Source: Nemopilema nomurai
Taxonomy: Eukaryota; Cnidaria; Scyphozoa; Rhizostomeae; Rhizostomatidae
Direction: 5' to 3'
DNA: 64,000 bases
Assembly: GCA_003864495.1 (NCBI GenBank)
Contig: ML133387.1
Coordinates: 586,287 to 650,286, forward strand
This document shows positions 1 to 64,000 of this stretch, one piece after another; the first letter of the stretch is position 1; each line of letters starts with the position of its first letter. A program made the position numbers and the translations under genes. The notes under the pieces are model-generated. The model was not told where the DNA came from and did not search any database. It was given only the letters and a program-made list of their open reading frames with translations.

Positions 1-3000
1 AAAGATTGTCATCATGTGTCCGTTCCTTATTCTTCTGCTATCCCTTTATTTTGAATCTAGTGTCATCTGTTCCTCTCATGTATCTTACCCTTTTAGAATC
101 CTTTGCATATATTGACTCTAATTTTGTGAAAAGATTGTCATCATGTGTCCGTTCCTTATTCTTCTGCTATCCCTTTATTTTGAATCTAGTGTCATCTGTT
201 CCTCTCATGTATCTTACCCTTTTAGAATCCTTTGCATATATTGACTCTATTTTGTGAAAGAGATTGTCATCATGTGTCCGTTCCTTATTCTTCTGCTATC
301 CCTTTTTTTGAATCTAGTGTCATCTGTTCCTCTCATGTTCTTACCTTTTAGAATCCTTTGCATATATTGACTCTATTTTGTGAAGAGATTGTCATCATGT
401 GTCCGTTCCTTATTCTTCTGCTATCCCTTTATTTTGAATCTAGTGTTCATCTGTTCCTCTCATGTATCTTACCCTTTTAGAATTCTTTGCATATATTGAC
501 TCTATTTTGTGAAGAGATTGTCATCATGTGTCCGTTCCTTATTCTTCTGCTATCCCTTTATTTTGAATCTAGTGTTCATCTGTTCCTCTTATGTATCTTA
601 CCTTTTTAGAATCCTTTGCATCTATTGACTCTATTTTTGTGAAGATATTGTCATCATGTGTCCGTTTTATATTCTTCTGCTATCCCTTTCTTTTGAATCT
701 AGTGTCATCTGTTCCTCTCATGTATCTTACCCTTTTAGAATCCTTTGCATATATTGACTCTAATTTTGTGAAGAGATTGTCATCATGTGTCCGTTCCTTA
801 TTCTTCTGCTATCCCTTTATTTTGAATCTAGTGTCATCTGTTCCTTCATGTTTCTACCCTTTTGAATCCTTTGCATATATTGACTCTAATTTTGTGAAAA
901 GATTGTCATCATGTGTCCGTTCCTTATTTCTTCTGCTATCCCTTTATTTTGAATCTAGTGTCATCTGTTCCTTCATGTTTCTTACCTTTTAGAATCCTTT
1001 GCATATTGTTGACTCATTTTGTAAAGAGATTGTCATCATGTGTCCGTCCTTATTCTTCTGCTATCCCTTTATTTTGAATCTAGTGTCCATCTTTCCTCTC
1101 ATGTTCTTACCCTTTTAGAATCCTTTGCATATATTGACTCTATTTTGTGAAGAGATTGTCATCATGTGTCCGTTCCTTATTCTTCTGCTATCCCTTTATT
1201 TTGAATCTAGTGTCCATCTGTTCCTCTCATGTATCTTACCCTTTTAGAATCCTTTGCATATATTGACTCTAATTTTGTGAAGAGATTGTCATCATGTGTC
1301 CGTTCCTTATTCTTCTGCTATCCCTTTATTTTGAATCTAGTGTCCATCTGTTCCTCTCATGTATCTTACCCTCCTTTGCATATTGACTCTAATTTTGTAA
1401 AGAGATTGTCATCATGTGTCCGTTCCTTTTCTTCTGCTATCCCTTTATTTTGAATCTAGTGTCCATCTGTTCCTCTCATGTTTCTTACCCTTTTAGAATC
1501 CTTTGCATATATTGACTCTATTTTGTAAAGATTGTCATCATGTGTCCGTTCCTTATTCTTCTGCTATCCCTTTATTTTGAATCTAGTGTCCATCTGTTCC
1601 TCTCATGTTCTTACCCTTTTAGAATCCTTTGCATATATTGACTCTAATTTTGTGAAAGAGATTGTCATCATGTGTCCGTTCCTTATTCTTCTGCTATCCC
1701 TTTATTTTGAATCTAGTGTCCATCTGTTCCTCTCATGTATCTTACCCTTTTAGAATCCTTTGCATATATTGACTCTAATTTTGTAAAGAGATTGTCATCA
1801 TGTGTCCGTTCCTTATTCTTCTGCTATCCCTTTATTTTGAATCTAGTGTCCATCTGTTCCTCTCATGTTTCTTACCCTTTTAGAATCCTTTGCATATATT
1901 GACTCTAATTTTGTAAAGAGATTGTCATCATGTGTCCGTTCCTTATTCTTCTGCTATCCCTTTATTTTGAATCTAGTGTCCATCTGTTCCTCTCATGTTT
2001 CTTACCCTTTTAGAATCCTTTGCATATATTGACTCTAATTTTGTGAAAAGATTGTCATCATGTGTCCGTTCCTTATTCTTCTGCTATCCCTTTATTTTGA
2101 ATCTAGTGTCCATCTGTTCCTCTCATGTATCTTTACCCTTTTAGAATCCTTTGCATATATTGACTCTAATTTTGTAAAGAGATTGTCATCATGTGTCCGT
2201 TCCTTATTCTTCTGCTATCCCTTTATTTTGAATCTAGTGTCCATCTGTTCCTCTCATGTATCTTACCCTTTTAGAATCCTTTGCATATATTGACTCTAAT
2301 TTTGTGAAAAGATTGTCATCATGTGTCCGTTCCTTATTCTTCTGCTATCCCTTTATTTTGAATCTAGTGTCCATCTGTTCCTCTCATGTATCTTACCCTT
2401 TTAGAATCCTTTGCATATATTGACTCTATTTTGGTGAAGAGATTGTCATCATGTGTCCGTTCTATATTCTTCTGCTATCCCTTTCTTTTGAATCTGGTCT
2501 CATCTGTTCCTCTCATGTATCTTACCCTTTTAGAATCCTTTGCATATATTGACTCTATTTTTGAAAAGATTGTCATCATGTGTCCGTTCCTTATTCTTCT
2601 GCTATCCCTTTTTTGAATCTAGTGTTCATCTGTTCCTCTCATGTATCTTACCTTTTAGAATCCTTTGCATATATTGACTCTATTTTGTGAAGAGATTGTC
2701 ATCATGTGTCCGTTCCTTATTCTTCTGCCTTCCCTTTTTTGAATCTAGTGTCCATCTGTTCCTCTCATGTATCTTACCTTTTAGAATCTTTGCATATATT
2801 GACTCTATTTTGTGAAGAGATTGTCATCATGTGTCCGTTCCTTTTTCTGCTATCCCTTTTTTGAATCTAGTGTCATCTGTTCCTTTCATGCATCTTACTC
2901 TTTTGAATCCTTTGCATATATTGACTCTATTTTGTGAAGAGATTGTCATCATGTGTCCGTTCCTTATTCTTCTGCTATCCCTTTTTTTGAATCTAGTTCC

Positions 3001-3060
3001 ATCTGTTCCTCATGTATTACCCTTTTAGAATCCTTTGCATATATTGACTCTATTTTGTAA
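1..3060 (+). repeat. Indel-rich satellite sub-block
   Basis: Monomers of the CCTTTGCATATA/ATTTTGTG subfamily carry many private one-base losses, mostly in runs (CTATTTTGTG against CTAATTTTGTG, CATGTTCTTAC against CATGTATCTTAC, CCCTTTTTTTG against CCCTTTATTTTG). Neighbouring units otherwise match almost perfectly. This pattern looks more like residual long-read error or a poorly polished consensus than biological divergence. The same noise recurs at 16188-19540, 50179-50978 and 61846-64000, that is, next to N gaps and window ends. Confidence 0.6.
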
Positions 3061-3331
3061 AAGATTGTCATCATGTGTCTGTTCCTTATTCTTCTGCTAT
3101 CCCTTTCTTTTGAATCTAGTGTTCATCTGTTCCTCTCATGTATCTTACCCTTTTAGAATTCTTTGTATATATTGACTTTTTTTCGTGAAGAGATTGTCAT
3201 CATGTGTCCGTTCTATATTCTTCTGCTTTTCCTTTCTTTTGAATCTATTGTTCATCTTTTCCTCTCATGTATCTTACTCTTTTAGAATTCTTTTCATATA
3301 TTGACTCTATTTTCGTGAAGAGATCGTCATC

Positions 3332-3391
3332 ATGGGTCCGTTCCATATTCTTTGCATATATTGAATCTTTTTTCGGGAAGAGATTGTCATC
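3332..3391 (+). repeat. 60-bp deleted satellite monomer (type copy)
   Basis: The distance from ATGGGTCCG at 3332 to ACGTGTCCG at 3392 is 60 bp instead of 130. The unit runs from GTCCGTTCCATATTC straight into TTTGCATATATTGA, so about 70 bp are missing between the ATTCTT of ATTCTTCTGC and the ATTCTT of AATTCTTTGC. The same deleted monomer, always with GATCGTCATCATGGGTCCG before it and usually CATCACGTGTCC after it, recurs near 3654, 3975, 7467, 9351, 19575, 20153, 21253, 23388, 23708 and 30313. It marks a higher-order unit that has spread through the array. Confidence 0.85.
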
Positions 3392-5521
3392 ACGTGTCCG
3401 TTCCTTACTTTTGTGCTATCCATTTCTTTTGAATATAGTGTTCATCTGTTCCTCTAATGTATCTTACCCTTTTCAGAATTCTTTGCACATATTGACTCCT
3501 TTTTTGTGAAGATATTGTCATCATGTGTCCGTTCCATATTCTTTGGCCTTACTTTTCGTTAAAAACTAGTGTCCATCTGCTCCTCTCATGTATCTTACCC
3601 ATTTATAATTCTTTGTATATACAGACTCTATTTTCGTGAAGAGATCGTCATCATGGGTCCTTTCCATATTCTTTGCATATATTGACTCTTTTTTCGTGAA
3701 GAGATTGTCATCACGTGTCCGTTCCTTACTTTTGTGCTATCCATTTCTTTTGAATATAGTGTTCATCTGTTCCTCTAATGTATCTTACCCTTTTCAGAAT
3801 TCTTTGCATATATTGACTTTTTTTTCGTGAAGAGATCGTCATCATGTGTCAGTTCCATATTCTTCTGCTTTCCCTTTCCTTTGAATCTATTGTTCATCTT
3901 TTCCTCTCATGTATCTTACTCTTTTAGAATTTCTTTCATATATTCACTCTATTTTCGTGAAGAGATCGTCATCATGGGTCCGTTCCATATTCTTTGCATA
4001 TATTGACTATTTTTTCGTGAAGAGATTGTCATCACGTGTCCGTTCCTTACTTTTGTGCTATCCATTTCTTTTGAATATAGTGTTCATCTGTTACTCTAAT
4101 GTATCTTAATCTTTTAGAATTCTTTGCATATATTGACTCTATTTTCGTGAAGAGATATTCACCATGTGTCCGTTCCATGTTCCTAGTCTCTATCTGCTCC
4201 TTTTATGCATCGTATCTCTTTGGGATTCTTTGCTTATATTGACTCCATTTTTGTGAAGAGATTGTCATCATGTGTCCGTTCCATATTCTTCTGCCTTTCC
4301 TTTCGTCAAAATCTAGTGTTCATCTGTTCCTCTCATGTATCTTACTCTTTTAGAATTCTTTGCATATATTGACTCTATTTTCGTGAAGAAATTGTCATCA
4401 TGTGTCCGTTCCATATTCTTCTGCTATCCCTTTCTTTTGAATCTATTGTTCATCTGTTCCTCTCATGTATCTTACCCTTTTCAGAATTCTTTGCATATAT
4501 TGACTCCTTTTTTGTGAAGAGATTGTCATCATGTGTCCGTTCCATATTCTTCTGCAATTCCTTTTTTTCTAATCTCGTTCCTATCTGTTCCAATCATGTA
4601 AACTACCCTTTTGGAATTTTTTGCATATATTGACTCTATTTTGGTAAAGAGATTGTCATCATGTATCTCTTCCATATTGTTCTACGATCCCTCTCTTTTG
4701 AATCTAGTGTTCATCTGTTTCTCTCATGTACCTTACTCTTTTGGAATTCTTTGCCTTTATTGTCTCTATTTTCAAGAAGAGATTGTCATCATGTGTCCGT
4801 TCCATATTCTTTTGCTATTTCTATAATTTGCACTAGTCTCTATCTCTTCCCCTCATACATCTTGCTCTTTTAGAGTTCTTGCATATACTGACTCTGTTTT
4901 CGTGAAAAGATATTCACCATGTGTCTGTTCCATGTTAATCTGCTATTGTTTTTGTTGGAAGCTAGTCTCTATCTGCTTCTTTTATGCATCTTATCTCTTT
5001 GGAATTCTTTGCCTATATTGACTCTATTTTTGTGAAGAGATTGTCCTCATGTGTCCGTTCCGTATTCTTCTGCTATTTCTATCATTTGAACTAGTCTCTA
5101 TTTCTTCTCCTCATACATCTTGCTCTTTTAGAATTCTTGCATATACTGACTCTGTTTTCGTGAAGAGATATTCACCATGTGTCCGTTCCATGTTCCTAGT
5201 CTCTATCTGCTCCTTTGATGCATCGTATCTCTTTGGGATTCTTTGCTTATATTGACTCTATTTTCGTGAAGAGATCGTCATCATGTGTCCGTACCATATT
5301 CTTCTGCAATTCCTTTTTTTCTAATCTCGTTCCTATCTGTTCCAATCATGTAAACTACCCTTTTGGAATTTTTTCATATATTGACTCTATTTTGGTAAAG
5401 AGATTGTCATCATGTATCTGTTCCATATTGTTCTGCTATCCTCTCTTTGAATCTAGTGTTCATCTGATCCTCTCATGTTCTTACACTTTTAGAATTCTTT
5501 GCATATATTGGCTCTGTTTTT

Positions 5522-6781
5522 GTGAAGAGATTGTCATCATGTGTCCTTTCCATATTCTTCTCCTATCTTTTTCGTTGGAAGCTAGTCTCTATCTCTTTTC
5601 TCTATGTATCTTACCCTTTTGGAATAATTTGCATATATTCCCTCTATTTTCGAGAAAAGATTGTCATCATGTGTCCGTTCCATTCATTCTGCTATCCTTT
5701 CTTTTGAATTAGTGTTCATCTGTTCCTCTAATGTATCTTAATCTTTTAGAATTCTTTGCATATATTGACTCTTTTTTCGTGAAGAGATTGTCATCATGTG
5801 TCCGTTCCATATTCTTCTGCTTTACTTTTCGCTTGAAACTAGTGTCCATCTGCTCCTCTCATGTATCTTACCCTTTTAGAATTGTTTGCATATATTGACT
5901 CTATTTTCGCGAAAAAGATTGTCATGATGTGTCCCTACCTTCTTCTTCTGCCTTACTTTTCGTTAAAACTAGTGTCCATCTGCTCCTTTCATGTATCTTC
6001 CATTTTAATTCTTTGTTTATATTGGCTTTTTTTTCGTGAAAAGATTGTCATCATGTATCCGTTCCATATTCTTTGGCTATCTCCTTCTTTTGAATCTGAT
6101 GTTCATTTGATCCTCTCATGTCATTTACTCTTTTATTACTCTTTGCATATATTAACTCTATTGTATTGAAGAGATTGTCATCATGTGTCCGTTCCATATT
6201 CTTCTGTTATCCTTTTCGTTTGAATCTAGTGTTCATCTATTCCTCTCATGTATCTTACTCTTTTACAATTCTTTGCATATATTGACTCTATTTCGTGAAA
6301 AGATTGTCATCATGTGTCCCTACCTTCATCTTCTGCTATCCCTTTATGTAGAATCTAGTGTTCTTCTGTTCCTCTCATGTATCTTACTCTTTTAGAGTTC
6401 TTTGCATATATTGACTCTATTGTATAGAAGAGATTGTCATCATGTTTCCGTTCCTTATTCTTCTGCAATCCCCCTTTTTTAATCTAGTGTTCATCTGTTC
6501 CTGTCATGTATCTTACTCTTTTAAAATTCTTTGCAAATATTAACTCTATTTCCGTAAAAAGATTGTTATACTTTGTCCGTTCTATGTTCTCTACTTTTCG
6601 TTGGAAGCTAGTCTCTGTCTGCTCCTCTCATGTTTCCTACTCTTTCGAATTCTTTGCATATATTGACTCTATTTTCGTGAATAGATTGTCATCATTTCTC
6701 CGTTCCATATTCTTCTGTTATCCTTTTCGTTTGAATCTAGTGTCCATCTGTTCCTCTCATGTATCTTACCCTTTTAGAATC
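5522..6781 (+). repeat. Satellite module M, copy 1
   Basis: A run of about ten divergent monomers in a fixed order: CCTATCTTTTTCGTTGGAAG, then CTTTACTTTTCGCTTG, then CTTTGGCTATCTCCTTC, then ATTGTATTGAAG, then ATTGTTATACTTTGTCC, then GAATAGATTGTCATCATTTC. The same order of private variants recurs at 7777, 13138 and 34931, so the module was copied as a block and not monomer by monomer. Confidence 0.8.
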
Positions 6782-7776
6782 CTTTGCATATATTGACTCT
6801 AATTTTGTAAAGAGATTGTCATCATGTGTCCGTTCCTTTTTTTTCTGCTATCCCTTTATTTTGAATCTAGTGTCCATCTGTTCCTCTCATGTTTCTTACC
6901 CTTTTAGAATCCTTTGCATATATTGACTCTAATTTGTGAAAAGATTGTCATCATGTGTCCGTTCCTTATTCTTCTGCTATCCCTTTATTTTGAATCTAGT
7001 GTCCATCTGTTCCTCTCATGTTTCTTACCCTTTTAGAATCCTTTGCATATATTGCCTCTAATTTTGTAAAGAGATTGTCATCATGTGTCCGTTCCTTTTT
7101 CTTCTGCTATCCCTTTATTTTGAATCTAGTGTCCATCTTTTCCTTTCATGTTTCTTACCCTTTTAGAATCCTTTGCATATATTGACTCTAATTTTGTGAA
7201 AAGATTGTCATCATGTGTCCGTTCCTTATTCTTCTGCTATCCCTTTATTTTGAATCTAGTGTCCATCTGTTCCTCTCATGTATTTTATCCTTTTGGAATT
7301 CTTTGCATATATTGACTCTAATTTTGTGAAAAGATTGTCATCGTGTGTCCGTTCGTTATTCTTCTGCTATCCCTTTCTTTTGAATCTAGTGTTTATCTGT
7401 TCCTCTTATGTATCTTATCCTTTTGGAATTCTTTGTATATGTTGACTCTATTTTCGTGAAGAGTTCGTCATCATGGGTCCGTTCCATATTCTTTGCATAT
7501 ATTGACTCTATTTTTGTGAAGAGATTGTCATCACGTGTCCGTTTCTTACTTTTGTGCTATCCATTTCTTTTGAATATATTGTTCATCTGTTCCTCTAATG
7601 TATCTTACCCCTTTCAGAATTCTTTGCATATATTGAATCCTTTTTTGTAAAGAGATTGTCATCATGTGTCCGTTCCTTATTCTTCTGCTTTCCCTATATT
7701 TTGAATCTAGTGTCCATCTGTTCCTCTCATGTTTCTTATCCTTTTGGAATTCTTTGCATATATTAACTTTATTTTT

Positions 7777-9044
7777 GTGAAGAGACTGTCATCATGTGTC
7801 CTTTCCATATTCTTCTCCTATCTTTTTCGTTGGAAGCTAGTCTCTATCTCTTTCTCTTATGTATCTTACCCTTTTGGAATAATTTGCATATATTCCCTCT
7901 ATTTTCGAGAAAAGATTGCCATCATGTGTCCGTTCCATTCACTTCTGCTATCCCTTTCTTTTGAATCTAGTGTTCATCTGTTCCTCTAATGTATCTTAAT
8001 CTTTTAGAATTCTTTGCATATATTGACTCTTTTTTCGTGAAGAGATTGTCATCATGTGTCCGTTCCATATTCTTCTGCTTTACTTTTCGCTTGAAACTAG
8101 TGTCCATCTGCTCCTCTCATGTATCTTACCCTTTTAGAATGGTTTGCATATATTGACTCTATTTTCGCGAAAAGATTGTCATGATGTGTCCCTACCTTCT
8201 TCTTCTGCCTTACTTTTCGTTTAAAACTAGTGTCCATCTGCTCCTTTCATGTATCTTTCCATTTTAGAATTCTTTGTTTATATTGGCTTTTTTTTCGTGA
8301 AAAGATTGTCATCATGTATCCGTTCCATATTCTTTGGCTATCTCCTTCTTTTGAATCTGGTGTTCATTTGATCCTCTCATGTCATTTACTCTTTTATTAC
8401 TCTTTGCATATATTAACTCTATTGTATTGAAGAGATTGTCATCATGTGTCCGTTCCATATTCTTCTGTTATCCTTTTCGTTTGAATCTAGTGTTCATCTA
8501 TTCGTCTCATGTATCTTACTCTTTTACAATTCTTTGCATATATTGACTCTATTTTCGTGAAAAGATTGTCATCATGTGTCCCTACCTTCATCTTCTGCTA
8601 TCCCTTTATTTAGAATCTAGTGTTCTTCTGTTCCTCTCATGTATCTTACTCTTTTAGAGTTCTTTGCATATATTGACTCTATTGTATTGAAGAGATTGTC
8701 ATCATGTTTCCGTTCCTTATTCTTCTGCAATCCCCCTTTTTTAATCTAGTGTTCATCTGTTCCTGTCATGTATCTTACTCTTTTAAAATTCTTTGCAAAT
8801 ATTAACTCTATTTCCGTAAAAAGATTGTTATACTTTGTCCGTTCTATGTTCTTCTTCTGTACTTTTCGTTGGAAGCTAGTCTCTGTCTGCTCCTCTCATG
8901 TTTCCTACTCTTTCGAATTCTTTGCATATATTAACTCTATTTTCGTGAATAGATTGTCATCATTTCTCCGTTCCATATTCTTCTGTTATCCTTTTCGTTT
9001 GAATCTAGTGTCCATCTGTTCCTCTCATGTATCTTACCCTTTTA
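7777..9044 (+). repeat. Satellite module M, copy 2
   Basis: Second copy of the ten-monomer module. Markers such as ATTGTTATACTTTGTCC lie 2262 bp after those of copy 1. Between the copies lies a stretch of CCTTTGCATATA-type monomers and one 60-bp deleted monomer, so the step is not a whole number of monomers. Confidence 0.8.
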
Positions 9045-12000
9045 GAATCCTTTGCATATATTGACTCTAATTTTGTAAAGAGATTGTCATCATGTGTCCG
9101 TTCCTTTTTCTTCTGCTATCCCTTTATTTTGAATCTAGTGTCCATCTGTTCCTCTCATGTTTCTTACCCTTTTAGAATCCTTTGCATATATTGACTCTAA
9201 TTTTGTAAAGAGATTGTCATCATGTGTCCGTTCCTTATTCTTCTGCTATCCCTTTCTTTTGAATCTAGTGTTTATCTGTTCCTCTGATGTATCTTATCCT
9301 TTTGGAATTCTTTGCATATGTTGACTCTACTTTCGTGAAGAGATCGTCATCATGGGTCCGTTCCATATTCTTTGCATATATTGACTCTATTTTTGTGAAG
9401 AGATTGTCATCACGTGTCCGTTTCTTACTTTTGTGCTATCCATTTCTTTTGAATATAGTGTTCATCTGTTCCTCTAATGTATCTTACCCTTTTCAGAATT
9501 CTTTGCATCTATTGACTCCTTTTTTGTGAAGAGATTGTAACCATTTGTCCGTTCCATTCACTTCTGCTATCCCTTTCTTTTGAATCTATTGTTCATCTGT
9601 TCCTCTAATGTATCTTACTCTTTTAGAATCCTTTGCATATATTGACTCTAATTTTGTAAAGAGATTGTCATCATGTGTCCGTTCCTTATTCTTCTGCTAT
9701 CCCTTTATTTTGAATCTAGTGTCCATCTGTTCCTTTCATGTTTCTTACCCTTTTAGAATTCTTTGCATATATTGACTCTAATTTTGTGAAAAGATTGCCA
9801 TCATGTGTCCGTTCCTTATTCTTCTGCTATCCCTTTATTTTGAATCTAGTGTCCATCTGTTCCTCTCATGTATTTTACCCTTTTAGAATCCTTTGCATAT
9901 ATTGACTCTAATTTTGTAAAGAGATTGTCATCATGTGTCCGTTCCTTATTCTTCTGCTATCCCTTTATTTTGAATCTAGTGTCCATCTGTTCCTCTCATG
10001 TATTTTACCCTTTTAGAATCCTTTGCATATATTGACTCTAATTTTGTGAAAAGATTGTCATCATGTGTCCGTTCCTTATTCTTCTGCTATCCCTTTATTT
10101 TGAATCTAGTGTCCATCTGTTCCTCTCATGTATTTTATCCTTTTGGAATTCTTTGCATATATTGACTCTATTTTCGTGAAGAGATTGTCATCATGTGTCC
10201 GCTCTTTATTCTTCTGCTATCCCTTTATTTTGAATCTAGTGTCCATCTGTTCCTCTCATGTTTCTTACCCTTTTAGAATCCTTTGCATATATTGACTCTA
10301 ATTTTGTGAAAAGATTGTCATCATGTGTCCGTTCGTTATTCTTCTGCTATCCCTTTCTTTTGAATCTAGTGTTTATCTGTTCCTCTGATGTATCTTATCC
10401 TTTTGGAATTCTTTGTATATGTTGACTCTATTTTCGTGAAGAGATTTTCATCATGTGTCCGTTCGATTCACTTCTGCTATCCCTTTCTTTTAAATCTATT
10501 GTTCATCTGTTCCTCTAATGTATCTTACTCTTTTAGAATTCTTTGCATATATTGACTCTATTTTCGTGAAGAGATTGTCATCATGTGTCCGTTGCTAATT
10601 CTTCTGCCATCCCTTTCTTTTGAATCTAGTGCTGATCTGCTCCTCTGATGTATCTTATCCTTTTGGAATTCTTTCAATATATTGACTCTATTTTTGTGAA
10701 GAGATTGTCATCATGTGTCCGTTGCTTATTCTTCTCCTATCTTTTTCGTTGGAAGCTGGTCTCTATCTCTTCTTCTCATGTATCTTACCCTTTTGAAATA
10801 ATTTGCATATATTCCCTCTATTTTCGAGAAAAGATTGTCATCATGTGTCCGTTCCAATATCTTTTGCTATCCCTTTCTTTTGAATCTGGTGTTTATCTGC
10901 TCCTCTCATGTATCTTACACTTTTAGAATTCTTTGCATATCTTGATTCTATTTTCGTGAAGAGATCGTCATCATGGGTCCGTTCCATATTCTTCTGCCTT
11001 ACTTTTCGTTAAAAACTAGTGTCCATCTGCTCCTCTCATGTATCTTACTCTTTTAGAATTCTTTGCATATATTGACTTTATTTTCGTGAAGAGATATTCA
11101 CCATGTGTCAGTTCCATGTTAATCTGCTATTCTTTTCGTTGGAAGCTAGTCTCTATCTGCTCCTTTTATGCATCTTATCTCTTTGGAATTCTTTGCCTAT
11201 ATTGACTCTATTTTCGTGAAGAGATCGTCATCATGTGTCCGTACCATATTCTTCTACAATTTCTTTTTTTTAATCTAGTTCCTATCTGTTCCAATCATGT
11301 AAATTACCCTTTTGGAATTTTTTGCATATATTGACTCTATTTTGGTAAATAGATTGTCATCATGTATCTGTTCCATATTCTTCTGCTATCCCTTTCTTTT
11401 GAATCTAGTGTTCATCTGTTCCTCTCATGTATCTTACTCTTTTAGAATTCTTTGCATATATTGACTCTATTTTCGTGAAGAAATTGTCATCATGTGTCCG
11501 TTCCATATTCTTCTGCTATCCCTTTCTTTTGAATCTATTGTTCATCTGTTCCTCTCATGTATCTTACCCTTTTCAGAATTCTTTGCATATATTGACTCCT
11601 TTTTTGTGAAGAGATTGTCATCATGTGTCCGTTCCATATTCTTCTGCCTTACTTTTCGCTTGAAACTAGTGTCCATCTGCTCCTCTCATGTATCTTACCC
11701 TTTTAGAATTGTTTGCATATATTGACTCTATTTTCGCGAAAAGATTGTCATGATGTGTCCCTACCTTATTCTTCTGCCTTACTTTTCGTTTAAAACTAGT
11801 GTCCATCTGCTCCTTTCATGTATCTTTCCATTTTAGAATTCTTTGTATATATTGGCTTTTTTTTCGTGAAAAGATTATCATCATGTATCCGTTCCATATT
11901 CTTTGGCTATCTCCTTCTTTTGAATCTGGTGTTCATTTGATCCTCTCATGTAATTTACTCTTTTATAACTCTTTGCATATATTGACTCTATTGTATTGAA

Positions 12001-13137
12001 GAGATTGTCATCATGTGTCCGTTCCATATTCTTCTGTTATCCTTCTCGTTTGAATCTAGTGTTCATCTATTCCTCTCATGTATCCTACTCTTTTACAATT
12101 CTTTGCATATATTGACTCTATTTCCGTGAAGAGATGGTCATCATGTGTCCGTTCCATATTCTTCTGCAATTCCTTTTTTTCTAATCTCGTTCCTATCTGT
12201 TCCAATCATGTAAACTACCCTTTTGGAATTTTTTGCATATATTGACTCTATTTTGGTAAAGAGATTGTCATCATGTATCTCTTCCATATTGTTCTACTAT
12301 CCCTCTCTTTTGAATCTAGTGTTCATCTGTTTCTCTCATGTACCTTACTCTTTTGGAATTCTTTGCCTTTATTGTCTCTATTTTCAAGAAGAGATTGTCA
12401 TCATGTGTCCGTTCCATATTCTTTTGCTATTTCTATAATTTGCACTAGTCTCTATCTCTTCCCCTCATACATCTTGCTCTTTTAGAGTTCTTGCATTTAC
12501 TGACTCTGTTTTCGTGAAAAGATATTCACCATGTGTCCGTTCCATTTTAATCTGCTATTGTTTTTGTTGGAAGCTAGTCTCTATCTGCTTCTTTTATGCA
12601 TCTTATCTCTTTGGAATTCTTTGCCTATATTGACTCTATTTTTGTGAAGAGATTGTCCTCATGTGTCCGTTCCGTATTCTTCTGCTATTTCTATCATTTG
12701 AACTAGTCTCTATTTCTTCTCCTCATACATCTTGCTCTTTTAGAATTCTTGATATACTGACTCTGTTTTCGTGAAGAGATATTCACCATGTGTCCGTTCC
12801 ATGTTCCTAGTCTCTATCTGCTCCTTTTATGAATCGTATCTCTTTGGGATTCTTTGCTTATATTGACTCTATTTTCGTGAAGAGATCGTCATCATGTGTC
12901 CGTACCATATTCTTCTGCAATTCCTTTTTTTCTAATCTCGTTCCTATCTGTTCCAATCATGTAAACTACCCTTTTGGAATTTTTTCATATATTGACTCTA
13001 TTTTGGTAAAGAGATTGTCATCATGTATCTGTTCCATATGGTTCTGCTATCCCTCTCTTTTGAATCTAGTGTTCATCTGATCCTCTCATGTTTCTTACAC
13101 TTTTAGAATTCTTTGCATATATTGGCTCTGTTTTTGT

Positions 13138-14380
13138 GAAGAGATTGTCATCATGTGTCCTTTCCATATTCTTCTCCTATCTTTTTCGTTGGAAGCTAGT
13201 CTCTATCTCTTTCTCTTATGTATCTTACCCTTTTGGAATAATTTGCATATATTCCCTCTATTTTCGAGAAAAGATTGTCATCATGTGTCCGTTCCATTCA
13301 CTTCTGCTATCCCTTTCTTTTGAATCTAGTGTTCATCTGTTCCTCTAATGTATCTTAATCTTTTAGAATTCTTTGCATATATTGACTCTTTTTTCGTGAA
13401 GAGATTGTCATCATGTGTCCGTTCCATATTCTTCTGCTTTACTTTTCGCTTGAAACTAGTGTCCATCTGCTCCTCTCATGTATCTTACCCTTTTAGAATT
13501 GTTTGCATATATTGACTCTATTTTCGCGAAAAGATTGTCATGATGTGTCCCTACCTTCTTCTTCTGCCTTACTTTTCGTTTAAAACTAGTGTCCATCTGC
13601 TCCTCTCATGTATCTTTCCATTTTAGAATTCTTTGTTTATATTGGCTTTTTTTCGTGAAAAGATTGTCATCATGTATCCATTCCATATTCTTTGGCTATC
13701 TCCTTCTTTTGAATCTGGTGTTCATTTGATCCTCTCATGTAATTTACTCTTTTATTATTCTTTGCATATATTGACTCTATTGTATTGAAGAGATTGTCAT
13801 CATGTGTCCGTTCCATATTCTTCTGTTATCCTTTTCGTTTGAATCTAGTGTTCATCTATTCCTCTCATGTATCTTACTCTTTTACAATTCTTTGCATATA
13901 TTGACTCTATTTTCGTGAAAAGATTGTCATCATGTGTCCCTACCTTCATCTTCTGCTATCCCTTTATTTAGAATCTAGTGTTCTTCTGTTCCTCTCATGT
14001 ATCTTACTCTTTTAGAGTTCTTTGCATATATTGACTCTATTGTATTGAAGAGATTGTCATCATGTTTCCGTTCCTTATTCTTCTGCAATCCCCCTTTTTT
14101 AATCTAGTGTTCATCTGTTCCTGTCATGTATCTTACTCTTTTAAAATTCTTTGCAAATATTAACTCTATTTCCGTAAAAAGATTGTTATACTTTGTCCGT
14201 TCTATGTTCTTCTTCTGTACTTTTCGTTGGAAGCTAGTCTCTGTCTGCTCCTCTCATGTTTCCTACTCTTTCGAATTCTTTGCATATATTGACTCTATTT
14301 TCGTGAATAGATTGTCATCATTTCTCCGTTCCATATTCTTCTGTTATCCTTTTCGTTTGAATCTAGTGTCCATCTGTTCC
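13138..14380 (+). repeat. Satellite module M, copy 3 (array edge)
   Basis: Third copy of the module; its markers lie 5358 bp after copy 2. It sits at the right edge of block I and leads directly into junction J1. The preceding sequence, from about 11427, also repeats that at about 4335, so the copied unit here may be 2.5-3 kb. Confidence 0.8.
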
Positions 14381-14518
14381 ACTCATGTATCTTTCTCCTT
14401 TAAATTATTTTCATACATTGACTTAATTTTTTTGAAGAGATCCTCATCATGTGTCCGTTCCATAGTATTCTGTTATCGTCATCTTGGAAGCTAGTCTCTG
14501 TCTGATTCTCTCATGTAT

Positions 14519-15266
14519 TTGCTTGATAATCACATTTGTTTTTTCTTTACTTTAGAAGACATTTGAGGGTCTTAGATCTCAACGATGGTCTACTCAGTTT
14601 TATAAGAGAGTATTTTTTCTTGATCGCTCCTTGATGAGTTAAGGTGAGTTTTGATGTGCAGTCCTAATTTTGATGATCATCATCTTTCCAAAGCCGTCAA
14701 TATATTCTTTATACTCTTACAGTTTGACTGTTGTTTTGTCTAGTTGGAAGTGATTTGATGGTTTCAGTTATGTCCTGAAACAATTCTTTCCTTGCCCTCG
14801 CGGCATTTCTCTTGTTTCGCTTACCGTTCTTCGTTAAGCTGCACGTCTGTATTTTCCTTTGTAGTTGTTTTGATCATTTTCTTCATCAACGTGAGTTTTT
14901 ATGTTTTCTTTTTCAATGTATGTTGATTGCTTGGCCAAAACATCAAAAATGGTTATTACTATGAAGAAATCCAGAAACTGAACCGTGAACAGCTTATTTC
15001 ATATTGTTAGACAAAGTTAGACGTAGGTAATCGCCACGGGCTTCAGCTCATTCTAAACATATTGTGCCCTTGACCATTTTTTTATTGGAATTATCCACAT
15101 TGTTCTATGTGATTTTGCATCTTGATTTCTGTTTGTTGGCCGTAGATTGGTGGAAGCTTATATTTCTGTCAGGAATTAGTGCGCAAAATGACTTGCAAAT
15201 ATACAGGCCTGGTTTTGAATCTTGGAGGAAGCCGAGCATAAACAGGATTTTCAAGATAGTTGCATA
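14519..15266. repeat. Junction sequence J1, copy 1 (non-satellite)
   Basis: Unique-looking sequence that starts where the satellite ends (after CTCTCATGTATTT) and stops at the N gap. It matches 36183-36930 at a constant offset of 21664 bp with very few differences (for example AAGCTTA at 15156 against AACCTTA in the other copy). No gene is recognised. A frame open across it begins at a GTG and has no family resemblance. It is either a second allele or a segmental duplicate of the left edge of the island. Confidence 0.9.
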
Positions 15267-16187
15267 NNNNNNNNNNNNNNNNNNNNNNNNNNNNNNNNNN
15301 NNNNNNNNNNNNNNNNNNNNNNNNNNNNNNNNNNNNNNNNNNNNNNNNNNNNNNNNNNNNNNNNNNNNNNNNNNNNNNNNNNNNNNNNNNNNNNNNNNNN
15401 NNNNNNNNNNNNNNNNNNNNNNNNNNNNNNNNNNNNNNNNNNNNNNNNNNNNNNNNNNNNNNNNNNNNNNNNNNNNNNNNNNNNNNNNNNNNNNNNNNNN
15501 NNNNNNNNNNNNNNNNNNNNNNNNNNNNNNNNNNNNNNNNNNNNNNNNNNNNNNNNNNNNNNNNNNNNNNNNNNNNNNNNNNNNNNNNNNNNNNNNNNNN
15601 NNNNNNNNNNNNNNNNNNNNNNNNNNNNNNNNNNNNNNNNNNNNNNNNNNNNNNNNNNNNNNNNNNNNNNNNNNNNNNNNNNNNNNNNNNNNNNNNNNNN
15701 NNNNNNNNNNNNNNNNNNNNNNNNNNNNNNNNNNNNNNNNNNNNNNNNNNNNNNNNNNNNNNNNNNNNNNNNNNNNNNNNNNNNNNNNNNNNNNNNNNNN
15801 NNNNNNNNNNNNNNNNNNNNNNNNNNNNNNNNNNNNNNNNNNNNNNNNNNNNNNNNNNNNNNNNNNNNNNNNNNNNNNNNNNNNNNNNNNNNNNNNNNNN
15901 NNNNNNNNNNNNNNNNNNNNNNNNNNNNNNNNNNNNNNNNNNNNNNNNNNNNNNNNNNNNNNNNNNNNNNNNNNNNNNNNNNNNNNNNNNNNNNNNNNNN
16001 NNNNNNNNNNNNNNNNNNNNNNNNNNNNNNNNNNNNNNNNNNNNNNNNNNNNNNNNNNNNNNNNNNNNNNNNNNNNNNNNNNNNNNNNNNNNNNNNNNNN
16101 NNNNNNNNNNNNNNNNNNNNNNNNNNNNNNNNNNNNNNNNNNNNNNNNNNNNNNNNNNNNNNNNNNNNNNNNNNNNNNNNNNNNNNN
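15267..16187. other. Assembly gap (921 N)
   Basis: A run of N separates J1 copy 1 from satellite block II. Its left side is island sequence and its right side is satellite. In the other copy, J1 continues for at least 13 kb without satellite, so this gap joins two pieces that are not neighbours in the other copy. Any reading frame drawn through it is meaningless. Confidence 0.99.
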
Positions 16188-19100
16188 CCCTTTTAGAATC
16201 CTTTGCATATATTGACTCTAATTTTTGAAAGAGATTGTCATCATGTGTCCGTTCCATATTCTTCTGCTATCCCTTTATTTTGAATCTAGTGTCCATCTGT
16301 TCCTTCATGTATTCTTACCCTTTTGGAATTCTTTGCATATATTGACTCTATATTTGTGAAGAGATTGTCATCATGTGTCCGTTCCTTAATCTTCTGCTAT
16401 CCCTTTATTTTGAATCTAGTTTTCATCTGTTCCTCTTATGTATCTTACCCTTTTAGAATCCTTTGCATATATTGACTCTAATTTTGTGAAAAGATTGTCA
16501 TCATGTGTCCGTTCCTTATTCTTCTGCTATCCCTTTATTTTGAATCTAGTGTCCATCTGTTCCTCTCATGTATCTTACTCTTTTAGTCCTTTGATATATT
16601 GACTCTATTTTTGTAAAGAGATTGTCATCATGTGTCCGTTCCTTATTCTTCTGCTATCCCTTTATTTTGAATCTAGTGTTCATCTGTTCCTCTCATGTAT
16701 TTTACTCTTTTAAAGTCCTTTCATATATTGACTCTATTTTGTGAAAGATTGTCATCATGTGTCCGTTCCTTATTCTTCTGCTATCCCTTTATTTTGAATC
16801 TAGTGTCCATCTGTTCCTCTCATGTATCTTACCCTTTTAGAATCCTTTGCATATATTGACTCTAATTTTGTGAAGAGATTGTCATCATGTGTCCGTTCCT
16901 TTTTCTTCTGCTATCCCTTTATTTTGAATGTAGTGTTCATCTGTTCCTCTTATGTATCTTAGAATCCTTTGCATATATTGACTCTAATTTTGTGAAAAGA
17001 TTGTCATCATGTGTCCGTTCCTTATTCTTCTGCTATCCCTTTATTTTGAATCTAGTGTTCATCTGTTCCTCTCATGTATCTTACCCTTTTAAATCCTTTG
17101 CATATATTGACTCTAATTTTGTGAAGAGATTGTCATCATGTGTCCGTTCCTTATTCTTCTGCTATCCCTTTATTTTGAATCTAGTGTTCATCTGTTCCTC
17201 TTATGTATCTTACCCTTTTAGAATCCTTTGCATATATTGACTCTATTTTGTGAAGAGATTGTCATCATGTGTCCGTTCCTTATTCTTCTGCTATCCCTTT
17301 ATTTTGAATCTAGTGTCATCTGTTCCTCTCATGTATCTTACCCTTTTAGAATCCTTTGCATATATTGACTCTAATTTTGTGAAAAGATTGTCATCATGTG
17401 TCCGTTCCTTATTCTTCTGCTATCCCTTTATTTTGAATCTAGTGTTCATCTGTTCCTCTCATGTATCTTACTCTTTTAAAGTCCTTTGCATATATTGACT
17501 TTAATTTTGTGAAAAGATTGTCATCATGTGTCCGTTCCTTATTCTTCTGTTATCCCTTTATTTTGAATCTAGTGTTCATCTGTTCCTCTCATGTATTTAC
17601 CCTTTTAGAATCCTTTGCATATATTGACTTAATTTTGTGAAAGAGATTGTCATCATGTGTCCGTTCCTTATTCTTCTGCTATCCCTTTATTTTGAATCTA
17701 GTGTTCATCTGTTCCTCTATGTATCTTACCCTTTTAGAATCCTTTGCATATATTGACTCTAATTTTGTGAAAAGATTGTCATCATGTGTCCGTTCCTTAT
17801 TCTTCTGCTATCCCTTTATTTTGAATCTAGTGTTCATCTGTTCCTCTCATGTTCTTACCCTTTTAGAATCCTTTGCATATATTGACTCTAATTTTGTGAA
17901 AAGATTTCATCATGTGTCCGTTCCTTTTCTTCTGCTATCCCTTTATTTTGAATCTAGTGTTCATCTGTTCCTCTCATGTTCTTACCCTTTTAGAATCCTT
18001 TGCATATATTGACTCTAATTTTGTAAAAGATTGTCATCATGTGTCCGTTCCTTATTCTTCTGCTATCCCTTTATTTTGAATCTAGTGTCCATCTGTTCCT
18101 CTCATGTTCTTACCCTTTAGAATCCTTTGCATATATTGACTTATTTTGTGAAAGATTGTCATCATGTCCGTTCCTTATTTTCTGCTATCCCTTTCTTTTG
18201 AATCTAGTGTCCATCTGTTCCTCTCATGTATCTTACCCTTTTAGAATCCTTTGCATATATTGACTCTATTTTGTGAAAGATTGTCATCATGTGTCCGTTC
18301 CTTATTCTTCTGCTATCCCTTTATTTTGAATCTAGTGTTCATCTGTTCCTCTCATGTATCTTACCCTTTTAGAATCCTTTGCATATATTGACTCTAATTT
18401 TGTGAAAAGATTGTCATCATGTGTCCGTTCCTTATTCTTCTGCTATCCCTTTATTTTGAATCTAGTGTTCATCTGTTCCTCTCATGTATCTTACTCTTTT
18501 AAAGTCCTTTGCATATATTGACTTAATTTTCGTGAAAAGATTGTCACCATGTGTCCGTTCCTTATTCTTCTGCTATCCCTTTCGTTTGAAGCTAGTGTTC
18601 ATCTGTTTCTCTCATGTATTTTCCTTTTAGAATCCTTTGCATATATTGACTCTATTTTGTGAAGAGATTGTCATCATGTGTCCGTTCCTTATTCTTCTGC
18701 TATCCCTTTATTTTGAATCTAGTGTTCATCTGTTCCTCTCATGTATCTTACCCTTTTGGAATTGTTTGCATATATTGACTCTATTTTGTGAAAGATTGTC
18801 ATCATGTGTCCGTTCCTTATTCTTCTGCTATCCCTTTATTTTGAATCTAGTGTTCATCTGTTCCTCTTATGTATCTTACCTTTTTAGAATCCTTTGCATA
18901 TATTGACTCTAATTTTGTGAAGAGATTGTCATCATGTGTCCGTTTTATATTCTTCTGCTATCCCTTTCTTTTGAATCTAGTGTTCATCTGTTCCTCATTT
19001 ATATTACCCTTTTGGAATTCTTTGCATATATTGACTCTATTTTGTGAAGAGATTGTCATCATGTGTCCGTTCCTTATTCTTCTGCTATCCCTTTATTTTG

Positions 19101-19879
19101 AATCTAGTGTCCATCTGTTCCTCTCATGTTTCTTACCCTTTTAGAATCCTTTGCATATATTGACTCTATTTTGTGAAAGATTGTCATCATGTGTCCGTTC
19201 CTTATTCTTCTGCTATCCCTTTATTTTGAATCTAGTGTCCATCTGTTCCTCTCATGTATCTTTACCTTTTAGAATCCTTTGCATATATTGACTCTATTTG
19301 TGTGAAGAGATTGTCATCATGTGTCCGTTCCTTATTCTTCTGCTATCCCTTTATTTTGAATCTAGTGTTCATCTGTTCCTCTCATGTATCTTACCCTTTT
19401 AGAATCCTTTGCATATATTGACTCTAATTTTGTGAAAAGATTGTCATCATGTGTCCGTTCCTTATTCTTCTGCTATCCCTTTATTTTGAATCTAGTGTTC
19501 ATCTGTTCCTCTTATGTATCTTACCCTTTTGATCTTTGTATATTGACTCTATTTTTGTGAAGAGATCGTCATCATGGGTCCGTTCCATATTCTTTGCATA
19601 TATTGACTCTATTTTTGTAAAGAGATTGTCATCACGTGTCCGTTTCTTACTTTTGTGCTATCCATTTCTTTTGAATATAGTGTTCATCTGTTCCTCTAAT
19701 GTATTTAACCTTTTCAGAATTCTTTGCATATATTGACTCCTTTTTTGTAAAGAGATTGTCATCATGTGTCCGTTCCTTATTCTTCTGCTTTCCCTTTATT
19801 TTGAATCTAGTGTCCATTTGTTCCTCTCATGTTTCTTATCCTTTTGGAATTCTTTGCATATGTTGACTCTATTTTTGTG

Positions 19880-21540
19880 AAAAGATTGTCATCATGTGTC
19901 CGTTCCATTATCTTCTGCTTTCCCTTTCTTTTAAATCTAGTGTTCATCTGCTCATCTCATGTATCTTACAATTTTAGAATTCTTTGCATATCTTGACACT
20001 ATTTTCGAGAAGAGATTGTCATCATGTGTCCGTTCGTTATTCTTCTGCTATCCCTTTCTTTTGAATCTAGTGTTTATCTGTTCCTCTGATGTATCTTATC
20101 CTTTTGGAATTCTTTGCATATGTTGACTCTTTTTTCGTGAAGAGATCGTCATCATGGGTCCGTTCCATATTCTTTGCATATATTAACTCTATTTTTGTGA
20201 AGAGATTGTCATCACGTGTCCGTTTCTTACTTTTGTGCTATCCATTTCTTTTGAATATAGTGTTCATCTGTTCCTCTAATGTATCTTACCCTTTTCAGAA
20301 TTCTTTAAATCTATTGACTCCTTTTTTGTGAAGAGATTGTCCTCATTTGTCCGTTCAATTCACTTCTGCTATCCCTTTCTTTTGAATCTATTGTTCATCT
20401 GTTCCTCTAATGTATCTTACTCTTTTAGAATTTTTTGCATATTATACATCTATTTTCGTGAAGAGATTGTCATCATGTGTCCGTTCTTTATTCTTCTGCT
20501 ATCCCTTTATTTTGAATCTAGTGTCCATCTGTTCCTCTCATGTTTCTTACCCTTTTAGAATCCTTTGCATATATTGACTCTAATTTTGTGAAAAGATTGT
20601 CATCATGTGTCCGTTCCTTATTCTTCTGCTATCCCTTTATTTTGAATCTAGTGTCCATCTGTTCCTCTCATGTTTCTTACCCTTTTAGAATCCTTTGCAT
20701 ATATTGACGGTAATTTTGTAAAGAGATTGTCATCATGTGTCCGTTCTTTATTCTTCTGCTATCCCTTTATTTTGAATCTAGTGTCCATCTGTTCCTCTCA
20801 TGTTCTTACCCTTTTAGAATCCTTTGCATATATTGACTCTAATTTTGTGAAAAGATTGTCATCATGTGTCCGTTCCTTATTCTTTTGCTATCCATTTATT
20901 TTGAATCTAGTGTCCAGCTGTTCCTCTCATGTTTCTTACCCTTTTAGAATCCTTTGCATATATTGACTCTAATTTTGTGAAAAGATTGTCATCATGTGTC
21001 CGTTCCATTATCTTCTGCTTTCCCTTTCTTTTAAATCTAGTGTTCATCTGCTCATCTCATGTATCTTACACTTTTAGAATTCTTTGCATATCTTGACACT
21101 ATTTTCGAGAAGAGATTGTCATCATGTGTCCGTTCGTTATTCTTCTGCTATCCCTTTCTTTTGAATCTAGTGTTTATCTGTTCCTCTGATGTATCTTATC
21201 CTTTTGGAATTCTTTGCATATGTTGACTCTATTTTCGTGAAGAGATCGTCATCATGGGTCCGTTCCATATTCTTTGCATATATTAACTCTATTTTTGTGA
21301 AGAGATTGTCATCACGTGTCCGTTTCTTACTTTTGTGCTATCCATTTCTTTTGAATATAGTGTTCATCTGTTCCTCTAATGTATCTTACCCTTTTCAGAA
21401 TTCTTTAAATCTATTGACTCCTTTTTTGTGAAGAGATTGTCCTCATTTGTCCGTTCAATTCACTTCTGCTATCCCTTTCTTTTGAATCTATTGTTCATCT
21501 GTTCCTCTAATGTATCTTACTCTTTTAGAATTTTTTGCAT
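19880..21540 (+). repeat. 1100-bp higher-order repeat, two partial copies
   Basis: Sequence from about 19880 to 20440 recurs at 20980 to 21540 with an offset of 1100 bp, which equals eight 130-bp monomers plus one 60-bp deleted monomer. Shared private variants include CCATTATCTTCTGCTTTCCC, CTGCTCATCTCATG, CTTGACACTATTTTCGAG and TTCTTTAAATCTATTGACTCC. Confidence 0.75.
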
Positions 21541-24500
21541 ACATTGACTCTATTTTCGTGAAGAGATTGTCATCATGTGTCCGTTCCTAATTCTTCTGCT
21601 ATCCCTTTCTTTTGAATCTAGTGTCCATCTGTTCCTCTCATGTTTCTTACCCTTTTAGAATCCTTTGCATATATTGACTCTAATTTTGTAAAGAGATTGT
21701 CATCATGTGTCCGTTCGTTATTCTTCTGCTATCCCTTTCTTTTGAATCTAGTGTCCATCTGTTCCTCTCATGTTTCTTACCCTTTTAGAATCCTTTGCAT
21801 ATATTGACTCTAATTTTGTAAAGAGATTGTCATCATGTGTCCGTTTCTTTTTCTTCTGCTATCCCTTTATTTTGAATCTAGTGTCCATCTGTTCCTTTCA
21901 TGTTTCTTACCTATTTAGAATCCTTTGCATATATTGACTCTAATTTTGTTAAGAGATTGTCATCATGTGTCCGTTCCTTATTCTTCTGCTATCCCTTTAT
22001 TTTGAATCTAGTGTCTCATCGTTCCTCTCATTTTCTTACCCTTTTAGAATCCTTTGCATATAATTGACTCTAATTTTGTGAAAAGATTGATATGTGTCCG
22101 TTCCTTATTCTTCTGCTATCCCTTTATTTTGAATCTAGTGTCCATCTGTTCCTCTCATGTATCTTACCCTTTTAGAATCCTTTGCATATATTGACTGTAA
22201 TTTTGTAAAGAGATTGTCATCATGTGTCCGTTCTTTATTCTTCTGCTATCCCTTTATTTTGAATCTAGTGTCCATCTGTTCCTCTCATGTTTCTTACCCT
22301 TTTAGAATCCTTTGCATATATTGACTCTAATTTTGTGAAAAGATTGTCATCATGTGTCCGTTCCTTATTCTTCTGCTATCCCTTTATTTTGAATCTAGTG
22401 TCCATCTGTTCCTCTCATGTTTCTTACCCTTTTAGAATCCTTGCATATATTGACTGTAATTTTGTAAAGAGATTGTCATCATGTGTCCGTTCTTTATTCT
22501 TCTGCTATCCCTTTATTTTGAATCTAGTGTCCATCTGTTCCTCTCATGTTTCTTACCCTTTTAGAATCCTTTGCATATATTGACTCTAATTTGTTGAAAA
22601 GATTGTCATCATGTGCCCGTTCCTTATTCTTCTGCTATCCCTTTATTTTGAATCTAGTGTCCATCTGTTCCTCTCATGTTTCTTACCCTTTAGAAATCCT
22701 TTGCATATATTGACGGTAATTTTGTAAAGAGATTGTCATCATGTGTCCGTTCTTTATTCTTCTGCTATCCCTTTATTTTGAATCTAGTGTCCATCTGTTC
22801 CTCTCATGTTTCTTACCCTTTTAGAATCCTTTGCATATATTGACTCTAATTTTGTGAAAAGATTGTCATCATGTGTCCGTTCCTTATTCTTTTGCTATCC
22901 ATTTATTTTGAATCTAGTGTCCATCTGTTCCTCTCATGTTTCTTACCCTTTTAGAATCCTTTGCATATATTGACTCTAATTTTGTGAAAAGATTGTCATC
23001 ATGTGTCCGTTCCTTATTCTTCTGCTATCCCTTTATTTTGAATCTAGTGTCCATCTGTTCCTCTCATGTATTTTACCGTTTTAGAATCCTTTGCATATAT
23101 TGACTCTAATTTTGTAAAGAGATTGTCATCATGTGTCCGTTCCTTATTCTTCTGCTATCCCTTTATTTTGAATCTAGTGTCCATCTGTTCCTCTCATGTC
23201 TTCCCTTTTAGAATCCTTTGCATATATTGACTCTAATTTTGTGAAAAGATTGTCATCATGTGTCCGTTCGTTATTCTTCTGCTATCCCTTTCTTTTGAAT
23301 CTAGTGTTTATCTGTTCCTCTGATGTATCTTATCCTTTTGGAATTCTTTGTATATGTTGACTCTATTTTCGTGAAGAGATCGTCATCATGGGTCCGTTCC
23401 ATATTCTTTGCATATATTGACTTTATTTTTGTGAAGAGATTGTCATCACGTGTCCGTTTCTTACTTTTGTGCTATCCATTTCTTTTGAATATAGTGTTCA
23501 TCTGTTCCTCTAATGTATCTTACCCTTTTCAGAATTCTTTGCATATCTTGACACTATTTTCGAGAAAAGATTGTCATCATGTGTCCGTTCGTTATTCTTC
23601 TGCTATCCCTTTCTTTTGAATCTAGTGTTTATCTGTTCCTCTGATGTATCTTATCCTATTGGAATTCTTTGCATATGTTGACTCTATTTTCGTGAAGAGA
23701 TCGTCATCATGGGTCCGTTCCATATTCTTTGCATATATTAACTCTATTTTTGTGAAGAGATTGTCATCACGTGTCCGTTTTTCTTACTTTGCTATCCATT
23801 TCTTTTGAATATAGTGTTCATCTGTTCCTCTAATGTATCTTACCCTTTTCAGAATTCTTTAAATCTATTGACTCCTTTTTTGTGAAGAGATTGTCCTCAA
23901 AGTTTGTCCGTTCCATTCTCTTCTGCTATCCCTTTCTTTTGAATCTAGTGTTCATCTGTTCCTCTAATGTATCTTACTCTTTTAGAATTTTTTGCATATA
24001 TTGACTCTATTTTCGTGAAGAGATTGTCATCATGTGTCCGTTCCTAATTCTTCTGCTATCCCTTTCTTTTGAATCTAGTGTCCATCTGTTCCTCTCATGT
24101 TTCCTACCCTTTTAGAATCCTTTGCATATATTGACTCTAATTTTGTAAAGAGATTGTCATCATGTGTCCGTTCCTTATTCTTCTGCTATCCCTTTATTTT
24201 GAATCTAGTGTCCATCTGTTCCTCTCATGTTTCTTACCCTTTTAGAATCCTTTGCATATATGACTCTAATTTTGTAAAGAGATTGTCATCATGTGTCCGT
24301 TTCTTTTTCTTCTGCTATCCCTTTATTTTGAATCTAGTGTCCATCTGTTCCTTTCATGTTTCTTACCTATTTAGAATCCTTTGCATATATTGACTCTAAT
24401 TTTGTAAAGAGATTGTCATCATGTGTCCGTTCCTTATTCTTCTGCTATCCCTTTATTTTGAATCTAGTGTCCATCTGTTCCTCTCATGTATTTTACCCTT

Positions 24501-27500
24501 TTAGAATCCTTTGCATATATTGACTCTAATTTTGTGAAAAGATTGTCATCATGTGTCCGTTCCTTATTCTTCTGCTATCCCTTTATTTTGAATCTAGTGT
24601 CCATCTGTTCCTCTCATGTATTTTATCCTTTTGGAATTCTTTGCATATATTGACTCTATTTTCGTGAAGAGATTGTCATCATGTGTCCGTCTTATTCTTT
24701 CTGCTATCCCTTTATTTTGAATCTAGTGTCCATCTGTTCCTCTCATGTTTCTTACCCTTTTAGAATCCTTTGCATATATTGACTCTATTTTGTGAAAGAT
24801 TGTCATCATGTGTCCGTTCTATATTCTTCTGCTATCCCTTTCTTTTGAATCTAGTGTTCATCTGTTCCTCTCATGTATCTTATCCTTTTGGAATTCTTTC
24901 CATATATTGACTCTATTTTTGTGAAACGATTGTCATCATGTGTCCGTTCCATTATCTTCTGCTATCCCTTTCTTTTGAATCTAGTATTCATCTGCTCCTC
25001 TCATGTATCTTATCGTTTTAGAATTCTTTGCATATATTGACTCTATTTTTGTGAAGAGATTGTCATCATGTGTCCGTTCCATATTCTTCTGCTATCCCTT
25101 TATTTTGAATCTAGTGTCCATCTGTTCCTCTCATGTATCTTACCTTTTAGAATCCTTTGCATATATTGACTCTAATTTTGTGAAAAGATTGTCATCATGT
25201 GTCCGTTCCTTATTCTTCTGCTATCCCTTTATTTTGAATCTAGTGTCCATCTGTTCCTCTCATGTATTTTACCGTTTTAGAATCCTTTGCATATATTGAC
25301 TCTAATTTTGTAAAGAGATTGTCATCATGTGTCCGTTCCTTATTCTTCTGCTATCCCTTTATTTTGAATCTAGTGTCCATCTGTTCCTCTCATGTATCTT
25401 ACCCTTTTAGAATCCTTTGCATATATTGACTCTATTTTGTGAAAAGATTGTCATCATGTGTCCGTTCCTTATTCTTCTGCTATCCCTTTCTTTTGAATCT
25501 AGTGTTTATCTGTTCCTCTGATGTATCTTATCCTTTTGGAATTCTTTGTATATGTTGACTCTATTTTCGTGAAGAGATCGTCATCTGTCCGTTCCATATT
25601 CTTTGCATATATTGTCTTTATTTTTGTGAAGAGATTGTCATCATGTGTCCGTTCTTATTTTGTGCTATCCCTTTCTTTTGAATATAGTGTTCATCTGTTC
25701 CTCTAATGTATCTTACCCTTTTCAGAATTCTTTGCATATCTTGACACTATTTTTGAGAAAAGATTGTCATCATGTGTCCGTTCCTTATTCTTCTGCTATC
25801 CCTTTCTTTTGAATCTAGTGTCCATCTGTTCCTCTCATGTTTCTTACCCTTTTAGAATGCATATATTGACTCTAATTTTGTGAAAAGATTGTCATCATGT
25901 GTCCGTTCCTTATTCTTCTGCTATCCCTTTATTTTGAATCTAGTGTCCATCTGTTCCTCTCATGTATTTTATCCTTTTGGAATTCTTTGCATATATTGAC
26001 TCTAATTTTGTGAAAAGATTGTCATCATGTGTCCGCTCTTTATTCTTCTGCTATCCCTTTATTTTGAATCTAGTGTCCATCTGTTCCTCTCATGTTTCTT
26101 ACCCTTTTAGAATCCTTTGCATATATTGACTCTAATTTTGTGAAAAGATTGTCATCATGTGTCCGTTGCTTATTCTTCTGCTATCCCTTTCTTTTGAATC
26201 TAGTGTTCATCTGTTCCTCTCATGTATCTTATCCTTTTGGAATTCTTTCCATATATTGACTCTATTTTTGTGAAACGATTGTCATCATGTGTCCGTTCCA
26301 TTATCTTCTGCTATCCCTTTCTTTTGAATCTAGTATTCATCTGCTCCTCTCATGTATCTTATCGTTTTAGAATTCTTTGCATATATTGACTCTATTTTTG
26401 TGAAGAGATTGTCATCATGTGTCCGTTCCATATTCTTCTGCTATCCCTTCCTTTTGAATCTAGTGTTCATCTGTTCCTCTCATGTATCTTATCGTTTTAG
26501 AATTCTTTGCATATATTGACTCTATTTTTGTGAAGAGATTGTCATCATGTGTCCGTTCCTTATTCTTCTGCTTTCCCTTTCTTTTGAATCTAGTGTTCAT
26601 CTGTTCCTCTAATGTATCTTATCCTTTTAGAATTCTTTGCATATATTGACTCTATTTTCGTGAAGAGATTGTCATCATGTGTCCGTTCCATATTTTCTGC
26701 TATCCCTTTCTTTTGAATCTAGTGTTCATCTGTTCCTCTAATGATCTTACTCCTGTAGATTTCTTTGCATATATTGTCTCTATTTTTGTGAAGAGATTGT
26801 CATGATGTGTCCGTTCCTTATTCTTCTGCTATCCCTTGATTTTGAATCTAGTGATCATCTGTTCCTCTCATGTATCTTATCCTTTTGGAATTCTTTGCAT
26901 ATGTTGACTCTATTTTCGTGAAGAGATTGTCATCATGTGTCCGTTGCTTATTCTTCTGCTTTCCCTTTCTTTTGAATCTAGTGTTCATCTGTTCCTCTAA
27001 TGTATCTTATCCTTTTGGAATTCTTTGCATATGTTGACTCTATTTTCGTGAAACGATTGTCATCATGTGTCCGTTCCATTATCTTCTCCTATCCCTTTCT
27101 TTTGAATCTAGTGTTCATCTCCTCATCTCATGTATCTTACTCTTTTAGAATTCTTTGCATATATTGACTCTATTTTTGTGAAGAGATTGTCATCATGTGT
27201 CCGTTCTATATTCTTCTGCTTCCCTTTCTTTTGAATCTAGTGTTCATCTGTTCCTCTAATGTATCTTATCCTTTTAGAATTCTTTGCATATATTGACTCT
27301 ATTTTCGTGAAGAGATTGTCATCATGTGTCCGTTCCATATTTTCTGCTATCCCTTTCTTTTGAATCTAGTGTTCATCTGTTCCTCTAATGAATCTTACTC
27401 CTTTAGATTTCTTTGCATATATTGACTCTATTTTTGTGAAGAGATTGTCATCATGTATCCGTTGCTTATTCTTCTGCTTTCCCTTTCTTTTGAATCTAGT

Positions 27501-28640
27501 GTTCATCTGTTCCTCTAATGTATCTTATCCTTTTAGAATTCTTTGCATATGTTGACTCTATTTTCGTGAAGAGATTGTCATCATTAGTCCGTTGCTTATT
27601 CTTCTGCTATCCCTTTCTTTTGAATCTAGTGTTCATCTGTTCCTCTAATGAATCTTACTCCTTTAGATTTCTTTGCATATATTGTCTCTATTTTTGTGAA
27701 GAGATTGTCATGATGTGTCCGTTCCTTATTCTTCTGCTATCCCTTTATTTTGAATCTAGTGATCATCTGTTCCTCTCCTGTATCTTATCCTTTTGGAATT
27801 CTTTGCATATATTGACTCTATTTTTGTGAAGAGGTTGTCATGATGTGTCCGTTCCTTATTCTTCTGCTATCCCTTTCTTTTGAATCTAGTGTTCATCTGC
27901 TCCTCTCATGTTTCTTACCCTTTTAGAATCCTCTGCATATATTGACTCTAATTTTGTGAAAAGATTGTCATCATGTGTCCGTTGCTTATTCTTCTGCTTT
28001 CCCTTTCTTTTGAATCTAGTGTTCATCTGTTCCTCTAATGTATCTTACTCTTTTAGAATTCTTTGCATATGTTGACTCTATTTTTGTGAAAGGATTGTCA
28101 TCATGTGTCCGTTCCATTATCTTCTCCTATCCCTTTCTTTTGAATCTAGTGTTCATCTCCTCATCTCATGTATCTTACTCTTTTAGAATTCTTTGCATAT
28201 GTTGACTCTATTTTTGTGAAAAGATTGTCGTCATGTGTCCGTTCCATTATCTTCTCTTATCCTTTTCTTTTGAATCTAGTGTTCATCTCCTCATCTCATG
28301 TATCTTACACTTTTAGAATTCTTTGCATATCTTGACACTATTTTCGAGAAGAGATTGTCATCATGTGTCCGTTCGTTATTCTTCTGCTATCCCTTGCTTT
28401 TGAATCTAGTGTTCATCTGTTCTTCTCATGTATCTTACTCTTTTGGAATCCTTTGCATACATTGACTCTATTTTCGTGGAGAGATTGTCATAATGTGACC
28501 GTTCCATATTATTCTGTAATCATTTTCTAGGAAGCTAGTCTCTATCTGATCCTGTCATGTCTCTTTTCCTTTTAGAATTCTTTGCATATATTGACTCTAT
28601 TTTTGTGAAGAGATTGTCATCATGTGTCCGTTGCTTATTC

Positions 28641-30520
28641 TTCTGCCTTACTTTTCGTTAAAAACTAATGTCCATCTGCTCCTCTCATATATCTTACTCT
28701 TTTAGAATTCTTTGCATATATTGACTTTATTTTCGTGAAGAGATATTCACCATGTGTCAGTTCCATATTAATCTGCTATTCTTTTCGTTGGAAGCTAGTC
28801 TCTATCTGCTCCTTTTATGCATCTTATCTCTTTGGAATTTTTTGCCTATATTGACTCTATTTTCGTGAAGAGATCGTCATCATGTGTCCGTACCATATTC
28901 TTCTGCAATTCCTTTTTTTCTAATCTCGTTCCTATCTGTTCCAATCATGTAAACTACCCTTTTGGAATTTTTTGCATATATTGACTCTATTTTCGTGAAG
29001 AGATTGTCATCATGTGTCCGTTCCATTCACTTCTGCTATCCCCTTCTTTTGAATCAAGTGCTCATCTGTTCCTCTAATGTATCTTAATCTTTTAGAATTC
29101 TTTGCATATATTGACTCTATTTTCGTGAAGAGATTGTCATCATGTGTCCGTTCCATATTCTTCTGCCTTACTTTTCGCTTGAAACTAGTGTCCATCTGCT
29201 CCTCTCATGTATCTTACTCTTTTAGAATTCTTTGCATATATTGACTTTATTTTCGTGAAGAGATATTCACCATGTGTCAGTTCCATGTTAATCTGCTATT
29301 CTTTTCGTTGGAAGCTAGTCTCTATCTGCTCCTTTTATGCATCTTATCTCTTTGGAATTCTTTGCCTATATTGACTCTATTTTCGTGAAGAGATCGTCAT
29401 CATGTGTCCGTACCATATTCTTCTGCAATTCCTTTTTTTCTAATCTCGTTCCTATCTGTTCCAATCATGTAAACTACCCTTTTGGAATTTTTTGCATATA
29501 TTGACTCTATTTTTGTGAAGAGATTGTCATCATGTGTCCGTTCCATTCACTTCTGCTATCCCTTCTTTTGAATCAAGTGTTCATCTGTTCCTCTAATGTA
29601 TCTTAATCTTTTAGAATTCTTTGCATATATTGACTCTATTTTCGTGAAGAGATTGTCATCATGTGTCCGTTCCATATTCTTCTGCCTTACTTTTCGTTAA
29701 AAACTAATGCCCATCTGCTCCTCTCATGTATCTTACTCTTTTAGAATTCTTTGCATATATTGACTTTATTTTCGTGAAGAGATATTCACCATGTGTCAGT
29801 TCCATGTTAATCTGCTATTCTTTTCGTTGGAAGCTAGTCTCTATCTGCTCCTTTTATGCATCTTATCTCTTTGGAATTCTTTGCCTATATTGACTCTATT
29901 TTCGTGAAGAGATCGTCATCATGTGTCCGTACCATATTCTTCTGCAATTCCTTTTTTTCTAATCTCGTTCCTATCTGTTCCAATCATGTAAACTACCCTT
30001 TTGGAATTTTTTGCATATATTCCCTCTATTTTCGAGAAAAGATTGTCATCATGTGTCCGTTCCATTCACTTCTGCTATCCCCTTCTTTTGAATCAAGTAT
30101 TCATCTGTTCCTCTAATGTATCTTAATCTTTTAGAATTCTTTGCATATATTGACTCTATTTTCGTGAAGAGATTGTCATCATGTGTCCGTTCCATATTCT
30201 TCTGCCTTACTTTTCGCTTGAAACTAGTGTCCATCTGCTCCTCTCATGTATCTTACTCTTTTAGAATTCTTTTCATATATTGACTCTATTTTCGTGAAGA
30301 GATCGTCATCATGGGTCCGTTCCATATTCTTTTCATATATTGACTCTTTTTTCGTGAAGAGATTGTCATCACGTGTCCGTTCTTTACTTTTCTGCTATCC
30401 CTTTCTTTTGAATCTATTGTTCATCTGTTCCTCTCATGTATCTTACCCTTTTCAGAATTCTTTGCATATATTGACTCCTTTTTTGTGAAGAGATTGTCAT
30501 CATGTGTCCGTTCCATATTC
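28641..30520 (+). repeat. Four-monomer (about 520-bp) higher-order repeat
   Basis: The marker TTCTGCCTTACTTTTCG appears at about 28641, 29161, 29680 and 30200, a step of 519-520 bp or four monomers. Each unit holds the same ordered variants: GATATTCACCATGTGTCAG, TTGGAAGCTAGTCTC, CCGTACCATATTC and CTAATCTCGTTCCTATC. The next marker comes early (about 30521), where the unit is truncated. Confidence 0.8.
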
Positions 30521-31006
30521 TTCTGCCTTACTTTTCGCTTGAAACTAGTGTCCATCTGCTCCTCTCATGTATCTTACCCTTTTAGAATTGTTTGCATATT
30601 ATGACTCTATTTTCGCGAAAAGATTGTCATGATGTGTCCCTACCTTATTCTTCTGCCTTACTTTTCGTTTAAAACTAGTGTCCATCTGCTCCTTTCATGT
30701 ATCTTTCCATTTTAGAATTCTTTGTATATATTGGCTTTTTTTTCGTGAAAAGATTATCATCATGTATCCGTTCCATATTCTTTGGCTATCTCCTTCTTTT
30801 GAATCTGGTGTTTATCTATTCCTCTCATGTATCTTACTCTTTTACAATTCTTTGCATATATTGACTCTATTTCCGTGAAGAGATGGTCATCATGTGTCCG
30901 TACCATATTCTTTTGCAATTCCTTTTTTTCTAATCTCGTTCCTATCTGTTCCAATCATGTAAATTACCCTTTTGGAATTTTTTGCATATATTGACTCTAT
31001 TTTGGT

Positions 31007-33553
31007 AAAGAGGTTGTCATCATGTGTCTGTCCATATTCTTTGGCTATCCCTCTCTTTTGAATCTAGTGTTCATCTCCTAATCTCATGTATCTTACTCTT
31101 TTGGAATTCTTTGCCTTGATTGACTCTATTTTCAAGAAGAGATTGTCATCCTTTGTCCGTTCCATATTCTTTTGCTATTTCTATCATTTGAACTAGTCTC
31201 TATCTCTTCTCCTCATACATCTTGCTCTTTTAGAATTCTTGCATATACTGACTCTGTTTTCGTGAAAAGATATTCACCATGTGTCCGTTCCATGTTAATC
31301 TGCTATTGTTTTTGTTGGAAGCTAGTCTCTATCTGCTTCTTTTATGCATCTTATCTCTTTGGAATTCTTTGCCTATATTGACTCTATTTTCGTGAAGAGA
31401 TTGTCATCACGTGTCCGTTCCTTACTTTTGTGCTATCCATTTCTTTTGAATATAGTGTTCATCTGTTCCTCTAATGTATCTTACCCTTTTCAGAATTCTT
31501 TGCATATATTGACTTTTTTTTCGTGAAGAGATCGTCATCATGTGTCCGTTGCTTATTCTTCTGCTTTCCCTTTCTTTTGAATCTATTGTTCATCTGTTCA
31601 TCTCATGTATCTTTTCATATATTGACTCTATTTTTGTGAAGAGATTGTCATCACGTGTCCGTTCTTTACTTTTCTGCTATCCCTTTCTTTTGAATCTATT
31701 GTTCATCTGTTCCTCTCATGTATCTTACCCTTTTCAGAATTCTTTGCATATATTGACTCCTTTTTTGTGAAGAGATTGTCATCATGTGTCCGTTCCATAT
31801 TCTTCTGCCTTACTTTTCGCTTGAAACTAGTGTCCATCTGCTCCTCTCATGTATCTTACCCTTTTAGAATTGTTTGCATATATTGACTCTATTTTCGCGA
31901 AAAGATTGTCATGATGTGTCCCTACCTTATTCTTCTGCCTTACTTTTCGTTTAAAACTAGTGTCCATCTGCTCCTTTCATGTATCTTTCCATTTTAGAAT
32001 TCTTTGTATATATTGGCTTTTTTTTCGTGAAAAGATTATCATCATGTGTCCGTTCCATATTCTTTGGCTATCTCCTTCTTTTGAATCTGGTGTTCATCTA
32101 TTCCTCTCATGTATCTTACTCTTTTACAATTCTTTGCATATATTGACTCTATAGAGATGGTCATCATGTGTCCGTACCATATTCTTTTGCAATTCCTTTT
32201 TTTCTAATCTTTTTCCTATCTGTTCCAATCATGTAAATTACCCTTTTGGAATTTTTTGCATATATTGACTCTATTTTGGTAAAGAGGTTGTCATCATGTG
32301 TCTGTCCATATTCTTTGGCTATCCCTCTCTTTTGAATCTAGTGTTCATCTCCTAATCTCATGTATCTTACTCTTTTGGAATTCTTTGCCTTGATTGACTC
32401 TATTTTCAAGAAGAGATTGTCATCCTTTGTCCGTTCCATATTCTTTTGCTATTTCTATCATTTGAACTAGTCTCTATCTCTTCTCCTCATACATCTTGCT
32501 CTTTTAGAATTCTTGCATATACTGACTCTGTTTTCGTGAAAAGATATTCACCATGTGTCCGTTCCATGTTAATCTGCTATTGTTTTTGTTTGAAGCTAGT
32601 CTCTATCTAATTCTTTTATGCATCTTATCTCTTTGGAATTCTTTGCCTATATTGACTCTATTTTCGTGAAGAGATTGTCATCACGTGTCCGTTCCTTACT
32701 CTTGTGCTATCCATTTCTTTTGAATATAGTGTTCATCTGTTCCTCTAATGTATCTTACCCTTTTCAGAATTCTTTGCATATATTGACTTTTTTTTCGTGA
32801 AGAGATCGTCATCATGTGTCCGTTGCTTATTCTTCTGCTTTCCCTTTCTTTTGAATCTATTGTTCATCTGTTCATCTCATGTATCTTTTCATATATTGAC
32901 TCTATTTTTGTGAAGAGATTGTCATCACGTGTCCGTTCTTTACTTTTCTGCTATCCCTTTCTTTTGAATCTATTGTTCATCTGTTCCTCTCATGTATCTT
33001 ACCCTTTTCAGAATTCTTTGCATATATTGACTCCTTTTTTGTGAAGAGATTGTCATCATGTGTCCGTTCCATATTCTTCTGCCTTACTTTTCGCTTGAAA
33101 CTAGTGTCCATCTGCTCCTCTCATGTATCTTACCCTTTTAGAATTGTTTGCATATATTGACTCTATTTTCGCGAAAAGATTCTCATGATGTGTCCCTACC
33201 TTATTCTTCTGCCTTACTTTTCGTTTAAAACTAGTGTCCATCTGCTCCTTTCATGTATCTTTCCATTTTAGAATTCTTTGTATATATTGGCTTTTTTTCG
33301 TGAAAAGATTATCATCATGTGTCCGTTCCATATTCTTTGGCTATCTCCTTCTTTTGAATCTGGTGTTCATCTATTCCTCTCATGTATCTTACTCTTTTAC
33401 AATTCTTTGCATATATTGACTCTATAGAGATGGTCATCATGTGTCCGTACCATATTCTTTTGCAATTCCTTTTTTTCTAATCTAGTTCCTATCTGTTCCA
33501 ATCATGTAAATTACCCTTTTGGAATTTTTTGCATATATTGACTCTATTTTAGT
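31007..33553 (+). repeat. 1274-bp higher-order repeat, two tandem copies
   Basis: The marker GTAAAGAGGTTGTC at 31007 recurs at 32281, and a close variant at about 33554, giving steps of 1274 and 1273 bp. The copies share rare changes, including CCTTTGTCCG, CATACATCTTGCTC, a monomer shortened to CATCTCATGTATCTTTTCATA and, at the ends of copies, a deletion giving GACTCTATAGAGATGG (about 32150 and 33420). The near identity over more than 1.2 kb points to recent unequal exchange or a recent tandem duplication. Confidence 0.85.
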
Positions 33554-34930
33554 AAAGAGATTGTCATCATGTGTCTGTCCATATTCTTTGGCTATCCCTC
33601 TCTTTTGAATCTAGTGTTCATCTCCTAATCTCATGTATCTTACTCTTTTGGAATTCTTTGCCTTGATTGACTCTATTTTCAAGAAGAGATTGTCATCCTT
33701 TGTCCGTTCCATATTCTTTTGCTATTTCTATCATTTGAACTAGTCTCTATCTCTTCTCCTCATACATCTTGCTCTTTTAGAATTCTTGCATATACTGACT
33801 CTGTTTTCGTGAAGAGATATTCACCATGTGTCCGTTCCATGTTCCTAGTCTCTATCTGCTCCTTTTATGCATCGTATTTCTTTGGAATTCTTTGCTTATA
33901 TTGACTTCATTTTTGTGAAGAGATTGTCATCATGTGTCCTTTCCATATTCTTCTGCCTTTCCTTTCGTCAAAATCTAGTGTTCATCTGATCCTCTTATGT
34001 ATCTTACTCTTTTAGAATTCTTTGCATATACTGACTCTGTTTTCGTGAAAAGATATTCACCATGTGTCCGTTCCATGTTAATCTGCTATTGTTTTCGTTG
34101 GAAGCTAGTCTCTATCTGCTTCTTTTATGCATCTTATCTCTTTGGAATTCTTTGCCTATATTGACTCTATTTTTGTGAAGAGATTGTCCTCATGTGTCCG
34201 TTCCGTATTCTTCTGTTATTTCTATCATTTGAACTAGTCTCTATTTCTTCTCCTCATACATCTTGCTCTTTTAGAATTCTTGCATATACTGACTCTGTTT
34301 TCGTGAAGAGATATTCACCATGTGTCCGTTCCATGTTCCTAGTCTCTATTTGCTCCTTTTATGCATCGTATCACTTTGGAATTCTTTGCTTATATTGACT
34401 CCATTTTTGTGAAGAGATTGTCATCATGTGTCCGTTCCATATTCTTCTGCCTTTCCTTTCGTCAAAATCTAGTGTTCATCTGATCCTCTTATGTATCTTA
34501 CTCTTTTAGAATTCTTTGCATATATTGACTCTATTTTCGTGAAGAGATTGTCATCATGTGTCCTTTCCATATTCTTCTCCTATCTTTTTCGTTGGAAGCA
34601 AGTCTCTATCTCTTTCTCTTATGTATCTTACCCTTTTGGAATAATTTGCATATATTCCCTCTATTTTCGAGAAAAGATTGTCATCATGTGTCCGTTCCAT
34701 ATTCTTCTGCAATTCTTTTTTTTCTAATCTCGTTCCTATCTGTTCCAATCATGTAAACTACCCTTTTGGAATTTTTTGCATATATTGACTCTATTTTGGT
34801 AAAGAGATTGTCATCATGTATCTGTTCCATATTGTTCTGCTATCCCTCTCTTTTGAATCTAGTGTTCATCTGATCCTCTCATGTATCTTACCCTTTTAGA
34901 ATTCTTTGCATATATTGACTCTATTTTCGT

Positions 34931-36060
34931 GAAGAGATTGTCATCATGTGTCCGTTCCATATTCCTTTCCTATCTTTTTCGTTGGAAGCTAGTCTCTATC
35001 TCTTTCTCTTATGTATCTTACCCTTTTGGAATAATTTGCATATATTCCCTCTATTTTCGAGAAAAGATTGTCATCATGTGTCCGTTCCATTCACTTCTGC
35101 TATCCCTTTCTTTTGAATCTAGTGTTCATCTGTTCCTCTAATGTATCTTAATCTTTTAGAATTCTTTGCATATATTGACTCTATTTTCGTGAAGAGGTTG
35201 TCATCATGTGTCCGTTCCATATTCTTCTGCTTTACTTTTCGCTTGAAACTAGTGTCCATCTGCTCCTCTCATGTATCTTTCCATTTTAGAATTCTTTGTT
35301 TATATTGGCTTTTTTTTCGTGAAAAGATTGTCATCATGTATCCGTTCCATATTCTTTGGCTATCTCCTTCTTTTGAATCTGGTGTTCATTTGATCCTCTC
35401 ATGTAATTTACTCTTTTATTATTCTTTGCATATATTGACTCTATTGTATTGAAGAGATTGTCATCATGTGTCCGTTCCATATTCTTCTGTTATCCTTTTC
35501 GTTTGAATCTAGTGTTCATCTATTCCTCTCATGTATCTTACTCTTTTACAATTCTTTGCATATATTGACTCTATTTTCGTGAAAAGATTGTCATCATGTG
35601 TCCCTACCTTCATCTTCTGCTATCCCTTTATTTAGAATCTAGTGTTCTTCTGTTCCTCTCATGTATCTTACTCTTTTAGAGTTCTTTGCATATATTGACT
35701 CTATTGTATTGAAGAGATTGTCATCATGTTTCCGTTCCTTATTCTTCTGCAATCCCCCTTTTTTAATCTAGTGTTCATCTGTTCCTGTCATGTATCTTAC
35801 TCTTTTAAAATTCTTTGCAAATATTAACTCTATTTCCGTAAAAAGATTGTTATACTTTGTCCGTTCTATGTTCTTCTTCTGTACTTTTCGTTGGAAGCTA
35901 GTCTCTGTCTGCTCCTCTCATGTTTCCTACTCTTTCGAATTCTTTGCATATATTGACTCTATTTTCGTGAATAGATTGTCATCATTTCTCCGTTCCATAT
36001 TCTTCTGTTATCCTTTTCGTTTGAATCTAGTGTCCATCTGTTCCACTCATGTATCTTTCT
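34931..36060 (+). repeat. Satellite module M, copy 4 (array edge)
   Basis: Fourth copy of the module. It matches copy 3 at an offset of 21664 bp in its right part and 21793 bp in its left part. The 129-bp difference is one monomer, lost between CTCTCATGTATC and TTTCCATTTTAG near 35280. It runs into J1 copy 2 exactly as copy 3 runs into J1 copy 1. Confidence 0.85.
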
Positions 36061-36182
36061 CCTTTAAATTATTTTCATACATTGACTTAATTTTTTTGAA
36101 GAGATCCTCATCATGTGTCCGTTCCATAGTATTCTGTTATCGTCATCTTGGAAGCTAGTCTCTATCTGATCCTCTCATGTAT

Positions 36183-36930
36183 TTGCTTGATAATCACATT
36201 TGTTTTTTCTTTACTTTAGAAGACATTTGAAGGTCTGAGATCTCAACGATGGTCTACTCAGTTTTATAAGAGAGTATTTTTTCTTGATCGCTCCTTGATG
36301 AGTTAAGGTGAGTTTTGATGTGCAGTCCTAATTTTGATGATCATCATCTTTCCAAAGCCGTCAATATATTCTTTATACTCTTACAGTTTGACTGTTGTTT
36401 TGTCTAGTTGGAAGTGATTTGATGGTTTCAGTTATGTCCTGAAACAATTCTTTCCTTGCCCTCGCGGCATTTCTCTTGTTTCGCTTACCGTTCTTCGTTA
36501 AGCTGCACGTCTGTATTTTCCTTTGTAGTTGTTTTGATCATTTTCTTCATCAACGTGAGTTTTTATGTTTTCTTTTTCAATGTATGTTGATTGCTTGGCC
36601 AAAACATCAAAAATGGTTATTACTATGAAGAAATCCAGAAACTGAACCGTGAACAGCTTATTTCATATTGTTAGACAAAGTTAGACGTAGGTAATCGCCA
36701 CGGGCTTCAGCTCATTCTAAACATATTGTGCCCTTGACCATTTTTTTATTGGAATTATCCACATTGTTCTATGTGATTTTGCATCTTGATTTCTGTTTGT
36801 TGGCCGTAGATTGGTGGAACCTTATATTTCTGTCAGGAATTAGTGCGCAAAATGACTTGCAAATATACAGGCCTGGTTTTGAATCTTGGAGGAAGCCGAG
36901 CATAAACAGGATTTTCAAGATAGTTGCATA
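36183..36930. repeat. Junction sequence J1, copy 2
   Basis: Left edge of the non-satellite island; near-identical to 14519-15266 at offset 21664. Here the sequence continues past the point where copy 1 meets the N gap. No gene is recognised. The open frames in it start at GTG or TTG and show no domain. Confidence 0.9.
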
Positions 36931-38159
36931 TAATTGGGCTAATTATGGGCCCAGAAGTTCGCGTTTTGAAGACATGTTTCCATGCTCCCTTCTTTGCAGG
37001 AGACATGGAAGACATTTTAAAACTGTTATACTAATGCAGCGATCGTGAGGCATATCATTCGCCGTTTAAAAGAACATTCCTAATTGTTTATCTTTGTCGT
37101 TGCTGATTTCTTCTAAATTTCTAGAACAAGAATTGTCCTGCTAACGCCTTTTGTACTTCAAAGTACTAGAACCACAAAACTAAAACCATGCCGCCTGCTT
37201 TTCGGGGCCAATAACCGCGAGAGGAGAGCACGGATTGCAAGTAGAACAAAATGGACATCAATGAAGTAATGCTTTGCGTTTATTGTTGGTTTTAGTGTTA
37301 GTTTGGTACTTCAGTGTCGCACAATCAAATACGTACATTTGACGTGCTTACTTTGCCGTAGTCGTAGCCCGGTGAATTCCACATGTCCCATAAGGTAAAC
37401 TCGGGGAATTGTTTGGTATATTTCTGTATGGTCATTATTTCTTTATGGCTATTATTTCTTATATTCAACCCTAAAGACGGGGTCGCTGCATGTTGCTGGT
37501 GCGTCATTTGCCTTTTCGCCTGAAGGTCGAGCCTCAACTATGGCTCAGTAGATAACCTCCCTCTAACGCATGATTAACTTCATCTGATAACGTTGCCGTG
37601 CAGGTTACCAGAAATACCAAAGTGAAGTAACTTTTCCGTCAGTAAAATGTGATTTACATAGTAAAATGCATTTTCAAAATGTACAAAGGGCAAATCTGAA
37701 TTAGTCTTCGAGGAAGAAAAGCCGCAGAGATCTTTCGCTAAACTACAAAGGATGCCTCTTTAATTGTCAAGATGAATTTTGTGGCCTTCCTAAGCCAAAA
37801 GAGCTGTTACTTCCACAGCACAATCTCTAGAAAACTCTCTTGAGATCCACCTTGTATATTTCTTCTGAAGTTGTATTGAATTCAAGGGCTTCATCCCTTT
37901 AAGTGCTTTTCAATTGTTTCCTCAATAGGGGCTCAATTTTTATCATTCACATTAATCACAAAGTAACAGGCTTCTTGAACTGCTTAGGAGAGAGTAGAAG
38001 TGATTCTTCACATTTCATGATAAAGCCATTGCTCCCCTGAGACCTCCTTGACCTTCTGGTGCGGGCAACATGCTCTTTTCCCGCATATCTGTTCGCAGTG
38101 TCACTACCCTGGTAGCTTACTTGTATCAGGCGCCAAGTACAAGTCACTTGTATCAGACG
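36931..38159. other. Island sequence without a recognised gene
   Basis: About 1.2 kb of moderate-GC sequence with stops in all frames at short intervals. The longest frames (60-106 codons) use non-ATG starts or run through low-complexity DNA and resemble no family I know. I see no clear repeat ends, tRNA or promoter here. Confidence 0.6.
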
Positions 38160-38162
38160 TGT

Positions 38163-38196
<34 letters not shown>

Positions 38197-38206
38197 TGTG
38201 TGTGTG
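38160..38206. repeat. (TG)n microsatellite
   Basis: About 47 bp of TG dinucleotides with two interruptions (TTTG and TTG). The His/Thr-rich and Val/Cys-rich peptides read through it are artefacts of the repeat. Confidence 0.95.
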
Positions 38207-38252
38207 CAAATGATCTACAACAGGTCACGCGGGTCATGGGACTTTAACCTTT

Positions 38253-38395
38253 GCGCCGCATTTACACGAGCAATTTTTTCTTAGCAATTTTCCTTGACAA
38301 GTTTCATTTCCGTGAAGATTATAAAGAAGTTTTGTTCAGCAGTTTTCTTTGACAAGTGTTCAAGTTGACAAGTTTTCTGACGCGGCCCGTTTTTT
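38253..38395. mobile_element. Possible Harbinger-like terminal fragment
   Basis: Starts GCGCCGCATTTACACGAGCAA, followed by AGCAATTTTCCTTGACAAG and further TTTGACAAG and TTGACAAGTTTTC motifs. This resembles the left end of the Harbinger-type element at 43863 (GTTTACATGAGCAA, then GACAATTTTCTTTGACAAG). Neither a matching opposite end nor a target duplication was found, so this may be a solo terminal fragment or a related family. Confidence 0.4.
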
Positions 38396-38823
38396 TTTTG
38401 GTGGCAAGTTTTCTGCATTTTTGCAAAATGATAATTAATGTCAAATTTGTATCGGAATATCTACATTTCATGCCCTCTCTATGAATTTTCCCATCTACGC
38501 CTTGAGTACCCCCCTAAAAGTTTATTTATATTCGAGCGTTTAGGTAAGTGAAATTCATTCAACCCCATCAAGACACTCTGGTGGGATTTTCGAGTCAAAA
38601 CTACAAAAGGACTAGATTATTTCAGAGTGCAAACAAATCTTTATAGATACGGAGTTCCAATATACCAGTTAGTTTAATGCCACTCAAAAGAACTCGAAGT
38701 CTCGATCTCTCCTCTTCCCGAAAACATCAATCATCTTTTCTACATAATAGTGCGTACTTCGTTGCAGTATTTTCTTTCTATATGAATCAAGGCAATATTT
38801 GACAGTCTCTATTGACCCATCGT
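38396..38823. other. AT-rich stretch, nothing recognised
   Basis: Contains a T10 run near 38393 and AT-rich sequence with stops in every frame. No gene, RNA or repeat end was recognised. Confidence 0.5.
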
Positions 38824-40180
38824 TTAGCGCAAATGGGGCTTCATACGCTGCAGACCACTGAATGAGCGCTCAGTTGAGCATGATGTTGCAGGGGTTGTAG
38901 TTAAAATTGAAACTGCTTTGTAAAACTCGGGAAACACAACATGAAAGTCATTGATGCACAAACTTTTTGCAAGGCCTGCAGTATTCGTGCCCCAGTTACT
39001 GACCTCATGTTGCTTGAAATTGACATACAATATTTTCTCAGTTCAGAGCTTATCTTCATCTCAGCAGTAGAATACGGACATACTTTGAAAGCTTTCGTCC
39101 TTTGGTACCGTACTATAAGCAACATCCGCTAGTGCACATTTTATTTTTGATAATCTTTTTAGAATCGAGAGCTTATTTCTGAAATAGCGTTATCAAGGCT
39201 TATGTAATATGTTGTTGTTCGAAGAATAGTTCTTGGAGTTTGGCGTGCTCTGTATGATCCCGAGTGCAACGCGAAGCGGCTCTACGACTGCAAGAGTTCT
39301 ACAACTGTAGCAGTGAATGTTGACAGCAAGAAGGGAATGCTCTTTCATTCAAGTGGCAAGACCTCTGTGAATACCATTATTTTGTCAATGTTGTCAAAGC
39401 ATTCTGCTACAACATTTGCAGGTTTGTGTCCCATCTTTCCGAATTCTTCCTTTACAAGCTTAGAAAGATTCTCCCCAGACGTTGACGCTGTCTCGATAAA
39501 AACCAAAAAAAAATTCCTTTGTGTTCCCATCGGAAACGTACCACAGATAGATTGAAACTTGCTCAACTTTGCTGATGGCACTAGCTTCATCAACCATTAC
39601 CCCCGTAGTACTTGCTTCTGATAACTTAGGCTTTGATTCTCTCAAGAACAAACTCCGCCCTGATATTCATAATTTCAGTTTGAATATCGGGGGGATGTCC
39701 ATTGAGAATGGCTTTCTAACTGACTCTTGAGTTTCGTCTTCAGCCAAGGCAAATCTCTGGATCTCAGATGCAGCAATTCCAAAACTTTTCTTCTACATCA
39801 GAGACTTCATCTAGTGTTGTACGATTTTCATCGTGACCCCTCAATGCAATAGCTTGCTGCATCGTAAATGCAAGGCATTCAGTTATGTCCCTCAAATACT
39901 GGCGGTTACATAAAACTTGTTGCTGATGTGCACTATTCAGTTGAGCTATTTCTGAGCCAAGCGCCATGGAGACAAAGGTAGGCTGGGTGGTCGCTGGCCC
40001 TACAGAAATGGTGGGTGAAGATTCTTTTTCCCATCTGTTGAAGATTGACGCAAGAGTAATTGAAGGGGAAGAATGTGGTTTGGTTAACGAAAAAAAATCT
40101 TTTGGGACTATGAGTCGATTGGCATCAAAGCAAATGCAGTAGAACAGCGTGTGCGGAAGGAATTTCAAGATGAAATGCAT
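38824..40180 (-). pseudogene. hAT-type (ZMYM1/DUF4371-like) transposase remnant
   Basis: Read on the minus strand, several frames give successive parts of a hAT-related protein of the ZMYM1-like group. The N-terminal part (40180-39764) has NRQYLRDITECLAF and IALRGHDE, typical of the start of the DUF4371 region. A middle part (39651-39345), split over two frames, has YVSDGNTKEFFFGF. Weaker similarity around NIHCYSCRTLAVVE lies near 39300. The last part (39030-38824) reads FPEFYKAVSILTTTPAT and STERSFSGLQRMK, the C-terminal hAT dimerisation motif. Frameshifts and stops between these parts mean it cannot make a full transposase. The family acts in the nucleus to cut and paste its element. No terminal repeats were identified, so only the coding relic is called. 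Confidence 0.8.
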
Positions 40181-40296
40181 TTCATTGAAAATAGGTATGA
40201 GGTTAAATTAACCTTTAAAGATGGACACCCTCCGGTGCCTCAAAATGATTCTCTCGCATAAAAAGACTTTTAAATCTGGTAATGGAGTTAACATAA

Positions 40297-40905
40297 GGAA
40301 ATGACGTTGCTCAGAAGTATGAAGAATTAATAAAAGATCAGTTGAAGAAATGGGTGATTGAAAAGGTGGATGAGAGTGAAAGTGTACCACATAAAGTGGG
40401 TATGGTGACATATTTACCCCATCGTCATGTTTTGAGACCAGACAAAAAAACTACTAAACTAAGAGTGGTTTTCGACGCATCAGCCATGTATGGAGGGGGA
40501 GGCCTAGGTTTAAATGATGTTTTGGACCCTGGCCCCCCTTTACATCCCCTGCTACATAATATTTTGGTGAGACTTCGTGCAGGAAAAAAATCGCTGTTCG
40601 GGGGTATTGAGAAAGCATTTCTAAACATCTCAATCGATCTGCAACATTGTGATTTTCTACGATTCTTATGGTAAATGACTGAAATTCTGATGATCCAAAA
40701 GTGGTAGGTAACTTGCAGGTTTCGGAGATTATGCTTTGGATGAGTGTCCAGCCCGTTCGTTTTGAATGCAACAATACAATATCACATGTCGCCGTACGTC
40801 AAAGATGATGCTAACTTTGTTAAAACAGTTACAAATTCACTCAACTGTGACGATTTTGTGGGCAGTTTGAATACTGAAAACGAAACAGTAGATGAAAGGG
40901 GTGCC
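40297..40905 (+). pseudogene. BEL/Pao retrotransposon reverse transcriptase fragment
   Basis: The first frame (40297-40674) reads VAQKYEELIKDQLKKW, then YLPHRHVLRPDKKTTKLRVV, FDASA, LNDVLDPGPPLHPLLHNIL and IEKAFLNI, ending DFLRFLW. These are the fingers and palm motifs of BEL/Pao reverse transcriptase. A stop and a frameshift follow, after which NSDDPKVV, LNATIQYHMSPYVKDDANF and the catalytic-site region NCDDFV (normally YVDDF) can be read to about 40900. The fragment lacks gag, protease, RNase H and integrase, and no LTRs were seen. It is an old, dead piece. Confidence 0.85.
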
Positions 40906-42467
40906 TAAAACTTTCAGAAATTAATGGCGAGTGTAGACTCCATACAACAATTCCTAAATCATGCTGCTGATTAAAAGGTCCTCTTTAAGCGTTCTAAGAA
41001 AATTGTTAAATATCAAATGTAATACTATAAAGTATGAACACATCTTAAGGTATCTTAAAACTTTCTCCTTTAATCTGAAAAATTTGCTGGCTGGAAATTT
41101 CTTGATTTTTCTTGGCATAGCAATCTTTTCCATTCTCTGCTCCATAATTGCGGCTCGAACTGAGATCTTTCATTGACCTTCGTGGGTTTTGTCTCTCACA
41201 GAAGAGAAATCATAATGGGCAAAAAACTTTCAAAAAGGGGCGCCGGACCGGCTTCAGGGCGACGAAGTAGGGAAAATGTCTTTTCTGTTTTTCTGTTTTT
41301 TGCATTTATTCCCAAATATCACTTTTCGTTCGAGAGCCAAGTTGATCATACCATACCATTTATTTTCAAAAAAATTCATACCAAACAAATAGAAAGCCGA
41401 GTGAGCATTAGATGGAAAGGCCGAGAAAAGAGACAATTAAAGACTACTGGTTTCTATAAGTATGCTTTATGCAATACCGAATTTACAACAGCTGAAGCAG
41501 ATTCGTGTACATGTTGTTCTTCTTCGTTGTCAACAATTATTTTCAGCGAAAAAATTTCACATTCTTGTAAGCTTCTTTGATTGAACATTATGCGCGATGT
41601 TCTTTCTGCCTTCTTATCCGGGGTCCTGTCCCTCGCATTGAGCAGTGCCCCCGGCGCAGCGAGTTCTTATTCGAAACGAGACCGATTCGGTTTGGTCCTC
41701 GCAAAGTTGAACAATGATATCGTCGAAGGAAACAGAGGAAATGGAGAATTTGCCTATAACAAGGTAAATCTAGTCATTAACTTTACTGGGCTCGGTAACC
41801 GTTTCGGTTCCTCTGCTCCCAACAAATCCTCTTCTCCTGTCATAGCCAACGTTGTTGTTAAATTTTGATTGTTGTTGAATGTTAATTACCTTCATCGATG
41901 CTTTGTTGACTTTTTAATATTGCAAAATGATTGCTGAATATTAAATGAGTTAAATGATTCAACACAGAAATGATGCAACAGCGGGCCAATTTCCCACCCT
42001 CGGTCCTCGAAAAGATGCTTCGAACAACGTTAGTAGATATTGTAGCTCTTTCACGAGTAACCAAAAAATAGCCAAGCCATGGCTCAACATTTGGGAACTG
42101 AAAGGAGGCGGGGGCTGCCTGAGTGAGTGTAAATGCTTCCCAACCAGATTTGCCATTTGACCATTTTGACGACAAATTTCCCGTTTTTGACTGTTTTTTT
42201 AACACTGCCCTCAAAAATGTTTTGGTCGATAAGGAAAAAGTTGGCCGAATTCCGCCTGTTAGCAGAAAATCCGTATAAACAGCAATGGAGATGGTTTGAC
42301 TGTAGTTGTGTAGAATGTAACATATAACATATTACGTAAGTTGCTATTCAGCAAAAGTTACTTTCCTATCACCTTTGAAAATATTTACGATTTCCACTGT
42401 TTTTTATAATGTGTAGATGGATATTCAGGGTGGATATACAGATGGATATTCAAGAAACAAAGTTTTG
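40906..42467. other. Island sequence, no gene established
   Basis: No family is recognisable in any frame. Several frames of 60-135 codons exist but begin at TTG or GTG, overlap each other on both strands and show no domain. The only part worth separate mention is the small frame at 41590-41868. Confidence 0.5.
41590..41868 (+). CDS. Small hypothetical ORF with signal-peptide-like start
   Basis: An ATG at 41590 opens 92 codons. The start, MRDVLSAFLSGVLSLALSSA followed by PGAAS, looks like a short signal peptide with a small-residue cleavage site. The rest is rich in Asn, Gly, Ser and Val, with one NFT glycosylation-type triplet and no recognised domain. No splice sites, promoter or poly(A) signal clearly go with it, and it lies among transposon debris, so chance is a fair explanation. 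Confidence 0.2.
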   Translation: MRDVLSAFLSGVLSLALSSAPGAASSYSKRDRFGLVLAKLNNDIVEGNRGNGEFAYNKVNLVINFTGLGNRFGSSAPNKSSSPVIANVVVKF

Positions 42468-43232
42468 CAATCAGTATCAAACTGAGTGAAGCAATTTTGA
42501 TGCCAAAAGTTCTGTACGCATGTGAAACATGGACTAACGTAACTAATAAGCAATTTAAAAACTTAGAAAAATTGCAAAAAGATGCAGTAACAATAATTAA
42601 CTCTCTACCCCAATCAATGTCATATGATGGAATAGTCCTTGAATGTGGCCTGATGCCTATGGAATTTAGAATAAAAGAGAAAAGATTAATATACTTCCAT
42701 AAGGTATTAAACATGAACGAAAGTAGATTGACCAAGATAGTTTATGAAGAGCAAAAACGTTTAAATTTCCCAAACTGTTGGTATAAAGAAGTGATTAGTG
42801 ACATAAAACTGATTGATATTAACCTCAAAGAAAATCAGATCAAAAATTTAACCAAAGAACAGTGGAAAAAAGTATGTTAGAGAAAAAATGATCATAATCA
42901 TAGAGAATAACATTAGAAATAATAGTAAGACTAAACTTAGATTTATCAAGGGTAGTAAATTTGAAATGAAAGAGTATCTGGGGTGTGAAGACGCGTCATC
43001 CCTGCTGAAATTAAAACTAAACATGGTTGACTTAAGAGCGAACTACAAAGGAAAGTACTCTGATTCTCTTTGCAGAAGATGTGGGGCCCATGAGGAATAT
43101 ATTGAACACTTATGGGATTGCCCAAGTTTTTATCAAAAACCCAAGATGGAAAAAACATGTTTAGCTACAAATAATTCAAAAATTCTTAAAAGTATCAACA
43201 ACACCCTTCAAAAATTTCTTACCAATGGATGA
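42468..43232 (+). pseudogene. Non-LTR retrotransposon (LINE) ORF2 C-terminal fragment
   Basis: The first frame (to 42880) reads PKVLYACETWT, LEKLQKDAV, LECGLMPMEFRIKEKRLIYF and HKVLNM, the region after the reverse transcriptase palm in many LINE-type proteins. A one-base shift at about 42880-42888 moves to a second frame, ending near 43232, which has a Cys-His knuckle CRRCGAHEEYIEHLWDCP (C-x2-C-x8-H-x4-C). The catalytic RT core and any endonuclease are absent, as expected for a 5'-truncated insertion. The clade cannot be fixed from this tail. Confidence 0.8.
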
Positions 43233-43859
43233 AATAGAAATAAAAAGATTGGCTAAAATTATAGCACCAGCTTGTGATACCCAGTAGTTGGGTAACTGCT
43301 CCGAAATGGAGACTTAGCTTCAATTATTATAGGGTCATTCCATATAATTTCACCAGTTGTTGATTTGGTTCCATTGGTACCTTCTTAAGAATTAGCGTGA
43401 TTCATATTTCTATTGAGAAAATATTTATTCATATTTCAGAAAATTTGTATTGAGGAAATATCATCCTGACAATGTTTGCCAATTTCCAAACTCAATATTT
43501 CCATATGAAAGAAAGAACCCTTAAAACAATTGTTTTGACTGTCCTAAATAAGTTTTGGAGTAGGTTTGAGGCCAAAATGAAAATTAAGGGAGATATGTCA
43601 AAGTTTGATGTTTGCTAAAGTGGCATTTAGCAATCTAAATTAATGGATTAAATTGGTTATCAAGTTTGTTTTATGTACAAGCCTGCAACAGGTAGTGAAA
43701 ACAAGGCATAAAATGTCATTTTAAAGCCCCTTCTAGACCATGAAGCAGAGTGGATTTGTAAGTTCTCAGAAAATTGCAAAAAATTAATTACCAGGAAGTT
43801 CAGCAATGGAGATTAGTCAGAAAGTTTTGATGACAGACCAGTATATGATGTGCAACATG
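43233..43859. other. Probable LINE 3' region and unassigned sequence
   Basis: The first 100 bp probably continue the LINE 3' untranslated region (CCCAGTAGTTGGGTAACTG hairpin-like segment). The rest is AT-rich with no frame of note. Confidence 0.45.
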
Positions 43860-43862
43860 TAA

Positions 43863-44509
43863 AGCGTGGTTTACATGAGCAATTTTCTATGACAATTTTC
43901 TTTGACAAGTTTCCTTGTTTGTGTAGATGGATATTTGACAAGTTTTTAATTGTCAAATGTATTTGCTCCTGTGGATGAGCAGCAAGTTTCTTTGACACGT
44001 TTTCGTTCTGAAGACAATGGATTTCGCCAGCGGTATTTGCTCAGTTTTGTAGGCTAGCCTCAGGAGAGGGATCTCATCCTTTAGTATATCTTTTATTTCA
44101 GCATATTCCGTCTTTTTGATGTTCCTGTTTTTATACCTCTCAGATTTGGAATTTGATAGGCTTTCATGATTCCAGAGGGCTTCTAACAATGTAGATGTGG
44201 CTTGATCTGTCCAAATCAGTCTGGCAGCCATTGCAACAAAAAATAAATGGCACGAAAAATGCTTGCGTTGTATCATGAGAGATCTGAGGGCGAAAGAAAA
44301 TTGTCAAGTTTACTTGTCAAAGCGTTTACACAGGCAAGTTTCACATATGACAATTTTTCATATGGCAAATAAAAGCTGGCAAGCTTTTGAAAAAGTACAC
44401 TTGTCATACGAAAAATTGTCATATGAGCTCAAATTGACCTCATCTACACGAGCAAAAAAAATTGTCAATTAAAAATTGTCATAGAAAACTTGCTCATGTA
44501 AACTATGCT
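43863..44509 (-). mobile_element. PIF/Harbinger-type non-autonomous element with TAA target duplication
   Basis: A 647-bp element. The left end, AGCGTGGTTTACATGAGCAA, and the inverted right end, AGCATAGTTTACATGAGCAA, match at 17 of 20 positions, and both are flanked by TAA (43860-43862 and 44510-44512), the usual Harbinger target duplication. Subterminal zones on both sides repeat TTGTCA/TGACAA motifs many times, possible transposase binding sites. Inside is a minus-strand frame with a Myb/SANT-like domain, the partner protein of Harbinger transposases. No DDE nuclease is present, so the element must have been moved in trans. Confidence 0.85.
43953..44276 (-). CDS. Myb/SANT-like domain protein remnant in the Harbinger element
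   Basis: An ATG at 44276 (minus strand) opens 107 codons. Around residues 20-60 it reads LIWTDQATSTLLEALWNHE followed by RYKNRNIKKTEYAEI, the Trp-containing helical pattern of the Myb/SANT-like (MADF-like) domain that PIF/Harbinger elements use to bring transposase to DNA. Full-length Harbinger Myb-like proteins are larger, and the C-terminal half here has no recognised feature, so this is probably a truncated relic. It lies wholly between the element's inverted ends. Confidence 0.55.
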   Translation of the reverse strand: MIQRKHFSCHLFFVAMAARLIWTDQATSTLLEALWNHESLSNSKSERYKNRNIKKTEYAEIKDILKDEIPLLRLAYKTEQIPLAKSIVFRTKTCQRNLLLIHRSKYI

Positions 44510-44514
44510 TAAGG

Positions 44515-44580
44515 ATAGCTTAGTTGTTACAGGCACTGACTACAGACCCAAGGGTCTGTGGTTTTAGTCCCTGGCATGAT
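44515..44580 (+). ncRNA. Possible tRNA-derived (SINE-like) relic
   Basis: TAGCTTAGTTGTTAC resembles a Pol III A box, and GGTTTTAGTCC, about 40 bp later, resembles a B box (GGTTCGANTCC) with two changes. Between them is an 8-bp hairpin, ACAGACCC-AA-GGGTCTGT. There is no proper cloverleaf, so it is not a working tRNA. It may be the head of a decayed SINE cut by the Gypsy insertion at 44603. Confidence 0.3.
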
Positions 44581-44602
44581 CAAACTTTCACACAGAGCAA
44601 GG

Positions 44603-44763
44603 TGTTATCCCCTGTGGATAATAGTATTAAAATATGTGCATAAATCATATCTAGCCTCTATTCCAGTTAGCACGTGTTGTAAGTCAGTTTTGTGTGTGTA
44701 TGATTATGATGTAGATAAATATAATTTGAAGTCTTTTTACGTCCCAATATTTGGTTTATTACA
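44603..44763 (+). repeat. 5' LTR of element A
   Basis: 161 bp, TGTTATCCCCTGTGG ... GGTTTATTACA, starting right after the AAGG target site. It holds the element's promoter by analogy with the family, though no strong TATA box is visible. It is followed at 44765 by TGGTGACAGGAGCG, whose TGG start and position fit a tRNA primer-binding site; the tRNA was not identified. Confidence 0.92.
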
Positions 44764-44800
44764 CTGGTGACAGGAGCGTTTTGACCCACATCACTTTACA

Positions 44801-45500
44801 ATGTCATCCTTTAACATAATTTTTTCAAAACTTGAGAAGTTCACTGTCGACGGGGACATAAATTTGCAACAATGGCTTCGTAACTTCGACAGATGTTGTG
44901 TTATTGCCGAGAAATCTGACGACCTCGTGGTTGGGCACGAAGCTCACATGACTGCCTTCGAGCGCTGCATTCAAAAGATCGATGAAAGTGAAGAAGAATT
45001 CATGACCCGCCATCAGGATTTGCTCAAGGCTTGCCGCGATGCATCAGTTCATCTTTCCTTACCATCTGCGACAATCAATGGTGCTATTGTCACTGGGCCT
45101 GATGCTGTTTTAACTGCTGCAAATCCATCTGATACAACACTGGACGCCATTCTCGCCTTGTCCACCACATTTGAGCAACAAAGTCAACTCACAATGCGGA
45201 AGCTTGATGAACAACAAGACCAAATCAATGCGCTCAACCGTCAACTTCCGTTTCGGCCCTCACAGCAACTTCAACATCAGCATGGTGCCTCTGTATTTTC
45301 TGCCCCGCAGAGCAACCGTAGGCAAACACGCAATGGTTTTCAAGGCAATTTTGGCAGGGATGTTCAGCCTGAAACGCAAGGCCAGACGGACGGCAACCTA
45401 TTCAGTGCTATTTTGCCACGGCTTAAATCATATCCAACGTGATTGCCTAGCTTACAAGCAGCAAGCTAATCTTCCTCAACAGTCGGGAAACATTTCATAA
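44801..45500 (+). pseudogene. gag of element A (frameshifted)
   Basis: The ATG at 44801 opens 213 codons of capsid-type sequence, with LQQWLRNFDRCCVIAEKSDD and an acidic/Gln-rich middle. Near 45390-45440 the true frame shifts by one base. The shifted frame carries CHGLNHIQRDC, a damaged CCHC zinc knuckle of nucleocapsid, and ends at 45500. Gag normally forms the virus-like particle and packages the RNA. The break separates capsid from nucleocapsid, so no normal Gag could be made. Confidence 0.8.
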
Positions 45501-45559
45501 AGAGTCATACTGGGAAAGCCGACAATGCTTCATTGACCCACCAAAAAAAGGAATCTCAA

Positions 45560-45690
45560 TCTTTTCTTCAGAGAGAACCTAATTTGCTTTGGTTAACAGG
45601 AACATTACATGGACAGCAAATTCCCATGATGCTTGATTGTGGTGACGTATGACTTTGAAGAATTCTCTGTTCTTGCTAAAGCTCATGGCC
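45560..45690 (+). pseudogene. Aspartic protease remnant of element A
   Basis: A short frame reads LLWLTGTLHGQQIPMMLDCGD. LDCGD sits where Gypsy proteases have the catalytic LDTGA motif, so the key Thr is changed. The frame then breaks. Protease normally cuts Gag-Pol; this one is too short and altered to act. Confidence 0.5.
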
Positions 45691-45693
45691 TAA

Positions 45694-46354
45694 TTGAAAA
45701 ATAAATATTCACCTTATCGTGCTGCTACAGTCCTTATTGCCAAGAAGAATGTTTCAAATAGCTGTGATGTTACCGATCGTTTTCGACTTGTCGTTGACTA
45801 TCGTTTTCTCAACCCTGCCATCAAAGATCAGGTTGGCCATCTCCATCCCTCCAACAATGTCTTGACTCTGTTCGCGGCTCTCAATATGTCAGCTCAATCG
45901 ACTTCAACAGTGGCTACCACCAAATTCCGTGTGCCGATAGAATCAAACCGATCATTGCCTTTTCCCCTGGTTACGGTTTTGGTCAATGGATTGGAACGTT
46001 ATGCCTCAATATATAAAACTGGCCTCTTCTTTGTTTCAACGAACAAGCATGGAACAAACATTTTCTGATTTGAGCGACTGTATTCTACCACCCTTCTACG
46101 ATGATGTGGTTATTAAAGGATTAGATTTCACAGGTCATCTCTCCAATGTTCGCAGAGGTTTAGCAAGAATTGGACAGTCTGGTCCCACTTTGAACGCCTT
46201 GAAGTGCAAATTTTTCCAGACAAGTTTGCCGTATTTAGGCCATTTCATTGACAAGGGGCACATTCGCCTTAACCCAGCTCGCATTCGGTCCATCACCGAT
46301 TTCCCAGTGCCATCCAATGCCAAATCCTTAAAGGAATTTTTAGGCATGGCCTAA
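45694..46354 (+). pseudogene. Reverse transcriptase of element A (two frameshifts)
   Basis: RT is spread over three frames. The first (from about 45694) has SPYRAATVLIAKKN and FRLVVDYRFLN. The second (about 45860-46010) has SSIDFNSGYHQIP and IIAFSPGYGFGQW. The third (to 46354) has the active site FYDDVV (the Y-x-D-D position), LKCKFFQTSLPYLGHFID and AKSLKEFLGMA. The core motifs are still readable, so the inactivating shifts are fairly simple ones. RT would copy the element RNA into DNA in the particle. Confidence 0.88.
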
Positions 46355-46593
46355 TTTTGTGATCGATTTGTTCCCCACTTCTCCGTTGTTGCTGCTCCTC
46401 TACACGAACTTGCAAAACCGACTTCAACGTTTGTCTGGACACCTGATAATCGCATAACTTCATTTCTGCAATCCAAACGCAACCCTAAGAGTAGAAAATT
46501 TATGAATTGGGCTTTGCAAGGCTTTCAGAGTTCAATTATGAAACAGAACACATTCCATCCAAGAACAACGCCATAAGCGACTGACTCAGTCGC
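46355..46593 (+). pseudogene. RNase H remnant of element A (core deleted)
   Basis: After the RT connection (RFVPHFSVVAAPLHELAKP) only about 50 bp separate it from the last part of RNase H, EFNYETEHIPSKNNAISD followed by a stop and LSRM. A Gypsy RNase H is normally about 120 residues. The segment with its catalytic Asp, Glu and Asp is missing, with a join near 46485. The element cannot remove its RNA template on its own. Confidence 0.75.
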
Positions 46594-48185
46594 ATGTACA
46601 GTATCAACTTACTAGAAGAATTGAAACCTAATATTACAGTGGCTGCAATCAGCGATCTCCAAACAAAAGATTCACACATCCAAGCAGCGATCGAGTACAT
46701 GTCTTCTGATAAAAGAAACTTTGATGTCTGCTGTCTAGGTTCCTTAAAACCATATCGCAATAAACTTTCTGTATCTGAGGATGGCATTTTGCAGTGGCAC
46801 AACTGCACTGTAATACCTGACGATTTACGTGGAACCGTCCTGAAACTTTGCCATGACCATCCATCCTCTGGTCATTTTGCTGTTGACAGAACGTGGTCTC
46901 GCCTTCGTGAACACTATTTCTGGCCCAATGCCAAACAGGATGTGATCAACTGGGTGAAAAGTTGCAATATTTGTGCTTCTTTTAATCCACCACCTCAAGG
47001 ATACCACAAAGATCAGTTACAGCCAGTACAGTCTACTGAACGATTCGAACTTGTTTGCTACGATCTAGCCGGACCTTTTCTGCCTGCGTCTCAAGATGGT
47101 TTCAAGTATGCTCTTATCCTGGTCGACCACTTTACTGAATGGCCTGAAGTTGTCCCCCTCAAAGAGATATCGGCACCTACTATTGCTAGAGCGATTCACG
47201 ACCAATGATCTGTCGGTATGGGATTATGCAACGTTTGCACAGTGATGGTGCCTCAAATGTTCATGGGAATGTTATGCGGGAAGTCGCCAAAATCTTGAAT
47301 ATAGGTAAGTCCAAGTCTTTGCGTCTCCACCCACAAGGTGATGGCCTTTCTGAGGCAATGGTAAAACTAGTTAAGTCCTGTGTGCAGAAACAAACCGATC
47401 AACTTGGCCGTAACTGGGACACCTTTTTGCAATCAGCTGTCTACGCCATTCGTTCAAGTGTTAATAATAGCACTAAAGTTACACCTGCTGAACTTATTCT
47501 TGGTGCTAAACTTTGTTTACCAACTGAGTTGCTGTTTAATAAGTCACCACAGCAACAGATTCAACAGTCTGCTTCACACCATGTGAAACAGGCTCAAGCT
47601 TTTGCCAATGACATCGGTACGTGCCTTAAAAACTCCTTTACAAATGTTCGCAGTATCCTCAACCAGAGCAGAGAAAGAATGAAACAACAGTACGATAAGA
47701 AAACTACCCAACATCATTATAAGATCAATGATACTGTCATGTTATGGAGCCCACCCCAGAAAAGGGGTATTTCGCGTTGTTTTCAACCAAAGTGGTCGGG
47801 GCCTTGGACAATCACCCACTTGATAGGAGATCTGAATTGTAAGCTTGTTGACGCCAGTGGCAAAGCCAGTCCTACTATTCATGTCAATCAACTGAAGTAT
47901 ATACCACCAAGATCAATCCACTTACTCAAAAAAGCCTTCGACCCCCTACCTGCAAAGGAACCTCCTAAGAAAAAAGCCTGTGATATTTTTGCTGACCTAA
48001 TCAATACCAAGACAACAAATCTCATTGATGATAGAGTACACGTCAAGGGTGCAAATGGAGGAGGGAACACAGGGGACTTAAACCACATAGAACAACCAGA
48101 AGATAATAACAACATGATCAACAGGAATTGGTGCAGAGTAGACATTGCAAAATATAACCAAACAGAACTCGTTCAAATTCACTAA
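46594..48185 (+). pseudogene. Integrase of element A (one-base deletion)
   Basis: Integrase with an HHCC zinc finger (H-x4-H-x29-C-x2-C, around CHDHPSSGH and CNIC), the catalytic core with first Asp in CYDLAGPF, second Asp in LHSDGASN and Glu in DGLSEAMV, and a GPY/F-type module near the C terminus (WSGPWTI). A single T is missing at about 47207 (CCAATGATC, against CCAATTGATC in A' at 55997), shifting the frame between the two Asp residues. The second half runs on openly from 47205 to the stop at 48185, just before the polypurine tract. Confidence 0.9.
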
Positions 48186-48190
48186 CATAG

Positions 48191-48211
48191 GAAGAGAGAT
48201 GGGGAGGGGGA
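48191..48211 (+). promoter_or_regulatory. Polypurine tract of element A
   Basis: An all-purine run (GAAGAGAGATGGGGAGGGGG and one more A) ends 3 bp before the 3' LTR, the position where plus-strand DNA synthesis is primed in LTR elements. The same tract is at 56985-57005 in A'. Confidence 0.85.
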
Positions 48212-48214
48212 TAC

Positions 48215-48375
48215 TGTTATCCCCTGTGGACAACAGTATTAAAATATGTGCATAAATCATATCTAGCCTCTATAACAGTTAGCACGTGTTGTAAGACAGT
48301 TTTTTGTGTGTACGATTATGATGAAGACAAATATAATTTGAAGCCTTTTTACGTCTCAATATTTGGTTTACTACA
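48215..48375 (+). repeat. 3' LTR of element A
   Basis: 161 bp, same ends as the 5' LTR, with about 12 differences from it but only about two from the A' LTR at 57009-57169. So A and A' descend from one old insertion and separated much later. It is followed by the AAGG target copy. Confidence 0.93.
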
Positions 48376-50178
48376 AAGGTGTAGTCACAACAACAGGAAT
48401 GACCAGGACAGTACTCGATAAGCATAAAGCTTTATCAGTGTCCTAAAAACTTCCTTCAGATACTAGGTAGAAACAAATACAAACACAAATGATATTTTAC
48501 TTTTCAGAATATGAAGACACACGAAAGCCCCTAACACAAAAAGGTGCTTTTTAATACAGGAATTCCCATCGTGTGCTTACTTAGGAAGTTACCTAAGACA
48601 ACCTGTATTGGGAGTAAATGAAGGGCTGAAACTAATGATACAAACATTGATATACAATGGAATACTTTCTATGCATAATTTGAATAGCCAACCACATCTT
48701 ATTCAAATAAATCAAGTTTATCATTTTAAATCAATGTTGAAAGCCTTTCCTAGAGCTTTGAATGCTTCAGAGGGAAAGCAAGAGAAGAATTGAAACTTTT
48801 GTAAGGGATGTCAGAAAAGGGATTGCTTCTCTTCTTTTTAAGCATGTTATCTTACAATGCTTAAGGTTCATACTTTTTCTGTATGCAAAGTATGAAGAAT
48901 GTGATTCAAGTGATCTTTATTGTATTAAAATTGGAAGAAAAATTGGAAGGTTTTGGGTTCTGAACGACTACTTTTGCTCTCCTTGCATGAACAATGTTTG
49001 CTTTTCAAGCCCTACCTTGCCATGAACTGTTAGAAATAAAGGATACAGGGATTTATGACACTAGACTATTCTTTTAACAGTGAAGGTGAGTTTCCAAGTC
49101 CAAGAATTAATGTTAATTATTCAGTAGGGAAAGTTGTTTACTTTTCTTGTTCACTATTCTTTCTCTCTTCCTGTTTTCTGTACATCTTTTTATGTTTCAG
49201 TTGTTAAACTAGAGAGTAACTTTTTGGAAACTTTGGTTGCCCTTCTAAGGGAAAATTTATAACGGAACTGAAAGTTTTGACTTTGACATCATTACCATTC
49301 TTCAAGAGTTGTTATTTTCTTGCAGCAGAGACAATTGGGAGTGCTGACAGTCGAAGTGAAAATCATCAGAACAGTTCTAACCATGAGTTGTGGTGGATTA
49401 CTTTTTGACCAACCGATGTGAGTTTGATAACGAGGCTTTATTGTGATGGTTGTTTAGATGAATGTAAACTTTGTGGACCATGCCAGAATTTCAAGTTCCT
49501 TCCATTTATCATTGTTTTGTTGTTGTTACGATTTCAACATCAGCTTCTTCTCCACAATCTTCATCGCCATCTTGATCCTTATCTTCATCATCTTCATCAT
49601 CTTTACCACATCCTTGCAGTTTTTTATACTGTTTTGTGGAGTCGGAAATGGCTGGGTTGATTCACCTAAAGCAGGCCTTACTGGAAATGGCATGCGATCG
49701 CTCTTGCACGTCTTGGCACAGGCCTTCCTTCCCCTAGGAGTGCGAGTTATCGCACGCCTTGTTCCGGGGCTATGATTTACCGGAAACCTTTCAAACGACA
49801 ATTATTGGTCCATTGATTAAAAACGACTTCATTTTGTTGCATGGTTTCCGTTGTTTACAGTTAAAATCAAACAAACACCCGTTTTTACAAGGTAAACGAC
49901 ATGTATATATATAGCTGACTCACGTTAGATAGCTTTGGGTTGATTCTTGTTGTTGGATGGTTTGATGAGAGGATTGATAAAAGTGCTAAATTATTTGATT
50001 CAAATCGAACTTACCTAGTAGCAGTTTTGAGTTCTAAGCCTACAATAGAGGACCCAGGTGCTTTCCCTTTTTCAGCTTCTTAATTGCTTTTAATATATTC
50101 TCTCTGGTGACATACTCAGTAGGTCCTTCTACAAGTTCAGACTAAGTGTTCTCAACCCACTTACTTACCAACTCAACC
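48376..50178. repeat. Right flank of element A, copy 1
   Basis: 1.8 kb of non-satellite sequence between the 3' LTR and the satellite, matched almost throughout by 57170-58949. Copy 1 has about 30 extra bases near 48500. No protein family is recognised. Splice-like signals (GAAG/GTGAGT at about 49083, TTTATGTTTCAG at 49200, TTTTCTTGCAG at 49325) suggest it may hold the end of an old gene. Around 49680-49780 is a GC-richer imperfect inverted repeat (ATGGCATGCGATCGC against GCGATAACTCGCAC in reverse). The flank ends with ACTCAACC just before the satellite. Confidence 0.85.
49326..49409 (+). other. Possible terminal exon in the flank
   Basis: After TTATTTTCTTGCAG, a good 3' splice site with a pyrimidine tract, a frame reads AETIGSADSRSENHQNSS, continues NHELWWITF and stops at 49407-49409. 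The same acceptor and frame are kept in the other copy (about 58098-58181). No domain is seen and the upstream exons are not established, so this is only a candidate end of a host or captured gene. Confidence 0.25.
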
Positions 50179-50978
50179 TATCCCTTTTATTTTTGAATCT
50201 AGTGTCATCTGTTCCTTCTATATATCTTACTCTTTTAAAGTCCTTTGCATATATTGACTCTTTTTTGTGAAGAGATTGTCATCATGTTCGTTCCATATTT
50301 TCTGCTATCCCTTTATTTTGAATCTAGTGTTCATCTGTTCCTCTCATGTATCTTACCCTTTTAGAATCCTTTGCATATATTGACTCTTTTTGTGAAGAGA
50401 TTGTCATCATGTGTCCGTTCCTTATTCTTCTGCTATCCTTTATTTTGAATCTAGTGTTCATCTGTTCCTCTCATGTATCTTACCCTTTTAGAATCCTTTG
50501 CTCTATTTTTGAAAGAGATTGTCATCATGTGTCCGTTCCTTTTCTTCTGCTATCCTTTATTTTGAATCTAGTGTTCATCTGTTCCTCTCATGTTCTTACC
50601 TTTTAAATCCTTTGCATATATTGACTTATTTTGTAAAAGATTGTCATCATGTGTCCGTTCCTTATTCTTCTGCTATCCCTTTATTTTGAATCTAGTGTCC
50701 ATCTGTTCCTCTCATGTTTTACCTTTTAGAATCCTTTGCATATATTGACTCTATTTTGTGAAAAGATTGTCATCATGTGTCCGTTCCTTATTCTTCTGCT
50801 ATCCCTTTATTTTGAATCTAGTGTTCATCTGTTCCTCTCATGTATTTACCCTTTTAGAATCCTTTGCATATATTGACTCTAATTTTGTGAAAAGATTGTC
50901 ATCATGTGTCCGTTCCTTATTCTTCTGCTATCCTTTATTTTGAATCTAGTGTTCATCTGTTCCTCTCATGTTTCTTAC
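50179..50978 (+). repeat. 129/130-bp satellite array, block III
   Basis: Six to seven monomers of the indel-rich CCTTTGCATATA/ATTTTGTG subfamily, same orientation as the other blocks. It begins TATCCCTTTT at the same monomer position as block IV (58950) and is cut by an N gap after TTTCTTAC. That end is almost in phase with the CCCTTTTAG that opens block II at 16188. Confidence 0.95.
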
Positions 50979-51253
50979 NNNNNNNNNNNNNNNNNNNNNN
51001 NNNNNNNNNNNNNNNNNNNNNNNNNNNNNNNNNNNNNNNNNNNNNNNNNNNNNNNNNNNNNNNNNNNNNNNNNNNNNNNNNNNNNNNNNNNNNNNNNNNN
51101 NNNNNNNNNNNNNNNNNNNNNNNNNNNNNNNNNNNNNNNNNNNNNNNNNNNNNNNNNNNNNNNNNNNNNNNNNNNNNNNNNNNNNNNNNNNNNNNNNNNN
51201 NNNNNNNNNNNNNNNNNNNNNNNNNNNNNNNNNNNNNNNNNNNNNNNNNNNNN
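50979..51253. other. Assembly gap (275 N)
   Basis: Separates satellite block III from the middle of Gypsy element B. The gap is too short to hold the missing 5' LTR, gag and the rest of element A' that should lie upstream, so its size is nominal or the join is wrong. Confidence 0.97.
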
Positions 51254-51989
51254 CAGTGTGGGGACTCCTGTATTTTCACCGAACATGGACATCCCCGTTG
51301 ATTTGAATTGTTCATTGAGTTCGAGGTTAGCGAAAGAAGGAGTTTGGGTTAGTGGTAAAGTAAATAATGTTGATGCTGATATTTTTGTTGATACGGGAGC
51401 CAAGTACACAATAATTGATTTTGATTTTTGGAGAAAATTATGTTTTGATAATAAAATTCTTGATACGCATGTTTGTTTAGTTGGTGCTGGGGGAAAGAAT
51501 CTTGAAGTTGTTGGTGAGGGTAATGTTTGGTTAGAAATTGGACACCAATGTTTAGAACTGCAAGTAATTCTTGTAGAAAATTTCAAATTTGATTTTTTGT
51601 TGGGTAATGATTTTTTGAAGAGCCAGAATGCAATAATTGATTATGGAAGGAAATTGCTTATGCTAGGGACTGCTGAAATTCCTTTTGAATCATTGCCATC
51701 TGATTGTGTTGCCATTTTGAGATCTGTTGTAGTTTTGCCTGTAGGGGCACCTGTGCGTGTCAAGGCAGAATTGGTGGGGAATCATTGTGGGTTAGCTTTG
51801 TTTGGGGAGCGACAGCTAGTTAGAGCTGATGATCGAGTTTTAGTTGCCCCGGTTGTAACAGAAGCTGATTCCGATAATTCTGTCTTGATCGAGTTAGCTA
51901 ACACGACTCGCAGTACAGTATCTTTACAGCCTGGTACTAAAGTCATGCATTTGCAGCCGTTTATCATCAGATGTGAACGCCAGTCATGA
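51254..51989 (+). CDS. Protease-containing 3' part of gag-pro, element B (partial)
   Basis: An open frame entering from the gap and ending at TGA 51987-51989, about 245 codons. It holds a retropepsin-type aspartic protease: the catalytic loop DTGAKYTIID (DTGA at 51390-51401), a glycine-rich flap-like segment VGAGGKNLEV, and FLLGNDFLKSQNAIIDYGRK, the second family signature. The protease matures the Gag-Pol polyprotein in the particle. After the protease lies a 90-residue linker. In the +1 frame the sequence continues as SDVNASHDDYAAENISE towards RT, so either a frameshift links pro to pol or this is a mutation. The N terminus is missing. Confidence 0.88.
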
Positions 51990-52119
51990 TGATTATGCTG
52001 CCGAAAACATTTCTGAAGTGCCCATTGAAGACCTCAACATCGGACACTTGTCAAGAAAACAACAATCAGATCTGCTTTCAGTCCTAAAGAAACACCATGT
52101 TTGGCCAACATCGGGATAA
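51990..52119 (+). pseudogene. Pro-pol linker of element B with an in-frame stop
   Basis: In the pol frame the sequence reads EVPIEDLNIGHLSRKQQS, DLLSVLKKHHVWPTSG, then TAA (52117-52119), then LGTTHLVEH. Linkers of this kind (LSxxQxxxLLxLLxxH just before the RT fingers) are continuous in active Gypsy elements. The stop may be a small indel in TCGGGATAATTGGGG. It, and the frame change near 51987, would prevent a normal Pro-Pol fusion unless both are bypassed. Confidence 0.65.
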
Positions 52120-54942
52120 TTGGGGACAACACACCTTGTAGAGCATCCAATCGATGTGCAGGGAGCCTATCCAGTCAGACAACGGCCATATCGTGTTCCA
52201 GAGACGAAACGACAGCAAATACGAAAAGAGGTGAAAAAGATGCTACTTTCAAATGTCATCCAGCCTTCATCCAGTCCGTGGAGCAGTCCCGTACTTTTGT
52301 TGGAAAAGCCAAATGGTGAATTTCGATTCTGCGTGGACTACCGACGGTTGAATGCCGAGACGAAGAAAGATGCCTACCCCCTTCCGAGGATAGATGAAAC
52401 ATTGGACGCCCTGGGAAATGCAGCTTGGTTCACAACGCTAGATCTGCAGTCCGGATTTTGGCAAATTCCAGTGAAGAAAAGCGACATCGAAAAAACCGCG
52501 TTTGCTACCCATCATGGACACTGGGAATTCCGTGTAATGCCATTTGGCCTAGCCAACGCTCCCGCCACATTTCAGCGACTGATGGACCTCGTGTTATCTG
52601 GGTTGCACTGGACACACTGCCTGGTATATTTAGACGATATTGTGGTTTTTGCTGCAACAGAAGAAGAGCATACACATCGACTGAATCTAGTCTTGGAAAG
52701 AGTTGCGAAAGCCGGCCTGACGTTAAAACCCTCAAAGTGCCACTGGATGCAAAAATCAGTGAAGTTTCTTGGTCATATCGTCTCGTCAGATGGAATTTCC
52801 GTGGATCCAGCAAAGGTGAAATCAGTAAGTTGTTTCCCATTACCTCAGAATTCTACTGATGTTCGAAGTTTTCTAGGACTTACGTCCTATTACAGACGGT
52901 TCATTCCAGAGTTTGCCAGCCGTTCAAAGCCACTAGCTGACCTCACGAAAAAGAAATGCAAATTTGTGTGGAATAAAGATGCTCAAAAATCATTTGATGA
53001 CCTCCAACACTGTCTAACGTCAGCCCCAATTTTGAGGTGCCCAGACTTCAGTTTACCGTTTAAGCTGTATACAGATGCATGCGAATATGGCATTGGAGCA
53101 GTTCTCGCCCAAGACACGCCTAATGGTGAAGTGGTAATTGCATACGCCAGTAGATTGCTGAAGTCCTCTGAAAGGAAATATGGAGTTTTGCAGAAGGAAG
53201 CATTGGGTATCGTATGGTCGCTAAAACATTTTTACCCTTACCTTTATGGCCGACATTTTTTAGTTATTACCGATCACAGGCCCCTGAAATGGTTAAAGAC
53301 AATGACTGCCCCGAATAACCTATTTGCACGATGGATTAGCGAGATTCAAAGTTACGATTTCGAAGTAAAACACAGGCCAGGCAGACTTCACTCAAATGCA
53401 GATATATTGTCGAGGTACCCTTTAGCGGGAGAAGACAGCCGGGAAGCCAAAGCAGTGGAAAGCCCTGTATCCCCCTGCCCCTTGAAGGAAGAAGATGACG
53501 TCATGCTGGTAACAGACTTCAAAACGCTACAAGAAAATGATACGTACGCTGGGGCACTGATGAGACTCTTGAAACAAGGAAAAGCACCTGATGATATGAA
53601 ACTTGCTGCTAAACTGGAAAGGGATAAAGAATCGTTCTTTCTGGGAGACGATGGATGTGTTTATCGAAGATTCAAGTCAAAACAAGGGAGAACACAGGAA
53701 CAATTTGTGGTACCAAAATCAATGGTTGGTAAGTTGCTCGTGAACTCCCATGATATACCTATTTCAGCACATCCAGGGTTTTACAGGACATATAAGAAGA
53801 TCCAGCAATCCTCTTTTTGGCCTACCACGAAGACTGACATCAATCGCCATGTAAGACATTGTGAGGAATGCGCCAGATTCGGAGCGTCGTCAAAACCAGC
53901 TCATAAAACGCCGATGAAATCGATTGTTACAGAAAGGCCACTGCAGATAGTCGCGATGGATTTTGTAGGACCACTGCCAATGTCAGAACAAGGAAACACA
54001 TATGCCCTCGTCATGGTGGATCATTTCACACGTTGGCCAATTGCTTACGCTGTAGAAGACGCGGAAGCACAGACGGTTGCACAAAAAGTCAGCAGTTTTA
54101 TACATACCTATGGATGTCCCGAAGAGCTACTTTCAGACAGAGGAAGTCAATTCACGTCAGAATTATTGAAGGCATTATGCAAGCAGTTAGGAGTCAAGAA
54201 GATCTACACCTGTGCATTTCGACCCTCTACCAACGGCCTAAATGAGCGCTTGAACGGGACACTTTTCAATGCAATACGAATCTATGCCTCTGACAAGCCA
54301 TCCACTTGGGATCAGTACCTCGATGCTGTGACCTTCGCCTATAGGACAACACCGCACTCTGTAACCCACCATACCCCTGCGTTCATGATGTTTGGAAGAG
54401 AGTTGAATTCGCCTGCCGACATGAAGCCCCCGACACGTCTTTACACAGACGATTTCCTGAAGACAATGCAGAACGAACGCCAGCGTGCATATGCAGTCGC
54501 CAAAGAGTTGGTATCAGACGAACAACGCCGTCAGAAGAAAAATCATGACAAGCATATTAAGCAACTCAATGTCAAACAAGGAGAAAAGGTATGGCTTCGA
54601 AATTTTATTGTTAAAAAAGGGACGTCAAAGAAATTCCATCAACCATGGACAGGACCATATGAAGTGACAAAAGTGATAGGTAGCAACAATGTAGAACTTC
54701 TAATGCCCGGGAAGAAAAGGGATAAAATCAAAAGAGTTAACATTGAACAGGTCAAGCCAGCACGAGAGATTGATGGAAAACCGGATCAAATTGTAAGGGT
54801 CCACGACAAGTTGCGCTCAAGAATACCGGGACAGAGACTCGTTACAAGGTATTTTGTAGAATTTAACGATGGACACACTCAATGGATTGCTGCAGACTTC
54901 GTTCCAGACAAACTTCTAGAAGAATTCAATGCGAAGAAATAA
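52120..54942 (+). CDS. Pol (RT-RNase H-integrase) of element B
   Basis: 940 codons open from just after a stop; TTG is the first possible codon and no true start is implied. RT at about residues 20-260: FCVDYRRLN, LDLQSGFWQIPV (catalytic Asp 108) and YLDD at 170-173. RNase H at about 315-432: YTDACEYGIGA (Asp 319), QKEALGI (Glu 360), ITDHRPLKWL (Asp 385), ending NADILSRYP. Integrase: zinc finger H544-x6-H551-x29-C581-x2-C584, then core Asp 614 (AMDFVGPLP), Asp 673 (LSDRGSQF) and Glu 709 (NGLNERLNG), a D,D-35-E spacing. A GPY/F module (WTGPYEV, about 843-849) follows, then a tail RYFVEFNDGHTQWIAADF that might be a chromo-like fold. All catalytic residues are present. Together these enzymes would copy and insert the element. 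Confidence 0.95.
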   Translation: MGTTHLVEHPIDVQGAYPVRQRPYRVPETKRQQIRKEVKKMLLSNVIQPSSSPWSSPVLLLEKPNGEFRFCVDYRRLNAETKKDAYPLPRIDETLDALGNAAWFTTLDLQSGFWQIPVKKSDIEKTAFATHHGHWEFRVMPFGLANAPATFQRLMDLVLSGLHWTHCLVYLDDIVVFAATEEEHTHRLNLVLERVAKAGLTLKPSKCHWMQKSVKFLGHIVSSDGISVDPAKVKSVSCFPLPQNSTDVRSFLGLTSYYRRFIPEFASRSKPLADLTKKKCKFVWNKDAQKSFDDLQHCLTSAPILRCPDFSLPFKLYTDACEYGIGAVLAQDTPNGEVVIAYASRLLKSSERKYGVLQKEALGIVWSLKHFYPYLYGRHFLVITDHRPLKWLKTMTAPNNLFARWISEIQSYDFEVKHRPGRLHSNADILSRYPLAGEDSREAKAVESPVSPCPLKEEDDVMLVTDFKTLQENDTYAGALMRLLKQGKAPDDMKLAAKLERDKESFFLGDDGCVYRRFKSKQGRTQEQFVVPKSMVGKLLVNSHDIPISAHPGFYRTYKKIQQSSFWPTTKTDINRHVRHCEECARFGASSKPAHKTPMKSIVTERPLQIVAMDFVGPLPMSEQGNTYALVMVDHFTRWPIAYAVEDAEAQTVAQKVSSFIHTYGCPEELLSDRGSQFTSELLKALCKQLGVKKIYTCAFRPSTNGLNERLNGTLFNAIRIYASDKPSTWDQYLDAVTFAYRTTPHSVTHHTPAFMMFGRELNSPADMKPPTRLYTDDFLKTMQNERQRAYAVAKELVSDEQRRQKKNHDKHIKQLNVKQGEKVWLRNFIVKKGTSKKFHQPWTGPYEVTKVIGSNNVELLMPGKKRDKIKRVNIEQVKPAREIDGKPDQIVRVHDKLRSRIPGQRLVTRYFVEFNDGHTQWIAADFVPDKLLEEFNAKK

Positions 54943-55018
54943 ACTGGACTATACGTAATTTTTTTGATAATTAGATAAGATTAATACGGTATTTTATCTT
55001 CGGTAACATAATTAATCT

Positions 55019-55029
55019 TAGGAGGGAGG
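55019..55029 (+). promoter_or_regulatory. Polypurine tract of element B
   Basis: The run AGGAGGGAGG ends within a few bases of the 3' LTR start (TGTCACGAACC at 55032), the expected site for priming plus-strand synthesis. 54943-55018 is AT-rich non-coding DNA. Confidence 0.75.
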
Positions 55030-55031
55030 TG

Positions 55032-55623
55032 TGTCACGAACCCTCCTTTGTGCGTTCCTTTTACCCCCTTAGGCCCGTCTCCACAGCTTGCTTACATTCT
55101 CCCCGTAGACCCATTTATTTTAGGATCTTCTGTTTTGCATATCATTATCGTAGGCTACCCCTGGCACGCACGTAAGCAAGTCTGCGTCACATCCCCTCTC
55201 TTTGTTTTGTTTATAGGTGCGGGATTTTCCCAGGATTGTTAGACCGTAATGCCTAGTTTAGTCATCGTTGTTTATTTCGTTTTCCTTGTATCACAGGTAT
55301 CATTTACGTATGTTTTTATTTAGTTTAGCGTCATTAAGCTTGTTTTAGCATACCTATTCAGCCCTTCCCTTCCTTTCCCATGTTTTCACGTCGTACTTTT
55401 TACGTATTTCATGTCGTTAATGAAACTTGCTCATTATTTTCTAAATATAGATCCTCTTGCTTTTAAGTATATATACAGCATGTAAAGTTTGAATAGGAGG
55501 ATGAGTTGAAGTGGCTCAAAGAAGTAAGTGAACCTTCTGTGTTTGTGCTATCTTGGTTATACCTTTAGTCTTTAAGGACTACTGTTAGGATAACGTAAGT
55601 CTCACAACACACGGTGTGTGACA
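55032..55623 (+). repeat. 3' LTR of element B
   Basis: 592 bp with perfect 6-bp inverted ends, TGTCAC ... GTGACA. A TATA box (TATATATA, 55468-55475) lies about 150 bp before its end and could drive transcription by analogy with LTR promoters. The start could be two bases earlier (TGTGTCAC). The right end is fixed by the return of element A sequence at 55624. Confidence 0.88.
55468..55475 (+). promoter_or_regulatory. TATA box in the LTR of element B
   Basis: TATATATA preceded by TTTTAAG and followed by CAGCATG, inside the LTR at a place that fits a core promoter. No other promoter motif was sought successfully. Confidence 0.5.
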
Positions 55624-56984
55624 GAACCGTCCTGAAACTTTGCCATGACCATCCATCCTCTGGTCATTTTGCTGTTGACAGAACGTGGTCTCGCCTTCGT
55701 GAACACTATTTCTGGCCCAATGCCAAACAGGATGTGATCAACTGGGTGAAAAGTTGCAATATTTGTGCTTCTGTTAATCCACCACCTCAAGGATACCACA
55801 AAGATCAGTTACAGCCAATACAGTCTACTGAACGATTCGAACTTGTTTGCTACGATCTAGCCGGACCTTCTCTGCCTGCGTCTCAAGATGGTTTCAAGTA
55901 TGCTCTTATCCTGGTCGACCACTTTACTGAATGGCCTGAAGTTGTCCCCCTCAAAGAGATATCGGCACCTACTATTGCTAGAGCGATTCACGACCAATTG
56001 ATCTGTCGGTATGGGATTATGCAACGTTTGCACAGTGATGGTGCCTCAAATGTTCATGGGAATGTTATGCGGGAAGTCGCCAAAATCTTGAATATAGGTA
56101 AGTCCAAGTCTTTGCGTCTCCACCCACAAGGTGATGGCCTTTCTGAGGCAATGGTAAAACTAGTTAAGTCCTGTGTGCAGAAACAAACCGATCAACTTGG
56201 CCGTAACTGGGACACCTTTTTGCAATCAGCTGTCTACGCCATTCGTTCAAGTGTTAATAATAGCACTAAAGTTACACCTGCTGAACTTATTCTTGGTGCT
56301 AAACTTTGTTTACCAACTGAGTTGCTGTTTAATAAATCACCACAGCAACAGATTCAACAGTCTGCTCCACACCATGTGAAACAGGCTCAAGCTTTTGCCA
56401 ATGACATCGGTACGTGCCTTAAAAACTCCTTTACAAATGTTCGCAGTATCCTCAACCAGAGCAGAGAAAGAATGAAACAACAGTACGATAAGAAAACTAT
56501 CCAACATCATTATAAGATCAATGATACTGTCATGTTATGGAGCCCACCCCAGAAAAGGGGTATTTCGCGTTGTTTTCAACCAAAGTGGTCGGGGCCTTGG
56601 ACAATCACCCACTTGATAGGAGATCTGAATTGTAAGCTTGTTGACGCCAGTGGCAAAGCCAGTCCTACTATTCATGTCAATCAACTGAAGTATATACCTC
56701 CAAGATCAATCCACTTACTCAAAAAAGCCTTCGACCCCCTACCTGCAAAGGAACCTCCTAAGAAAAAAGCCTGTGATATTTTTGCTGACCTAACCAATAC
56801 CAAGACAACAAATCTCATTGATGATAGAGTACACGTCGAGGGTACAAGAGGAGGAGGGAATACAGGGGACTTGAACCACGGAGAACAACAAGAAGATAAT
56901 AACAACATGATCAATAGGAATTGGTGCAGAGTAGACATTGCAAACATAAAACCAAACAGAACTCGTTCAAATTCACTAACATAG
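55624..56984 (+). CDS. Integrase of element A' (N-terminally truncated by insertion)
   Basis: An open frame of about 450 codons runs from the insertion point to a stop at 56984. It keeps the zinc finger (H-x4-H-x29-C-x2-C), then the first Asp in CYDLAGPS, second Asp in LHSDGASN and Glu in DGLSEAMV, spaced D-x60-D-x35-E, plus the GPY/F-type WSGPWTI module. Unlike the copy in element A it has no one-base deletion (CCAATTGATC). The last 15 residues differ from A because of a small indel near 56945. Element B has cut it off from RT, so it is a pseudogene in practice, but it shows what the A integrase looked like before its frameshift. Confidence 0.88.
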
Positions 56985-57005
56985 GAAGAGAGATGGGGAG
57001 GGGGA
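56985..57005 (+). promoter_or_regulatory. Polypurine tract of element A'
   Basis: Same purine run and same 3-bp spacing to the LTR as in element A. Confidence 0.8.
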
Positions 57006-57008
57006 TAC

Positions 57009-57169
57009 TGTTATCCCCTGTGGACAACAGTATTAAAATATGTGCATAAATCACATCTAGCCTCTATTACAGTTAGCACGTGTTGTAAGACAGTTTTTTG
57101 TGTGTACGATTATGATGAAGACAAATATAATTTGAAGCCTTTTTACGTCTCAATATTTGGTTTACTACA
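57009..57169 (+). repeat. 3' LTR of element A'
   Basis: 161 bp, with about two differences from the LTR at 48215-48375 (CACATCTAG for CATATCTAG, TATTACAG for TATAACAG). The following AAGT is the changed AAGG target copy. Confidence 0.92.
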
Positions 57170-58949
57170 AAGTTGTAGTCACAACAACAGGAATGACCAG
57201 GACAGTACTCGATAAGCATAAAGCTTTATCAGTGTCCTAAGAACTTCCTTCAGATACTAGGTAGAAACAAATACAAACACAAATGATCTTTTACAAACAC
57301 AAAAGGTGCTTTTTAATACAGGATTTCTCTTTGTGTGCTTACTTAGGAAGTTACCTAAGACAACCTGTATTGGGAGTAAAGGGCTGAAACTAATGATACA
57401 AACATTGAAATACAATGGAATACTATCTATGCATAATTTGAATAGCCAACCACATCTTATTCAAATGAATCAAGTTTATAATTTTAAATCAATGTTGAAA
57501 GCCTTTCCTAGAGCTTTGAATGCTTCAGAGGGAAAGCAAGAGAAGAATTGAAACTTTTGTAAGGGATGTCAGAAAAGGGATTGCTTCTCTTCTTTTTAAG
57601 CATGTTATCTTACAATGCTTAAGGTTCATACTTTTTCTGTATGCAAAGTATGAAGAATGTGATTCAAGTGATCTTTATTGTATTAAAATTGGAAGAAAAA
57701 TTGGAAGGTTTTGGCTTCTGAACGACTACTTTTGCTCTCCTTGCATGAGACAATGTTTGATTTTCAAGCCCTACCTTGCCATGAACTGTTAGAAATAAAG
57801 GATACAAGGATTTATAACACTAGATTAGTCTTACAACATTGAAGGTGAGTTTCAAAGTCTAAGAATTAATGTTAATTATTCAGTAGGTGAAAGTTGTTTA
57901 CTTTTCTTGTTCACTATTCTTTCTCTCTTCCTGTTTTCTGTACATCTTTTTATGTTTCAGTTGTTAAACTAGAGAGTAACTTTTTGGAAACTTTGGTTGC
58001 CCTTCTAAGGGAAAATTTATAATGGAACTGAAAGTTTTGACTTTGACATCTTGATTTGAGAATTACCATTCTTCAAGAGTTGTTATTTTCTTGCAGCAGA
58101 GACAATTGGGAGTGCTGACAGTCGAAGTGAAAATCATCAGAACAGTTCTAACCATGAGTTGTGGTGGATTACTTTTTGACCAATCGATGTGAGTTTGATA
58201 ACGAGGCTTTATTGTGATGGTTGTTTAGATGAATGTAAACTTTGTGGACCATGCCAGAATTTCAAGTTTCTTCCACTTATCATTGTTTTGTTGTTGTAAC
58301 GATTTCAACATCAGCTTCGTCTCCACAATCTTCATCGCCATCTTGATCATTATCTTCATCATCTTCATCATTTTTACCACATCCTTGTAGTTTTTTATAC
58401 TGTTTTGTGGAGTTGGAAATGGCTGGGTTGATTCACCTAAAGCAGGCCTTACTGGAAATGGCATGCGATCGCTCTTGCACGTCTTGGCACAGGCCTTCCT
58501 TCCCCTAGGAGTGCGAGTTATCGCACGCCTTGTTCCGGTGTTATGATTTACCGGAAACCTTTCAAACGCCAATTATTGGTCCATTGATTAAAAACGACTT
58601 CATTTTGTTGCATGGTTTCCGTTGTTTACAGTTAAAATCAAACAAACACCCGTTTTTACAAGGTAAACGAAATGTATATATATAGCTGACTCACGTTAGA
58701 TAGCTTTGGGTTGATTCTTGTTGTTGGATGGTTTGATGAGAGGCTTGATAAAAGTGCTAAATTATTTGATTCACGTCGAACCTACCTAGTAGCAGTTTTG
58801 AGTTCTAAGCCTACAATAGAGGACCCAGGTGCTTTCCCTTTTTCAGCTTCTTAATTGCTTTTAATATATTCTCTCTGGTGACATACTCAGTAGGTCCTTC
58901 TACAAGTTCAGACTAAGTGTTCTCAACCCACTTACTTACCAACTCAACC
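57170..58949. repeat. Right flank of element A', copy 2
   Basis: Near-copy of 48376-50178, 23 bp shorter overall, with scattered substitutions and small indels, including about 36 bp absent near 57290 and about 13 bp added near 58050. The splice-like signals and the small Cys-rich frame (CDGCLDECKLCGPC, about 58215-58256) are kept. It ends at the same satellite boundary. Confidence 0.88.
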
Positions 58950-61900
58950 TATCCCTTTCTTTTGAATCTTGTGTTCATCTGTTCCTCGCATGTATCTTAC
59001 TCTTTTAGAATTCTTTGCATCTATTGACTCTATTTTTGTGAACAGATTGTCATTATGTCTCCGTTCCATATTCTTTGGCTATCTCCTTCTTTTGAATCTG
59101 GTGTTTATCTGTTCCTCTCATGTATCTTACTCTTTTAAACTTCTTTGCATATATTGATTCTAGTCTGTATCTCTTCCTCTCATACATCTTGCTCTTTTAG
59201 AATTCTTTGGATACATTCACTCTATTTTCGTGAAGAGATTGTTATCATGTGTCCGTTCCATATTCTTCTGCTATTTCTATCATTTGAACTAGTCTGTATC
59301 TCTTCCTCTCATACATCTTGCTCTTTTAGAATTCTTTGGATACATTCACTCTATTTTCGTGAAGAGATTGTTATCATGTGTCCGTTCCATATTCTTCTGC
59401 TATTTCTATCATTTGAACTAGTCTGTATCTCTTCCTCTCATACATCTTGCTCTTTTAGAATTCTTTGATACTTCACTCTATTTTCGTGAAGAGATTGTTA
59501 TCATGTGTCCGTTCCATATTCTTCTGCTATTTCTATCATTTGAACTAGTCTGTATCTCTTCCTCTCATACATCTTGCTCTTTTAGAATTCTTTGGATACA
59601 TTCACTCTATTTTCGTGAAGAGATTGTTATCATGTGTCCGTTCCATATTCTTCTGCTATTTCTATCATTTGAACTAGTCTGTATCTCTTCCTCTCATACA
59701 TCTTGCTCTTTTAGAATTCTTTGGATACATTCACTCTATTTTCGTGAAGAGATTGTTATCATGTGTCCGTTCCATATTCTTCTGCTATTTCTATCATTTG
59801 AACTAGTCTGTATCTCTTCCTCTCATACATCTTGCTCTTTTAGAATTCTTTGGATACATTCACTCTATTTTCGTGAAGAGATTGTTATCATGTGTCCGTT
59901 CCATATTCTTCTGCTATTTCTATCATTTGAACTGTCTGTATCTCTTCCTCTCATACATCTTGCTCTTTTAGAATTCTTTGGATACATTCACTCTATTTTC
60001 GTGAAGAGATTGTTATCATGTGTCCGTTCCATATTCTTCTGCTATTTCTATCATTTGAACTAGTCTGTATCTCTTCCTCTCATACATCTTGCTCTTTTAG
60101 AATTCTTTGGATACATTCACTCTATTTTCGTGAAGAGATTGTTATCATGTGTCCGTTCCATATTCTTCTGCTATTTCTATCATTTGAACTAGTCTGTATC
60201 TCTTCCTCTCATACATCTTGCTCTTTTAGAATTCTTTGGATACATTCACTCTATTTTCGTGAAGAGATTGTTATCATGTGTCCGTTCCATATTCTTCTGC
60301 TATTTCTATCATTTGAACTAGTCTGTATCTCTTCCTCTCATACATCTTGCTCTTTTAGAATTCTTTGGATACATTCACTCTATTTTCGTGAAGAGATTGT
60401 TATCATGTGTCCGTTCCATATTCTTCTGCTATTTCTATCATTTGAACTAGTCTGTATCTCTTCCTCTCATACATCTTGCTCTTTTAGAATTCTTTGGATA
60501 CATTCACTCTATTTTCGTGAAGAGATTGTATCATGTGTCCGTTCCATATTCTTCTGCTATTTCTATCATTTGAACTAGTCTGTATCTCTTCCTCTCATAC
60601 ATCTTGCTCTTTTAGAATTCTTTGGATACATTCACTCTATTTTCGTGAAGAGATTGTTATCATGTGTCCGTTCCATATTCTTCTGCTATTTCTATCATTT
60701 GAACTAGTCTGTATCTCTTCCTCTCATACATCTTGCTCTTTTAGAATTCTTTGGATACATTCACTCTATTTTCGTGAAGAGATTGTTATCATGTGTCCGT
60801 TCCATATTCTTCTGCTATTTCTATCATTTGAACTAGTCTGTATCTCTTCCTCTCATACATCTTGCTCTTTTAGAATTCTTTGGATACATTCACTCTATTT
60901 TCGTGAAGAGATTGTTATCATGTGTCCGTTCCATATTCTTCTGCTATTTCTATCATTTGAACTAGTCTGTATCTCTTCCTCTCATACATCTTGCTCTTTT
61001 AGAATTCTTTGGATACATTCACTCTATTTTCGTGAAGAGATTGTTATCATGTGTCCGTTCCATATTCTTCTGCTATTTCTATCATTTGAACTAGTCAGTA
61101 TCTCTTCCTCTCATACATCTTGCTCTTTTAGAATTCTTTGGATACATTCACTCTATTTTCGTGAAGAGATTGTTATCATGTGTCCGTTCCATATTCTTCT
61201 GCTATTTCTATCATTTGAACTAGTCTGTATCTCTTCCTCTCATACATCTTGCTCTTTTAGAATTCTTTGGATACATTCACTCTATTTTCGTGAAGAGATT
61301 GTTATCATGTGTCCGTTCCATATTCTTCTGCTATTTCTATCATTTGAACTAGTCTGTATCTCTTCCTCTCATACATCTTGCTCTTTTAGAATTCTTTGAT
61401 ACATTCACTCTATTTTCGTGAAGAGATTGTTATCATGTGTCCGTTCCATATTCTTCTGCTATTTCTATCATTTGAACTAGTCTGTATCTCTTCCTCTCAT
61501 ACATCTTGCTCTTTTAGAATTCTTTGGATACATTCACTCTATTTTCGTGAAGAGATTGTTATCATGTGTCCGTTCCATATTCTTCTGCTATTTCTATCAT
61601 TTGAACTAGTCTGTATCTCTTCCTCTCATACATCTTGCTCTTTTAGAATTCTTTGGATACATTCACTCTATTTTCGTGAAGAGATTGTTATCATGTGTCC
61701 GTTCCATATTCTTCTGCTATTTCTATCATTTGAACTAGTCTTATCTCTTCCTCTCATACATCTTGCTCTTTTAGAATTCTTTGATACATTCACTCTATTT
61801 TCGTGAAGAGATTGTTATCATGTGTCCGTTCCATATTCTTCTGCTATCCTTTCTTTTGAACTAGTCTGTTCTTTCATTCATCTTGCTCTTTTAGAATTCT

Positions 61901-64000
61901 TGCATATATTGACTCTTTTTGTGAAAAGATTGTCATCATGTGTCCGTTCCATATTCTTCTGCTATCCCTTTCTTTTGAATCTAGCGTTCATCTGTTCCTC
62001 TCATTCATCTTGCTCTTTTAGAATTCTTGCATATATTGACTTATTTTCGTTAAGAGTTTGTCATCATGTGTCCGTTCCATATTCTTCTGCTATCCCTTTC
62101 TTTTGAATCTAGCGTTCATCTGTTCCTCTCATTCATCTTGCTCTTTTAGAATTCTTGCATATATTGACTCTATTTTCGTGAAGAGATTGTCATCATGTGT
62201 CCGTTCCATATTCTTCTGCTATCCCTTTCTTTTGAATCTAGCGTTCATCTGTTCCTTCATTCATCTTGCTCTTTTAGAATTCTTGCATATATTGACTCTA
62301 TTTTTGTGAAAGATTGTCATCATGTGTCCGTTCCATATTCTTCTGCTATCCCTTTCTTTTGAATGTAGCGTTATCTGTTCCTCTCATTCATCTTGCTCTT
62401 TTAGAATTCTTGCATATATTGACTCTATTTTCGTGAAGAGATTGTCATCATGTGTCCGTTCCATATTCTTCTGCTATCCCTTTCTTTTGAATGTAGCGTT
62501 TATCTCTTCTTTTCATTCCTCTTGCTCTTTTAGAATTCTTGCATATATTGACTCTATTTTCGTCAAGAGATTGTCATCATGTGTCCGTTCCATATTCTTC
62601 TGCTATCCCTTTCTTTTGAATGTAGCGTTTATCTCTTCTTTTCATTCCTCTTGCTCTTTTAGAATTGCATATATTGACTCTATTTTCGTCAAGAGATTGT
62701 CATCATGTGTCCGTTCCATATTCTTCTGCTATCCCTTTCTTTTGAATCTAGCGTTCATCTGTTCCTCTCATTCATCTTGCTCTTTTAGAATTCTTGCATA
62801 TATTGACTCTATTTTCGTAAGAGATTGTCATCATGTGTCCGTTCCATATTCTTCTGCTATCCCTTTCTTTTGAATGTAGCGTTCATCTTCCTCTCGTTCA
62901 TGCTGCTTTTAGAATTCTTGCATATATTGACTCTATTTTCGTGAAGAGATTGTCATCATGTGTCCGTTCCATATTCTTCTGCTATTTTGAATGTAGCGTT
63001 ATCTTTCTCTCATTCCTCTTGCTCTTTTAGAATTATTGCATATATTGACTCTATTTTCGTCAAGAGATTGTCATCATGTGTCCGTTCCATATTCTTCTGC
63101 TATCCCTTTTTTTGAATCTAGCGTTTATCTCTTCTTTTCATTCCTCTTGCTCTTTTAGAATTATTGCATATATTGACTCTATTTTCGTCAAGAGATTGTC
63201 ATCATGTGTCCGTTCCATATTCTTCTGCTATCCCTTTTTTTGAATCTAGCGTTTATCTCTCTTTTCATTCCTCTTGCTCTTTTAGAATTATTGCATATAT
63301 TGACTCTATTTTCGTCAAGAGATTGTCATCATGTGTCCGTTCCATATTCTTCTGCTATCCCTTTCTTTTGAATGTAGCGTTTATCTGTTCCTTTCATTCC
63401 TCTTGCTCTTTTAATTGCATATATTGACTCTATTTTCGTCAAGAGATTGTCATCATGTGTCCGTTCCATATTCTTCTGCTATCCTTTTTTTGAATCTAGC
63501 GTTTATTCCTTTTCATTCCTCTTGCTCTTTTAGAATTATTGCATATATTGACTCTATTTTCGTCAAGATTGTCATCATGTGTCCGTTCCATATTCTTCTG
63601 CTATCCTTTTTTGAATCTAGCGTTATCTGTTCCTTCATTCCTCTTGCTCTTTTAGAATAATTGCATATATTGACTCTATTTTCGTCAAGAGATTGTCATC
63701 ATGTGTCCGTTCCATATTCTTCTGCTATCCCTTTTTTTGAATCTAGCGTTCATCTGTTCCTCTCATTCCTCTTGCTCTTTTAGAATTATTGCATATATTG
63801 ACTCTATTTTCGTCAAGAGATTGTCATCATGTGTCCGTTCCATATTCTTCTGCTATCCCTTTTTTTTGAATCTAGCGTTTATCTCTTCTTTTCATTCCTC
63901 TTGCTCTTTTAGAATTATTGCATATATTGACTCTTTTTTCGTCAAGAGATTGTCATCATGTGTCCGTTCCATATTCTTCTGCTATCCCTTTATTTTGAAT
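58950..64000 (+). repeat. 129/130-bp satellite array, block IV
   Basis: About 39 monomers in the same orientation. The first (58950-59156) are divergent edge units. Next come about 20 nearly identical units, then from about 61846 a subfamily marked by TCTAGCG, CATTCATCTTGCTC and TCGTCAAGAG, with many small deletions. The array runs off the window. Confidence 0.97.
59157..61845 (+). repeat. Homogenised 129-bp subarray
   Basis: About 20 units stepped at 129 bp (for example CTATTTTCG at 59222 and 59351) with only rare one- or two-base losses (near 59470, 59935, 60530, 61398, 61741 and 61783) and one clear substitution (AGTCAGTATC near 61095). Unit landmarks are GAACTAGTCTGTATCTCTTC, CATACATCTTGCTC, TTTGGATACATTCACTC and GATTGTTATCATGTGTCC. 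Because 129 is a multiple of 3 and one frame has no stop, frames of up to 288 codons appear. This is arithmetic and not evidence of a gene. Confidence 0.93.

What the first reader, a model, noticed from the sequence alone, without database searches (positions are those of the whole stretch)
14519..58949. Both edges of the island occur twice: one allele (or duplicate) nested inside the other
J1 is at 14519 and 36183 (offset 21664). The right flank of element A is at 48376 and 57170. The satellite boundary is identical in both copies at both edges. The two N gaps fall exactly where a switch is needed. The pieces 1-15266 and 51254-64000 fit together as the outer parts of one copy, while 16188-50978 is a complete second copy. 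The satellite end at 50978 (TTTCTTAC) and the start at 16188 (CCCTTTTAG) are almost in phase, as if the inner contig had been cut from a continuous array. This is most likely an uncollapsed haplotig placed in a scaffold gap; a real tandem duplication of satellite plus island is the alternative.
Basis: partly seen in the sequence, partly recalled or inferred. Interest (0 to 1): 0.75.

Follow-up and report, generated by a model that had tools for sequence, protein, structure and literature searches.

The report
Mis-ordered tandem satellite-and-transposon array
The repeated island edges are real, but the island is one of many tandem copies in a satellite array that the assembly seems to have joined partly in the wrong order, and the satellite itself seems to have grown from one small piece of an older, larger repeat that still lies on the same scaffold.

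Summary
In detail: J1 lies at 14519 and 36183, the element-A right flank at 48376 and 57170, with the same satellite/island breakpoints. The interpretation mostly fails. In C23:440001-690000 of the window's own assembly the same left edge occurs 7 times and the same right edge 7 times, and two gap-free contigs each carry island-satellite-island, so tandem duplication explains most copies. The right outer piece (51254-64000) does not pair with 1-15266: its first 5,066 bp repeat, with 2 differences, the end of a contig 154 kb to the left, sharing its transposon junction. The inner copy's last 8,104 bp are base-for-base the end of a third contig. So these are probably mis-ordered, partly duplicated contigs of a tandem array, not a nested allele; whether the two J1 edges are alleles or paralogues needs reads. 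Further out, 1.4-1.9 kb tandem units on C23 and C30 hold, contiguously, island right end, one diverged satellite monomer (73-76%) and island left end. The satellite is best read as an amplified piece of that unit, the island as the rest of it plus transposons. Probably the jellyfish Nemopilema nomurai (inferred).

The parts
1..14518 (+). 130-bp satellite array, contig c6 (C23:580012-601552), more homogeneous first, diverged towards J1
   Evidence: TRF; divergence by stretch
14519..15266 (+). left 748 bp of an island, cut by the gap
   Evidence: 99.6% to 36183-36930
15267..16187 (.). N gap 921
16188..36182 (+). satellite array, contig c7 (C23:602474-637264)
36183..50177 (+). complete island: unit-derived flanks plus transposons; its last 7.3 kb and the following satellite are identical to C23:668479-676582
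36183..37226 (+). left flank of the island, homologous to the parent repeat unit and its edge
   Evidence: 72-76% to L033; genome-wide
42431..43331 (+). about 900-bp insertion present in 2 of the 6 copies that span the site (this one and C23:661783); no Pfam match for its two open frames
44603..48375 (+). element A, degraded Ty3/gypsy-type element, 161-bp LTRs (44603-44763, 48215-48375) 92.5% alike
49514..50154 (+). right flank of the island, homologous to the parent unit (pieces at 68-92%)
50178..50978 (+). satellite after the island; identical to C23:675782-676582
50979..51253 (.). N gap 275
51254..55623 (+). part of a young Ty3/gypsy-type element (protease, RT, integrase) in contig c8; its start equals the end of contig c2
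55624..58948 (+). right part of a diverged island copy (LTR 57009-57169)
58949..64000 (+). distinct, locally homogenised 129/386-bp satellite variant; 0 of 37 260-bp chunks have a >=99% match in any other array

Best explanation
A tandem higher-order array on C23:468-676 kb: units of 10-20 kb or more of 130-bp satellite plus a 13-14 kb island, duplicated with their edges, most likely by unequal exchange inside the satellite (inferred). The assembly broke it into about eight contigs at near-identical stretches and probably set some of them in the wrong order, with some sequence used twice. In the window, contig c8 (51254-64000) belongs with contig c2 about 150 kb to the left, and c7 (16188-50978) shares its last 8.1 kb with c9. 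The satellite monomer comes from an internal piece of a 1.4-1.9 kb tandem unit; the island is the rest of such a unit into which transposons inserted (homology shown, direction inferred).
For: 7 left and 7 right edges with the same breakpoints; gap-free tandem contigs c3 (23,054-bp period, 99.26% over 11.7 kb) and c5; suffix-prefix overlap c2/c8, 5,066 bp with 2 differences, and the same insertion junction; three exact repeats of 8,491, 8,104 and 3,904 bp against a next longest of 1,345 bp, the first rich in deletion-type differences from the satellite monomer that both copies share; satellite upstream of J1 falls into groups; parent units hold one satellite monomer between island ends, score 16.7 s.d. 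above 500 shuffles.
Against: No reads or depth. Gap-free contigs can themselves be wrong. The c2/c8 overlap is mostly a young element with four other ~100% copies genome-wide (801-bp query), so its low divergence alone proves little; the shared junction carries the argument, and c8 could be an allele or recent copy of c2's island. c8's satellite is not clearly closest to c2's (medians 91.4 to c3a, 90.2 to c2). The J1-side arrays of c6 and c7 are each other's nearest relative (medians 97.7 and 96.8), as alleles would be. Some left edges differ little (2 of 746 sites for c5a/c7), within reach of consensus error. c4 is not wholly a duplicate of c5: outside the exact block they differ (43 substitutions, 67 indel events).
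Confidence: 0.75

Rival explanations
1. One reading: a haplotig (16188-50978) was dropped into a gap of the other allele (1-15266 plus 51254-64000).
For: Gaps at the switch points; c6 and c7 share 819 exact bp left of J1 and their J1-side arrays are each other's nearest; an assembly of a wild diploid could hold haplotigs (inference).
Against: 7 edges of each kind; c8 matches c2's end; right ends differ by 1.9%; only 16-20% of J1-side array chunks match at >=99%.
Confidence: 0.12
2. The scaffold order is right and all copies are real recent tandem duplicates; the exact 8.1 and 8.5 kb blocks are gene-conversion tracts.
For: Gap-free c3 and c5; other pairs share substitution-free tracts, for example c3a/c7 over 3.2 kb.
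Against: Two exact blocks over 8 kb against 1.3 kb for the longest outside c2/c8, one ending at the same base in two contigs; shared deletion-type differences inside the other.
Confidence: 0.12
3. A side question, on the exact blocks only: a synthetic long read (TSLR) was pasted into two places during correction or gap closing, making the 8.1 and 8.5 kb blocks.
For: [quoted passage not shown] the Nemopilema paper says TSLRs were aligned to correct sequence and close gaps (passage).
Against: The satellite part of the 8,491-bp block is about as rich in deletion-type differences (18.6/kb) as the satellite beyond it (10.1/kb in c4, 22.5/kb in c5), not cleaner, which fits one noisy long read used in two contigs better. 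Species not proven.
Confidence: 0.25

Closest known systems
Satellites born from short internal tandem repeats of a larger repeat (Ogre 3'UTR repeats in Lathyrus, PMC7004042; passages seen, two of them from its summary)
   Same: A short internal piece of a larger repeat expands into long arrays
   Different: Here the parent is a 1.4-1.9 kb tandem unit, seen on C23 and C30 only (25 of 84 candidates scored), with about one monomer, not a dispersed LTR element; its coding content was not searched against family libraries
Satellite arrays with retroelement islands, as in Drosophila centromeres (recalled; not read here)
   Same: Blocks of satellite alternate with TE-rich islands
   Different: No centromere mark tested; here the island flanks derive from the satellite's own parent unit and the island is duplicated along with the array
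Uncollapsed haplotigs and repeat misjoins in long-read plus mate-pair assemblies (recalled)
   Same: Near-identical contigs set side by side, gaps at switch points
   Different: Here repeat-driven misordering and duplicated sequence explain more than allelism

Membership tests
Haplotig insertion | Two copies, paired across their whole length at allelic identity | tested here: not met
   7+7 edges; pairing differs left and right
Haplotig insertion | Half read depth on each copy | not testable with these tools
   No reads
Tandem higher-order satellite array | Repeated unit in direct orientation inside one gap-free contig | tested here: met
   c3 period 23,054 bp, c5 two islands; no shared reverse-complement 400-mers in 250 kb
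Satellite derived from a larger repeat | Monomer found singly inside the parent, flanked by the same sequences as the array | tested here: met
   against: the array starts in another monomer phase at J2 than in the parent, and 131 bp beside J1 are missing
Satellite derived from a larger repeat | Direction parent to satellite | not tested
   No outgroup species examined
Functional centromere | CENP-A occupancy | not testable with these tools
   None
Ty3/gypsy-type elements (element A and the c8 element) | Protease, RT and integrase domains between LTRs | tested here: inconclusive
   6 of 10 pieces matched Pfam: A has RVT_1 and Integrase_H2C2 (no protease found) and an LTR pair; the c8 element has protease, RVT_1, Integrase_H2C2 and rve, but no LTR pair was found in c2 or c8. 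Clade not tested by a tree

The most novel reading that the evidence does not exclude
A satellite-birth locus caught with its ancestor next door: one ~130-bp segment of a 1.4-1.9 kb tandem unit was amplified into 10-20 kb arrays, while the rest of the unit, loaded with transposons, was carried along as the island, giving a single-locus higher-order array (perhaps a young centromere or pericentromere) in a jellyfish.
Probability: 0.45. Interest if true: 0.5.

Novelty: new member of a known kind. Interest (0 to 1): 0.35.

Why it matters
It shows that copy counts and 'alleles' in this stretch of the assembly cannot be taken at face value: three contig pairs share duplicated sequence and one contig is probably about 150 kb out of place. 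It also gives a concrete, testable case of where a satellite came from, with the single-copy form of the monomer preserved about 100 kb away in the assembly.

Tried and rejected
Degenerate second monomer in the parent unit (131 bp after the satellite-like piece): rejected, z = 0.09. Clean synthetic-read origin of the exact blocks: weakened by their deletion-type differences. Structured RNA (hammerhead and others) in the window and in four loci (L033, L034, L032, L009): no Rfam match at gathering score. Mitochondrial COX1 to name the species: no match in the genome. Dating the c2/c8 link by divergence of the young element: dropped, since four other ~100% copies exist. c8's satellite being closest to c2's: seen in some 390-bp chunks, not upheld in 260-bp chunks. 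In print: searches for satellite DNA with jellyfish and Scyphozoa and for Nemopilema with satellite and tandem repeat listed 4 and 2 papers; none of them was opened, so I claim no absence from print.

Full report
Setting. The window is C23:586287-650286 of a 212.9-Mb, 226-contig genome. I read C23:440001-690000 and two short stretches further right. The organism is inferred. The assembly size fits Nemopilema nomurai (213 Mb, 255 scaffolds; FALCON contigs, SSPACE with mate pairs up to 20 kb, TSLR correction and gap closing; passages of PMC6441219). Mate pairs of that reach cannot order contigs across 20-30 kb repeat units (inference).

The observation. The inner copy is complete; the outer ones are an island left end (748 bp) and an island right part preceded by another transposon.

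More than two copies. A blast of the inner island against the 250 kb finds left edges at 472040, 509552, 546967, 573416, 600805, 622469 and 661783, and right edges near 499600, 522662, 528707, 559954, 636470, 645241 and 675788, with the same breakpoints. Some of this is redundant: the right edges of c4 and c5, and of c7 and c9, lie in exact duplicates, which leaves 5 right edges, two of which (c3a and c7) differ over 3.2 kb only by gaps and then in the satellite. The 7 left edges differ pairwise at 2 to 20 of about 747 sites. If these differences are real and each copy had an allele among them, there would still be at least 4 per haplotype.

Tandem, within contigs. Contig c3 (490423-525125) and the stretch 539651-579381 of c5 have no N. 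c3 holds the right part of an island, about 10 kb of satellite and a whole island; c5 holds a whole island, about 13.5 kb of satellite and the left part of another. In c3 the beginning and the end match over 11.7 kb at 99.26% with a period of 23,054 bp.

Who pairs with whom. The first 5,066 bp of c8 (window 51254-56319) equal the end of c2 (483766-488830) but for one substitution and one 1-bp indel; both contigs end inside the match, in suffix-prefix order, and the first 2 kb of c8 match no other contig here. Both carry the right junction of the same transposon insertion. c8 is the outlier among right ends (61-68 differences in about 3.1 kb), and c2 is among the outliers of left ends (20-42 substitutions in 2.7 kb, as are c5b and c9). 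c7 and c9 have all their differences in the first 6.7 kb and are identical for the last 8,104 bp, ending at the same base before a gap. c4 holds an 8,491-bp exact copy of a piece of c5, with divergent ends on both sides. The next longest exact repeat outside these three pairs is 1,345 bp. The satellite part of the 8,491-bp block is about as rich in deletion-type differences from my two monomer versions as ordinary satellite around it, so one noisy long read or consensus was probably used twice; real variation cannot be told from error here. The end of c5 also overlaps the start of c9 over 12 kb with 66 substitutions but 254 indel events, a possible further join that I did not resolve.

The two J1s of the window. 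They share 819 exact bp left of J1 and differ at 3 of 748 island sites. Their J1-side arrays are each other's nearest relatives, but only 20% of 97 and 16% of 121 chunks match at 99% or better, against 88% of 17 chunks for c3b in c3a. In both, the satellite is closer to my monomer versions far from J1 and diverged beside it. Alleles with rearranged satellites or paralogues: undecided.

Where the satellite comes from. Weak matches to the island led to 1.4-1.9 kb tandem units on C23:776-914 kb and C30:2.605-2.754 Mb, on the other strand (lists capped). There the island's right-end sequence is followed by a 163-bp piece like 1.26 satellite monomers (73-76%, 16.7 s.d. above 500 dinucleotide shuffles), then 131 bp that is not satellite (26 bp shorter in one of three units read), then the island's left-end sequence. 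With a 481-bp satellite query all 121 matches fell on C23:468-676 kb (8 of 12 candidates scored, so a lower bound). The simplest reading is that one monomer inside such a unit was amplified, and the rest of the unit became the island after transposon insertions such as element A (LTRs 92.5% alike; a 601-bp piece of its body occurs elsewhere only in fragments on C53 and C124). The direction is inferred; the array edge at J2 starts in another monomer phase than in the parent and the 131 bp are missing at J1, so rearrangement followed.

Verdict. The satellite's origin is a good example of a known kind.

Noticed in passing
C23:440001-450000 (L009): A different 178/357-bp satellite fills the stretch left of the array; a 357-bp query finds weak relatives (65-91%) on many other contigs, tandem on C102, C112 and C86 (35 of 59 candidates scored; its own array was not listed).
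   Followed up: partly
C23:685976-689997 (L032): A third satellite, 68-bp period, to the right of the array.
   Followed up: no
C23:661783-662140: The first ~350 bp of this island copy carry 17 substitutions against c7, 15 of them private among the seven copies, then near identity; a patch from a diverged copy or an assembly switch.
   Followed up: partly
C23:474764-478423: 3.66-kb insertion with inverted-repeat-like ends in the left-most island only.
   Followed up: no
window 52300-53100: This part of the young Ty3/gypsy-type element has four other ~100% copies (C14, C16, C112, C120): a recently active family.
   Followed up: partly
C23:776-914 kb and C30:2.605-2.754 Mb: Parent units are 98-99% alike between two scaffolds; possibly allelic scaffolds or an interchromosomal duplication.
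   Followed up: no
C23:573416-578425: Island copy with 55 private small deletions in 5 kb among five copies compared: poorly corrected contig end.
   Followed up: partly
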